Shown here: positions 1 through 64,000 of the stretch, one piece after another
Position numbering within the stretch: position 1 is the stretch's first letter
Layout: every line of letters starts with the position of its first letter
From: Rhabditophanes sp. KR3021
Lineage: Eukaryota; Nematoda; Chromadorea; Rhabditida; Alloionematidae
Assembly: GCA_963281155.1 (NCBI GenBank)
Contig: CAUJLY010000003.1
Span: 5,518,001 to 5,582,000 of the forward strand
DNA length: 64,000 bases
Direction of reading: 5' to 3'
Notes under the pieces: model-generated
The model's database searches: none
Told to the model about the DNA's origin: nothing
The model's input: the letters and a program-made list of their open reading frames with translations, nothing else
Translations under genes and position numbers: made by a program

Positions 1-2
1 GT

Positions 3-2405
3 GGAGGAATAAATGCCAATTTACTGCTATTGAAAACATTCAACAAAAAAGCAAAATTCTGGAAGACTAGTCAGGAAGATAAAGAAAAGTGCCTGAATAC
101 TGTTTTGACAATTACAAACAATCTGGATTATGACATGGTCAAGACAATCAAACCTGAATATACTGGTTTATTCTTCCAAGAAAGAGCAATTGCCTTAGGA
201 AGAAGTGGCCATTTTGTGGAATCTGAAAATCTATTCTGTCAAGCCGTGACTGCAGTTGGAACAGTTTATCCACTAGGAAAAGATATTTGGCGCAAATTTG
301 CTAATATGTTTGAAGAACAAATGAATCAAGGAATTCCTCTTACGACGAAATTATTTAGAAGTGGTTTACTTGCTACCTTGGAAAGCTTGAGGTATGCTGA
401 TTTATGGAGGAATAAGAAAAATATCGCCAATTTAATTTTCTATCTTAAGAAAGCTACTATATTAGGTGGAGAATATCAGCGATTAGCTGACGCAATTTTG
501 ATCAAAAAAGGTGCTGATATTCCTCTTTTGACATGGACTCATTACTTGAATGATTTGGTGCTAGAATTAAGTCAACGACCAAATGAAGGAATCAAATTAA
601 TCCTTTTAAACTTCGCTCGTCAATTCCCACAGAGAATTTTCTATGCTCTTCGAACTTACTTGACAAATGGAATGATCGAAGAACTCATCTATGCTAATGA
701 GGTAGAAAATGCTGGCAACCTTTTCCAACCCGTCCCATATAACGGCCTAGAATTAATCCAACAAACTGGGCAGAATAGAGGAATCCTAGACTTAAAAGAT
801 GTTTTGGCTGCTGCTATCAAAGTCAAGGCTGCTACTATTTCGAGACTTTATAAGATTTGCAAAGATATCGATAATCATCTAGATTCTAAATTGGATTCTG
901 TTGTCAGCGAAGGTAATGAGATAATTGAATGCATGTTTAGAAGTGCCGAGTCTGGATTGAAGCAAAATAGTAGAGACGCTTGGATTCCAGTTACTATAAA
1001 CAACTTGAAAAAATGGAAGAGCAACGTTAGGAATGTTCTAAATACAGAGACTTCTTTGTCAAGAAAAATTAGTGATTTAATGAAAGAAAAAGTTACGAAC
1101 CTATTTAGTAATTTAAATCAGTCAAATGCAAATATGAGAGATATCGGAGACCAATTAGTTGAATTTATCAATGCTTTAACTATCGCCATGTTCAATGGTA
1201 GCAAAGCTGGGTTCGGAAACTTTGATCCAAGTAAAAGTGTTGCGAGATATACACCCAGACAATGTTCTTTAGATGTCTTTACTTATGGAATGTATGGAAT
1301 TCACCAGTCAGCTGATAAACAAGTCCAGGAGTATTACTGCTATACTATTGCCCATATTGTTCCTTGTTTCAAATACACTTATCGAAATGGAGTAATTATT
1401 AAGGAAATTTTGGTGAGAGGGAACAATGGGAAGCATTATGCGTACATGTATGAAAAACATAAGGATGTACCAATGCGGAATAGAATTAATATTTTCTATA
1501 AATTCTTGAACAACATGATGACGAAAGAATCCGGCTCACGTGCTAGACATCTTCAATTCGCTGAGTGCCGCTACATCCCTGTCAGTGAAAATGGATGTCT
1601 ATTTGATTACTCTCTATTAGGAGACATTGGCACTGAATTCATGGCTTTCAGACTGTTTACATTGTACGACACTATGGAACAAAGTTACGAAAACAAAAGA
1701 AACTGCCACCAAACAGCTGCAATTTTCATTGACAGAGCTAAAGCAAGAGCACCTCTCACAACTGAAAAAAGTGCTAAAATTCTGGAAGAAATGGTCTATG
1801 GATCAAATAACCGTCAATCTGTTGTAAACACCAATATGCTCACGAAATGGATGCAACAAAAATACACCGAATCAAACGTCTACTATGTTGCCAGAAAAAG
1901 ATTCTCACGAAAATTGGCAATGATCGGAATGAGTGGGCACATTTTACACATGAAACCATCCACATTGAAAAACAGTAGCTTCGATGCATTGAATATGAAT
2001 CTTTTTACTACAAATTATGATATTGAATATCACTCAAAGTGTTTGAAATATGAAAATACACTTTACAATCACATAAGACTAACTCCAAATATCGAGACCT
2101 ACATTCATCACACAGTAGAAGGGCATTACCTAAATGCAGTGATTGCTTTCATCCGTTGTTTCGCCAATCGTTCAATGAAATCACACATTCGCTTAATTCT
2201 TTTGGATCAACTTCTTCTCCAACACGGTCGCGAAGATCAAACTACCCTCGATTCCCTCGAAGCAACTTTAACCAATTTGGATACTTACTTCAAAACGTTC
2301 TCCAACCTCGACGGAGACAAATGCTTACCATGGGATGTTATCAAAAGTGCCAGTGTTTATACTAGACACGCACAGATCTCGATAACAGATTTCCCCTGGT
2401 TCTAA
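3..2405 (+). CDS. TRRAP: TRRAP/Tra1-type PIKK pseudokinase, C-terminal part (5' end outside window)
   Basis: The frame is open from the window edge, so the first methionine-like codon at 30 is not a start. The protein is the C-terminal 800 residues of TRRAP, the giant scaffold of SAGA and NuA4/TIP60 histone acetyltransferase complexes, which binds transcription activators in the nucleus. The first half is FAT-type helical repeat. From about residue 450 the PI3K-like domain follows, with the family signatures VRGNNGKHYAY, FYKFLNNMM, WMQQKY, HILHMKPSTL and RLTPNIETY. The HRD- and DFG-type catalytic residues of active PIKKs are absent, as known for TRRAP. The end, closing in DFPWF, fits a FATC tail. 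A single exon covers the visible part. The stop is at 2403-2405 and a polyadenylation-like AATAAA lies at 2458-2463. It converges with the next gene. Confidence 0.94.
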   Translation, partial: GGINANLLLLKTFNKKAKFWKTSQEDKEKCLNTVLTITNNLDYDMVKTIKPEYTGLFFQERAIALGRSGHFVESENLFCQAVTAVGTVYPLGKDIWRKFANMFEEQMNQGIPLTTKLFRSGLLATLESLRYADLWRNKKNIANLIFYLKKATILGGEYQRLADAILIKKGADIPLLTWTHYLNDLVLELSQRPNEGIKLILLNFARQFPQRIFYALRTYLTNGMIEELIYANEVENAGNLFQPVPYNGLELIQQTGQNRGILDLKDVLAAAIKVKAATISRLYKICKDIDNHLDSKLDSVVSEGNEIIECMFRSAESGLKQNSRDAWIPVTINNLKKWKSNVRNVLNTETSLSRKISDLMKEKVTNLFSNLNQSNANMRDIGDQLVEFINALTIAMFNGSKAGFGNFDPSKSVARYTPRQCSLDVFTYGMYGIHQSADKQVQEYYCYTIAHIVPCFKYTYRNGVIIKEILVRGNNGKHYAYMYEKHKDVPMRNRINIFYKFLNNMMTKESGSRARHLQFAECRYIPVSENGCLFDYSLLGDIGTEFMAFRLFTLYDTMEQSYENKRNCHQTAAIFIDRAKARAPLTTEKSAKILEEMVYGSNNRQSVVNTNMLTKWMQQKYTESNVYYVARKRFSRKLAMIGMSGHILHMKPSTLKNSSFDALNMNLFTTNYDIEYHSKCLKYENTLYNHIRLTPNIETYIHHTVEGHYLNAVIAFIRCFANRSMKSHIRLILLDQLLLQHGREDQTTLDSLEATLTNLDTYFKTFSNLDGDKCLPWDVIKSASVYTRHAQISITDFPWF

Positions 2406-2607
2406 CACTTTTAACCCTAACATTACTTAACACTAACTCTTATATGTCTTTTAATTTAATAAAAAACTTGGTTGTACCTCTTCAATTAAACAATATACTT
2501 GCTTTAATTTTGATCTCTTTATTTGTCAAATATTTACAAACATAAAAAATACATAGTTGGTATTATTTAATTAAATTAAGTCCTATTTACACGCATTGCA
2601 AATTAAA

Positions 2608-3708
2608 TTAAGCATACTTTTCATTCATTAGCCTAGTTGACTCTTCTTCCAGCACATCAACCATTATCTTTGTATACAATTGGTATAATTGAACTTCCAT
2701 AACTTTATAAGCTAAATTATTCAAACCCTCTTCTTTATACTTTCTAATGGTTTTAGAATGGATAGATATTCTCTCTGAGTTTACTTGATTGCTGGGTTCT
2801 CTTTTATGGTTGATCATGTAGTATCTGCTGATTTCCATTGGAAATCTTGAGATTCGCATTCCACTGTGTTTGATTCTGATGTATAAGTCGTCATCTTCCA
2901 TGCCCCACCCCCAGTAGTCATTGAAGTACCCGTTGACTTTGATAAATTGTTGTTTGGAGATGGCACTTGCTCCGCCAAATATTGTTTGATAGGGAAGTTC
3001 GTAGTTGAATTTGTTGATACTTGCACTCATGTGGCGAGGCATTTCACCGCAATTGTAAAGGTTTCTATCATCTTCTGGGATTAGGTCTACGTCATGGAAG
3101 ATGAAGCAATCGAAATCGTACAGCTTCTGAGCTTCAACAAAGCCGATGTTGAGAAGTTTTCCGCGATTGAAGGTAACGTTGCCTACTGGTTCTATTAAGA
3201 ATGATGGTGTAGTCTATTTTTTGTTTCCTTAATGTCGAATGAAGATTATGTAGGAAGACACGTAATTGGCCGTAACGATTCTTGAAAGGCACGAGAATTG
3301 CTACTTTCTGGGCTGGTTGGCAATCAGGTGGAAAGTAATGCCCTCCGGCTTGGACGTTTGGATATAGTGAATTGAGAGTAGTGAAATTTGGACCATCTAA
3401 ATAAACTGGAATTCTGCCAACTAGACCTTCGTAGTCTGGCTCACAAATATTCCCATCAGCGTATTGGAATATTGTATTATAGGTGTCATTAGAGACAAAT
3501 ATATCGGCTAAAATATTTTTACTTAATCAAAATATGGAAACATACGCTCAGATTCAGTAATATTATCTATTCTAAAGTCTTGGTACAGTTGAGAATTATT
3601 TTGAATCACCAGAATAATTACTAAGAATACACAAACCACAAATGTAGACGTATAAAATAGTTTTTGCTTTTGCGTGTAATTAGTCCTATTGAAATATTTC
3701 AGGCTCAT
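2608..3708 (-). CDS. bre-4: Beta-1,4-N-acetylgalactosaminyltransferase of the B4GALT family (bre-4-like), with apparent 1-nt frameshift
   Basis: This is a type II Golgi membrane enzyme of family GT7. Exon 1 is 3546-3708 and exon 2 is 2608-3507, with a 38-nt intron. A cytoplasmic N-terminus is followed by a membrane anchor at about residues 15-38. The catalytic part shows VPFKNRYGQLRVFL, FNRGKLLNIG, the DxD-type metal motif in FHDVDLIP, and the GT7 signature YWGWGMEDDDLYIR. In PYQTIFGG the residue matching bovine B4GALT1 Tyr289 is Ile (codon 2980-2982). From studies of this family, Ile or Leu there favours UDP-GalNAc, so a BRE-4-like GalNAc-transferase is inferred rather than a galactosyltransferase. 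Conserved sequence continues across 3193-3198 only if one base is removed (TIIL then IEPVGNVTFN). The exon sum is 1063 nt, exactly one over a multiple of three. An assembly error or a recent pseudogene are both possible. Confidence 0.85.
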
Positions 3709-5294
3709 TACAAGCAATCCGAGAATTATCTGTAAAATTGAAAATTGGCAATATTAGGAAATAGCTAAACGTATGATTCATTAAATCAAATAAATAACGT
3801 ATTCATGATTAATTAATTCAAAAACAGTTTACTTAATTCTCTTAATTGGAAAATGTTTGAATAGCACGAGCAATTGTACATACAGGTTTTTGAATTAAGA
3901 TTACTATAAGACCGTCAAGATAGAATATAAAATATTGGTAACATTGCTATTATTAATATTATTAATGGTAGGTTGGCATTTTAGGGATAATCTACATATA
4001 TTATAGTCATAGCTATAAGCGGGCGTCGGATTAGTTATGTACTAAAATGGTGTTACGCCGATCAATGGAAAGAGTAACGACATTTAAATGCTGATATTAA
4101 TACAAAACTTGATGCCTTCATATTAGCATTATAAATGATATTAGGCATCTATAATCTCAAAATAAAAATAATAGACACCTATGAATGTCAAAATATACAA
4201 TATTAGACACCGATGAATGTCAAAATATGCGACATATTAACACTAATATTCAAAAATGTTAACACAAGTATTTTTAGATGTGAAATTGAGAAATTGGTTA
4301 TTGTAAAATGAAAACACGAGCAAAACCAAGTCTAATAAAAAAGCGCGATATAAAGTAGATTATTACAAGGCATCTATAATGCCTTAAAAACGACTGTTAC
4401 AAATAGGAAAAGACATTTCCTTATAAATATCTAGACATTTTTAATACAACCTGTGCTAATAAACAAATTTTCGCCCACTCTAAAATAAAGTGTTATATTC
4501 ACAAATGAATTATTATGACAAATGTTACTAATTTACTTTTTTCCCGAAAAAATTTCCCATTTCCTATTATTAAATTCTTAAATTAGTAAATAAGTTTAAA
4601 ATATTATTTTTGTAAAAAATACCGTGACTTTCAAACTGCATTAACAGAATTTTTATAAAATATATATTGCTCCGGGGCATAAGGATAAGTGGTCACAAAC
4701 CTTGGCTTTTTCCAGACTTGCTCCAGGAATGAGTCTTAAACTGATGTTGTGAAAAAACTGAGTCTATTGGCATATATATAAAATCAAGAGGTTTGCTTGC
4801 TAGGACGACTAATAAGGGAAGACCACAAGTGGCAAAAGAATATTTTTTTGTACTATGTTTATAAGTGTCAAATAGGTTTACATTAATCAACGCTCTTATG
4901 TAGAAAGTTAAAATCTCATTTGGTTAGGGATAGACCGCTTGCAAGGGAATGATAAAAAAAGAAAGTCTCGAAAATGTGTATTCCGAATCTGGTGCTAATA
5001 ATTTACTTTTTCCCGAAATTTAATAACAATAAATAACAGCTTTATAAAAATAAGTTATTTGAACTTAGGGACAAAGTGTAAATTACATCAAAGTAAATCT
5101 ATGAAAATTGTTTAGATTCCAATCAAAACATACATAACAAAATTTTATTATTTAAAAAGAGCATAGAAAGAAAGGATTTTAACACTATCAACGAAATGAA
5201 TATTACATTTAGATAAAATAAAACAAAGATAATTAGATATTATTTAGTTTGTAAAGTACATTATTCTTTGAAAGGAACTTACTGAGGAGTAAGT
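3709..5294. other. Gene-free stretch between bre-4-like gene and ceramide kinase
   Basis: This AT-rich stretch holds no open frame with recognisable protein similarity. A short ORF at 4693-4890 on the minus strand has no family features and is treated as chance. The stretch contains the 5' flank of the bre-4-like gene, with a possible splice acceptor TTTTACAG just upstream of its ATG, and the 3' flank of ceramide kinase. A small tandem repeat at 4142-4235 is listed separately. Confidence 0.6.
4142..4235. repeat. Short tandem repeat, about 32-nt unit, three copies
   Basis: Three head-to-tail units start at 4142, 4172 and 4204. The last two are nearly identical over 32 nt and share TAGACACC(T/G)ATGAATG followed by TCAAAATAT. 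The first unit is diverged (TAGGCATCTATAATCTCAAA). It is a minor minisatellite in intergenic DNA with no visible function. Confidence 0.8.
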
Positions 5295-8200
5295 TTAAGA
5301 ATCATTTTCGAGGATTATAATGTTTGACTTTTTCTGGACTGTGTGGCAGCAGAAACAAGTTCTGTAGCGGGGATCTCTGACATCTACTCCTATACCAAAG
5401 TAAGAGATCAGACGAGGGTGGAGACGGAAATGAATTTCTTTGTCAATTTTTTGGGGCATTATTTCGCCGTCTACATTCCATGCTGACTGAGGATGCGAGC
5501 CAGTGGTAGAATCTTGTGGAAGGAATACATTGCCGGGAGTGAATGAAAATCTAGATACACGGAAGGCGTGTAAATCCGAAACAGAGGTAATTACTTCTCT
5601 ACCCCCATACATAGCCACCTTCCGCATTATATTCAAGTTTTTGAATCGAGAAATCCTTGGAACCATAGCTAAGTCTAATGATCCGTCATTTAGCCCAGCA
5701 AATGGAGCGATACCTCAAATAATCACAACATTATTTACATATGTTTGATATTTGCAACTTACCGTAAGGGGAAAAGGGACTGATAACCTGATTGACAGCT
5801 GCAATAATATGACTAAAGTCCGATGTAAAGTGATACGGATAACTGGGATCTTTTTCATCGTTTTCACACATCACACACGGTTGAATGCATTTGGGGAGAC
5901 GAGCTAAATTGTCGCGGACGCTTAAGGTAGTTGCTAATCGTGTTTTAGTGTGTTGGAGGGTAGTTGTTCCTTCAGCAGCGTGAGCATCGTTTTCTGTTCT
6001 GGCTTGGATTTCAGAGGTGGATTCTTCTGGTGCAGCTTCGTAGTTGTTTTCATTTAGTTTGAATTTGATAAGCCCTGTGTAGGAGCGGTTTCGGCAGGAG
6101 GTACGAAGAGCTGCCCAGTTGTATCTGATTGGACCCATGAAACGGAAGTTTTCTGAATCACTTAAAACATCTCCTAGCCAACCGTAGGAAATCGCGTTTG
6201 CTGAGAGTCTGATTAATTTGTTTCCTTCATGAATAGCACAAACATCAACCATGGCTTGACTTCCAATGGCAATATGGACAGCACTGGTAGTCACATCTGA
6301 AATTCCATGCACCGTAGAAACAATCGAGTTTGACGACCCGGCTCCTGAAATAGCAAATCACATTATTTATTCATACACATCAATTCAATTAATGATCCTT
6401 AATTAAACTTTTTAAATCTAATCATTTTTGAAATAACATTTATATTTTCTTTGCCAACAAACTTGCCGATAATTCCAAATCTCATTCTAGGGGTAGTTAA
6501 TGAATCCACATCAATATCTGCAATATTTTTATCAGCTTCTTTTTGTGTTCTGATAACAGTAGCACATAAAACTTCGTTAAAAAGGCCTATAAAGTAAGAG
6601 TTATTAATGAATATGAAAATAATAAAAAATATTGTAGTTGCAATAATAATCTAATAGTAATTCAACTGTTTAATTCATCGATGGCATTAGACACCTTAAA
6701 CAACTCATTTGTAGATGACTTGGTGATTCTGGTTTTGTGTCGGTTATTAACTAGCTATAACTAAAAGTCTTTATCTAAGAAAGAAACCTCTTCGAACTAG
6801 CAGTGAGTTGCGAGGTAATTACAATTATTTATTATATCCTTTTGTCATTATTAGGTTTCTTAAGTAAAATTAGACAATCAAGATATTAGTGTTGATAACA
6901 CACCATATAAATAGTTGTCATATTTTTTCATCAATTTTCTTTTGATATAGGTAAATAAAGTCCAATCATATTTTATTCAGTTTAAACCAATTAAGGGCAT
7001 AAAACTGTAATCTCTCCTAGACGCTATACAAATAGAACTAAATCTATCTTCTTCTACATCAAAGTCTATCTTTTGGACTACGATTTAGGGCTATGATTTA
7101 AGACCATATAAATTAAAACTAAAGCTAACTTTCCTTAGTAAATTGTTTTCATTTAACTGTTGTCGTATTATTAAGGCAACAATTATTTCAGTAAATCAAA
7201 ATTTAGTTGTCGAGTCTGCTTTAAATTCTGATAATGGTCCTAATTCTATTTCTACACCTTCACATCTTGTAAGTTTGCAACAACCTATTTATTCATCTAT
7301 TTGATTTAACTATTTTAGGTTCGGAATATTGAAACTTTTAAAGAGATTCCTGGGTTTAGTCAATATAAAACGAGAAGCGACAAGGTTGTGATCAAAAAGC
7401 AATGAAATAAACAAATTCCCGTGATTAAAGGTTGCATCCAGTTGGGAAGTGATATAAAGGATTCGAACGGAAAGGTTATATTCAAGGGTAAAAGTGTAGA
7501 CCTCCTTTATAAAACTTTGTTCCCGTAAAAGAAGGTCACTCCTCACAAGAATACTGGAAATAGATGCTGCAAAAAAGTTTGCCAACTCGATCTTCTCGGT
7601 AGATTAGTTAAAATTGATTCTTTTGTGAGGAATGCTGCTGAAGTAATTGGTGCCGTTCGTTAAGCAATGTCAAGTTATATAATGAGACAGGAAATGTTAA
7701 GATAATGATGAAGTAGATGGAAAACATGTCATCGCTAAAAGAGTCGTTCAGTTAACTTTCAATGATAGTTGGACTGAAATCCATCTTACTGCAGAAGAAG
7801 CTGCTTAGGGAATCGACGTTGATTATAATACTCTCGCCGATGATATTGAGGGAAAAGAAGTTTTGAAGGAATCTAAACGGAAGTTCAAAGAAGAACCTTA
7901 GAGAAGATCAAAGTGCTCATTAACTTTTTTAGTGTGTTTTGTCACAATTAAAAAAACATTTTCGTATTACTCTTTCTCTGTTTAAAACCTTACCATCTCC
8001 ACCGACCGCTATAATTCCATCTGTTGTTTTCCATTCATCTGCCATCTCAGAAATTGTATCATATGCGAAATTTGCCCTCTCCGTTTCAATCATATGGCAC
8101 TCAATTCCAGCCATCTTAAAAAGTGGGAAAACTTTCGAATCATATATCTTCTTAGCTTTTCCTTTACCCTGAAATTAAACATTATCAGATGAGGGCAGTA

Positions 8201-8821
8201 GAAACTAACTCCAAAAGGATTGACAAAGATAACTAATTTCTTTGGTCTTTCACTGATAGTACCCAACTGTTCAGACAACTTCTGAACCCAAGCTTTCTTT
8301 TCGTTAGCCGTTGGAAAGAGACATACAACTTCACGGAGTCTATACTGAAACACATTAATTTTGTGAGCGTAGTACAAAAATAAGGAATTAGGAGTTTCAG
8401 GAGCTGTAGGAGTATCTTCCTCAACTCCAACAGGTAGGCCCTTCTTGATTTTGACGCGTTTGTTACGCACACAAAGAACTACTTTAAGATCCAATTGCAT
8501 TATTACATCCGTGTAAGCTCCTTTTTTGCTAAAATAAATATTTGTTAGTGGTAAATAAAAGGGCTTTGTTTACTTTAATAATTTGAAAATCAAATGATTA
8601 GTCACTGGATTTAGAATCATTTCATGCATCTTTCCATCGGTACTTTTGACAGTAGTGGTGAGGTGATTAGTTGGGAGCGGAGATGAAGTTATGACTTCTG
8701 GTGCAGTCCCATTAGGCAATGCCTGATTCTCCAAAAGTTGCCCTCCATCGTGGGTTAGCGTTTCGACTGTAGTAGAAGCTGTTAGTGGAGTTCTGTCCGA
8801 AGAATTAATATGTCCATCCAT
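5295..8821 (-). CDS. CERK: Ceramide kinase
   Basis: This enzyme phosphorylates ceramide to ceramide-1-phosphate at cell membranes. Six exons (8574-8821, 8210-8528, 7994-8168, 6467-6586, 5763-6344, 5295-5713) join in frame to 620 aa, longer than the roughly 540 aa of vertebrate CERK because of an unconserved N-terminus. A PH-like region precedes the DAGK catalytic domain. That domain begins at RPKKLVIFVNPFGGKGKAKK and has GGDGLFNEVL for the nucleotide-binding loop and RFGIIGAGSSNS. Later come the CERK-specific SYGWLGDVL, the CxxxCxxC motif (CIQPCVMC), APFAGLNDGSLDL and SAWNVDGEI. Intron 4 (6345-6466) is a GC-AG intron with donor GCAAGT, required to keep IIGAGSS in frame. Intron 3 (6587-7993, 1.4 kb) carries an antisense gene relic. 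The other introns are 41-49 nt. The gene points away from the OSER1-like gene across a 2-kb spacer. Confidence 0.93.
7165..7925 (+). pseudogene. Decayed protein-coding relic with its own intron, inside ceramide kinase intron 3 (antisense)
   Basis: The plus strand shows long stretches of coding-like sequence broken by stops and frameshifts. A first piece, with NLVVESALNSDNGPNS, ends at a good donor (GTAAGT at 7269). A 50-nt intron ends in CTATTTTAG at 7318, and the same frame resumes with VRNIETFKEIPGFSQY. Later pieces include GCIQLGSDIKDSNGKV, LLGRLVKIDSFVRNAAEV, KRVVQLTFNDSWTEIHL and DYNTLADDIEGKEVLKE, with stops between them. I do not recognise the parent family and cannot show that it is the same as the zinc-finger relics in other introns. 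Keeping an intron argues for a DNA-level copy rather than a retrocopy. Confidence 0.5.
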
Positions 8822-10990
8822 GATTTAGTCTATAAAGTCAGTTCAATTAGTTTACACTTTCAAATAAAAATACATTAATAAACAAATTAAAATATCCATA
8901 TCACAAAAGACATGTGTGCAGTTGGAAAAACAAAATTCTGTAAATGACGGACTATCAGACACACATACACCACCACGAAAGCAAAAAAAGATAAAAATGT
9001 GATAAATTTATTTAAAAGAACAAAATTAACTTGTTTTTATATCTCATTCAATGGAAAAGAAGTTGTGCTAAAATCAATAGATAAAATGTGAGTAAATGTT
9101 AATGTGAATGAGTAGTTGGGGTTACCTTTGTTTTTGTGGCGAGAGTAAAAAAAGGGTGCAGTATTTTTTAATTAAAACTACGTGATGCATATAATTATAC
9201 GCAATACCTAATAAAACAATGCATAATACACGGTTTGGGGAGAGAAGATGTATGTTTTTGTATGTCAATAAGACGGACACGCTCTCGTCTGAAGTGCTTG
9301 TAAACTAATTATTTTAGGAATAAATTAGTCACTTAACAACAAACTGTTTAAAGGTGGCTTCAGATGTACGTTAGAAATGACAACGTTGTCAAAATATAGA
9401 ATATATTAACTGTAAAAAAGCAATCTAATGAGCTGTGCATTGTTACAACTTGTCTAAAGCAACAAAATATATCTATCTATACAAACAAGTCGGTCTATTC
9501 AAAACCTAACTATTAAAAATAGAGTCGTCAGAGTAGCTGGTGTATAGTTTAAAAAAGAGGCAATCACGATACTTTACATCACCATATATAAAGAATTGCA
9601 CCAATTATAACCTTCATTTTTTAAAAATATGTGATTAAAAGTGTAAAAGTAGACACATTTAAAATAAATCAAAAAGAAACAACACTGACTTTTCAAAGAA
9701 TGGTTGTAAAGCAGTGCTTATATGGAAATTTTCAATTCATTTTAGGGACGGAAACTTGAGCATTAAACTCAGTCTAAAAGGAAACACATTCATCATCATT
9801 TAAAATTGAGGAAGGTCATTAATATCCACTTGAGCGTCTATTTTTTCCATTAATTTGACATATCTTATTGTTAATCTCTCACTCCCACTTCAAAAAAAGT
9901 CTACTCTAATTGGTGAAATTGTGTTTTAATAATTGACTTTAACAGAAAACAAATAAACAAATCATCATTGCCATTCTTTTTTGCATAAAAGAAACGTACA
10001 TTATTTTTTGCAAAGAATTGTATTTGTTTGTTTGTAAATAACATACATTCGTGTTATTCAAAACTAGATTTTTTATTTTAGATATTTTATAGTTTTTCTT
10101 GTAATATTGCAATTTAATTATTGCTTTTTTGAGTATCTATTAGCATATTATGTTTCTTGATAATACTCTCTAGTTGATTATTTCGTTTTATTCGCCCTCA
10201 CTTATTGTATTTTTAATGCCCATTTGTTTGTATATCTTTTTCTTAATATTATCTCCAAAGTTATTATAATTCTATTTACTTGGCTGTCAAAAGTTTTGTT
10301 TCAAATTAGTAGTAAGCTGATGTTTGGTCAGTAACGTATCCTAGAGAGAAAAACCTGATTTATCTACGACTAAAAGATGACGGCGTAGTGTTGACGATGC
10401 GCAGAATGCAAACTGTCTCTAAGTTTTAGTTTTGTTGTTTATTGATTTGCTTTTGAATTTTTACTTTACGGTTATGTATGTACGTGTGTGTATGTCAGTC
10501 GTCGTCGCATGTGAGATTATATTATTATTCTTTTCTTACACCAAAATTACTTTCTATATTTTGGGTGCTTAAGTTTGCGGTTAATAAATAACAAGCAAGG
10601 ACATTATTTTTTAATTGCGTTTCAGTAACCTTTTCGATGGTATTTGTCTTGAATGTATTATTGCATGCCCATTCAATAGAAGGACACACTTTCTACACGT
10701 GTGAAAATATATAAACTATTGCTGACACTTTTAATATGATATACTAGATGTATTGTTATTTAATGTGTCTCGAGTCAGCTGATTTTTAAAAAACACATTT
10801 AGTAGATATTGAGTTGATAATAAGTATATTAAATCAAAGCAAATAGTCATCCTTTTCTTACACACTGTCTTTTCCAAATTATTTCATTTTATTAACGTAC
10901 TACATGTAGTAAAGTTATACGTCATCATTATTACTCACTTTGTGTTCGATTAATACAAATAATTTATTTAATTTTTTAAGAATCTTTTCA
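8822..10990. other. Divergent intergenic region between ceramide kinase and OSER1-like gene
   Basis: About 2.2 kb of AT-rich DNA without a supported ORF. It must hold both divergent promoters. A splice-acceptor-like T-rich tract ending TTTTCAG at 10990 lies 27 nt upstream of the OSER1-like ATG, so part of the right end is probably 5' UTR intron or a trans-splice site. I see no RNA gene or strong repeat. Confidence 0.5.
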
Positions 10991-11017
10991 GAAGTATGTA
11001 CTAAATGTGTTGTGGTC

Positions 11018-12616
11018 ATGAACGATACTAAAACACACACCGTTCTGAAAACTAATACCTTTAACAACAATGGCAACCATCACAATAAAGACAATAATGG
11101 GCAGACTAATGAAATGGCATCAGGAAGTAAGGGTGATTCTGCTGTATCCTTCGAGCTAAACGAAGCTATTAACTCACTACATCAGTTGTCCGTTCAGCCT
11201 TCCACATCCAAGCAAAGACAGGGTAATGAATTTAAGATTGTTTCGGATAGGGCTCGGTCTTTGAAGAGATTCACTCCTTACCGGACTCCAAAAGTGGATG
11301 ACAGTGATGATGAGGTAGAGGAAGAAGATAATTGTCTCAATTTGAATTGCCGCCACCACCGGTCTACCAGTTATCATTTAAGCAACGAGTCGACGTTTGA
11401 GGACGCAGACCTTAAAAATAGACGCCATACTTTATGTTCCGTAGAAGCCCTGAACACGGACGATCCCCATTTGGCCTCGACCAATGAAAAAATCTCCGAA
11501 AAGGGTCTTTCCGAAGGCTGCTCAAGTCCCCATCTTTCCAAAACCACAACTCCCTCCTACACCACCACATCTTGCTCATTCGAAATCTGTAAAAAGCCAA
11601 AGTATTCCCAAACCGCAGAAAATGATGGTAATCGTTTTTTTATTTTACTTAATTTTAGTTTTATTTTAATTTTAGGTAAGTAAAGAACAATCAACAACAT
11701 TTACACAAAATAGGGGTTGCTGAATATCAAAACATTTATTAAAAGAGACAGCAAATATTAAATTAGTGGAATATTATTCGGAAGTATCTTTGAAAGAAAA
11801 ATAGATTTTGTCGATGGCATTTCAGAGATTCTTTTGATAGTTTCGGGATGCTTCTTAATCATTAGATTGACCGGATCTATCGATGTTTGTCCATAAATTT
11901 TGAAGGTCCAAAGTGATAGCGTACTCAAAAGCTAGAGCTTCATTACCAGTCAACTCGTCACAATATAAGGCTACAATTTGTCTATTAAGGCATAGATAGG
12001 CTGTTCTCCCTTGGTAGTTTTACGAGTCTTAGCCTTCTTAATTCACCCATCACCTTTTCCAGCAACTTAAGATCAGACAACTGTCTATCTTCTTCATAAA
12101 TATCCCTAACCTCATTTCGTAACTTGGCACAAATTCTTTACATGATATGTGAGATAGTGGGCTTCAGTGAAAGTTGATTTGCAGCTATTGCATTTGTTGC
12201 CCAACCCCTTCACAATCTTTGGTTCAGTGTTTGGATTTGGGATAGGCTTTATTAGATCGACTGCATGATCTTTAAGTAAATATTCATCTAACTTCCTTAG
12301 TGTCTCGGATAGAGTAGGGCAACAAAGAGCATGATTTGGTCGGTTGAGCAGTTGGAAGGAAGTAGTTAATCGCATGCTCAATTGCAAAAGCAGCATCCTT
12401 TGTAAACTTTGCAGTGAATAGATCACCCCACTGAAACATCTTTTGTAATTAATAAAGTAAACACAGTTAGATTCAAATTTTATATTATTAATTATGATTT
12501 CTTAATATTAATCAACTATTTCTTTAGGTGAAATAAATGAATTGACTGAATACTTCGACCGTTTCGTCGGAGTCGAGCTTAAAATGTCAGCCTTGGCAGA
12601 GTCAATGTATGCTTGA
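11018..12616 (+). CDS. OSER1: OSER1-like protein (oxidative stress-responsive serine-rich family)
   Basis: Two exons (11018-11627 and 12528-12616) join in frame to 232 aa. The start is the first ATG after the acceptor-like TTTTCAG at 10990. The body is low-complexity and rich in Ser, Thr, Asn and acidic residues, without folded-domain signatures or membrane segments. Two short blocks resemble OSER1 as I recall that family. Near residues 45-60 is SFELNEAINSLHQLSV. The extreme C-terminus reads ELTEYFDRFVGVELKMSALAESMYA, resembling the vertebrate ending with an acidic-aromatic helix, KMS, then MAE-MY (quoted here in pieces: ELTEYFDRF, KMSALAESMYA). OSER1 is a FOXO-linked stress and longevity factor in animals, and that role is only inferred here. 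The 900-nt intron contains an antisense decayed copy of the zinc-finger family described elsewhere. Confidence 0.58.
11745..12440 (-). pseudogene. Intronic zinc-finger-family relic, copy A (OSER1-like intron)
   Basis: The minus strand encodes a C2H2-like finger (CNSCKSTFTEAHYLTYH), then QLSDLKLLEKVMGEL and YCDELTGNEALAFEYA, with stops and frame changes between blocks. Copy F at 25.2-25.8 kb has the same blocks in the same order ([48 protein letters not shown]). Both end in a related helix (KHPETIKRISE and [11 protein letters not shown]). The host gene is on the plus strand, so the copy is antisense. Confidence 0.75.
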
Positions 12617-12771
12617 GGGTATATTCTGGTTATGATTTGTATATTGTTTATCACCCTATTTTATTTCTTTAGCTCCTTTTAAAATAAACTCAAATTAATT
12701 GTATAGAATAAATAATACGTTGATTGTTTGTAATTTTTTGTGTTATAACATTTTTAAATCAAATAGTTCGT

Positions 12772-12846
12772 ATTGTTGGTTAGTGCAATGGGTTGACTAA
12801 TGATTTAGGAATCGACGACACGCGTTCGAGTGCGGGCTGGTTTACC
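12772..12846 (+). pseudogene. tRNA-like sequence with box A and box B matches, probably a tRNA-derived relic
   Basis: TAGTGCAATGGG fits the RNA polymerase III box A pattern, and about 45 nt later GCGTTCGAGTGC fits box B with the invariant TTCGA. A 3' ACCA-like end follows. I cannot fold a proper acceptor stem, and the anticodon stem is not a clean 5-bp stem with a 7-nt loop. It is therefore not called a functional tRNA. A tRNA pseudogene or the head of a short interspersed element are the options. Confidence 0.35.
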
Positions 12847-13141
12847 AAGCATACCTTTAAATTAGTTAAATTTATGTATGATAAGGCCCAATATCAATTA
12901 GTGAAATTTACGTAATTCAGTCTTTAATGACTGGATGCTCGTCAAATATTACTAGACAAACTTTTTCTAAAACTTTAAATTATTTATGAAACAGCAGTTT
13001 TAGATTGCTTTCAACTAACGATTATAAAAGACTTTAATTTTTAGAACAAATTTGTATTAGTAACTTTTTATTAATAGTATTGCACAAATAAGGGCAATTC
13101 GCAATTTATTTATTTCAAGTTCTTGTTCAGATACGTAGTAA

Positions 13142-14374
13142 TCAATGGAAAGAAGAGAGGCTGTTGAAGGCATTGCCTTCATTTTCGGAAATTTCAAAGC
13201 TGAAATCGGAGGTAACGTGGTCGGCGGCTTTCCATTCAAATCCGACAAAAGCATACGCTTCTTTGGTGATTGGTGCTTTAGCCTGAGGCTTAGTGGCTTT
13301 CGTTCTTTCCTTTAATTGATCTTCAAGAGCAGCAGCTTCTTTCATTAAAGTTTCATTTTGTATGCGAGCAGCGTGGATAAGTTCCATTTTGTTAGTCTTT
13401 TCTTCGAAACAATCTATTATGGAATTACAACTACAAGATTCATTATCACCTTCTTTATTTGCGTTTTTCGAATTAACTTTGCTGGAAGCCGATTTTCCTT
13501 TAGATAGAGGTAAAAGAATGGCGTTGTTATTTAAACTACTATTAACCCCAATCATATTGCAATTGCTAACTTCTCCTATATTACTAACTGGAAGTTTCTT
13601 ATTTTGCATCTTTTTACCCTCAACTTTAACATTATCAGGAACCTCCCCTCTGCTCTTTTTCTTTTTTATCTTAGGATCAGGCATTTCAGCAGTAGGCAAA
13701 TGATCAATCGGATCATATTTCTGGTCTCTTTGCTTCATTGTTTGTCTGACTTTCATGTTGTAGTTAGGAATAGTGACGATGGCTGCTTTTCCATTACGGC
13801 TTTTGGCATGTAAGCAACAAGATTTATGAAGAATAACTATGAGACAAATCATGAGGATACTAAGAATAACAATGCCTAATATCACTAATAATATTTTTGC
13901 TATGTTTGGAGGTTTACTATCACCTTGAGAGGAAGAGTTATTTGAGTAGGGTTCTTTGAATATCCTTTCTTGGTCGTCGTCTTTCTTTAGATCAAAGTGG
14001 TTATCGGATCCAATTTGGTGACTCGTTTGAGCACTTGAAATAAATTCACCATTGGCGGTCATCGAAATAGATTCATTATCGGTAGTGCTTGGACTATAAT
14101 TAGGTTCGATGCCGCGTGGAATAGAGTCATTACGGATGTTGTTTGAAATATTTCTTGACATTGCATCAAATTGTCTCGGATTATCCGCAACACTTTTCAG
14201 ACCAAAAGAGTGGCGTTTCCTTTGAATCTTGTCACTTAAAACATCAATCTCCGATTGATTATCCAAATGCAGCGACTTCACGACTACTCCTTCTCCAAAA
14301 AAAACGAAAGCAAATATAACCACCAATGTAATATTAAAAAACATAATTTTAACGTAATCTCTTAAAATCAGCAT
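13142..14374 (-). CDS. Single-pass type I membrane protein of unknown function
   Basis: An uninterrupted 410-aa frame starts with a hydrophobic signal-like stretch (MFFNITLVVIFAFVFF; a second in-frame ATG lies at its head). A Ser/Asn-rich extracellular part with several NxS/T sites follows. A strong membrane segment lies near residues 160-182 (ILLVILGIVILSILMICLIV), then a short cysteine stretch. The long cytoplasmic tail is rich in Lys and Ser, with a basic run KIKKKKSRG. No domain is recognised. It converges on the OSER1-like gene. The layout (signal, short ectodomain, one membrane pass, basic tail) resembles the protein at 61.1-62.0 kb, but I see no convincing sequence match between them. 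Confidence 0.7.
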   Translation of the reverse strand: MLILRDYVKIMFFNITLVVIFAFVFFGEGVVVKSLHLDNQSEIDVLSDKIQRKRHSFGLKSVADNPRQFDAMSRNISNNIRNDSIPRGIEPNYSPSTTDNESISMTANGEFISSAQTSHQIGSDNHFDLKKDDDQERIFKEPYSNNSSSQGDSKPPNIAKILLVILGIVILSILMICLIVILHKSCCLHAKSRNGKAAIVTIPNYNMKVRQTMKQRDQKYDPIDHLPTAEMPDPKIKKKKSRGEVPDNVKVEGKKMQNKKLPVSNIGEVSNCNMIGVNSSLNNNAILLPLSKGKSASSKVNSKNANKEGDNESCSCNSIIDCFEEKTNKMELIHAARIQNETLMKEAAALEDQLKERTKATKPQAKAPITKEAYAFVGFEWKAADHVTSDFSFEISENEGNAFNSLSSFH

Positions 14375-14525
14375 CTATTGTAAAGCTATAAAATTAGCAT
14401 TTTGTTTAAAATCATATTATGTGTATCATTCCAACTCCAAATTATTATCTAAATTCAAATTTGCAACAAATATATGCACATGATTTTCGTTTAACAAAGC
14501 ATTCTTTCATGTAACAACTCCTAAG

Positions 14526-15124
14526 ATGGGTGCTGCCTGGAATGCTACAAAGGCTACAACTACTCAAGCTTATCGTGTAACTGCTACTAGAAGTGGAGAA
14601 TCCTAAGATGGCTGGTTTATGGGGTGAAACGAAGCAAGGAGCAAATGTTATAATGGACAAAGCAGCTCCAAAACTAATGGATGTTGCCCAGGCTACGAAA
14701 GAAGTGGGGAAGGATGTTGTACGTGCTACGAAAAATGCGGGAGGATTATCAAAGAACAGCCTCAATTCAATTGTGGGAAAATGTAATCAGAGGAAAATCG
14801 GTCATGAGAATGAAACTGAAGAACACAAAGCTCTGAGAAGAAAGAGGGGGATGAAGGAGATATTATGCCAACAAAGAGGACGGATCTAAAGAGACAAAGA
14901 TGGAGAGATCTGCAAGCAGGTCAAACGTTTCTCATTCTTTTTGTGCTATAGAGGATGTTCAAGATAACCGAACCAAGCTCAAAGTTAATATCGCCTCAAG
15001 GCCTAATTTTGGAGTCTTTTGTGATTGGACTAAATTGCGAGACCAGGATAAACAATGCTACAATCGAGATATTATATTTTTCAACACCATTAATTCCACA
15101 GTTAACACCGTGATCTTAATTTAA
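14526..15124 (+). pseudogene. Possible decayed coding sequence, family unknown
   Basis: Coding-like segments follow one another in changing frames: MGAAWNATKATTTQAYRV, then KMAGLWGETKQGANVIMDKA with AQATKEVGKDVVRATKNAGG, then SRSNVSHSFCAIEDVQDN and KVNIASRPNFGVFCDWTK. The first two share a PKM-(A/G)xxW-xxTK pattern, hinting at a repeated module. Stops between segments, with no obvious splice sites joining them, suggest a relic, but a real small gene with unseen introns cannot be excluded. Confidence 0.3.
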
Positions 15125-17557
15125 TAAGCATTGAAGGAAGTGACAAGGATCAACAATGACAAGATACACCACACAAGAAGTCATCTCACAAACGTCGTAA
15201 AAAGGAGGAAAAGGTTAAGACGGGTGTTACATTTGAACCCTATCCAACAATCGCCCTCTTTTACAATAGAAATTCACCACAGAGTTTGATGAGAAACCCT
15301 TCCAAGTTAAGCATGCTGAAAAAAAGCTGATCCTGAGAATGACTAATCTACACAAGAAATCTTTATTCTGATTCAAAAACTTGGTGGATTAACTGAGCAT
15401 GCCAATGGTCAATCTATGTTGAAATGTATTTACTAATAAATTCGACCAGAATATAAGTTTCTAAAATATCTATAACTACTGTCTATTTTATACCTACTCG
15501 AGTAAAATACGTGATTTCATAATTTATTCTTTTATTAATAATTAGTTCTTTTTTAAATAACAATCAGTCCTTTTTTATTCGTTTTATTAGTTTTATTAGT
15601 CTTTCCAAGTGAGCTTATTTTTCCTGTTCACCAAATGACATTGTATTATGAATCGAAGCATGATTAATGACGGCTGCAAAACGATATTATTTGGAATGAA
15701 ATACATTTACAATTTGATTTATTGTAACAAAAAAGCTTCGGTAATTGGTTAATGATGAGATTAAATAAAATTGATCTAAAAATACTTTTAATACATTTTA
15801 AAATATTTAAATACAAATAAATACATAGACACGTATTTTTAATGCATTTCCAAAAAGGATCTTTAACCATAAATAAATAAAAATCAACCACTTTGATCAA
15901 ACTCGTCATTAGTCGTGTTAATTAGTTACACTAGGAATATCCTTGACATTTAGAAAATTGAAGGTATTATATGTGAGTAAGTGAGTGTAGTGTTATTAGC
16001 CATTGTGTACTGTCTTAACTTGGGTCTAGCTTATAATTGATAATCTTTTGCGGTATTAAACTTATTAACGAAAAGTAGATTTAATCAAAGAAATTATCTT
16101 GAGAAATTGGTGACGTAAAAGATAAAGATCAAGATCTCCTTTTGTTGATTTAAAGGAACTAAAAAATCAGTTCACATATTTAGTCAATCATAATTAAGTT
16201 TATGATTTATTTGTTATATGATATCCACATATTATTTTATTCTACATATAGTTTAATTCCACTCAATTAATGCAATTTATTGGTAACATTTACTAATACT
16301 ATTTAATTGTAGTAGGTATTGTTGTAATGTAACATATTATTTATTAATTTATTAATTCTTTTTTTGTATTGCCATTAGAGATCATTTCCACCTCTAAGAA
16401 GTAAAACAATATACAAAAGGAACAAAATATTGTAGATGACAAAAACTGCCCCTTATTGTAATAGTTTGCAATACTTGAGCAAAATGGCTATATCGCTCCG
16501 AAAATGACTCTAAAATTCTTCTTCTTCATTCCACATTACATTTCCCTTGAAGTTTTGCGCACTACCACCATCTAAATACGAACAGACATAAAGGGGGGGT
16601 TGTGCTCTAAATTAGATAGTCAATCTTCATTACTAAACCTTTTCTAATCAGGTCTTTGCGTTTATTTGACCATACTTTAGAATATTGTTAGCATAAATGC
16701 ATCATTGAATTTTTAAAAGAGCCTAGGATACTACACAACATTATATCCTTATCACGAACGTTTTTCGTCTATTTTTTGATCCTTCAAAAGTTAATTTTAC
16801 TTAAATAGAGTTAGGGATTTTGATAGAGTTTATTACAGTTTAATTGAGTATATTACAGTTTGATGGAGTATTAAAGTTTGTTGTTCAAGTGTCTGCATTT
16901 TTTGATCCTATTATCATATTCTTTAAAATAATCATTTCACTAATTATTACACCGATTTCCCCAGTAAAAAATGATTTCAAGTGGATAATTATCACAGCCA
17001 ATTTATTCTCTTACAAATCTACATATTTATATTTACAATTTATATGACACTTTCTGTATTGCAATTATGTTCACAATTTCATTTACAACATCAACGACGA
17101 TTTATTTCCAATCTTTTTGTATCGCCCCAATACATGACCAATCATTTATTTGGATTGATTTCGCCAAAAATGTCATTCACACCAATATAATAAATAATAG
17201 AATATCTACAACAATTCTAGAATATGTTTTGATTTTGATTTCGAATTTATTTGTATCTAAATACACAGATACCTTTTGCTTTTTTGAGGCTCCGACTAGA
17301 GAATATGCATGATGTTGATGATGTGGTGACCTTTCCTGATCGCTCTCACCCATTACCGTCATTTTAATTTAACAGTAACAATTTTGATATTAAAACTTGT
17401 CTTCTGTCATGACTTTTTTGGATGCGCACATGTTTACAATAATTTATTTGAACAAACCTATGAATTTTACCCAAATAACATGAATACATACTTCATTAAC
17501 CATTATCTAACTTTATTGTTTCAGATCGCTCATATAGCGAAAGTCTTTATCTTTTTA
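15125..17557. other. Intergenic region upstream of LRP2
   Basis: About 2.4 kb, strongly AT-rich. Several short ORFs at 15.7-15.9 and 16.8-17.4 kb have only low-complexity Phe/Ile/Tyr-rich translations and are taken as chance. A small direct repetition of a TTATTACAGTTT-like phrase lies near 16.83-16.87 kb. The right end is LRP2 5' UTR: a splice-acceptor TTGTTTCAG ends at 17524, 33 nt before the first in-frame ATG. Confidence 0.5.
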
Positions 17558-20500
17558 ATGTTGCCATTTCTAAAGATGGCATCTACTAGTAGAAGCTGGT
17601 TATTTTTTATATTTTTCCTAACTATTAATCCTAATTTATATAATGCCTCCCAACCGCCACCAACTACATTTGCAAATGCTCCCGGACCACAACCACTCGT
17701 CATACCTATTCACAGCGGCCAAAGTAAGTTTCAATAGACGTGTATATCAAACAAAAACCGACGTCAATTCATATACCATCTAATATGTATAAAATAAAGA
17801 TCAATCATTTTTGTGTCTTGTTTGTCAAAACAATTATACACAATCTACCTGTTAAAAGTTTTGCAAGTATTAGATACACTTAAAAACAAAGTAGCTTTAA
17901 CCTTTATATTACTTATCACGATCACTAAAATATACTATTAGTTATTGTTTCGGTGTAATTAAATACAAACAGATACTTTCTTGTTTTTGTCATTGATTTG
18001 ATGCAAATTGGCTTACAAAATAACTAATAACCTTCTCATCGACAAATATATAGTCTTTTTAATCGAACCAAAAAATATTGGTTTGAAGGTTAATGTTGGT
18101 CATAAAGTAAAGTTATTATTTTCAGCAAATATAAGGAAGAATTCAAAAGGCCACCCATTTGGAGATTCTTTTACATCTTTGCAAAGACCAGCAAGGGAAG
18201 ATGAATTTCAATGTGTTTCTGATGGCAAATTCATCAAAATCGCATGGAGGTGTGATGGGTCTGCTGATTGTATTGATGGCTCAGATGAGGCTAGTTGTGC
18301 TCATCCTGGTATGTTCAAATCTTCCTAACAGTATCCTAATTAAAAATAGAGTATCATAAGTCGCTTACCCACAAAATATTAAAAAATAAAGTTTTAGAAG
18401 TAGTTTAGTTAAAAATATTAGTCATAAAATAGAGAACATGTATATTAACTTAAAATTTATTATGCACGAAAAACAGCACAAAAGATGGTATATAATATAT
18501 ACAAAGAGAAAAAATAGCTTATTCAAATATTTAAGTTTAAAAATGACTTCGACCAGAGGTCAACAATGTTGGAAGGATTCTGTCAATTTAAAAGATCGAT
18601 TTCTGGAGCGGAACACTTTCCATGATCGCAATTAGTAATTGTCCACATACATTTTTCATTAAATAGATATTCCAAATTCTTCGTAACTTTCTCGGATAGA
18701 GCTGGAAGCTTGCATTGGATGATATTGCCAAGACCAACTTTGTGCATTTTTTACTCTTTCCATTCAAAAGGCCTTGTTTCTTTGATTCTCAATTGCATGT
18801 TCGAAATTGAACAGCTTTCCTGTCATCTTTTTTGCTTCCTCCAATATAGAAGATAGACTTTTTGAACGTTTCCAAATCACTCCAAACGCAGCATTGTTTC
18901 TTGAATCTCCTTGCAGATACCATTGATCATGTAATCAAAGTTCACGAAATACTCTCCACATTCGACGCACACCTTGTTCTTAGGCTTCAATTTCACATGT
19001 ATCTTCCCACACGCTCTTTTTACTAATTGATTAAATAATTAATTATAATTATGAAATAAGAATAGCATCTTCACAATGATCATACCAGCATTCTTACAAG
19101 TTTACTAAGCATTAAAGTCTCTGCTCTTCTTAATTTGTCTGTTTTAAACAATACGCCAAAAATTTGTCTCCAGCTAAGACGTTCTTCATTATTAACATAG
19201 GCAGTAAAAGAGGTACAACTTCGGTGATGTTGAGAGTGCTTGAACGGCATTTAGCCTAGTCTTGATTGTCCATCTAGTTGCTGTTGTGTCATTCATACGA
19301 GGAAGTACTAGGGGCAAAAATAGTTGATTGTGCTTCTAATTTAATTTGAATATACTAAAATATTAATTAAATGTAATGTTCAAAAATCTTAAATTAAATG
19401 AGTAAAACAGCTAAATATAAACTTATCATACAACTTCTTTTAATTTTATATATCACATCCAGTTGTCAATTAACCAATACATAAATAATATTACGCTATG
19501 CTTTTAGGGTGCAAACAAGATCAGTTTCAATGTGACACTTATAATATTCATGGAGTCAATTGTATTCCAAGGTAAGTCAAAAACGGGATGGGAAATGTGG
19601 ATCAACATTACATTGTATTAAAAAATGAGTAATAAAATTAAATTGGCCTTAAACATGATGGCATGTAAAGTGCCTTTCAGCTATATTCATATTTTGAATG
19701 TGCAAAGTACTAAAGGCCCGTTGGCATACAGTCACGGTAGTTCGGACAATTATTAAAAATATAAAACAACTATTAAAAATATAAACAACTATTAAAAATA
19801 CTAAACAATTATTCCAAGTTATCAACTTTGCGATGGAATCCCGGATTGTAGTGATAAATCCGACGAAAACTCATCTTGTCCAAAACAAACGGTTTCATGC
19901 GATGTAAAAGATGGTTCCGTTTTTCAATGTGCTGATGGTCGTCAATGTTTTCCCAATTCTGAGCGTTGCAACAACGTTTACAATTGCAGAGATTTATCAG
20001 ATGAACTTTCTTGCTCATCTAACCACACGGCCTGTTTCCAATACCAATTCAGATGTGAGAATGGAGGAGCTAGTTCTTGCATTCCAAAATCATGGGTGTG
20101 TGATGCTAGTTTTGATTGTCCAGACCATTCAGATGAACCAGCATCTTGCGAATTCAAAGCTTGTCAGAGTGGTGAATTCACTTGTAAGAATAAGAAATGT
20201 GTTAGTTTGAAATACAAATGTGACAGCTTTGATGATTGTGGCGACGGAAGTGACGAAGAAATGTGCAATGCCTATAAATGTCCTCCTCAAATGTATCCTT
20301 GCTCAAGTTCAGGTTGTCCCCTTTCTTTAATGATCTTAACTAATTTTTTTATTTTAGGTAATTTATTGAACTAAATTAAGAAGCTTATTATAAAATAGGC
20401 AATTAAAAAACTATAGTAGAAACAAAGGTTAACATTTGCTATCGACAATTTCTTTTGCATTAAAGATTTTTTAGCTAAGATGACACCAATTGCACAGGCA

Positions 20501-23500
20501 TTCACTGAATTGAGAAGGTAGCTAGATACGTTTGTATCATTGATTCCAACCTCATAAAACATGTACAACATTTGACTTACGTACTGCCCACTCAGTAGCT
20601 TTTAGTTAGCAATAACATTTAAAATCTTCTAGACGAGATAGATAAAAATGTCACCAATACATTTAAACACATTAACGAATGAATTTATCCAATTTAGGCA
20701 AATGCATTAGTGAACAGAAATTATGTGACAAGTTTGCGGATTGCCCACAAGGAGACGATGAAAAGAACTGTAGTTCTAATCTATGCCCATCTCTTGGATG
20801 CCAATCGGGCTGCATCCAAAGGTAACATAAATTGATTTAACAAGTTAATATTGTTTTAGTCCATTGGGAGGACATTGTACTTGCCCAAACGGTTATAAAC
20901 TCGATGAAAGATATCAAAGAACTTGTTCAGATATTAATGAATGTGCAGAATTCGGGTATTGTGATCAAATGAGTTGTCAAAACCACGTGGGTTCATTCGC
21001 TTGCTCATGTCTATCATGTTTCAAACTAAAAATGAAATCAACTGACGTGAATGGCAACAACACCACAACTAGAGGCTACTGTACTTCCATGGAGTCCGAG
21101 AAAATGAGGTTATACGTTGCTAGAAGGGAAGGATTGTATCGGGTTAATCCTTACTCACCTAGCGAAGAGGCAAAGAAAATTACATCCGGAGAGTTTTTGT
21201 ATGGAATCGGCTTTGATTATGCTGATAAGAAAATGTTCTGGACAGATCGTCTTACTCATGCCGTCTTCTCAGCTAATATTAATGATAATGGAGAAGCCGA
21301 GCAAATTACCAAACTAGATTTGAAGAGTTTGATTTTCCCTAGAAATTTAGCCGTTGATTGGATTACTAATAACTTGTACATTATCGAATCTGGCTCAAGA
21401 AGAATCGACGTTTCAAATTACGAAGGAGATCGCAGAACAGTTTTACTAGCTGATGGTTTAATTTTGCCACTTGATCTTGCCTTGGATCCTATTAGAGGCG
21501 AAATGTTCTTTACCAACCAATTTAAGGTAGAAGGATGTGCCATGGATGGAACTAGAAGGAGAACCCTTATTGATACTCACACTCATCAAGTCAGTGGAAT
21601 TGTTGTGGATATTCCAGGTGCTTTATTAAACATGAAAAATTAAAAATATAGTTAAAAACCCGTAGAGATCTCTTCTTTTTCAGCAAAGATTCTTTCAGTG
21701 ATAAGTTTATCAATCTCTTGAGCACTAGCAGGAGAAAGCATGTAAACATCTTCAAATGAGGCTTTTACATTATCCACATTTGTGACTTGGTCGCCAAAGT
21801 ACTCCGTAAGAGTGTACTCTAAATTCTCTTCTAACTCTTTTGAAGAAACATTGACCATGACTACGATTGTCCCAGCATTGCTATCGTTGATCTCCTTCAT
21901 TCTGATTTGCTTTTTAGACTTAACGCTTATCATCAACTTTATTTTTGTAGTTGCAGAGATGTTGTGCCATTCTTGAGTGGAAATTTGGATATTTAGAGTT
22001 AATTGTTGATTCTCTAACATAATAAGCAGCCAGGATAAGATCTTCTAAAGTCCATTCAGACAAAGGTTTGTCACTCATTCTTGGATTCAGAAAGAAATAA
22101 AGATAAAAGAGATTTTGAGCATCTGGATTGGTGGAGATAGACCAGATTTTGTTCAATATTTCCTCAGCATCAAACGTTTAATTAAAAGCTTTGACTTTGT
22201 CAAATACCTGCCCACATTTCCTTTCTTCATAATGATCAACTAAAGCTCCATTATTACAAAAAACTACATGACACCACTTGCAGTGGATTTTTTCTGAATG
22301 CTCACCTTCTTTATGTTCTTCCAAGTCTCCTTTAGACAGAAATGAATACGAACATTCACTACATTTGTATACTTTGACAGGAGAAAAAGTTGGAACATCT
22401 GTTTCTTTGATGTCTGTGTCTCCCTTTTGACTTGTCCAACATTTTTATTTCATCTTCTGTGAGGCAATTCAACAGTTTTCTGTACCCATATCAAGATTCT
22501 TAAAACCAAGACAGTACACAATTAGGCAACGCTCAATTGTAAAAGCTAGGGAAGTTCATAAAAAAGTTTTCCATTTAATTGTGTAACTTGAAGCTTCTTT
22601 TTGCTTCAAAAATCTCCTTCATTTTCTGGATCTTGAAACAAATGAAGATCAATCTATATATTCTTTTTACGTATTTATTTTTACGGTGGTCAAATCTTGC
22701 TTCTTCGTTCTGTTCATACTCTTACACCTGGATAAAATAGAACATCAGCAGTGTAAACACTATGCACATTTCTTTTCCCAACTATCTTGGACAATTTCAC
22801 AAACTCTCTTTTAGGCATTGTAGCAAATAAAACCCAGGAGATTACATTTTGTTTAATCTAAAATATTACGATTAATAATAGAAAGAACATGTATTAGACT
22901 CACCAAAATAATAATGAGACAGTAAAACATCTTAAGGATATGCTATAGCAAGTTTTAAAGTGATATTCTTTTGACTAGAAAAATTGATATAAAGCATTGC
23001 CAAACTGTATATTGAAATCAAAAATTTATTAAAAAACGGAAAATCTAATCCAAAAATAGATATCTCTACTTTTAAAGAAAATATTGTTTTAATGATGAGT
23101 TTGCTAATAATTGCCATTCCATTCCAGCTAAACGTGTTTATTGGGTTGATCCAAAGGTTGACAGAGTTGAATCTGTTGATTATAATGGAAATGACAGACA
23201 AATTGTGGCACAGGGCATGAATTCTGTCCCTCATCCATTCGGTTTAACGATGTAAGTAAATGATTTTAATTTTAATTAGTTTCTTTAGATTCGATGAATA
23301 CCTTTATTGGACAGATTGGACTAGATTAGGCGTCGTCAAAGTGGAGAAGTTTGGATCCCAATCGGAGGTTATCTGGACAAATAAAGAAAATAACGTATTC
23401 CCAATGGGAATCGCAGCTTACCATCCAATGACTCAACCAGGACCGGAACACTCAGAATGCTTTGCCCAAAATATTGAAAATCCTTGCAAAAATAGCGATT

Positions 23501-26500
23501 GCGAAGGAATGTGTATTTTAGGAAAAAGTCAATCAGGCTCAGGTAAACAAACCTTTTTATAAAAAGTATCAATTTAAAAATAGATGAGCAAATAATTTAA
23601 AAAGATTAGATAATAAGTTTGAGGTCAAATAGAATTTTAACCAAAATGTTAACTATTTTGCGTGCATTGGCAGAGTTGAGTAAATAGGTGTTAGGGATAG
23701 TGCCGTTCCCAAGATCACACTTTGTTCCTGCCACTTAAACTTGTGAGAAAATATGTACTCCAGATTCTTCACGACTTTCTCTGATGGTACTGGGAGCTTG
23801 CACATAACAATATTGTCGACACCTACTTGGCTCATTCTTAACTCTTTGTGATCTAGGCTTAAAGACAAAAACATGCTAGTGATGGGATCAAGAAGAGAAT
23901 CCATTTGAGATGGACTTTGTGAACAGTATGCTAAGAGGTGTCTTCCTAACCGGCTAAAAATATGATGTCTTTACTTAAAACCTACTATATTTGATCCATT
24001 ACAGGTGTCGGTTACAAATGTGCTTGTCCAATCGGTCAAAAATTAGTTGCCGGAACTAAATGTGTGCCTGCCTTGGATTACCTACTTTTCAGTAGCAATA
24101 AAGTTGTCAGAGGAATTTATCCACATATTCAATCTAATGCATTGGCTGAAGCTATCCTTCCCATTTCACCAATCTCCCAACGTAGAATCGGCATGTATTT
24201 CGCTGTTGAGTGTGATGTTCATGGTTCAAGCTTCTTTTATGCCGATATCATGGATAATACAGTCTTTAGAATTAAACCTGATGGTGAAGGATCAGCTCCT
24301 ATTTTGGTTACTCACAACGATGGCCTGATTTCAATGAGTTTCGACTGGGCTTCTAAGCAGCTTTATTATATTGATAATATCAGAAATTCACTCGAAGTTA
24401 TTAAGGTCTCTGAACAGGGCTTGATGAATGCCGAGGAACTTCAACACAGAAAGTTATTGTCTAATCTCCATGATCCAGTCAGTGTCGTTGTTCATCCATG
24501 GAAAGGACTTTTATTCTTCGCTGAAGCCGAAAGACCTGCTAAGATCTGGAAATGTAATATTGACGGAAGTGAATGTTTGGTCATTCGAAATACTTCTCTA
24601 GGCCGTCCTTCTTCAATGGTCATTGACTTCATTGATGAAAAACTATGTTTCAGTGATTCTTTATTGAAGATTATCGGATGTATGAATTACGATGGATCTA
24701 ACTTCAGCGTAATTAATGCCGAAGGAGCGATCCCAGTTTCTATTGCTATTATGGGCGATAATTTGTACTTTATTCACCAACGTCCTTTCAGTATTAGATT
24801 TGTCAACAAACGATTCGGAGGGAAGCCACAAATTGTTAGAGACTTCTCCAAAGATGAAAGAACCATATTTACTCTGAAAGCATGTAGTTACCAAAATCAA
24901 CCTATTCCAGATCCCTCTATTGACCATCCTTGTCATTCACATGACTGTGGGCATTTCTGTTTTGCTATTCCAACTAATGTTTCAAATTCTGAACCTCTAG
25001 AAAAGAGATGTGGTTGTAAAGATGGATTTGCTCTAGCTGACAATGGAAAAGCATGTAACAAGCAAACAACTGTTGAAGCTGAAGAACCAATTAATGCAAC
25101 TCATTTCAAATGCGGAAATGGGAGAGTTATTCCTAGTTCATTCAGGCAAGTTTATTAAAATATTAAATAGAAATACCCTTTTAAAGAAGAGTAGATGTTG
25201 TCTAGAGCAATCTCTGAGATTCTCTTAACAATTTCTGGATGTTTCTTCCACATAATATCATTGGATTGTCTTGATCCATCAATGTTTGTCAAGACATTTT
25301 GCATATTCAAATGCAAGAGCTCCATTCACAGTCAATTCATCACAATAGAAGGCTACAAGTTGTCTCTTATTGTCCAAAATCTCCATAATTCTTGTCTCTT
25401 TTGCATTGAATGGGATGAATCTCCTAGAATAGAATTTTGCTAATGAGAAGTGATTGAGCAGTCTAATTCTAACGTTGCCGGCTACCCATTATAAAAAATG
25501 TTATCTTCCAAAACATCGAAAGATAGTGAGCTAGCCTCAACACCAGCAGGCACATCAACTAAGACATACAAACATTGCGTTCCTTTGGCTGTTTTGCGAG
25601 ACTTAGCTTTCTTTAATTCTCCCATTAACCTTTCCAGCAAATCCGCATCAGACAGTTGCACTTCTTTTTCATAAGTCTTTTTAACCTCACTTCTTAACTA
25701 AGGACAAATTCTCCTTCTACATGGATGACAAAACCTGTGTGATCATTGAAAGTAGTTTTGCAGCTATTACACTCGTGTTTCAATCCTTTAACTTTAATAT
25801 ATTAACCAACAAATTTCTTAAATCATTAATTCTTCATATAATTCAATTCAATTCAGATTCGATGGAGAGAATGACTGCTTTGATTGGTCAGATGGTAAGA
25901 ATATAAAACTAGGTTAAAGTTTATCTTTTGTTTAGAAACTAATGAGGAAGGAAAACGTGTGATTAAGGAATTCAAATGCCCTCCCCAAACTATCAAGTGC
26001 AACAACTCAAACACTTGTTTATCTTTGAACTTCGCCTGTGATGGGGATTCGGACTGTGGGGATTATTCGGACGAAGACAAGGTATGCGTTAATTACAAAA
26101 ATTTGATTCATAGTAATTATCACATTTTTAGAAATACTGCAAGGACGGAAAACACCCGCCCTGTCCATCCAACAAATTCCAATGTGATAATGGATTTTGT
26201 ATCAATCAAGTATTTAAATGTGACAGTGATAATGATTGTAAAGATGGGTCTGATGAAAAGATTGAGATTTGTGGTAAGTTTCGAATTAGTAAATATTTAC
26301 TTATTAATTATTAGGCAACAAAACTTGCACTGAACATGAATTCCAATGCTCCAACCTTAGATGTATACAAATAGGCTACCTTTGTGATGGAGATTCTGAT
26401 TGCTATGACGGTAGTGACGAAGACAAAGAAAGTAAGTTTGACTCACAAAATATTGATAATTATATATTTAGGATGTCCACAAATCCAGTGCCGCCCTGAT

Positions 26501-29500
26501 CAATTCCGGTGTGAAAGTTCTAGACAGTGTATTCCATTGAAAAACCATTGTGACAATGTAGCTGAATGCGATGATGGAAGTGACGAAGATGGGTGTACCG
26601 CTATTGAAAAAGGAAGATGTGCAGCTAATCAATTCCAATGCGCTACTTCTGGCATTTGTATTCCTTTAAGTTGGAAATGCGATGCTCAGTATGATTGTGA
26701 TGACATGTCCGATGAACCACAAACTTGTTCCGTCCATCAATGTCAAGCTGATCACTTTGACTGCGGCAATGGCAGATGCATATTTAACAACTTGCTTTGT
26801 AACAATGAAGATGACTGTGGAAATAATGCCGATGAAGACCAAAAAGTGGGCTGTAGTGTTACCAATATTTTCCCTAAATGTCCATTCGAACACGTTGCCT
26901 GCACAAATAATCCTGAAATCTGCATCAGAATGGATCAACTTTGTAATGACAAAGAAGAATGCCCCGATGGCGCAGATGAGGGTGGGAGATGTGCCAGAGA
27001 TCTTTGCGCTGCTGACAGAGCGGGATGCGCTTATAAATGTACTAATAGTCCTGACGGGCCACTTTGTACTTGTCCCTTTGGTGAAACTGTTACTAATAAA
27101 ACGATGTGTGAACCAGAAAATGAATGTCTAGACTCTCGCTCTTGTAGTCAACTTTGTGAAGATATCAAGCACGGATACACGTAAGTGGACTATTGCAAAA
27201 ACTGTTTAATATTTATTGTTTTTAGTTGCTCATGTGAAGAAGGATATGAATTAATGCTGGACAGAAAAACTTGCAAGGTAGCTGAAAACCGGCAAGACAT
27301 GAGAATTTACGTTTCCAACAGAAACAGAATTTACTGGTCTGACCATAATTTAGACAATTGGAGAACCTTTGCTGCTCATGTTGAAAACGCAGTAGCTCTA
27401 GCATGGGATTCTGTCAGTAATAGAATTTATTGGTCTGATATCAGAGAAAAGAAAATATTCTCATCTTCATTAAACGGAACTAATGTCACTACTTTCATTG
27501 GCGAAGGCTTGGATATCACTGAAGGAATCGCAATTGACTGGATAGGAAGAAATTTGTATTGGGTTGATTCTAGTCTTAATACAATCGAAGTAGCTAATCT
27601 TGACAATCAAGGAGCCAGAGCCATTTTAATTAATGAAAATGTAGATCAACCTAGAGGAATCGCCGTAGATCCTCGCAAAGCATTGATGTTTTGGAGTGAT
27701 TGGGGTCAAAATCCTCGCATTGAGAAGGCCAATATGGACGGCAAGTTGATTTAAAAAACAGTTATTAGTTTAAAAGACACACGAAACAATTAATACTTTA
27801 GATCGCATTATACGCCTTTACCAAGTGGAAAGATGTTATGAAAGGCGTGAAAGTTAAAAGACATTAGATTTATTGGTTAAAAATACTTAACATTTATCCG
27901 TCATTTTATTAATTTGCATTTTAGGTTCTGATCGTAAAATTCTTGTTAGCACGAAGATTTACTGGCCGAATACGATTTCACTTGATTTCACTACAGACAG
28001 AGTCTATTTCGCTGACAGTAAACTAGACTATATTGACTTCGTCAACTACGATGGTACTGGAAGAACTCAAGTCATCGCTAATACCAAATTCGTCCAACAT
28101 CCTCATGCTATTGCTATTTTCGAAGACATGATTTATTACAGTGATAGGAGACTGCAAAAATTACAAGTCTATCCTAAATATCCAAATGGAACTACTAGAG
28201 ATTATCCTTCCCATACTTTTAGCAAAGCGTTGGGTGTTGTTGCAGTCCATCCAGTTCTTCAACCTAATGGAACAGCCAATCCTTGCAAGGATTCAGGTTG
28301 TTCTCATATTTGTCTCCTTAGTGTAAGTAAACTTTTGATGTTTAGTAATCAATTATATTTTTAGCCTGTTGGCCCGAAATTCACTTGTATCTGCCCACTT
28401 GGTTTAAGTTTAGACGGAACCAAAAAGATTTGCGGTAGAGATGATGCAAACTACGTGCTAATAATTCAGAAAAATAATGTCTTTGGATATGACGTTGACA
28501 AGTCAAATAATGGAACTCCACCACTGGCTGGATTGGTCCCAATTGCAGGCCTCACTAATACTTATGATGCTGATGTCGATACATTTACAGGAGATGTCTT
28601 CCATTTAGAAAGATCTTCTACTGCTAGATTATTAGGGACGGCTGTAATTAGTGAAGCTAAGATTTGGAAATCCTTGATTAATTCAAACAATAGAACTCAA
28701 ATTCATTCCAGCAGCATTCCAGATGACTTCAGTTGTATTGGTTACGATTGGAATGGAAGAAATCTGTATATTGGAAATAAAGTTTCGCAAACTATTGAGA
28801 TTATGAAAACGTATGGTGAATCTAGGTACCGTGCAACTATCCTAACGAACGACCAAAGCCCCACAGCAGTAGCTGAACCAGTAGCTATAGCTGTTGACTC
28901 AGACCGCGGGTTCATTTTCTGGTTGGATAGAGGTAACTTTAAAAGACAAATTGTCAAATGTGGCTAATTATTTATTATTTTACAGGAAATGGAGCCATTC
29001 CACCTAAAGTAGCACGGGCAGATATGGATGGCAAGAATGCATTGGTTATTGTAAATAATGACATATCTGAACTTGATCACATTGCTCTTGATACTAGTGG
29101 AGAAAGAATTTTTTACACTGAGTCCAAGGCTGGAAGAATCACATCTGTTTCATATGATGGCCAAGATAGAAAGTATATTCTGAATGATGCTGGCAAACAA
29201 CCAAAGGCAATCGCCTTTGTTAATAGCAAATTATTGTACTCTGATAGTGCCTTTGACAAGATCTTAATCTCTGACTTCGAACACAATGGTTTGAATATTA
29301 TCTTCAAAGACTTTAGAACAAACATCGAAAATCTCAATAATTTGAAGGGTATTAAGTCAACTAAATCTGCTACCACGCACCCTTGTAGAACGAACAACGG
29401 AAATTGCCAACATTTATGTATTCCTAGACAATTTGCCCAATACACTTGTGCTTGTAGTAGTGGATATGTCTTGGATGGAAGCAACACTTGTAAAGTATTT

Positions 29501-32500
29501 GATGATTCCTTCTTGCTCATCGCAACCAAAACTAAGATCGTCGGATTACCTCTGGATTCAGCTAATGGAAAGGGAGTGGCAGTTCAGCCTATTGGTGGGA
29601 ATGGAATTACCTCAATTGACATGGAACATGCCAGTAAATCAATCTTTATTGCCGAGTCATCCGGCCCTAATAAGGGAATTTCAAGAGTTGTGATCGGAGA
29701 AGCTGAAGCCAAGCAAATAGTCAAAGACAACTTCGGAAACTTCCAAATCAAATCCATTGCCGTTGATTGGGTTAATTATAATTTATACTTCATTACGGGA
29801 GATTCCGATCGTACTCATATTGAAGTTTGTCAGTTAGATGGAAAGCATCGTAAGATCTTGCTTACCACTAAAACAGAAACTCCGACATCCATCGCTGTTG
29901 ATCCCATTGCTAGATACATTTACTGGGCTGACAAAGGTCAAAAACCAACCATTCAAAGAGCTTTCCTAGATGGAAGTAATAAACAGATAATTGTTCATGA
30001 AGGTTTGAAAGAACCAACGGGTAAGTGTTGGGTGATTATTAAAAAATATAAACAAAAATATACTTAAAGCAGTTTGTTGTTTGTTTAATATGGGTATAAA
30101 ATAGTTACATTTGATTATCATGGAATTTTTAGCCAACACGAATCAATTTACATATCTTAAATTTTATAAATTTCCTTTGATCTTAAACATGGTAACATCT
30201 AAAATATTTTTCAGACATAATAGTCGACTCCAACAGTCACTATGTTTACTGGACAGACGCTGGATTAGATGGAATCTATAGAGTTCGCGGAGAAGGTGGC
30301 AAACCTGAATTGGTTAGAAGCGACATTGCCGAGGCTACAGGTTAGTAACACAAGTAAAGTTAAATACGTAGAGAGGAAGTGGAATTATTCGGTTATTCAG
30401 TAATATTAAAAGCATAGCCCACTTAATTTATACTCCATTTTTTGCTTTAGGAATCACCATAATCGGACAAAATATGTACTGGACGGATTCAAGATTAGAA
30501 AAAGTGTTCATGTCTGGCAACAGGCCAAATCAAACTAACTTTATTATGTCACCTACGACTGTAGCTGCTGGTTATAGTGAACTAGGAGATGTTGTAGCCT
30601 TTGACCAATTGGCTCAACCAAAATCTACATCGCCATGTCATATTACCGATAATTTAAGAAAGGCACCTTGTCAGCAACTGTGTTTTGCTTTACCAGGATC
30701 CAGTATTACGTAAGCCCAATCATTTCGAGTGATATTAATCCATTCATTTATTTCAGCTGTGCATGTTCCAAGGGAGTTTTGAAAGGAAAAAGTTGCGAAG
30801 AACCAGAATCCTATTTACTATTCTCAGATGGAGATCAAATTGTAGATTATAATTTGGTGCCAGACATCAAAGCCAGTTCTCCTCTTCGTGAACCACTTCC
30901 TTTAATTCCAAATCTTCAAACATTCGACGTTGACATCAATCTGAGGAGAATCTTTTACGTTGAAGAATCGTCAGTTGGAACGAATATCTCGTGGTTCCCT
31001 ATGAATATACCCACTTCGCCTAGACAAATCTTGTCACCGAGTAAGAAAAAGGCGTCAGTTGAATTGGCCACTAGGCATATCTCAGACATGAAGCTAGACT
31101 GGTTAACACAGAAGCTTTACTGGACTACTGGAAGAACTGGTAAAATCTTTGCCATTGATGTTCAAGGAAATCATCTAGCTTCTATTGCTTCTGGAGACTG
31201 GACCTATGCTCTAACTTTGGACCCTTGTGCAGGTAATTAAAAGAGAAAAAACATTTATTTAAGGGGCAAAATATTAAATGAGACAGAATATTATTAGATA
31301 ATGTTCATAAGAAGCCCATACAATCTCCAACTTTTGATGAGTTTTAGGGAGAACAGCTGTACAAATTGGCATAATTAGTCAATTTTGGACTACTGGATGC
31401 TCAGTCCCAAATTCTTCTTAAAAAAATACTTAATTCAAATTTGTTTTCTAATATCATTAAAATGGTTTCGTTATATTAATGGATACTTTTCAGGATTACT
31501 TTTTTGGTCCGATTCGGGCTACAAGTTAAGCGTGGGGGCTTATACACCAAGAATCGAAAGAAGTAACATGGCTGGTGGTGAGTAAAAATTTATCAAAAAG
31601 ATAAACATAAAATATAATTAAAAGGAATTATTTCTTTAACAGCAAAGAACTTGTCAAGAATAAGTTTGCCGATTAGTTGAGTACTAGCTGGTGAGAGCAT
31701 CTAAGCTTCTTCATATGAGCGTTTGTCATAGTCGACATTCTTAACTTGCACACCAAAATACTCAGTCAAAATGCATTCCAAGTTCTAAGCCAATTCCTTG
31801 TCCCTAACATTCGTTTTGATTACAATTGTCTTAAAATGAGATCCGTCTCTTTGGCGGCGTTAATGTTTTTCATTCGTTGTTCCTTTCTTGAAAGAATATC
31901 TTTATCACCAACATGATTTTGTACTCATAAAAATGATCGGGTATTTTTTTATTGTTGCACCAACATAATAAGCTGCTTTAATAAAATCATCAAAAGCCAC
32001 TCACTCAACGGCTTTGGATTGATTCTGGGATTCAGGAAAAGGTACACAAAGGCAGTAGTTGAAGCGTCTGGGTCGTTCATGTCCGTCCAAACCTTTAGCA
32101 AGATTTCGATAGCTTTACAATTTTGATTAAACATTTTCATTTCCTCAAGCAACTGTTCACAGCCCCTTTCTTGATAATGATCTGATAAATGTTTAGAACT
32201 ACAAAGAATGAGCTTACACCATTTATCTTAAAACACAAAATACAATTTTAACATTATTAATATTTTTATGAAACAGGAGACCGCGTAGTTTTGGTTACTG
32301 AAGGAATTTCACTGCCAGCTGCTCTTACAGTCGATATCAAGGATCAAAGACTTTATTGGGCGGATGTTAGTAGATTAGTGATTGAATCTATTGGATACGA
32401 TGGAACAGATAGAAGAGTCATTGCTACTGGGTACAGAGCTAAATCTTTAGATATTTGGGATCATTGGCTTTACATGTCCGATCCTCTGTCAAATGGATTG

Positions 32501-35500
32501 TTCAGAATGGACAAAGATACAGGAAATAATTACGAGGCCGTAGTTACTGACAGAAGAATCCCAGGGACTGTGCGTGTGTTTGCATCTGAAAATGATGCTA
32601 GACTAAGAAACCAAATTTGTTCTCTTCAAACAGCCGAACTTTGCAAGAAAGGTAAGTAAATGTTGTGAAAAATTCAAAACCTCCTATATTCTGAAATTGA
32701 AATTTTTTATTTTAGATAACGGAGGTTGCTCACAATTGTGTCATGCCATTTCAACCGAAATAGGTCTTTCTGCAAGTAAGGTTCAATGCAGTTGTAGTGA
32801 TGAATTCGAATTAGTCATTCAACCCGGAGAGGACTACCCAACTCAGTGTGTGAAGAGAGAAAACGCAAACATTGCTTGCCAACCACCTTACAACTTCCAA
32901 TGTGGAACATCTGGTAAATGTATCTCTCTTGTAGATACTTGTAATTCTAAAATTGATTGCCCTGACGGTTCAGACGAAAAGGCAGAGTACTGTAACACTC
33001 GTTTCTGTCCAAGTGACTACTTCCTATGTAAAAATAGAAGATGCATTTCGGACACATCAAAATGTAATTCAATAAATGACTGTGGAGACAATTCCGATGA
33101 AGAGGGTTGTACCGCTGCTGTTGTTTGCGGAGAGGGAATGTTCTCTTGCTCAAATTCGCACTGTATTTCTCTAAATAAGACTTGTGACGGAATAAACAAC
33201 TGCCATGACTTGGAAACTTCTGATGAAAACCAGACAACTTGCCCTGGATTGCCAATTGATTGCAGAGGAACTAAGATCAGATGCCCGAACACCAATATTT
33301 GCATCCAAGTGTCCGATTTGGCAGATGGATACAATGATTGTGGAGATAACGCTGATGAGTCTTCATTGTTCGTTATGAGTAGAGAAGTCCCAAAGCACTA
33401 CGTAAGATGCCCAGGTGGTCGTATTATACCGGAAAGCTGGCTGTGTGACGGTGAAGGTAAGATTAAAATCTGTGTCAAGTAAATGAGTTTTCAAATACTT
33501 TCAATTAGTTTCAACAAAGAGTAATATATTTTTTCAGACGATTGTGGAGACGTTGCCAAAACAGCTAAGGGATCTTGGGATGAAACGAACTTCAACTGCA
33601 CCGATTCCGAAGGCAAGAAAGTATGTGTCGGGTCTTATCTGTTCCAATGTGGAGACGGCAAGTGTCTATCAAAGGCTTTCTTATGCGATGGGGATACCGA
33701 TTGTGCAGATGCAAGTGATGAAGCAGTTAATCACAACTGTGGCAACAGAACTTGTGGTGAGGATGAATTCCACTGCAAATCAAATGCCAAACTTACTCAA
33801 GTTAAATATGAATGCATATCAAAGGTTAGTTTCAACAAAATAAAAACACAATCAAACCAATATTAAAATAATGGCTAATAATACATTTATTAAAATAATG
33901 GCTTATAATACATCTTTCTTTCAGGCTTCGCTCTGTGACGGTGAAATAAGTTGCGCAGGTAAGTAATTTTTTCTCGCACGTTTACTAAAATGTGGTCGGA
34001 CTTACATATGTAGATTCGTGAATGCTGTCTTGCAATGTTAATATATTTATTTTCAGATGGTTCTGATGAATCCGAAGAGATATGCGGAGTAAAGAAAAAG
34101 CCTTGTAATAAGGGAGAGTTTACATGTGCCAACGGCGGATGTATAAAATCTGAATGGGCTTGCGACGGTGACACGGTACGTTAGGGAAGACTTCTAGACA
34201 ATTATCATATTTGAAGTTTAAATGCGTTTCAAATAAGATCGTTTCAATAAGCATTATTGTGAGAAGTTGAGTGAACTTGTCACAATCAACATATTAGAGT
34301 TTAGATAAATTAAATTAATATTTTGTAGGATTGTCTCGATGGATCAGACGAATCACCAGTTCACAAAAACTGCACATACGAAGCTTGTCAGCCTGGCTAC
34401 TTCCAATGTCAAAACAAAAAATGTCTGCACCCAAGTAACAAATGCGACGGAACCTTTGACTGTGGCCAAAATGATAATAGTGATGAAAAGGATTGCCCTG
34501 CTGATAAAAGTTCTTCCAACTTAAATGGATGCACAGTTGACCAATTCGCTTGTAGTTCTGGTGAATGCATAAATGCTACGGCCGTCTGTAATCGTCAATA
34601 TGATTGCTCAGACCATTCAGATGAGTCCAGTGCTTGTTTTATCAATGAATGTGAGTTAGCCGAAAGACCAATCTGTCCAAATTCTAAATGTGTCGATCTT
34701 AAAATTGGCTGGAGATGCGATTGTTTCGAAGGATTTGCTCGTAATAGTACTGATCAAACAGCTAGTTGTGAAGATGTAGATGAATGTAAGGAATCGATTA
34801 GTGGCTGTAGTCATGGGTGTGAAAATAAAATTGGGGACTTCAAATGCCTTTGCCCGGAAGGATACTCTATTGCTAAGGACGAATTAAATTGCAAACGAGT
34901 TAACACCACTGAAGTTCCATTCTTAATTCTGGCCAACAAACATTATGTTAGAAAACTCACTACCGACGGAAACCAGTATGAATTAATTGCAAGAGGATTC
35001 GAGAATTTAGTTAGTTTGGATATTGATATGGTTGAAAAGAAAATTTATATGATGGATAGTGGAAAGTTACGGATGTATCGCGTTGGTCTGAATGAAGTTG
35101 ATGGTCCAATTGCAGACTATGAAACAATTGTCCGTCATAACGTTTACGGAACTGAAGGTACCTTAAATTATTTAATTAACTAATAGCTTCATTTTTATTG
35201 TGTAGGAATAGCAGTAGACTGGGTAGCCAGAAAATTGTACATGTTGAATAGGCAAGACAAGTCTTTGAAAGTTTGTGAATTGAATGGAAGATATTGTAAG
35301 ACTTTGATTAGAGACAGAATTCAACAGCCCAAAGCCATTGTTGTTCATCCAAAGATAGGGTATCTCTTTATTTCGGAATGGTCTCTTCAGCCATTTATTG
35401 GAAGAATTTCCCTAGATGGAGATACTGAAGTAGCTGATCCTATTTTGAAGATTGCTGAAAAAGATCTAGGATGGCCAAATGCCCTTGCAATTGATTATCA

Positions 35501-38500
35501 CGCAGACAAACTCTTCTGGGGGGATGCTCATTTGAATGAAATTGGATTTATGAACTTCGATGGATCTCATAGACATAAGTTAGCTGCTAAGTGGACTTCC
35601 CATGTTAGTTCAATGGTAGTCTTTGAAAGCCACCTTTATTGGTCTGATTGGAACTTAAAGCAAGTTCTTAAATGTGACAAATGGACTGGTAGAAATGAAA
35701 CTGTTCTTGAGAACTTCGTTCAATTACCTAATGATTTGAGGATCGCTCATTCACTTGCCAAGCCAAATTATCCAAATCCGTGTGGAACAAACAATGGAGG
35801 GTGTACTCATTTATGCTTGATTAGAGAAGGTGGATTCGGATATTCGTGTTCTTGTCCTGATCAATTCATTCTTTTGAAAGATGGAAAGAGTTGTGAAGCT
35901 AATTGCACTGAAAGACAGTTTGCTTGCGGAGGAGAGGATGCCAAGTGTATTAATAAATTGTGGCGTTGTGATGGGGAAATTGACTGTGCAGATAAAAGTG
36001 ATGAGCCAGGCCCAGAGATTTGCGGAGTCAGGGTTTGTCCAGTAGGAGAATTCCAATGCAACAATCATAACTGTACACGTCCATTCAGTTTGTGCGATGG
36101 AATAGGTAACATTACCAAACTATTTTTATTTATTAACTTATTCATTAAATAGATGACTGCGGAGATGGCTCAGATGAACAAAACTGCCAACTAGCGTGTG
36201 ATCCTTGGATGTTCAAATGCAAGGATACCGGAAAATGTCTTCCAAACCACTTCAAATGCGACGGGGACGCTGACTGCTCAGGTAAATCATTTTCACAAAT
36301 ATGTAGGTACTAGTTAACTCTTTTAGACGGATCAGATGAAGACCCCACAATCTGTATCAACCCTGCCAGAAATTGCACAGCTGAACAATTTAAATGTACT
36401 TCAGGCCAGTGTATTCAAAAGAGTTTTGAATGTGATAATGAAGCAGATTGCTTAGGTGAGTTACTATTAAATTAAAAAATCCGTATGATAAGTACGTAAA
36501 GTCCATATTTAAGCGATTGTTGCAAAATATTTTAACATAACATTTCGATTACTCTTATTAAATAATTCTTTTTAGACGGAAGTGACGAGAATAATGAATG
36601 TGCAAATAGAGATTGCCCAAAGGGTTGGACTAGATGTGCAACATCTTATCGTTGTATCCCTGATTGGGCGATCTGTTCTGACACTTCTGCTGACCATTGC
36701 AGGGATGGAAATGCCGATCAGAAATGTCCAGGTAACTAGTGTAAACGTGTATCAGAATCTGATATTGGGAATATTTAACCTTTTTTATTGGGGAGCAAAA
36801 AGATATAAAATAGACAAGAAATATGTTTAGAATTGGAACAATTATTAATATACTCTTCTTACAGCTTGTGATCCAGTAGGCGAATTCAAATGCGCTGACT
36901 CCAACAAGTGCATTCCTCAAAGATGGAAATGTGACGGGGAAGCCGATTGCGCAGACATGTCTGACGAGCTTGATCCTAGTTGCGGTGGCACCTCTCGGCC
37001 ATGTTCTGAGTCCGAATTCAGATGTGACAATGGAAAATGTATTCCTGACAGCAAAGTCTGCGATGGAAGCATAAACTGTCCTACCGGCATCGATGAAGAC
37101 AATTGTTCAAATAAGACTTGTCGTGAAGGCTTCAAGAAGTGCGATGACGGTACTTGCTTCCACGAGAGCAAATTCTGCAACAGAAGAAAGGTAAGACAAA
37201 GTTGTAATGATGTAAACCATTTTATTTTTAGGACTGTGCTGACTTTTCGGATGAAAATGAACGCAATTGTCATAACGTAACAAGAAGAGCTTGCTCACAG
37301 TATGAATTCGAATGTGGCGATGGAACCTGCATAAGCAATAAGTATAAATGTGACGGTGATCGTGAGTGCCAAGATGGACAAGATGAAGCCTACGAACTAT
37401 GCGGTGCTCAAGAATGCTTGCCCCCACTTCGTTTCAGATGTGCACACTCAAAGGTGTGTCTGAATGTCCTCCAGTTATGTAATGGAGTGAATGATTGTGG
37501 CCCTACAGACATGTCAGACGAGCATCTCAACATGTGCTCGTCATTTACAGGAGAAGATGAGTGTAGTTCGGACCAATTCAAATGTGCCAACAAGAAGTGT
37601 ATAAATTCGACTCTGATGTGTAATAAGATCGACAATTGTGGAGACGGCAGTGATGAGTCTGGATGTGCTAAAGCTAATGGGAAGACTTGTTCTTCAAACA
37701 GAGACAATGGTGGTTGCAAGCATTTGTGTACGGATGTCAAAGACGGATATTTCTGCCACTGTAGAGACGGTTACGAACCAAATCCCGACGATGGATTTGA
37801 TTGCATTGATATTGATGAATGCAAGGGCAACAACACTTGTACACAGAAATGCACAAATGGAAAAGGAAATTACTTCTGTTCTTGTGAAGCCGATTACGAA
37901 AACTCAGTGTTTGTGGGAGCCATGAGTGGCAGAGATTGCAGAGCAAAGGGAGAATATGCTCAAGTAATTGTCGCTTCTGATGACCAGTTAGTTGAGTTGC
38001 ATTTGACTGGAGGAGAAAGAACAAACAGACATGCAGTCGCCAATACTGTTGAATCAAATGGAAACAACGATATTATTGGAGTCGAATTTGATCCTAGACG
38101 TGAATTAATGTTCTGGATTGATGTTACGCAGAAGAAGATCTTTAGATCAGCGTTAGCTAAGGGAAATCAATCGCACGTCGGTCAACCTTTAGATATTGAC
38201 TTTGCCGCAAAGGGAATTACCCCATCTGCCCTATCTGTAGACTACGTCACTGGTAACTTGTTTATCACTGCAGTTTCAGATGAAGCTGGTGTTTCCGGCA
38301 TAATTTCAAGAAAAAAGAGAATGTCTGAACCAATTAAGAACACAGGATTTATTTATGTTGCCAAGAATGACGGTAGATATTTCAAAAAATTGATTGGGTC
38401 TAGACTTCAAATGCCGACAGCTATTGTGGCCATTCCACAATTAGGTAGAATTTGTTATACTGACTCAGGAATGAACGCAAAGGTGGAGTGTGCAGACATG

Positions 38501-40192
38501 GACGGTGAGTTAATTATGCAATTATTTTTAATCTAAAAAACGCAAATTATCAAGACATACAAAATAGATTAATACTTCAGATCATATTCTTCGCATTCAT
38601 GCAACAACAAGTCTTTTAAAACTTAATCAGCGACTTCAGTTAGTTTAAGTTATATTGTTACTAAATGTATAGTTTCGGATTTTTCTCTAAAATATGACAC
38701 ATAAATAGCTTGTGTTAAGATTTTAAGTAAAAGTTTTAATGAAAAGTTGGCAGGCAGTTTAATTTGACTTTAAATTTCATAGTATTAGTAAATAGATTGA
38801 AGTAAACAATCGACTTTTAAAAGTACAAGCCTTAAAATATTGTTGGTACCTAATCTAGTATGAACGGCGTAAACATTTAAAAACATTAAATTCATTAATT
38901 AAAAAACAACAAATTTATCTGTCATTTTATTATTTATTGATATAGGGAGACATAGAAAATCTATTGCTAAAGAACTTGTTTATGCACCTTCAAGTATTAC
39001 TGTTGATGAAGGCAAAGACAATAGACTATACTGGGCTGATCCTAAGTATCACAAAATTGACTCTTGCCTACCAGATGGAAAGGACCGCAAAACAATAGTT
39101 AAAGACAGAAAAACTCCATTCACAGTAGATGTCTTTGAAAATCATCTATACTGGGGGTCAAAAGAAACTAAAACTTTATATGTTCAAGACAAATTTGGAC
39201 GTGGACGAGTTTATATTTTGGCATCTAATCTACCTGATATGCATGCTGTTCGTGTTCAGCATAAATTTGCCAGAGATACCAGTCGTGTGGAAGGAGGTTG
39301 TAAGGATGCTGGATGTAGTCATTTGTGTATTACTTTGCCTAACAAAGGATTCCATTGCCTTTGTCCGGATAACACAGATATGTCTGATGAAAAATCGTGC
39401 AGAGCTGCTAAGGTCGAAGAAATGTCTATGCCAAAACAATGTAAATGTGAAAATGGCGGCATTTGTCTTCTGAATGGGTATGGTTTATTCATTTATACAT
39501 TTAACTTTATTATTTAATTTAGTATGTGCGAATGTCCAAATGGCGCTGAAGGCGAATTCTGTCAAAAGAGTTCATCTGTTACTAGGCAACTAATTAGTAA
39601 ATTCAGCAACGGACCAGTAATTGGAATTATTTTGATGCTTCTACTCCTATTAATAATGGGTGGAGTTGCATTCTTAGCCGTCAACGCTTACCAAAAGAAG
39701 TGGCTTTTATTCAAGAAGAAGGAAGGCATAGATGCTTCTGTCTCATACAGCGGAAACGTCATTTCATTCAGTAACCCCGTCCTTGATAACAAACCGCCCG
39801 GAGAGCCACTTGAATATCACACGCCCACATTGAATGTTGTTTCTAATAGCGGAACATCCTCATCAACTACATTTGCTAATCCAGTATATGAACTTGAAAC
39901 AACAAATGATATCAACTTGCCATCGACTTCTTTTACAACAACACCAATAATTCCACCACCACCATCCAAGACTAAATTTGAAACCCACTTTGACGATGAC
40001 AACAAATTCGACAACACATTCATTGGGCCAATGACAGTTGAAAATCCTTTAAATTCACTTGCCTTGGAATCCATCGACATCTCTCCTAGAGGAAGTGACC
40101 CACTAAGCACTCCGCAAGTCCCCCCTAGACCAGCAAGTGGTCCTGAAAAAAACAGAACTCACGTAGTTCCCGACCAAATTTCAGATGTTTAA
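17558..40192 (+). CDS. LRP2: Megalin-type giant LDL-receptor-related protein (LRP2; C. elegans lrp-1-like)
   Basis: A giant endocytic receptor, reconstructed from 36 exons whose 14,412 nt stay in frame (4803 aa). The exons are 17558-17723, 18126-18308, 19508-19571, 19819-20312, 20698-20821, 20860-21617, 23128-23251, 23289-23542, 24005-25145, 25857-25894, 25936-26081, 26132-26273, 26315-26431, 26472-27180, 27226-27740, 27925-28322, 28365-28932, 28986-30020, 30215-30340, 30451-30709, 30757-31232, 31494-31577, 32277-32651, 32716-33456, 33538-33825, 33925-33958, 34057-34175, 34329-35157, 35206-36105, 36153-36281, 36327-36455, 36576-36731, 36865-37190, 37232-38504, 38946-39477 and 39533-40192. After a signal peptide, LDLa clusters of 6, 8, 10 and 11 repeats (about residues 56-344, 1080-1430, 2817-3263, 3669-4127) alternate with EGF modules and YWTD propellers. 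The 8-10-11 order with a large first cluster is that of LRP2, not LRP1. A membrane segment near 4612-4637 precedes a tail of about 165 aa with NPVL, NPVY and proline-rich motifs for adaptor binding. Introns 9 and 15 are GC-AG. Six introns hold antisense relics. In C. elegans this receptor serves sterol uptake and moulting. Confidence 0.94.
18540..19290 (-). pseudogene. Intronic zinc-finger-family relic, copy B (LRP2 intron 2)
   Basis: On the minus strand a CxxC block ([16 protein letters not shown]) is followed, through frame changes, by [18 protein letters not shown] at about 18.65-18.72 kb. Copy E at 23.7 kb has [18 protein letters not shown] and copy J in DECR1 has VKLPVSSKEIAEDLEFI. Stops interrupt the sequence. 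It is antisense to LRP2 and fills much of a 1.2-kb intron. Confidence 0.7.
19747..19816 (+). repeat. AT-rich tandem repeat next to a splice acceptor
   Basis: Three to four tandem units of about 18-20 nt read like CAACTATTAAAAATATAAA and end directly at the acceptor of LRP2 exon 4 (exon begins 19819). The acceptor TTCCAAG is weak compared with its neighbours, so the repeat may have spread into the polypyrimidine tract. Confidence 0.75.
20395..20600 (-). pseudogene. Intronic zinc-finger-family relic, copy C (LRP2 intron 4), C-terminal piece
   Basis: The minus strand reads [17 protein letters not shown] followed by [10 protein letters not shown]. Copy J on the plus strand in the DECR1 intron reads [16 protein letters not shown] then AKKLSIPNFN, and copy E reads [17 protein letters not shown]. 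Only this C-terminal piece is recognisable. It lies antisense in a 385-nt LRP2 intron. Confidence 0.72.
21652..22560 (-). pseudogene. Intronic zinc-finger-family relic, copy D (LRP2 intron 6), the least decayed
   Basis: The minus strand gives two zinc-finger-like units: [20 protein letters not shown] with a second His (C-x2-C-x12-H-x4-H), and [20 protein letters not shown] with a final Cys. An all-alpha-looking block follows ([40 protein letters not shown]). After a frameshift near 22.0 kb comes a 120-aa tail with [17 protein letters not shown] and [16 protein letters not shown] see one internal stop (after KAFN) and one frameshift, so it is close to intact. Copy G matches the second finger, the middle block and the tail. 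The host is LRP2 and the copy is antisense. Confidence 0.8.
23640..23945 (-). pseudogene. Intronic zinc-finger-family relic, copy E (LRP2 intron 8)
   Basis: An 83-codon minus-strand frame contains [19 protein letters not shown] shift to the next frame continues as [20 protein letters not shown], matching copy C. The two conserved blocks thus occur in the same order as in copy J. It occupies most of a 462-nt LRP2 intron, antisense. Confidence 0.75.
25185..25800 (-). pseudogene. Intronic zinc-finger-family relic, copy F (LRP2 intron 9)
   Basis: The minus strand encodes [50 protein letters not shown] and [16 protein letters not shown], interrupted by several stops and frame changes. Copy A in the OSER1-like gene is its close relative. 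It fills the 711-nt GC-AG intron 9 of LRP2, antisense. Confidence 0.78.
27741..27924 (+). repeat. LRP2 intron 15, similar to intron 34
   Basis: This 184-nt GC-AG intron shares two blocks with LRP2 intron 34. Near its start both have GACA(C/T)AC(G/A)AAA followed by ATTAATACTT(T/C)AGATC. Near its end both have ATGAA(A/C)GGCGT and a common ATTTATC(C/T)GTCATTTTATTA. Both introns interrupt a propeller module right after an MDG motif. Confidence 0.7.
31618..32240 (-). pseudogene. Intronic zinc-finger-family relic, copy G (LRP2 intron 22)
   Basis: The minus strand retains the second finger's DHYQERGC end, then [16 protein letters not shown] matching copy D's [17 protein letters not shown]. After frame changes it has [17 protein letters not shown] and [14 protein letters not shown]. 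Several stops show decay beyond copy D. It lies antisense within a 699-nt LRP2 intron. Confidence 0.8.
38505..38945 (+). repeat. LRP2 intron 34, similar to intron 15
   Basis: This 441-nt intron carries the two blocks shared with intron 15 (27741-27924) at its two ends. The roughly 250 nt between them have no counterpart in intron 15. That middle includes ATATGACACATAAATAGCTT, close to a phrase in SRC intron 3 near 52.10 kb (AAATGACACGTAAATAGCTT). Confidence 0.65.
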
Positions 40193-40574
40193 AGAATAGC
40201 CATATTTATTTTTAAACTTGTCATAAATTTCTAATAATATTATAATATTAAGTAAGTATATGTTTATGTTTTTATGCGTGTATCTATGATTGTTTTTACT
40301 ATTTTACAATAAAAATATTATATAAAAGTGTTGAATGCAAGATATCATTTATATATTTCATAGTAACACGTGTTGAGGAAGGGGCATTTATATTATGTTA
40401 TTCTATTAATGTATATAACCCTGTAATATCGAAATAAAGTTAGTTTATCAAAAACCGTTCGTATAAAATAGTTCAAGTTACAAAAAGTTATAAATACATA
40501 TTACACATTCATTTATTGAATAGTTGCTTTTAATATTTGAGAAAATGTCAATGTATATTTGTGTATTGTTTTTC

Positions 40575-42239
40575 CTATTTCTTATTTTTGTCGATTTTGG
40601 TTCTGACTGCATCCCACTGTTCATTAGGAATTTTGTGGCAAACTGCTCCAAAAGCACTAGGATGGTTGAAGTATTGTTGACCCCCATCGAAGTCGATCAC
40701 GCTCCCGTTCATCCAACTATATACAAAATATTAGAAAAATAATTTAAATGCAAAATGGACATACCTGGCATAATCAGAAGTGACGTAAGAGGCAAGATTG
40801 GCGACTTCCTGCAAGTCACCAACACGACCAACAGGAATATGCTTGCTAACTAATTTAATAGTTTCTTCCATCGTCATATTTGACAAGTTTCCAAAAGCCC
40901 CTTTAGTAGGAATTGGACCCGGCGCGATGACATTGAATCTCATATGGTGTTTAGCCCATTCGGTTGCCAAAGATCTAGCCAAACTTTCAACTCCATTCTT
41001 AGCGGCTCCACTAAAAGCAACCAATTCAATAATCGATGTGTTTAAATATATATTAAATAGATTTTTTATCAATCTATTCGTTTGAATTTTAATGTTAACT
41101 AAACGCTATTTAGTTTCAAGTAACATATGTGTAATCTCTACTGGGTCCCATCCTTACAAAGACTATTTGTAACCTATTATTTAAACGATATAACAATGAG
41201 GTAGTAATAAACGTGGGCACCTAAAGTATGATCACAATAATAAAAGACGTTATCCTACGTATAACAACAATTCAACGGTCTATTCGACAGAACGGAGAAT
41301 AGAATGGATCAAGTTTAGAAAGCTGGATTAAAGATGTTCGTTGTCAAGCTGCCCGTTAGTTCTAAAGAAATTGCTGAAGACCTTGAGTTTATTTGTATGG
41401 AAAATACAAATGCAAATCACCAACTGTGATCATGGTAAGTGTTCCATGAAAGAAACCTACCTCTCAATTCAGTGAATGCCTGTGCAATAGGAGCCATCTT
41501 AGCTAGAATGGCCTTTAACGCAAAAAAATTGTCGATACCAAATTTTAATTCTTTGTCTTTTCATATTTTTCCATCGTTCATTTTACCATAAACTTTTTTA
41601 ATTTTGTTTGATGACTTACCTAAAATAAAAAAAATTAGTTAAGATTTAAAAGGAAATCGATACCTAGGGACAACGAATTCAGCACTATTTCTGCAGTAAG
41701 GAGTAGAAATGTACAAGAATGAACATCCAATATTTCCATCAGCAATGACTCTCTTCCCGATAGCTGTAGTTACATTAGCGGATCCCAAGAGAACAATTTC
41801 AACGACTGTCTTAAAGGCATTTTGACTGAGACGTTCAGTTGGAGAAATGAAGTTGCCGGCGGCATTGTTCAAACAAACATTCGGGATTTTTCCAAATCGT
41901 TCTTGGATCTTGTCGATGCAAGATTCTATTGATTCTTGATCTCTAACATCCATTTGAATTGGCAACACTTTTCTGCCACTTTCTTTTTCAATTTCCTCAG
42001 ATGTGGCCTTGAGAACATCTAGTCTACGTGCTGCAATTACCACATCTCCCCCTAGCATAGAGTAGGTTCTGGCAATAGCTTTTCCAATACCTGAGCATTA
42101 ATGATTTGTAAGCAAATTTAAAATAATTCATACCTGTTCCGCCACCCGTAACCAAACACACTTTTCCGGCATAGGAGTCCTTTGGCAAAGCCAAGGTCTT
42201 CAAAACAGGAAAATACTTAGCTCCATGTTTGCATGCCAT
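40575..42239 (-). CDS. DECR1: 2,4-dienoyl-CoA reductase
   Basis: An NADPH-dependent short-chain dehydrogenase that reduces 2,4-dienoyl-CoA during beta-oxidation of polyunsaturated fatty acids. Four exons (42134-42239, 41664-42090, 40765-41010, 40575-40716) join in frame to 306 aa, the usual family length. Visible signatures are FPVLKTLALPKDSYAGKV, the nucleotide-binding GGGTGIGKA, AARRLDVLKATSEEI, DVRDQESIE, LNNAAGNFISPTERLS and APGPIPTKGAFG. The catalytic Tyr in STPYCRN lies 15 residues before the Lys in SGAAKNG, the spacing of DECR1. No clear mitochondrial presequence is seen. The last residues (KIDKNKK) do not form a canonical peroxisomal signal, so location is open. It converges on LRP2, and intron 3 (41011-41663) carries relic copy J. 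Confidence 0.92.
41300..41600 (+). pseudogene. Intronic zinc-finger-family relic, copy J (DECR1 intron 3)
   Basis: On the plus strand VKLPVSSKEIAEDLEFI is followed after a frame change by [16 protein letters not shown] and AKKLSIPNFN. These match copies B and E for the first block, and C and E for the second. The host is on the minus strand, so this copy is again antisense even though it faces the opposite way from all other copies. Confidence 0.75.
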
Positions 42240-42550
42240 CTTCTAAAATGAGAATAAAAACAATGAATAAGTAAGTATCTCGAATAATAACAGCATCAAA
42301 CTGCTATCTTTGAATACAAACTACAACAATAATATAACTAAAGATTATAAAAGACTATAATCATTTGATTGATTGAACGAAAGAGTCATATGATTTCAAA
42401 TTAGTTCGGTAAAAATCAAATTTTGTTGTTGTTTTTTGTTAAAGATGGTCTTGAAGCTTAGACCACCTATAATTTTGGAAGGGTATGTACGGAATTGGAT
42501 ACTAATAAATAGCATCTACTTTATTTTTGTTTGTAAATATATTTGCTGTG

Positions 42551-43941
42551 ATGAGTAGCTCTCATTCTTCTGTTAAGGCTGACTCTGAGGAACCAATTGA
42601 TATTCTGACGGTGGATAATGAGAATGTGCCTTCTGCTATAAACATTACTAGTAATATAAATAATTCAGTTTCTAGTAATCGGCAACAAAATAACAGTTTA
42701 ATTCAGTTGGAGGAAGATATTAATTCTAGTCGCGGTGATAATGATACTTCCGGGCGAAGCGAAGATAGTTCATCGCAATCTGGGATAAGTGAAGATAATG
42801 GAGAGCATTCCAAATTGTCTTGTGATGAGTCATCTGATTCAGATGAGTCTGTTGACCAAAAAGGAGATAATTCGGATTTACAAGGTCCTTCCAAAATAAT
42901 TCAAGAGCTAAATGCTCCTTCTAGTTGTTCTCGCTTTAACTCTCAATCTGTAGAAGGAAGTCCAAAAGAATCTTCGTCAGATTCTAGTTCCTCTGAGGAA
43001 GGTGAATCTCGTGTGCATTCCGATTTTAAATTAATCAGAAGAAGTGAGGAGAAAATGCAGACAGATGCTGATGACGAATCGGATGAATCTGTTGAGGATG
43101 AAGAAGACGAGGAAGATGAGGAATCTGAACAAGAATTAAAAAGTCAAGTTATTGAAGATCTCACAAAAGAAGAAGCTAATGATGAGGATGCAGAGTTGAT
43201 TTCTTATTTTGAAGTAGACGATGATAATCAGGAAGATCAAGAGGATGAAGAAGGAAGCGATGAGGAAGAAGAGACCGAATATGAAAATCAAGATAACGAG
43301 GAAAATCAGGAAGAAAACATGGAGGATGAAGAGGAATGTGAGGACGAAGAAGAGGAGGAACGAATCGCGAAAGCTCCGGGACCCAGTCGTCAGCCACTTT
43401 CTTGCAAAAGAACTCAAGAGTATAGATCTCATGCTCCGACAACTTCTAAAAAATTAAAACCTAATGTGGAGGAAAAGCTAACTACTATTGTTAAACGAAA
43501 ATTTACTTCAGATGTTTTGCAAGTAGGTGAGTAATTGAATTGCATAAACTTTGTTATTATCAAGTATTTGTAGGCGACGTCGTCTCATATTATAGTGTCC
43601 CAAGAGAAATAACATTCTATGCAGTTCTAACATCCATAATGGATGGCACAGATCAAAAGGGAAAACGATGTCGTGTAGCTTGGATGATTCCAAACGAATA
43701 TAAAGAGGTCAGACTAGATTTTGTACTAGACGACTGGAAAATACTGCCTCCTCACGACGATTTACTTTATCTAGAACAATTTAATTTTGTCAAAAGATTG
43801 CCTGATCACAAGAAAGTATTTTATCTAAGGCACGATGCTGAAAGAATTAGGCAGGAGTATTCTAATCTTCCTAATCATGACTTTGATAATACAATATTTC
43901 ACCAACTTAGGGAGGTGCCGAAAAAAGATGAAGAAGACTAA
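42551..43941 (+). CDS. Highly acidic, Ser/Glu-rich protein with a conserved-looking C-terminal domain (unknown, possibly chromatin-related)
   Basis: Two exons (42551-43526, 43574-43941) join in frame to 447 aa. Residues 1-290 are disordered, first Ser/Asp-rich and then with long Glu/Asp runs. A basic patch with KKLKPNVEEK follows, like a nuclear signal. The last 120 residues look folded: GDVVSYYSVPREITFYAVL, RVAWMIPNEYKEVRLDFVL, DDWKILPPHDDL and NFVKRLPDH. The strand-rich layout recalls BAH or Tudor-like readers, but I cannot confirm it. The stop lies 128 nt before BLOC1S1, suggesting shared transcription. An ATG at 42445 opens a short overlapping upstream frame of unknown relevance. Confidence 0.7.
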
Positions 43942-44054
43942 TATCACTATTTGATTGTAAATAATAAATTTCGCTTGAGAACTATGTTCGTAGTATGTCT
44001 TTCAATTGACTGAAATATCTAAACTAACTAATTATAATCTATAAATTTATTTTC

Positions 44055-44066
44055 ATTATTATTCAG
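44055..44066 (+). promoter_or_regulatory. Probable trans-splice acceptor for BLOC1S1
   Basis: A T-rich tract ends in TTATTATTCAG three nucleotides before the BLOC1S1 ATG. No upstream exon is needed, and a polyadenylation-like AATAAA lies about 100 nt upstream. This is the arrangement of a downstream gene in a nematode operon (SL2-type trans-splicing). Whether a spliced leader is really used is inference. Confidence 0.5.
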
Positions 44067-44069
44067 ACA

Positions 44070-44441
44070 ATGCTTGCCAAGTTAGCAGCAGAACATTATG
44101 CCAACAAAAATGTAATAAGAGAAATGCAAGAAAAAAAGAAAAATGAAGCTATCGTAAGCGCGCATGTTTTTTCCGATCAAATGGTTCATCACCTAAATGC
44201 CCGTGTCTCACATGCTTATTTAAATCAAAAGAAAATAGACGTTGAAACCAAAAAGTTGGTCTCAAAATGTATCGTTGCCCAAAGACAAGCTGAAAACTGG
44301 ATTAAATTGACTGAAAACTTCAATAATGTCCTCAAAAAATTAGGAGACGTAGAAAGTTGGGTTTCTACAATTGACAACGACCTTAACATCGTCCGCAACA
44401 CCTTGAAAACCGTCCATGAAGGTAAACAGCCTACACAATGA
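44070..44441 (+). CDS. BLOC1S1: BLOC-1 subunit 1 (BLOS1/GCN5L1)
   Basis: A small helical subunit of BLOC-1 and BORC, acting in lysosome-related organelle biogenesis and lysosome positioning. The family is also linked to protein acetylation. The intron-less 123-aa frame has the family length and pattern: MLAKLAAEHYANKN, REMQEKKKNEAIVSA, HAYLNQKKIDVE, ENFNNVLKKLGDVESW and a final IVRNTLKTVHEG. It is entirely coiled-coil-like. It follows the acidic-protein gene by 128 nt on the same strand and converges with PYM1, whose stop is 74 nt away. Confidence 0.93.
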   Translation: MLAKLAAEHYANKNVIREMQEKKKNEAIVSAHVFSDQMVHHLNARVSHAYLNQKKIDVETKKLVSKCIVAQRQAENWIKLTENFNNVLKKLGDVESWVSTIDNDLNIVRNTLKTVHEGKQPTQ

Positions 44442-44515
44442 TCTCAAACACCATTTAATAAAATATTACATTTATTTAGAAAAGATAAAATAAATAAAGA
44501 AAACTTCACGTCATT

Positions 44516-45134
44516 TTATAACTTTTCTATCTTATCAAGCAATTCAGAAACTTGCAACTCAAGGATCGGTCTTCTTTTAATTTTTTCAAGTTGATTTGGT
44601 TGAGGTATAAGAAGTCCTTTGTCTATTTTTGTCCTAAAATATGCATATATTTATTTGTGATCATAAAATTATCTAACTTACAACTAATTGTTGAATGTCT
44701 TCTATTTTCCTTCTAATACTAAACAATTGTTTTTCGTATTGGTCCCGAACTGTGATACAAGCATTTGGTTTGTCTATGAATGCTACTGGGATTTGAGGCC
44801 CAATCATCATTTCTTCATTTATTAATGGTTTTGGTACAAAAACAGGGGCACCAAAATTAGCGCCATAAACTGTTTTTTGGGCTGAGTAGTAGGTTCTGTT
44901 AGGAGTTGGGGTTGGGATTGAGGTAGATGGCAGACCGGTCTTGTTAAGCCTAGCTTTAATGTCATATTTTGGTTGTTCATCCTAAATAAATAATTACCAG
45001 CTAAATAAAATTAGTCCTACCTGAGGGATATAACCATCTTTTACCTTCCTAGCCTTTCTCCAAGTCCCATCAGCTCTTCTCGTAGCAGGAATAAAAGTTT
45101 CCCCTTCCTTATTCTTAATACGAACATCACCCAT
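44516..45134 (-). CDS. PYM1: PYM1 (partner of Y14 and Mago), with apparent 1-nt insertion in last exon
   Basis: PYM binds the Mago-Y14 core of exon-junction complexes and disassembles them in the cytoplasm during translation. Three exons (45021-45134, 44682-44981, 44516-44633), with a 39-nt first intron, encode about 176 aa. The N-terminal Mago-binding motif is clear ([25 protein letters not shown]). The C-terminal helix has [15 protein letters not shown], then [17 protein letters not shown] and [10 protein letters not shown]. Joining exons 2 and 3 keeps this frame only if one A of the five at 44626-44630 is removed. As written, the frame would end early after unrelated residues. The exon sum (532 nt) is one over a multiple of three. 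A homopolymer error in the assembly is the simplest reading. Confidence 0.88.
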
Positions 45135-45575
45135 ATTCAATAAACAAAAACTAAAAAAGATGAAATAAAAAGATGATTCAAATAGAACACTCTAATGGTC
45201 TAATTTGTCTTATTTTACGATATAGTAAATAATGTCAAACAAAGTAGTTCAGACGAAACTTGTTAAATAGCCTTACTGAATTTAATAATTAGGTTACCGA
45301 ATTTCATGTGACTTAATTGATCAATAACTATTTGAGGGATGAGGTTGGAGAAGGAGCGTTTAATTTGGTGTAGGAACAACTAACTAATAATGATTAATTC
45401 ATTTATTTTGTGTTTACTTAAAAAGTCAATTTATGTTTTCTTACGATTAGAAGTGTTGTATGATCACGATTGGTCTTGACTTGAAATTAGATGGTTAGGC
45501 GTGGAATAAAGAGTATCCATTAGCTTGAATATTCTTTTTATTTGACGTAGAAGTTTAGTGTATTCTAAGGTTATC

Positions 45576-47139
45576 ATGGAGTCTTTGTTAGAGTTGCAGA
45601 GACATCGCTTGGAGGAAAGAGAAAGACTCGAGAAGGCGTATTGCGACGAGGCATTGGCTGATCTTAAATCGGTATGTTTTGATAAACTGTAAGCCTTCAT
45701 TCATTTATAATTTTAGCACAAAGCTATTCTTAATTCAGAGCATAAAAGACGTCAGTACATTGAAAGGTACATTGGTCTTACTAAGAATATTCACGACCTA
45801 ATTGATGACACTGAGGGGAAATTAGAGCATGAGAAAGCCGCTATGGGTGGTCAAAATCCATTTACTGAATTTTATCGTCAGCTGAAGGAATTAAAAGACT
45901 ACTACAAGCCTAGTGCCGACGAAGTCGGGCCTTCTCTAACAGTAGAATTCCAAAAGGCTACTGAAGAAATCGGAAACGATGGTAATATGATTGAATTCAC
46001 GGATGAAGAAGGATATGGAAAGTATTTAGATTTAGCAATGCTTCAATTAAAGTATCTAAACCTTAAAAAAGTCGAGGTAAGCTCAATCCATTTATTATAA
46101 ATAAAAATGATTTCAGAAATGCGATTATTTGGAATACCTTAATATGTTTTCTCAATTTGATAAAATCAGTGGGGAGACAAAGAAAAGCGGGGCCTATAAA
46201 GAGTACTTGGTTGAACTGTCAAAATACCTGACATCTTTTACTTCAAAAACAAAACCTTTGATTAACCTGACGACTCGATTAGAAGAATCTGATGTCAGAG
46301 CTAAAGAAGATTTTGACAATAGGCTAAATGTTACTGCTACTATGCCTCAGCAGATTGCTCCTTTGGATTTAAATGAATTTGGGTCAGTTGAGGAGCTTGT
46401 TGCTCTTGGAGGTAGTCGATTGAAGGGAGCTCTGCTGGCTTTGAAAATGAAGTGTGGAGGAACAGAGTTGGAGCGTGCTGAAAGGCTGTGGAAGACTAAG
46501 GGGCAGAATAGTGAAAATCTGCAAAATGGAAAGGATGACCAAAAAAATTCAAATGACAAGGCTACAAAAAACAAATTGTTAGTCCACCAGTTGGAACGGA
46601 GAATTCAATTAATAGCTGAAATCGTCAAAGAAAACATCGACCTTACCAAAGAAAATGTCCAACGAAAGCAGGCTCGAGGCTTTGAAGAAGAAGAAGAGGA
46701 AGATGTAGTTGATGATGCGGCCGTCGAAGAAGCTTTAGAGGAAGCAGAAAATGACGACGTTCCTGCCAATCCTAAGAACCTTCCACTCGGTTGGGATGGA
46801 AAGCCCATTCCGTACTGGTTGTACAAGCTTCATGGCCTCAATCTGCCTTATCCATGCGAAATTTGCGGAAATCATGTCTACAAAGGTCCTAAAAACTTTC
46901 AAAAGCACTTTACCGAATGGCGCCACTCACACGGCCTTCGTTGTCTTGGTATTCAAAACAGTGCACATTTTGTCAACATCACCAACGCCACCGACGCTAA
47001 AATGTTATGGGAAAAAATACAAGTTCAACAAAACTGCAACAAATGGAATGCAGAAGACAAAGAAGAATACGAAGATTCCGCAGGCAATGTCATCACCAAA
47101 AAGACATATGAGGATCTCAAAAGACAACGTTTATTATAA
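45576..47139 (+). CDS. SF3A3: Splicing factor 3A subunit 3 (SF3a60/Prp9)
   Basis: A core U2 snRNP component needed for spliceosome pre-assembly in the nucleus. Three exons (45576-45671, 45717-46076, 46117-47139) join in frame to 492 aa, close to the human 501. The N-terminus MESLLELQRHRLEERERLEK and the segment HEKAAMGGQNPFTEFYRQL are family hallmarks. A central coiled coil and an acidic stretch (EEEEEEDVVDDA) follow. Near the end is the matrin/U1C-type zinc finger, with CEICG, then HFTEWRHSHGLRCLGI. It closes in TYEDLKRQRLL. It is divergent from PYM1 (442 nt between ATGs). Its stop is 27 nt from the stop of the transthyretin-like gene. Confidence 0.97.
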
Positions 47140-47166
47140 ATTAACCATCTCTTTATTTGAATCCTT

Positions 47167-47709
47167 TTAATAAATTAATTTTTTTTCATTATCGAGTATC
47201 TTTGACACATACCCGACCAAGTTGGCCATAGATGCTCCGAGTATACGTGAACAAGACCGTCCTGCTTTGTGGTTACCATCTAACTCTATTGTTCCGAGAT
47301 AATAGGCCCTTGGCATATGCGTTTCCTCATCTTGTTCCTCATAATTGAAAAATGTAGATGGGAATGGGACATGTGCTACTTTATAGCAAATGTCATCCTC
47401 AGCCATGTTGCATTTATGGAATATTTTGATTTCCAAATCTAATTGAACATTCATAGATCCCATTTCACTAACTGTTGCATTCATAAAGAAGTTGCCGTCC
47501 AAATCGCTGGTCGTTCTGTCTTCAATATCATCCATTGCATACTTTTCCTTCTCCATAAGTAAAATTTCTATCTTCGGGGACGGTTTGAAATTGCATGTAA
47601 CACGACCTGCCACAATAACACGCTTGTCAATACCTCCTATCGCACAGATTATCTTGCTAAAGTTAAAAGCTAACAATGCAAGGCAAAGAATGTTCAGACT
47701 TGATTGCAT
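47167..47709 (-). CDS. Transthyretin-like secreted protein (nematode TTR family)
   Basis: A 180-aa intron-less frame with an N-terminal signal peptide (cleavage likely after about residue 23, near SKIICA). The body follows the nematode transthyretin-like pattern: VAGRVTCNFKPSP, IEILLMEKEK, TSDLDGNFFMNATVSE, and LDLEIKIFHKC with the partner Cys in CNMAEDDICYKV. It ends in a helical SRILGASMANLVGY. The family is expanded in nematodes, mostly secreted, with few known functions. One C. elegans member bridges apoptotic cells to engulfing cells. This is the strongest taxonomic marker in the window. Confidence 0.9.
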   Translation of the reverse strand: MQSSLNILCLALLAFNFSKIICAIGGIDKRVIVAGRVTCNFKPSPKIEILLMEKEKYAMDDIEDRTTSDLDGNFFMNATVSEMGSMNVQLDLEIKIFHKCNMAEDDICYKVAHVPFPSTFFNYEEQDEETHMPRAYYLGTIELDGNHKAGRSCSRILGASMANLVGYVSKILDNEKKLIY

Positions 47710-47921
47710 ATTTACTAATATTTGCTGGCTGGTATATTTTGTATGATAAGATTGGAAGTAAATAAAATTGGAGTGTAATATTTTAACATATTTTGCCTAC
47801 TCATTCATATTATATCACTTTGCGTTTATGCAAAATAATTTATGCGTTATGTAAAATAATTATTTCGTTTTGTTGCCCATTTGCAGTAAATAATCTCGTA
47901 GAACTACATTTTTTGACGGAA

Positions 47922-49141
47922 TTAGTATAACCGAGGCCGTTCTATTAACAAATATCTATTTAAATTTACATTAATGCGATATTTTTTGAAAAATAATAAA
48001 AAAGTGAATGTGATTGCACTGCCTATGTAGACCCATATAACAGTCACTTCAGAGGGTAGGAAGCAAACGCTACTAATTACTTTTTCACCATCAAAAGTGG
48101 TTAGCAAGAAAGACGGGTGTTGATTGTTTCTCCACGAATAGGAAGCAACTGTATGTTCAGTAAAAGTTGTGTGGTTTATCTTGCAACCATAATGCACATG
48201 CCCATCAAATACTGCCTTCGGTTTAAGTTTATTAATTAATAAGTGTGTGCTTTCTTTGCTTAAACAATCCCAAAGTTGGCGGAATTTGTCTTTTTGTCGA
48301 CTGAGCAAGTCATTTAGTTCGCTGCCGCCCTCACAAACCATATCACTTTCACGATACATTGGAAAGTGCATGAGAAGTGTTGGTCGAACAATAGATGACA
48401 GCAGATTATTATCAGTCTCTTTAGTTGTCTCGATTATATTATTTGGTCTCACTTGATATAATTCATTACCAATTCTATCAATTTCTATTTCGGCTGAATG
48501 ACACAATTGGCAGTAGTCGCCATGCATAGCCATCGAGTTGACAAGGACAAAAAGTTGGCCTTTAATGGTGACAGTTCCTACAGGAGTGCTGTTAGCATAC
48601 GTTTCACCAAACCAGGAAAGCCTGTCTGGGTGGATAGCGTAATGGAATCCTACATCATGATTTCCTACTACTACTACCCTCTTCACATTTTGATCAACCT
48701 TAAATAATTGGTTAAATCTCGCTGCATAAGTGTCGAATTGGGTCTTGTCACACCATTGACCTTCATCAAAAATGTCTCCCAGGAAAAAGACAGCATCAGG
48801 GGAGTGAAGCGTCATTGAGCTTTGAAAAGATCGCCACATTTGCCATTCTCTAAAAAGTATCAATAAATTCAAGCAAAAATGCGATACTTTTACAACATAT
48901 AACCATAACCCTTTAAATACCTTCTTATTTTATCAGCCCAGTGTCCTTTGTACGGACCCAACAAGTGTGTATCAGCAATCATAAATGTTCGTAGTGCTGA
49001 TTTGCTTGTTTGAGGCCATTTACATCTGCTAATGACAACATAGTAAACTAAATATTCATTCCAGATTATTATCAGACAAAGGAATAGGAATGGCTGGATT
49101 ATTTTTATTCTCTTCACTTTTTCTACAATTCGTCTGTTCAT
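47922..49141 (-). CDS. MPPE1: Metallophosphoesterase 1 (PGAP5, GPI-anchor remodelling)
   Basis: Removes a side-chain ethanolamine-phosphate from GPI anchors in the ER, allowing export of GPI-anchored proteins. Exons 48921-49141 and 47922-48849 join to 382 aa. An N-terminal membrane anchor (FLFLCLIIIWNEYLVYYVV) precedes the calcineurin-like metal site: MIADTHLLG, GDIFDEGQW, GNHDVGFHY, LMHFPMYRESD and FDGHVHYGC. The REWQMWRSFQ segment spans the 71-nt intron. SYSWRNNQHPSFLL and a C-terminal membrane segment (VTVIWVYIGSAITFTFLLF) follow. The last residues (RYLLIERPRLY) lie after that segment. It is head-to-head with the SRC gene across 1.2 kb. Confidence 0.93.
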
Positions 49142-50353
49142 TTGAACTATAAAAAAGAGTAGACAGGTTTAAGTATGAGGCATAACTGCACGTAATAAAT
49201 ATGTAATGATGTGCTTATCAATAAATAAACGATACTTGTGCACAAAATAAGAATCTTTTTTTGTTATTTATACATTTGTCATATATATTGATGTCTTTAC
49301 ATATTGTTTGAGGGTAAATAATCAATATTGATGAATGTGAGTCACCATTGAATAATTCATATTCTTAGCTCAAAAAAAGAAGTAGAGTATGGTAAAAACA
49401 ATCAGTGATTCCTTTAGTATTGTTGATTTGTAATGAAATATGTCATTCACCGAAAACAAGTATCCAAAAATGAAGTTTTTGATAAAGAGTCTGACTTATG
49501 ACAAAAAATATAGGCAAACGGTAAAGGACTTAGCAGAGACCTGGTCATATACTCGCATATAATCTAAATATAGCACACAGAGCTCCATTTATTGTTGTTT
49601 GTTGAGTATGGTGATGAGTTTTGGGTGTGAGATCGATTTTGTAATAGTAGTTTAGTATTTTAGTACTACAATTTTCGCCCCAATTTAGTTGGTTTCGTGT
49701 TCGAAGTAAGAGAAGCTTAATCTATGCATTAGGCTGTGTATCGCAAATTTAATTAATGGATGTTCAACACAACTTTTTTGATTTGCAACTTTCCTATATG
49801 ATACCACTTATTTTATACTTTATTTATGTGTTTAGGGTGATTTTTGTCTAGTGTTCACAGCTTGATTTTTATATCCTGTCAGTCTTTAAATCAATACGAC
49901 AGCTGCTACTTCTTTTACAAAATAACGACCTCACCGCGCAAACATCAGTTTACAACTTTTTTATATTATTCATCTTACTTATCTGTTGTATATGTTTGTA
50001 TAAAATTATTTTTATGGATTCGATTTGTTAATTCTGAAGATGTATCAATCACTATCCCACAGCATACATGAGTTCCAATTATAAATCGTAAAATCACACA
50101 GAGACGTTCCTAGTTTCTATTAAAACACCATCTTACTACTACTATATAAATTACTAAATATATAGGATGGGAACGACAGTGTGTGGCACTCCACTAATAA
50201 TTGTCTTTTAGTGTACACATTTTATTTGTAACAAATTAAATCTTTATAATACGAATCGATCACCACTACTATTTATTGTTCAAGTGTACATCTGTACTTT
50301 TGTTTATTGATATTATTATAAACTTACTAATCAAATAATATTTTCAGGACAAG
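49142..50353. other. Divergent intergenic region between MPPE1 and SRC
   Basis: About 1.2 kb with no supported ORF; a 75-codon frame at 49.84-50.07 kb has no family features. It should contain both promoters. A T-rich tract ending ATTTTCAG at 50347 lies just before the SRC ATG and is probably a 5' UTR intron or trans-splice acceptor. Confidence 0.5.
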
Positions 50354-53300
50354 ATGGGTAATTGTTTATCGTCTTGCAATTCCTCTAATTCGAAATCAAA
50401 CCGAGAGATCGTGGAGCTTCCAAATTGGCATCCGACCGACTCTACTAACCAACAACGCCAAAATGGAAGGGACAATATGATGCCGACTAACATAGGTACT
50501 CCTAAAATATTCCACCTTGTACATCAAAGTTCTTTAGATCCTAAACCGATCAAGGATAATAATATTATTATGCATGGTGAAAGCTCAACTAACGGAGTTA
50601 GGCAAAATAATTATAATGGAACTCCTACACCTTCTATAAATAATGTAGCGAGACAGAATAATTACAATGGGACTCCTACGGCTTCTAAACGTAATTATTA
50701 GATTAATCCGTTACTTGAATATACTCTTTTAGTTTCAGAACATCGCGGAAAAGAAAAGTTGCTGGCTTTGTATAATTACGATTCTCGTGCGGATGGAGAT
50801 TTGTCGTTTGTGAAGGGAGATATTATGTATTTGCTTGATAATGGGTAAATTACATTTGTCATTATTTTATAATCAGTTTTATTTAGCAACAACGACTGGT
50901 GGTTTGTGGAACATGTAAAAGGAGGAAATACCGGTACAGCTTTATTAAAATTAAAAATTATTATTAAAACTGTAAATATCAAAAATCGGGAGTATCAACA
51001 AACTCGTTGATAATAAGTTCTGCTACTTGTCTATTAAGTTTCGAGTTTATTTCGAGGACCTCTTCAAAGGAAGGCAGAATCCGAGTTCTTTATTTGGGGT
51101 CTGGAGGCTTTTATTAAAATAGCTTTGATGTTGTTAATGACTTCCTCCTATTGGTACTGCATCTTCGAGACTGTGATTTCTTTTTCCCCATAAGACTGAT
51201 CCCGAGTGACACCATTAATGAAGTCTACCTTTCTATGGAACAGCATCTTTAGATCAACCTTCACTTTAAAAACATCACTATGCTTAGGCATTCTTTTTCC
51301 AAATTGTGCAGTCTTGCTGACGTATCTTATCACATCCTTTACATTATCTACTGTTTAACTTGCACTGAATTTTCTTGGGTCCAACATCAAGTAAACATGG
51401 AAGTCTCCCTTTTCAGTATCCTTGCCGTTGATGACTTCTAAAACTTCGTTTGCAGATGTCTTTTGAATCCCTGACATTCATTAAGAAACTTCCGGTAGTC
51501 TCTATTTCTTAAATGGGCTTTCAGAGTCGTATGATATCATCAGTCTCACCGCAATAACCAAATTTCTTGAGAATCTTGTCAAAAAAGCATACATAACATG
51601 CTTTCCAACTAAAACACATCCCATCCTCAGTTAACATCCGCTCCAACTATTTGACTAAGGCGGGCGTCCTTTTTTCATCACAGACTTGCTTTTCTATCCC
51701 TAACAGCAGCTAAAACAACTTTGGATTCTGAACAAATAAATTAAAATTAGAATACAATATATAATATACATATTAGACATGGTAGTACTTCACAGAAACT
51801 TTTGGATAGTAGGGCTAGTTCAGCAAATGGTCTGCTTTCCATGACCCGACTTACTTCCTCACAAATTACACGTCTGGATGTTTCTTTGATGGTTTCATTT
51901 CCAGCCATGACGGGAGCATCAAAAGGTTCACTTGCAAAACGAGCCTTGATTAAGTTTGCAAATAGCTCATTATTGAAGTCAGGATATTGATAGCAGGAAT
52001 AAATAGTAGCATCTAGTAAGTCAAGAGACATTTTATTTGAGGCAATGTTTAGCAACTAAAAATAGTAAGAATGATTAATGCACGTAAAATATGGGCTTAA
52101 AAAATGACACGTAAATAGCTTTTAGCAAAATTCAAATTTCGAAGAACAAAGCATTAATAAAGTGTTGGTCTACGGTCTTTTTAAATCAGATTTAAAATAT
52201 CGTGGCATGTAAATAATAATGTTGCAGCTAACATTTAAATCTTAAAATTAAAATATATTTATTTTCACAACACACTTCTGATTTATCTGAAATATAGGGT
52301 ATGTGCCAAGAAACTTCGTTGCTCAACAGGCGACTCTTGAAAGTGAAGAGTGGTTTGCTGGTCGAATCCCACGCAACAGAGCCGAGCGAATCGTCCTCAA
52401 CTACAAATTACCAAAAGGAACCTTCCTGATCAGAGAAAGAGAAGCAGACGTAAAAGAGTATGCCTTAACCATCAGAGACACAGATGAAGGCCGAAATGGG
52501 TCTGTGAAACATTACAAGATTAAAAAACTAGACGCAGACAGAGGATACTTCATCACGACCAGAAGACAATTCGGCACCCTCAAAGAATTAGTAGCCTACT
52601 ATACAGAGGTAGCCGATGGCCTGTGTTGTACATTAGGATTTCCTGCCCCTCGTATCACTCCTACTCGTCCAGATCTCAGTCATGACACTCAGCAGAATTG
52701 GGAAATTCCAAGAAACCAACTGCAATTAAAGAAGAAATTGGGAGATGGTAGGTTGATGATAGAAACACCATATAATTTACTAATGCATTTCAGGTTGCTT
52801 TGGAGAAGTTTGGTACGGAAAGTGGCGTGGTATTGTCGAGGTTGCTATTAAAACTATGAAAGCCGGAACAATGTCACCAGAAGCTTTCTTGCAAGGTAAA
52901 TTCAATTAACTTTAGCTGTTGACGCATACATTTATTTTTCAGAGGCTCAAATCATGAAACAATGCGATCATCCAAATCTTGTTAAATTATACGCTGTCTG
53001 TACAAAAGAAGAACCTTTTTATATTATTACTGAATTTATGGTCAATGGAAGTTTGTTGAGTTATTTGAGAGAAGCATCAAATGTGATTAGTCTACAGGCA
53101 ACTGTCGATATGTGCTCACAAATTGCCAATGGAATGATGTATTTGGAAGAGAGGAAATTGGTGCATAGAGATTTGGCTAGTAGGTAAGTATTGTTTAAAA
53201 TGATGCTAAATGAGTTTTTAAAAACAACTTATTGACAATATATTTTAGGAATGTGTTGGTTGGAGATAAAATTTCTGGAGTTCCTGTAGTTAAAGTAGCA

Positions 53301-53696
53301 GATTTTGGCTTGGCCCGTAAATTAATGGAAGAAGATATTTATGAAGCGACAGTTGGTGCCAAATTCCCAGTCAAATGGTGTTGCGCAATAGCCGCGAACT
53401 CAGGGGTGTTTACAGTCAAATCAGATGTCTGGTCGTATGGTGTACTTCTGATGGAGATCATGACTCGCGGACAAGTTCCATATGCAGGTATGCAAAATAG
53501 GGAAGTACTGGAGCAAGTCAGCCTTGGATATAGAATGCCAATGCCAAGAGATTGCCCCGATATGATTTATGAAATTATGCTCAAATGTTGGGATAGCATT
53601 CCAGAAAGACGGCCAACCTTTGATTACTTATTCCACTTCTTTGATGATTACTTTGTTAGTACTCAATCCAACTACGTCCCACCAAGTCAAAATTAA
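50354..53696 (+). CDS. src-1: SRC family tyrosine kinase (SRC-1-like) with a missing APE motif
   Basis: A membrane-attached non-receptor tyrosine kinase. Seven exons (50354-50690, 50739-50844, 50887-50933, 52298-52747, 52794-52895, 52943-53183, 53249-53696) join in frame to 576 aa. MGNCLSSC provides Gly2 for myristoylation and Cys4/Cys8 for palmitoylation. The unique region repeats [10 protein letters not shown] twice. SH3 ([14 protein letters not shown] to GYVPRNFVA), SH2 ([26 protein letters not shown]) and the kinase domain follow. The kinase keeps [38 protein letters not shown] and the activation-loop Tyr in EDIYEA. The C-terminal regulatory Tyr (about 570) is in STQSNYVPP. The expected WTAPEAA is WCCAIAA (APE becomes AIA, 53395-53403), so activity is uncertain. 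Intron 3 (50934-52297) holds relic copy H. Confidence 0.95.
50985..52060 (-). pseudogene. Intronic zinc-finger-family relic, copy H (SRC intron 3)
   Basis: The minus strand shows coding blocks [20 protein letters not shown] and [19 protein letters not shown]. After a possible own intron (acceptor TTGTTCAG near 51.73 kb) come [20 protein letters not shown] and [13 protein letters not shown] final [20 protein letters not shown] lines up with copy D's [20 protein letters not shown]. Stops and shifts separate the blocks. It is antisense to SRC. The link to the family rests mainly on the last block and on position, so it is less sure than for copies A, D, F and G. Confidence 0.6.
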
Positions 53697-54080
53697 ACAC
53701 CTCAGGATGTGGTTTGTGATATATGTTTCTTACATTACCATTCAATGTCATTATCTTAAATTAATAAACATTGTAATATTATTTAAAGCACCATAATAAT
53801 AAATTAATTTGTAGACAATTCTAATAATACACATTTGTATGTAATTACAAACAAAGACAGAAATTTAATTGAACTGTTAGAACATCATATTTAATCATTT
53901 GGGGTCTAAGAAAATATATGGACAAAATTTGTCTATTAAAATGAGTGACAAGTAAACTAAAAATGTGGCTATATGTATACAAGACGTAACATTTGAAACA
54001 ATTTGCTATGGTTCAGCCATCTAACATTCCAAAGTTACACATGCTCCTTCTCACCACACTATAAAATTTTATTTAAGCAA
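53697..54080. other. SRC 3' flank
   Basis: AT-rich 3' UTR and spacer after SRC. AATAAA-type sequences lie near 53.76 and 53.80 kb. Nothing else is seen. Confidence 0.5.
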
Positions 54081-54398
54081 GCTGATCAATTTGGTAAACG
54101 AGTTTCCACAAAATATCAAGACACTGGAGTTGGAACTTTAGATGAGCAAAATACAGAATTGTTAGCTGAATCTAAATATCTTGAATGTTTGATCATTGAA
54201 TCTTGTGGATCTTACTCGAAAATACCCTCATGTCTTAAAGTTTTGGCTCAGCTGCCAAGGATTAATCAAGCGAATATTTCAAACTGTAAATTTATTGTTC
54301 AAGAATCTGGATTGAAAATTATCTTCAAATATAAAAACGCGATTGATTTATATGAGTCCGGAAATGTATTTATATTTGCAAGAGAGTGGCTGATTTAA
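54081..54398 (+). pseudogene. Truncated F-box/LRR-like paralogue (C-terminal fragment)
   Basis: About 105 codons match the C-terminal part of the protein at 57.9-59.4 kb: DQFGKRVSTKYQDTG against ADFGKRVADKYPHLK, ESKYLECLIIESC against KFGNLEFLVINRI, and ESGLKIIFKYKNAIDL against DSGLEMNFNIQFHLVD. The N-terminal 380 residues are missing. The frame extends upstream to 54003 but without similarity. It is probably a decayed tandem duplicate; expression is unknown. Confidence 0.65.
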
Positions 54399-55165
54399 AA
54401 TTATTTAAAAATTTACTTGATTTTGTCGAGACTTTTAATTTGTAATTATTATATTTATTGTTTTATTCTCTTGTGTTGCCTCGGTATCTTATTTATACAA
54501 TAAATTAAATAAACATTTTCTTCAACTTTAATTTACAATTTCATTTTCTAGTTATCCACAAGATAATATTATAATTGTTTTCCAATATGCGGTAGTTGGA
54601 TTTATTGTTATTCTTTAAATAATACACCCACATAAAAAAGCAATGGTACCATTCTTATAAATAAACACACTTTTCCAATATTAAATACAATGTTAATGAA
54701 AATATGTTAACACTCTACCTAATTTAAAAGGATGAAATATGAATTAGTAACAATCTTTTTTATTCACCATAAATTCAATCAAAAAAGCTAATAGCCGGGG
54801 TAGCAAGTTCAACTTTGCATAGCCTGATCGTATCTTAGAATCATGGCCGTATGAGAGATGTTATTACTTCTATATGGATCCGTATGAATTTGCTGATAAA
54901 AAGGTGAAACAAAAATAAAAGTGAGTATGACGTAGATGCTAACTTCAACCTCATGCAAATCCTAAATCCAAGTTAATCTTTGAATGAATAAGTATCTAAT
55001 TTTATTAAGAATATTGGGTACATAATGCCTACTAATTATACTTGTGTCTTTTTGTGGAAATTGTTTAAATATTATCATAAACGACAAATCAAATTAATTT
55101 AATGTAATGCATGTAAAATAATATAAATATTGGTTTGTTTAAGTATATTAATAATAGTTTTGCAC
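54399..55165. other. Spacer between F-box-like fragment and minus-strand F-box-like gene
   Basis: AT-rich DNA without a supported ORF. Both flanking coding sequences end into it (convergent), so it holds 3' UTRs. AATAAA-type sequence is seen near 54.50 kb. Confidence 0.5.
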
Positions 55166-56920
55166 TTACTTCTCGTCAAAGTAATATTTTTCATATTTCC
55201 TATCCAAATATTGCTTCCTATGATGTTTCTTATGAAGACTCCAGTCATTGGTATTTTTGAAAAATATATACTTTACTTGATCCTTTATATAATGCACTAC
55301 ATACACATTTTTCAAAGAAGTATTTACATTTGAGCAAAGACAATCCTTATGATTCGGTAACTTTTCGAAATCTGCCTTGAAATTCGCAATGCTTTTATAC
55401 TTTTGGTCTAAGCTTTCAATATAGTTAGTTGTATCAAATTTTCTGGTGTCAAAAAAATTGAAGTTGCATTGACAGTCAATTACAATCTTCCTCAATTTGT
55501 TTGGAAACGTAATCTGTCTATTTTTAACACAACTTATAGAAAGGACTTCTATATTTTGAAACACCATAAAAAAATTTGATTCAATCTGCTGTGAATGATG
55601 TCCCATTTCGTCCAACCACATATTCTGCAAAAACCCTAAGAATTTCAAATTTGGGTAAGCTTTTGCAATCCGTTCATTAAAGCCACCACTCGTATTAAAA
55701 TTGAATGTTCTTATTTTTAAATATTGAACTGTGTTTGAAAAGCAACAGATGAATTCTTTTATTTGTTCTAGGAAGGATAAAACTGGAGTGTGATATTCAA
55801 GTTCAAAATACAAGACATGTAAGTTGATCATCAGCGATAACTTTTCTCTAAAATTCCTATATTTGTCAGAGTCTTGGTTCAAGAGAAAGGCAACATCATC
55901 ATCGAAGAATCCTTTGATATGAAGGTTTTTAACAAATTTAAAATTTCCGGTCGTAGATACGTTCGATATTGACCTGATAAACTCACAAGGAGAATATTTA
56001 AATTCACACTCTTCGTTATCAATATTAAGAGGATCAGTCAAATATTCAAATATTTCCCTTTCATTTGTAATGTTTAATAGGAAAAATAAGCTTATAAAAC
56101 TTTGTTTGCCTTTTTTCCTAAGTATTGATAGATAATTAAAGCATTCGTTAAGCAAGTTTCGCTCAGATTTGATATTCATAAAAATGATCGTAGGATCGAA
56201 TAACTCCAATGCTTTTGTGAATCCATCATTGTCAAACTTATGAAAATCACTGTAAGAAGGCATTGGAAAGCGGATTAAGCATTGCTTTAGTTTTTTGAAT
56301 TTGCTCAGCAATTGTCCTTCATAACATTTACTTTTTTCGAGTATGTGGGTTACGAGTTCCATTTTATTAAGACATAATTCAATTTTGCTCAAATTCTTTA
56401 TTTTGAAAGAACAAATTAGTTCGATAATGTTCGACAGATTGTAAATATTTTGATAACCGTAGCCTGATGGAGAAGTTCTATTGAAGTTCGTTATAATTTT
56501 AATTTCTTTTAACCTAGTAGTTCGAATAAGGAAGTGATTGATCATTTCATTTAAAACCTTAATTCGTTTCTTAGTAATTGCAACATTAAAAACTGTGAAT
56601 TCAAACTTAATGAAGGATAAGTTATCAAAAAATGCTTTGTTTTGTTGAAGAACCAAATCTACAAAAGTAGCGTCAGAATAAAATATTTTTCTAAAAAATA
56701 CGCCGCTGCTATCTTCATTATTTATATTAATCTCAACTTTACAATAGAATGGATTGAGGTCCTTTTTGATTTCAATAATCGGAATGTCATCTACAATTTG
56801 TTTGTTTTTCTTATTTAGTAGAGAAAATTGTATCAAACTTTTAAAGTCACTTATACATTTTTCGTAAATATAAGGTATTTCCAGTGCCTTATACATGAAT
56901 GTGCCATTTGTAGAAACCAT
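55166..56920 (-). CDS. Divergent F-box/LRR-like protein, member 2 of a local family
   Basis: An intron-less 584-aa frame. The N-terminal LEIPYIYEKCISDFKSLIQF resembles the start of its neighbour (LNLPYLFERCVKRYSTMFAL), a short F-box-like helix pair. The remainder is irregular Leu/Ile-rich repeat sequence, with segments such as LSKIELCLNKMELVTHILEK and NIEVLSISCVKNRQITFPNK. The C-terminal FNERIAKAYPNLKFLGF matches the FGKRVADKYPHLKAIGI of the neighbour. Large divergent families of this kind occur in nematodes. Substrate-adaptor function for ubiquitin ligases is only an inference. It is divergent from the next gene. Confidence 0.7.
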   Translation of the reverse strand: MVSTNGTFMYKALEIPYIYEKCISDFKSLIQFSLLNKKNKQIVDDIPIIEIKKDLNPFYCKVEININNEDSSGVFFRKIFYSDATFVDLVLQQNKAFFDNLSFIKFEFTVFNVAITKKRIKVLNEMINHFLIRTTRLKEIKIITNFNRTSPSGYGYQNIYNLSNIIELICSFKIKNLSKIELCLNKMELVTHILEKSKCYEGQLLSKFKKLKQCLIRFPMPSYSDFHKFDNDGFTKALELFDPTIIFMNIKSERNLLNECFNYLSILRKKGKQSFISLFFLLNITNEREIFEYLTDPLNIDNEECEFKYSPCEFIRSISNVSTTGNFKFVKNLHIKGFFDDDVAFLLNQDSDKYRNFREKLSLMINLHVLYFELEYHTPVLSFLEQIKEFICCFSNTVQYLKIRTFNFNTSGGFNERIAKAYPNLKFLGFLQNMWLDEMGHHSQQIESNFFMVFQNIEVLSISCVKNRQITFPNKLRKIVIDCQCNFNFFDTRKFDTTNYIESLDQKYKSIANFKADFEKLPNHKDCLCSNVNTSLKNVYVVHYIKDQVKYIFFKNTNDWSLHKKHHRKQYLDRKYEKYYFDEK

Positions 56921-57878
56921 AGTTAAAAATCAAAGATAGAGAATAAATAACAAATGTACATTGACAAAGTATGCTAGACAATATATGTGGTTAATCAATC
57001 GGCCTAGCAATCACAATGCCACGTATTTATATAATAACCGTCTAAGATAGTTCTTGCCTAATTTCGGCGCCATTATATTTACGTTGACATAGCCAACTTT
57101 TAAAGGTGTGAATTGTCAATTGAATTTATTTAATAGTCAAATGCAAAGCCCAATATTCAACACATAGAAAAAAATGATTTTTGATTGATTTTAAAAATAA
57201 TCAAATGTTATAAACTGATATTAAATCAAAATGTAGTATATCACATCTAAATATTTTTAACTGGATATTCTTCACGAATATTCACTAAACTTATATTGAA
57301 TAACTTATGTTAAATTAGAATATTTTCTTGCAATATTTATTATCAGTAGATCTGTTATAAGCTAAACCATGGACAATAAATTTATAGATTAGACCAAGCC
57401 GGTCTATATTTAGTCTATTTTTTGGTCTACCATTTTATAAACCATGGTCTGGTCTAGATCGAATTCTTAAAACTTTTTAACAGGTCTAATTTATCACTCA
57501 GATCAACTTTAGATATTCCTTTTAACATCAGAACGCAAATCATTACGAAACAAATTTAAAAAACATATTGCCACTTTGGATATCATCAATTTCTTCTTTT
57601 AACGATGTGCGTATACGAATGATTTAGCGTATATAGGATTTTTGCTTAAAATACATCTTTTTGCTGTAAAAATAATCTTGATGCGATCTACCAATTTCTT
57701 CCGACAATATCATCGTTATTGCACAACATAGTTTTGATACTTCCGTACTCACAAGCGCAACTTCATCACATTATCATTTTGATATTTTGTATTACATACA
57801 TTCCTGCTCGCTGTATTATTATTTAAAAATGCGCCGTACCTTGAATTGCAACCTATTGTTAATTATTTTTAGGTTAAC
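56921..57878. other. Divergent spacer with a cluster of GGTCTA/TAGACC motifs
   Basis: The spacer between two head-to-head F-box-like genes. At 57390-57488 the hexamer GGTCTA or its complement occurs five times, with one TAGTCTA variant. TAGACC at 57390 and GGTCTA at 57401 form a perfect 6-bp hairpin arm around a 5-nt loop. TAAACCATGG occurs twice nearby. A T-rich tract ending TTTTTAG at 57872 precedes the right-hand ATG and looks like a splice acceptor. Confidence 0.55.
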
Positions 57879-59417
57879 ATGTTACCGAACATGCGTATTG
57901 TATTAAATCTTCCATATCTCTTTGAGAGGTGTGTCAAAAGATATAGCACTATGTTCGCCCTCAGAAAAACGTGCCGAAACTTATACAGAGTGATTGAGAG
58001 ACAAAGGTTGACCAATTCAATAGACTCTACCACTCTAACAGTTGAGTTCATCAACGTTTTGGCTATTCATCCAGGCTTGAAATCATTTGGCGGTAGAATA
58101 TCTAACCAAGATGCTTTCATGGAAGAAGACTTTTTATTGGAAAGAATAAGAGAAGTTTGTGTCTCTGAAACTCAATATGTGGATTGCTTGAAAATTGATT
58201 TGAATTTTGAGTTTAGTCATACAGATGATTTATTAAACACCTTAATTGATGACAGAAAGGATGCATTGAAAATGTTTGCAAAGAAAGCTGCCAGACTTAC
58301 CAAGGAGATAATCAGAAAATACCCAGACGTTACATCATTGTGTTTTGAAAGAATTTATGGGATGTTCCGTAATAAGGATAGGCATTTATGTGGCCAACTA
58401 TTTGCTACTTTCATAAATACACTCAATGCGGAACAGATTACGAAACTGGTATTTGATAAAGCTGACTTTCTTCTGGAATTGACACATAGTTATCCTGAAT
58501 TACCATGGAATTTACCAAAACTAAAAACAATCCAAATTACATACGAGAAAGATAATTGTATTCCAGATAAAAATGCACTAATACTAAAACTCTTATCTTT
58601 AAAGTTGAAAAGCATTAATTATGAATTTAGATGTAAAAAAGACGATGTTACATTTCAATTATTCCATTATTGCTGCGCTCCTTTAAAGCTTATAAATTAT
58701 TTGGAAACAACGAATATTATTGTCAACAATTTGCAACAAACATTATTCTGCAATATGTATGACTTTACTACCTATTGTATACCACCAACCACTTATCCCT
58801 CATATTCAAAAAAATATAAATCAGTATTCAAAGCGTTTTTCAAAAACTATGGGAAGGAGGAGATGATATCAATGAAGACCTTAATGCAAATTTATCATAT
58901 AATTAACTTGGTCAATAGAAATCATGCGTTGGAAGAAACATTTCAAAATACATTGCTTTCGGGACCGGAAAGTTTATCAAGTATTATATGTTTGATATGT
59001 TCGAATTTTACAGCTGATTTTGGAAAACGAGTTGCAGACAAATATCCACATTTAAAAGCTATTGGTATCGTCGGTGTAGAAGATGAAGAAAATGAACAAT
59101 ACTTCAACAAATTTGGCAATTTAGAATTTTTGGTTATAAACCGAATTAAAACACAAATGGTGATACCAGAATCTGTAAGAGTGGTGGTTCAAAATATCTA
59201 CTCCGATAAATATGACAATATTTGTACATTTATCAATCAGGACAGTGGTTTGGAAATGAATTTTAACATTCAATTTCATCTTGTGGATGATCGAAAATCC
59301 AAGAGAGTTTATGCTCGAACTGTTGCTGACTTGGAATTGTACTTAACGATGCTTGATTTTGCTGATATATGCCTGCTTCAATACAATGCACTTAATACGG
59401 ATTGTAAAGCATATTAA
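57879..59417 (+). CDS. Divergent F-box/LRR-like protein, member 3 of a local family
   Basis: An intron-less 512-aa frame starting 6 nt after an acceptor-like TTTTTAG, so the start is well placed. MRIVLNLPYLFERCVKRYST and ALRKTCRNLYRVIERQ form an F-box-like N-terminus. Irregular leucine-rich sequence follows to the end, with INTLNAEQITKLVFDKADFL and LPKLKTIQITYEKD. The conserved C-terminal block FGKRVADKYPHLKAIGIVG then FGNLEFLVINRIK is shared with the two neighbouring copies. No membrane or signal sequence is seen. Function is unknown. Confidence 0.72.
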   Translation: MLPNMRIVLNLPYLFERCVKRYSTMFALRKTCRNLYRVIERQRLTNSIDSTTLTVEFINVLAIHPGLKSFGGRISNQDAFMEEDFLLERIREVCVSETQYVDCLKIDLNFEFSHTDDLLNTLIDDRKDALKMFAKKAARLTKEIIRKYPDVTSLCFERIYGMFRNKDRHLCGQLFATFINTLNAEQITKLVFDKADFLLELTHSYPELPWNLPKLKTIQITYEKDNCIPDKNALILKLLSLKLKSINYEFRCKKDDVTFQLFHYCCAPLKLINYLETTNIIVNNLQQTLFCNMYDFTTYCIPPTTYPSYSKKYKSVFKAFFKNYGKEEMISMKTLMQIYHIINLVNRNHALEETFQNTLLSGPESLSSIICLICSNFTADFGKRVADKYPHLKAIGIVGVEDEENEQYFNKFGNLEFLVINRIKTQMVIPESVRVVVQNIYSDKYDNICTFINQDSGLEMNFNIQFHLVDDRKSKRVYARTVADLELYLTMLDFADICLLQYNALNTDCKAY

Positions 59418-61103
59418 TTTATATATTATGATTCCATATTTATATTCCTCTACTATATAAACTAACTTAATCAAGACTATTGTTGCGTTCTATCTTTTTA
59501 CATATTGTTGTGTGTATAAAAAACAATTTATGGAAACATTGTACTTTTTAATAATTATCCAAATAGATAATGTTGCTTTTCTGGAAGATCTCTTAAAAAT
59601 ATTGTAACAAAATGATTTTATAAATATGAATGTTTTTTCATTCATTTTTTTTCAATCTTAGGTTTCAACTTAGACCGTCCAATTAACTTTGTTGAGATAC
59701 ATTTGATACTCGTGTGAGTACCTCAGTTTATATTTTTAAATTTTGTATCACCTGGTTACAATAAAACGAATATTTTTTTACACTTTCTATTTTGTACTGA
59801 AGCATAAAATTTTTTAATTTAATCCTCACTTTTGAATCCAAAAGAAGTTATATTTCCTTACTATTAATTCCGAAATTCCATAAATTTGTTTAATAATTGT
59901 TCTTTTAAAATATATTGCCATTTACATACAATTAGCTGAAAAGCAAACAATTTTTGAGGAAGACATTATAGAATATTCGTCGTGGTACATATTTGAATCA
60001 TTTTAAACAGATACATTAAATAAGACTTTATTTCAATTAATATAAAACATAAATGAACAACAAATAACCCAAGCTCAAAAGTCTAATATTTATTCAGCAA
60101 AAACTGACTCACATATAAAAAATAAGAAAACAATTTTATTAACACATTAATAGAATATTTGTTGTAAGTCTTGCAAATTTGATTAATTTTATTTAAATAC
60201 TTACATATGTGTTTTAAAAACAACTTTGAATTTATGCCGAAATTATGTACACACAATTATCAAATTATTTGCACATCACATATTCATTTGATTATTTTAA
60301 CAAAGTACTATTCCTTAGATGATAATTACGATGTAAGTTACAACATTGACAGCCCATCCATACGTTAAAAGAACCCTTTATACCTATCTAATTAGAAATA
60401 CAATCTTTTTCGGCACAAAAATTGTAAATTGCCCGTTCTCTTTTAACAAATGCATGAATAGATCCCCAAAAAAGTGTTATTTGATCAACAAAAGACTATA
60501 CACTCTAATTATTCTCGACTTTATAATATTACAAACAAAAAACTTTATGTTTCAAGAGTGTTTATTTAACACCATGGCAACTTTTATGCTTAAAAGATTT
60601 GTTTATTATCAAGAGAAGTAATATACAATGCGAAACAAAATTCAAGCATCTATTTAAAATCATACTTTTGCTGTGAATACTTAATCATAATTGTAACTTT
60701 TCACAAATGTCAAGTGAAAGTCCACTCAAATCTCAGCCACTTAGTGTTCATGACTCTACATTTATAATCATATAACGGTACCTTTAGAGCCATCTGGCAA
60801 TTAAAACCATTAATGCCAGTTAACCTTATCGAAAATTGTCTTCCTCAGGAAGGACACATCCATTTTCTGGGAACTTTTCATTGTTTGCCTTTGTCACAAA
60901 GATATACACGTAATTCCTTTGATCGGAACCGCAAAGAAGCGCCATTATTAAAGATCAATCGGAAGGACAATTAAGCATAGTTACGTCATTTTGGTGTCAA
61001 AACAGAAGGTAAACATATATGTTTGTACATGCATTTTATTAGTTTATTGTTGAAATTAAACAATTTGAGATCACCGGTCTTATATTAATTATTAATTACA
61101 GTC
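59418..61103. other. Gene-free AT-rich stretch
   Basis: About 1.7 kb of very AT-rich DNA. A 91-codon frame at 60.35-60.62 kb has a low-complexity Phe/Tyr/Lys-rich translation and begins at TTG; it is not supported. The right end is the 3' flank of the minus-strand membrane-protein gene. Confidence 0.55.
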
Positions 61104-61997
61104 TTATATAAAGTTAGAACCCTTTTCGATGATACAGGAGGTTCTGATCGGATTTATTGAGGTTGCCGAACTTACTGCTGATCCATATCCCGACGAACAC
61201 GCTTTAACTACACTAATTGAAGTTAATTTTTGGGTATCGTCAATGATTTCATAGGTCCCTTCTTCGATTGGAACTCCAATTTTGGTTTTATACACTGGCC
61301 TGGTGGGGTAGTATGAAATGACGGAGGGAGCCTTTTTGGTTTTAATTGTTTTACGTTGTCTCGTGTATAAACACAATATAAAGATAGAGAAGAAAAGCAA
61401 AAGTGATAACAAAAATCCCAAGATAACAATGATAGTCATTTGATTAATCTGGACTTGTCCTAAGGCTAAACTTAATGGACTACCAACCTTGTTATTATCA
61501 TTGTTTAAACTTTTGGTCACTTGGCACCACGGGCAGATGGTATCGTACTTCTTCAATTGAATAACGGCAGTAAAGCATTTAGCCTCCAGTTCTAAGATTG
61601 CAGGTTGTTCGATGGGTGGCATGGCGTGATTGACAGAAGACAATTCAAAAGGACGCACGCTACTTGTTTTGTCACAGTCGACGGGAATGTTATATAAGGG
61701 ATCTGTGCCTATTAAATTAACTGATAACAACATGTCTTCTCTCTTCCCACTGGCAAAGAAATTGCTAAATGAAAACTTCTTCTCGATTGATAAATTGATG
61801 GGAAAGTCGGCTCTTTGAATTTCTGGGTTCTCAATTAATTGTGAAACAATTTGAATTCGAGGATTTGCACATCTGTCAGCTTTTAAACAATTTTTCTTCC
61901 ATTTAATAGATAGGATTTCTCCTTTCGTCCAAAATCGTTCCATGTCATTCGTTTGCACGAGTAAGATAAATACAGATAAAAGAATTGCAACACGCAT
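61104..61997 (-). CDS. Type I membrane protein with CPWC motif, unknown function
   Basis: An intron-less 297-aa frame. Residues 1-16 form a signal peptide (RVAILLSVFILLVQT). The ectodomain of about 170 aa has a few cysteines (KKNCLKADRCANPRIQI, NIPVDCDKTSS, EAKCFTAVIQLKKYD) and ends in ICPWCQVTK. One membrane segment (MTIIVILGFLLSLLLFFSIF) follows, then a basic stop-transfer and a short Ser-rich tail with SSGYGSAVSSATS. The ectodomain layout is reminiscent of uncharacterised nematode surface proteins, but I cannot name a family. Confidence 0.72.
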   Translation of the reverse strand: MRVAILLSVFILLVQTNDMERFWTKGEILSIKWKKNCLKADRCANPRIQIVSQLIENPEIQRADFPINLSIEKKFSFSNFFASGKREDMLLSVNLIGTDPLYNIPVDCDKTSSVRPFELSSVNHAMPPIEQPAILELEAKCFTAVIQLKKYDTICPWCQVTKSLNNDNNKVGSPLSLALGQVQINQMTIIVILGFLLSLLLFFSIFILCLYTRQRKTIKTKKAPSVISYYPTRPVYKTKIGVPIEEGTYEIIDDTQKLTSISVVKACSSGYGSAVSSATSINPIRTSCIIEKGSNFI

Positions 61998-63058
61998 CGT
62001 TAAATTAGGGTAAAGAATACTTGATTAACTTAAATATAGTTTACTAAATCGTACAAGATTAGATATAAATTTCGTTTATATTTTGAAGTATATATAAGAA
62101 AAGCCGGACCTCCCTATATGCATTTCAAAGGGTGGAGTTTAATGGCAGACTAGCTACAAACTCGCAATACTTTCTCACTACCTTAGCAGCCGCCAACCCC
62201 ATATAGATGACAAGTTGAATGAAAGCAATTCTACCGCAACGTGAAAGTAAACTTTGTAAATCTAGAAATGCCACAATTTCCGTTTAGTAATCTATTTTTA
62301 AATTGATAAAGTCCAATTCATCAATTTTTCCGTATGTGAAGCTTACCATAGTTTGACGTGCATCTGTTCGTTATGTAACAATCAAACGATTAAGGTCACT
62401 CGCCCAAAACAAATAGCTGTCCATTGCCGCGATATTATTAATCTCAAATATCCCCAAAAAGAGAACCTAAGATGAGTAAAAGAAGAGGATCCCGATGTTT
62501 GTTTCAAATAACAATGTATAAATGTATTGTTTGTCGTGGACATTCTCTAATTTCGTGTCACTTTTGATCACTTTTTTATTTGAACTAAACAATATATTTA
62601 TTGTAGATGATGTGTTAAATTAGATACCTTACCATTGTTAAACATACAAATTATACAAATGGAGATAAGCACAATTATAAAGTAATTATCAGAAGCCATA
62701 AAAATAGCAGCAGATTCATTTGGTAATATAACAATTAATGGCATCTAATTTGGTGTTTTAAATTAGCCGCTAATTTAGGCAGTCTTACGAGATGTGGCCA
62801 GCATAGATTAGCCTTTATTAGATAAATAAAATAGTTGCGCTGCCTTTCAAACAACTTTATGAGCCTTTGATTTTAATAAAAAATTATTCATAGTAGTTTT
62901 GAACATGAAGGTGGTTGTTTTATAAAGTAACTACATCGTAAATTATAACACAAGTCTAATAAATTCTTTTTCGTAAAGTAAAGGAAGATAAAAACAACGT
63001 AATAAGGTCAGGAAAAATATGATTTAATCAAGATATTAAGGCATTTCGTTATTTTTTC
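61998..63058. other. Divergent spacer, no gene seen
   Basis: About 1.1 kb between head-to-head genes. No supported ORF, RNA gene or repeat is visible. It presumably contains both promoters. Confidence 0.5.
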
Positions 63059-63663
63059 ATGAATACGTATTCTCTATTATTCTTTATTCTCATTATAATA
63101 CCAGTTCATGGAGGACCAGATGAAAATACCTTTGAATTATTCAACCAACAACTCCAAAAAAGGCTTCACATGAATACTAAATGCAATCAAATGCCTCTTC
63201 TTTACCAAAGAAACCCAAATGGAGTAATTCGCCTGACGGAACGTCTAATCAGAGCATCCTCAAAATGGCCACAATTCTATCACCAACTAGCATTCATCCC
63301 ATTTATCTTGAAAATGGACAGCAAATGTAAGGAGCATGCAAGCAATGCCAATTACACGGAGACTGTTCATTTAGAGGCAAAAAAAATTCTAAATGAATAC
63401 ATTACTCTTTACCCTTATCGGAAAACGACTGTTACCAGTATAAAGCTGAAAAACTGGGGGACTGTGAAAGATTTGCTGAAATGCTAACAACTGACTGTGA
63501 CCATGTCTTAACCTGTCGTCTTAATTATAGTGTTACCTTCAAGTCACTATCTATTAGTAACAAGCCCAAATATTTTAATAATGTGACAAGTTTGAGATTA
63601 GCTTGTCAAGTCTCGATATGCAATTTTGGTGTTGGTTGTGTAAATGTTCAGATTATGCAATAA
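63059..63663 (+). CDS. Secreted cysteine-containing protein with apparent frameshift
   Basis: MNTYSLLFFILIIIPVHG is a clear signal peptide. The first frame runs to 63487, but coding-like sequence with regular cysteines switches frame at about 63395-63415. After ILNEYI the other frame continues with LPLSENDCYQYKAEKLGDC, then FAEMLTTDCDHVLTCRLNYS and SLRLACQVSICNFGVGC, to a stop at 63661-63663. Joined this way it would be a roughly 200-aa secreted protein. The total length (605 nt) is one base short of, or two over, a multiple of three. An assembly error, an unseen tiny intron or true inactivation are possible. No family is recognised. Confidence 0.5.
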
Positions 63664-64000
63664 AAGAAGACAGATGTTTTGTGATGATAAAATTATTAAT
63701 TTTTTTGAATGAGTTGCCAAATGAAATATGATGTAATTTGCTATAGTTTGCTCAGTCTAAACATTTAAGAGCATTTCAGAAGTATCAATTAATTGTTAAA
63801 GATGTTTATAATTAAATAGTTGGTAATGTCTTTCTAATTAATTTGCCATTAGCTGAGGCTATTTTTATATTTCGCAGTCTTAACGCAGCGGTAGAGTGCA
63901 AAAGATGTTTCTGTTAACGGTTTCTTGCTAAAATTAGCTCCAACATCACATCCTTTTTTAATTAAGTTGGCGGTAGATATGATGAGGAAATAGATGGCTC
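63664..64000. other. Window end, no gene seen
   Basis: AT-rich 3' flank of the secreted-protein gene. CGCAGCGGTAGAGTGC near 63.88 kb resembles a tRNA D-arm, but no T-arm follows, so no RNA gene is called. Confidence 0.4.

What the first reader, a model, noticed from the sequence alone, without database searches (positions are those of the whole stretch)
11745..52060. Dispersed gene family surviving only as antisense relics inside introns
At least nine copies (A 11.7-12.4, B 18.5-19.3, C 20.4-20.6, D 21.7-22.6, E 23.6-23.9, F 25.2-25.8, G 31.6-32.2, J 41.3-41.6, H 51.0-52.1 kb) share ordered protein blocks: C2H2-like fingers, QLSDxxLLE(K/R)(V/L)MGEL, YCDELTxNxALAFEYA, CKLPxxSEKVxKNLEY, LTEYFGxQVxNVD and [11 protein letters not shown]. 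They occur in introns of four hosts and none was recognised between genes. Each is antisense to its host: minus in plus-strand OSER1-like, LRP2 and SRC, plus in minus-strand DECR1. Such a bias suggests either insertion with strong selection against sense copies (cryptic splice and poly-A signals), or a mobile or amplified family that uses introns as havens. I know of no described family with this pattern.
Basis: partly seen in the sequence, partly recalled or inferred. Interest (0 to 1): 0.75.

Follow-up and report, generated by a model that had tools for sequence, protein, structure and literature searches.

The report
Nuclease-coding elements that create introns
In a small roundworm genome, hundreds of old copies of a DNA-cutting-enzyme gene sit backwards inside introns because the mobile element that carries the gene appears to make a new intron where it lands in a gene, which is a rarely seen way for introns to be born.

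Summary
All nine window copies lie in introns, antisense to their hosts. Searches of this 44.8-Mb nematode genome list at least 349 matching loci. Of 47 further regions examined, 44 read as antisense to a host gene (35 with host exons on both sides, 9 on one side), 3 are undetermined, none is sense by reading. The protein is a C2H2-finger plus GIY-YIG nuclease of the LEM-3-like type. The copies do not merely shelter in introns; they appear to be the introns. In the clearest copies the element starts at the host's GT donor, and bases at the end of the upstream exon recur at the end of the intron (38 introns; 0 of 20,000 re-pairings as high; 51 control introns show no excess). One copy of that target-site duplication is coding sequence, so insertion hit exons, and the other supplies a splice site. 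This is an introner. It explains the antisense rule: the splice signals lie on the strand opposite the nuclease gene. Introners are known; my searches found none that encodes a nuclease in a cellular genome. The nearest are GIY-YIG-bearing spliceosomal introns of mirusviruses. Splicing, nuclease activity and empty sites are untested.

The parts
11628..12525 (-). Copy A: intron of the OSER1-like plus-strand gene (3' end approximate); begins with a 48-nt intron-like stretch ending TTTTAG, followed by GTAAGT at 11676
   Evidence: C-terminal host exon GEINELTEYF... read at about 12525
18309..19507 (-). Copy B in an LRP2-like intron (nuclease C-terminal half recognisable)
20313..20697 (-). Copy C in an LRP2-like intron; starts with a 45-nt mini-intron (branch-point-like CTTAACTAA, T run, TTTTAG) followed by GTAA at 20358; 80% identical to J over 200 nt
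21618..23127 (-). Copy D: longest copy, fills the LRP2-like intron; two C2H2 fingers and a GIY-YIG domain in the reverse sense; ~90-nt terminal direct repeats
21611..21617 (+). Left (exonic) copy of the target-site duplication of D, ATTCCAG
23121..23127 (+). Right (intronic) copy of the target-site duplication of D, ATTCCAG, which supplies the AG acceptor
23543..24004 (-). Copy E in an LRP2-like intron
25136..25935 (-). Copy F in an LRP2-like intron (relative of A)
31233..32276 (-). Copy G in an LRP2-like intron; related to D (71% over 155 nt)
41011..41663 (+). Copy J: intron of the DECR1-like minus-strand gene; carries the same kind of mini-intron as C, with GTAAGT at 41619 (reading the minus strand)
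41664..41680 (-). Left (exonic) copy of the probable target-site duplication of J, GAATTCGTTGTCCCTAG
   Evidence: scored
41011..41027 (-). Right (intronic) copy of the duplication of J, GAATTGGTTGCTTTTAG (12 of 17 identical), ending in the acceptor
   Evidence: scored
50845..52310 (-). Copy H in the SRC-like intron (most decayed; acceptor placed by the model, probably some 20 nt too far 3')

Best explanation
The family is an intron-generating transposable element (introner) that encodes a C2H2-finger GIY-YIG endonuclease on the strand opposite to the one that is spliced. A copy inserts into a coding exon, most often just after an ...AG, duplicating about 7-17 bp of target. Its own first bases (GTAA or similar) act as the 5' splice site. 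A branch-point-like ATTAAC/CTTAAC near its other end, with the AG of the right target duplicate, acts as the 3' splice site. In two copies (L017, L024) it is the other way round: the left duplicate supplies the GT and the element the AG. The host mRNA is thus restored exactly. The copy sits antisense because only that orientation carries the splice signals; the other orientation in an exon would break the gene. Shown by sequence: anatomy, orientation, boundaries, duplications, nuclease family, past selection on the nuclease. Inferred: that the nuclease makes the break, that the insertion is copied DNA, that the introns are spliced as read, and that sense and intergenic copies are few because of targeting to transcribed exons plus selection.
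For: (1) Orientation: 9 of 9 window copies and 44 of 47 other regions antisense, 3 undetermined, 0 sense by reading. In 26 regions a host exon on the opposite strand matches Pfam at E <= 0.001 (21 above Pfam's own cut-off, 5 below: L029, L038, L047, L066, L068), among them HSP70, Cpn10, subtilase, Dpy19, ITPR/MIR, NTP transferase and PTP; seven of the 35 host exons tried gave no match and one (L059) matched a neighbouring gene. (2) Ends: copies in hsp10 (L036) and an EGF/teneurin-like gene (L038) are 96% identical over 407 nt and 93% over 228 nt; together, apart from ~150 nt missing in L038, the likeness spans 1385-2166 of the 1381-2174 intron of L036. Starts like GTAACTAAAAAATTTATTGATAAAATAG follow the host codon in eight hosts, and ends ...ATTAACAACA + 7-12 nt + AG recur. 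(3) Target duplication: in 38 hand-read introns exon tail vs own intron tail is 206 identities of 380 against 158.9 +- 7.2 when re-paired (0 of 20,000; same without L017 and L024); automated set of 38, 85.8 vs 63.9 +- 4.8 (0 of 10,000), while 51 control introns gave 86.2 vs 83.9 +- 5.0 (3211 of 10,000). Clear cases: L051 GATATTTACAAG / GATATTTACAG, L002 ATGGAACAAG / ATGGAACTAG, L057 TTATGAAAAG / TTATGTAAAG, D ATTCCAG twice, L017 GTATGTCCAAGTGA / GTTTGTCCAAGTGA. (4) GIY-YIG: PF01541 above its cut-off for L039; PF22945 above its cut-off in copy L025 (33.7 vs 27 bits); 4 of 9 aligned members match PF22945; a family profile finds GIY-YIG chains in the PDB (E 9e-4). (5) pN/pS 0.43 and 0.41 in the two large sets, 0.60 and 0.40 in two small ones, with an excess of third-position changes.
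Against: No RNA evidence of splicing and no empty orthologous site was available. Only a minority of copies show a duplication individually: 11 of 38 score 6 or more against 1.7 expected, and A, B, F, G, L048, L049, L006 and others show none. I chose the splice sites of the hand-read set, which may lean towards the idea, and L017 and L024 were added because I had noticed their duplications (the automated set does not share this). In a first control set of 36 introns two of four measures were slightly raised (55 and 163 of 5000 shuffles; one row was a mis-called 1-nt intron). In only 16 of 32 automated introns does detectable element homology reach within 25 nt of the donor, and in 12 of 32 of the acceptor (6 of the 38 left out: H, L065, L067 and L069 without a computed extent, C and L033 mis-called). 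A few copies share the whole acceptor (AATCGTTACAG-like in L046, L049, L054, L063; CACATTTATTCAAG in L042 and L047), which a pure target-duplication model does not predict. The youngest pairs show pN/pS near 0.8-1.1, as expected after insertion. No reverse transcriptase, transposase or terminal inverted repeat was found, so how the copy is made is open. L071 holds an open nuclease frame with no recognised host and could be an ordinary gene. The structure model was poor (mean pLDDT 55.8) and the fold search gave no significant match.
Confidence: 0.82

Rival explanations
1. A mobile nuclease element inserts into introns that already exist, close to their ends, and antisense copies survive because sense copies bring poly-A and splice signals.
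For: Orientation bias and intron location alone fit; AATAAA-like signals lie in the element sense near its end (sequence); in A, C, J, L003, L014 and L041 a ~46-nt intron-like stretch precedes the element's GTA(A/T)G or GTAA.
Against: One target duplicate is coding exon sequence right up to the splice site; element homology starts at the GT itself in eight hosts; control introns have a median of 47 nt, leaving little room; in J and L041 the duplication flanks mini-intron plus element together, so there the mini-intron seems to have moved with the element.
Confidence: 0.1
2. The introns spread as RNA: the spliced-out intron reverse-splices into another mRNA and is returned to DNA by reverse transcription; the antisense nuclease gene is a passenger or helper.
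For: Would explain fixed orientation, restriction to genes and the shared complete acceptors in L046/L049/L054/L063 and L042/L047.
Against: Predicts no target-site duplication, but one is seen in the set as a whole. Reverse transcriptases are few in this genome (37 RVT_1 matches); none lies in the 48 stretches examined (window and 47 regions) and one lies within 3 kb of one of them.
Confidence: 0.07
3. An ordinary amplified gene family of nested antisense genes inside introns, of the kind known from nematode antisense transcription.
For: Some copies keep long open frames and constrained coding evolution; intronic antisense genes are the commonest antisense class in Pristionchus (PMC4994411, passages seen).
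Against: Nested gene duplication does not predict element ends at the splice sites, exon duplicates, or hundreds of dispersed, often broken copies.
Confidence: 0.01

Closest known systems
Introners / introner-like elements (Gozashti et al. 2022, PMC9860276: abstract, section 7 and passages seen)
   Same: Many similar introns in unrelated genes; similarity stops at exon borders; target duplications; own 5' splice site with the 3' one taken from the target duplicate, as they describe for Chrysochromulina, and in L017 and L024 the reverse, which they also describe.
   Different: They speak of non-autonomous transposons, family median lengths of 30-654 nt, and among animals and land plants only two groups (both animals); this one is ~0.4-2 kb and encodes a GIY-YIG nuclease antisense to the host gene, in a nematode.
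Spliceosomal homing introns ('shintrons') of mirusviruses (PMC12768974: section 9 and passages seen)
   Same: Spliceosomal GT-AG introns with an inner gene for a GIY-YIG (or HNH) nuclease.
   Different: Viral genomes with target-gene preference and presumed homing into intron-free copies; the authors say such an association had not been observed until then and note an apparent lack of equivalents in eukaryote genomes. Here it is a nuclear animal genome with many copies in unrelated genes and target duplications. The orientation of their nuclease genes was not stated in what I read.
Penelope-like elements (recalled; only a search listing was seen)
   Same: GIY-YIG nuclease; in three of five copies tested (D, L003, L006) terminal direct repeats reminiscent of pseudo-LTRs.
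   Different: No reverse transcriptase in the stretches examined.
LEM-3/ANKLE1-type GIY-YIG nucleases (PF22945)
   Same: Same domain type by profile.
   Different: Those are host genes with ankyrin and LEM domains (recalled); here C2H2 fingers and a multicopy mobile unit.

Membership tests
Introner | Similar introns in many unrelated genes, similarity ending at the splice sites | tested here: met
   in the automated set homology reached within 25 nt of the donor in 16 of 32 and of the acceptor in 12 of 32
Introner | Insertion into exons with target-site duplication | tested here: met
   with control introns; 11 of 38 individually clear against 1.7 expected
Introner | Element carries at least one splice site | tested here: met
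   GTAA-like start shared by copies in eight unrelated hosts
Introner | Intron absent at the same position in relatives or paralogues (recent gain) | not testable with these tools
   G000 has no relatives held; paralogues not compared
Introner | Intron is spliced out of mRNA | not testable with these tools
   no RNA reads; only reading-frame continuity of host proteins
Spliceosomal homing intron (shintron) | Spliceosomal intron encoding a homing-type nuclease | tested here: met
   GIY-YIG; spliceosomal borders inferred from sequence
Spliceosomal homing intron (shintron) | Site-specific spread to the same site in intron-free copies | tested here: inconclusive
   copies lie in many unrelated genes; one hint: two HSP70 paralogues (L003, L065) hold copies 3 nt apart at the VGG codons
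Penelope-like element | Reverse transcriptase in the element | tested here: not met
   RVT_1: 37 matches in the genome, none in the 48 stretches examined, one within 3 kb of L025
Penelope-like element | Pseudo-LTR direct repeats | tested here: inconclusive
   5 tested: D, L003, L006 exceed all 200 shuffles, L002 and L017 do not
Cut-and-paste DNA transposon | Terminal inverted repeats | tested here: not met
   12 introns tested, best is D with 9 of 300 shuffles as high

The most novel reading that the evidence does not exclude
These are autonomous introners in an animal: spliceosomal introns that carry their own insertion nuclease in antisense and have made hundreds of new introns in conserved genes. 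Some lineages carry a ready-made recursive splice site (a ~46-nt intron ending TTTTAG directly followed by a new GTA donor) that helps the spliceosome remove a kilobase-long newcomer from a genome whose usual introns are ~47 nt. Insertion seems tied to where conserved genes are: matches crowd the middles of three contigs and nearly avoid the largest contig.
Probability: 0.5. Interest if true: 0.95.

Novelty: new variant of a known kind. Interest (0 to 1): 0.86.

Why it matters
Where new introns come from is a long-standing question. Known introners rarely show what moves them, and among animals and land plants they were reported in only two groups, both animals (PMC9860276, passage seen). A survey of nematode intron gain mentions introner elements as a source known from elsewhere (PMC9169325, passages seen). 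A nematode introner that encodes a GIY-YIG nuclease would give a concrete enzyme, ends and target to test, in a bacteria-feeding worm group. It would link animal introners with the viral 'shintrons' described in 2025.

Tried and rejected
Tried without result: a protein search with the L039 nuclease found nothing at E <= 0.001, while a profile search found seven proteins, all from Rhabditophanes sp. KR3021. AlphaFold on nine sequences gave a weak model and no significant PDB fold match; two GIY-YIG enzymes (T4 EndoII, Hpy188I; their class recalled) appear only at E above 1. Rejected: HAP2-GCS1 (E 0.09, below its cut-off); retroelement copy (no poly-A tract seen at the end, few RTs); terminal inverted repeats; chance orientation. 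A test for duplication of the first bases of the intron in the downstream exon gave no excess over all 38 introns (14,003 of 20,000) although L017 and L024 show it. Not followed: whether two further LRP2-like introns (27745-27949, 38505-38945), which share 78 nt, are shortened relatives (inconclusive).

Weak points kept: hand-read splice sites; no empty sites. About 56 of the listed 349 loci were examined (47 regions plus nine window copies); the 47 were mostly best matches. Six were chosen by spacing down the match list: five placed, all antisense (two by one side only), one undetermined. Three were chosen for long open frames: two antisense, one undetermined. Copies whose two ends I could not read (for example L005, L013, L015, L025, L029, L040, L066-L069, H) are not in the hand-read set; L060 was dropped there because its anchor was not found.
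Full report
What was checked. The window is part of a 44.8-Mb, six-contig genome. Family proteins have relatives at E <= 0.001 only in Rhabditophanes sp. KR3021 (seven of seven hits). One of them (P0001) is 90-93% identical to parts of one locus here, so the worm is probably a near relative of that species, not that strain (inference). KR3021 is listed with a 47-Mb genome and meiotic parthenogenesis (PMC9071541, passage seen).

The nine copies are real. All lie in introns and are antisense. The coding model used to find exons was trained on 17.9 kb of window exons and recovers the long LRP2-like gene with its many ~40-60-nt introns. Six of the seven introns over 300 nt in that gene hold copies; the seventh is 38505-38945.

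What the protein is. Open copies outside the window show C2H2 fingers followed by one or two GIY-YIG domains: L039 passes the PF01541 cut-off, copy L025 passes PF22945, four of nine aligned members match PF22945 at E <= 0.05, and a family profile finds GIY-YIG chains in the PDB at E 9e-4. The aligned block keeps, in most members, the YxFLDP, YxGES, R, H, E and N positions expected of the fold (motif positions recalled).

How many and where. Three queries, each limited to 150 scored candidates (of 380, 595 and 705), list matches at 349 places more than 1500 bp apart; these are matches to the nuclease, not all checked. Contig C6, a quarter of the genome, has 14 against 87 expected by length (P 2e-26), and on C1-C3 the matches crowd the middle. 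I examined 47 regions outside the window: 44 antisense to a host gene (35 with host exons on both sides, nine on one side), three undetermined (L007, L064, L071), none sense. In 26 a host exon on the other strand matches Pfam at E <= 0.001, 21 of them above Pfam's own cut-off. The others rest on the coding model and reading; L023 and L024 are the weakest. The automated count without reading was 37 antisense and 1 sense of 38 element introns.

The copies are the introns. The youngest pair, in hsp10 (Cpn10, L036) and an EGF/teneurin-like gene (L038), is 96% identical over 407 nt. In L036 the likeness starts at the GT of the donor and ends 8 bases before the acceptor. Across a subfamily, copies in eight hosts start with sequences like GTAACTAAAAAATTTATTGATAAAATAG right after the host codon, and many end ATTAACAACA plus 7-12 nt ending AG. 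The protein frame of the host continues across (for example Cpn10 ..KSK|GGIYIPEK.. and HSP70 ..VLVGG|SSRIPY..).

Target-site duplication. The last bases of the upstream exon tend to recur as the last bases of the intron. In 38 hand-read introns 206 of 380 positions agree against 158.9 +- 7.2 when introns are re-paired, none of 20,000 as high (29 introns and 31 gave the same result). An automated set with no reading gives 85.8 vs 63.9 +- 4.8, none of 10,000 as high; 51 control introns give no excess. An earlier control set of 36 gave no excess over 8 or 10 nt (702 and 1063 of 5000) but a slight one over 6 nt (55 of 5000) and in the gapped score (163 of 5000), with one mis-called row in it. Because one copy is coding sequence, the insertion hit an exon, and because the other ends in AG, it supplies the acceptor. 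Insertion into an older intron would put both copies in intron sequence. L017, in a rabphilin-like gene (name recalled), and L024 show the mirror case: GTATGTCCAAGTGA opens the intron and GTTTGTCCAAGTGA opens the next exon, so there the duplicate supplies the GT. In J the intronic copy reads TTTTAG where the exonic one reads CCCTAG, a better acceptor.

Why antisense. The donor GT and the branch-point-like sequence are on the strand opposite the nuclease frame, so only an antisense insertion is spliced out (inference from the anatomy). No copy was shown to be intergenic among those examined, and three could be; old intergenic copies may have been lost, or insertion may prefer transcribed exons. 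The crowding in chromosome middles fits the second, but this is not shown.

An odd part. In C, J and L041 the mobile unit starts with a ~45-nt intron-like stretch ending TTTTAG that is followed at once by GTAA; L003 and L014 share another version (followed by GTATGC) and A has a third (GTAAGT). In J and L041 the probable target duplication flanks this stretch and the element together, so it seems to travel with the element. I read it as a carried recursive splice site; unproven.

How it may move. The nuclease frame was kept by selection between copies (pN/pS 0.43 over 561 pairs and 0.41 over 269 pairs; 0.60 and 0.40 in sets of 39 and 4 pairs; related pairs, not independent events). It is therefore likely needed in cis or for the family. 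I propose a staggered break by the nuclease and filling with a copy of the element. No reverse transcriptase lies in the 48 stretches examined, and no transposase was recognised. The ~90-nt terminal direct repeats of D, L003 and L006 recall Penelope-like elements but were not found in two other copies tested. Two HSP70 paralogues carry copies 3 nt apart at the same conserved VGG (L003, L065), which may point to sequence preference.

Known or new. Introners are known, and taking a splice site from the target duplicate is known (PMC9860276, section 7 read). Spliceosomal introns with GIY-YIG genes were reported for mirusviruses in 2025, whose authors state that such an association had not been observed until then and note an apparent lack of equivalents in eukaryotic genomes (PMC12768974, section 9 and passages read). 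My searches, seen as listings, for introner with nematode (16 papers), GIY-YIG with introner (3), spliceosomal introns with homing endonuclease and GIY-YIG (18), GIY-YIG with nematode and transposable element (18, 12 listed), and Rhabditophanes with introns and genome (7) showed no report of this by title or abstract start; subscription papers and most preprints are not in that library. I call it a new variant of a known kind: an introner that encodes a nuclease, in an animal.

Noticed in passing
contig C6 of G000 (11.2 Mb): The family is six-fold depleted on the largest contig (14 listed loci vs 87 expected); unexplained. A sex chromosome with few germline-expressed genes is one guess, but the relative KR3021 is reported to have no sex chromosomes (PMC9187692, passage seen).
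   Followed up: partly
window 27837-27914 and 38859-38935: Two further LRP2-like introns share 78 nt at 78% identity in their 3' parts and weakly resemble the element end; possibly internally deleted, non-coding relatives.
   Followed up: partly
L003 and L065: Two HSP70 paralogues hold copies 3 nt apart at the conserved VGG codons.
   Followed up: partly
L071 (C1:7292900-7295300): A 502-aa open frame with a C2H2-like finger and GIY-YIG-like C-terminus, no host gene recognised within 2.4 kb; could be an intact free-standing relative.
   Followed up: partly
G000:C2:5162672-5163600: This copy is 90-93% identical in protein to KR3021 protein P0001, so it is probably shared by descent between the two worms.
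   Followed up: no
acceptor ends of L046, L049, L054, L063 and of L042, L047: Groups of copies in different hosts share the acceptor tail (AATCGTTACAG-like; CACATTTATTCAAG), as if those introns had moved whole, acceptor included.
   Followed up: partly
G000, nine places on all six contigs: Nine RVT_1 matches score identically (135.9 bits) in long open frames, suggesting a young retroelement family.
   Followed up: no
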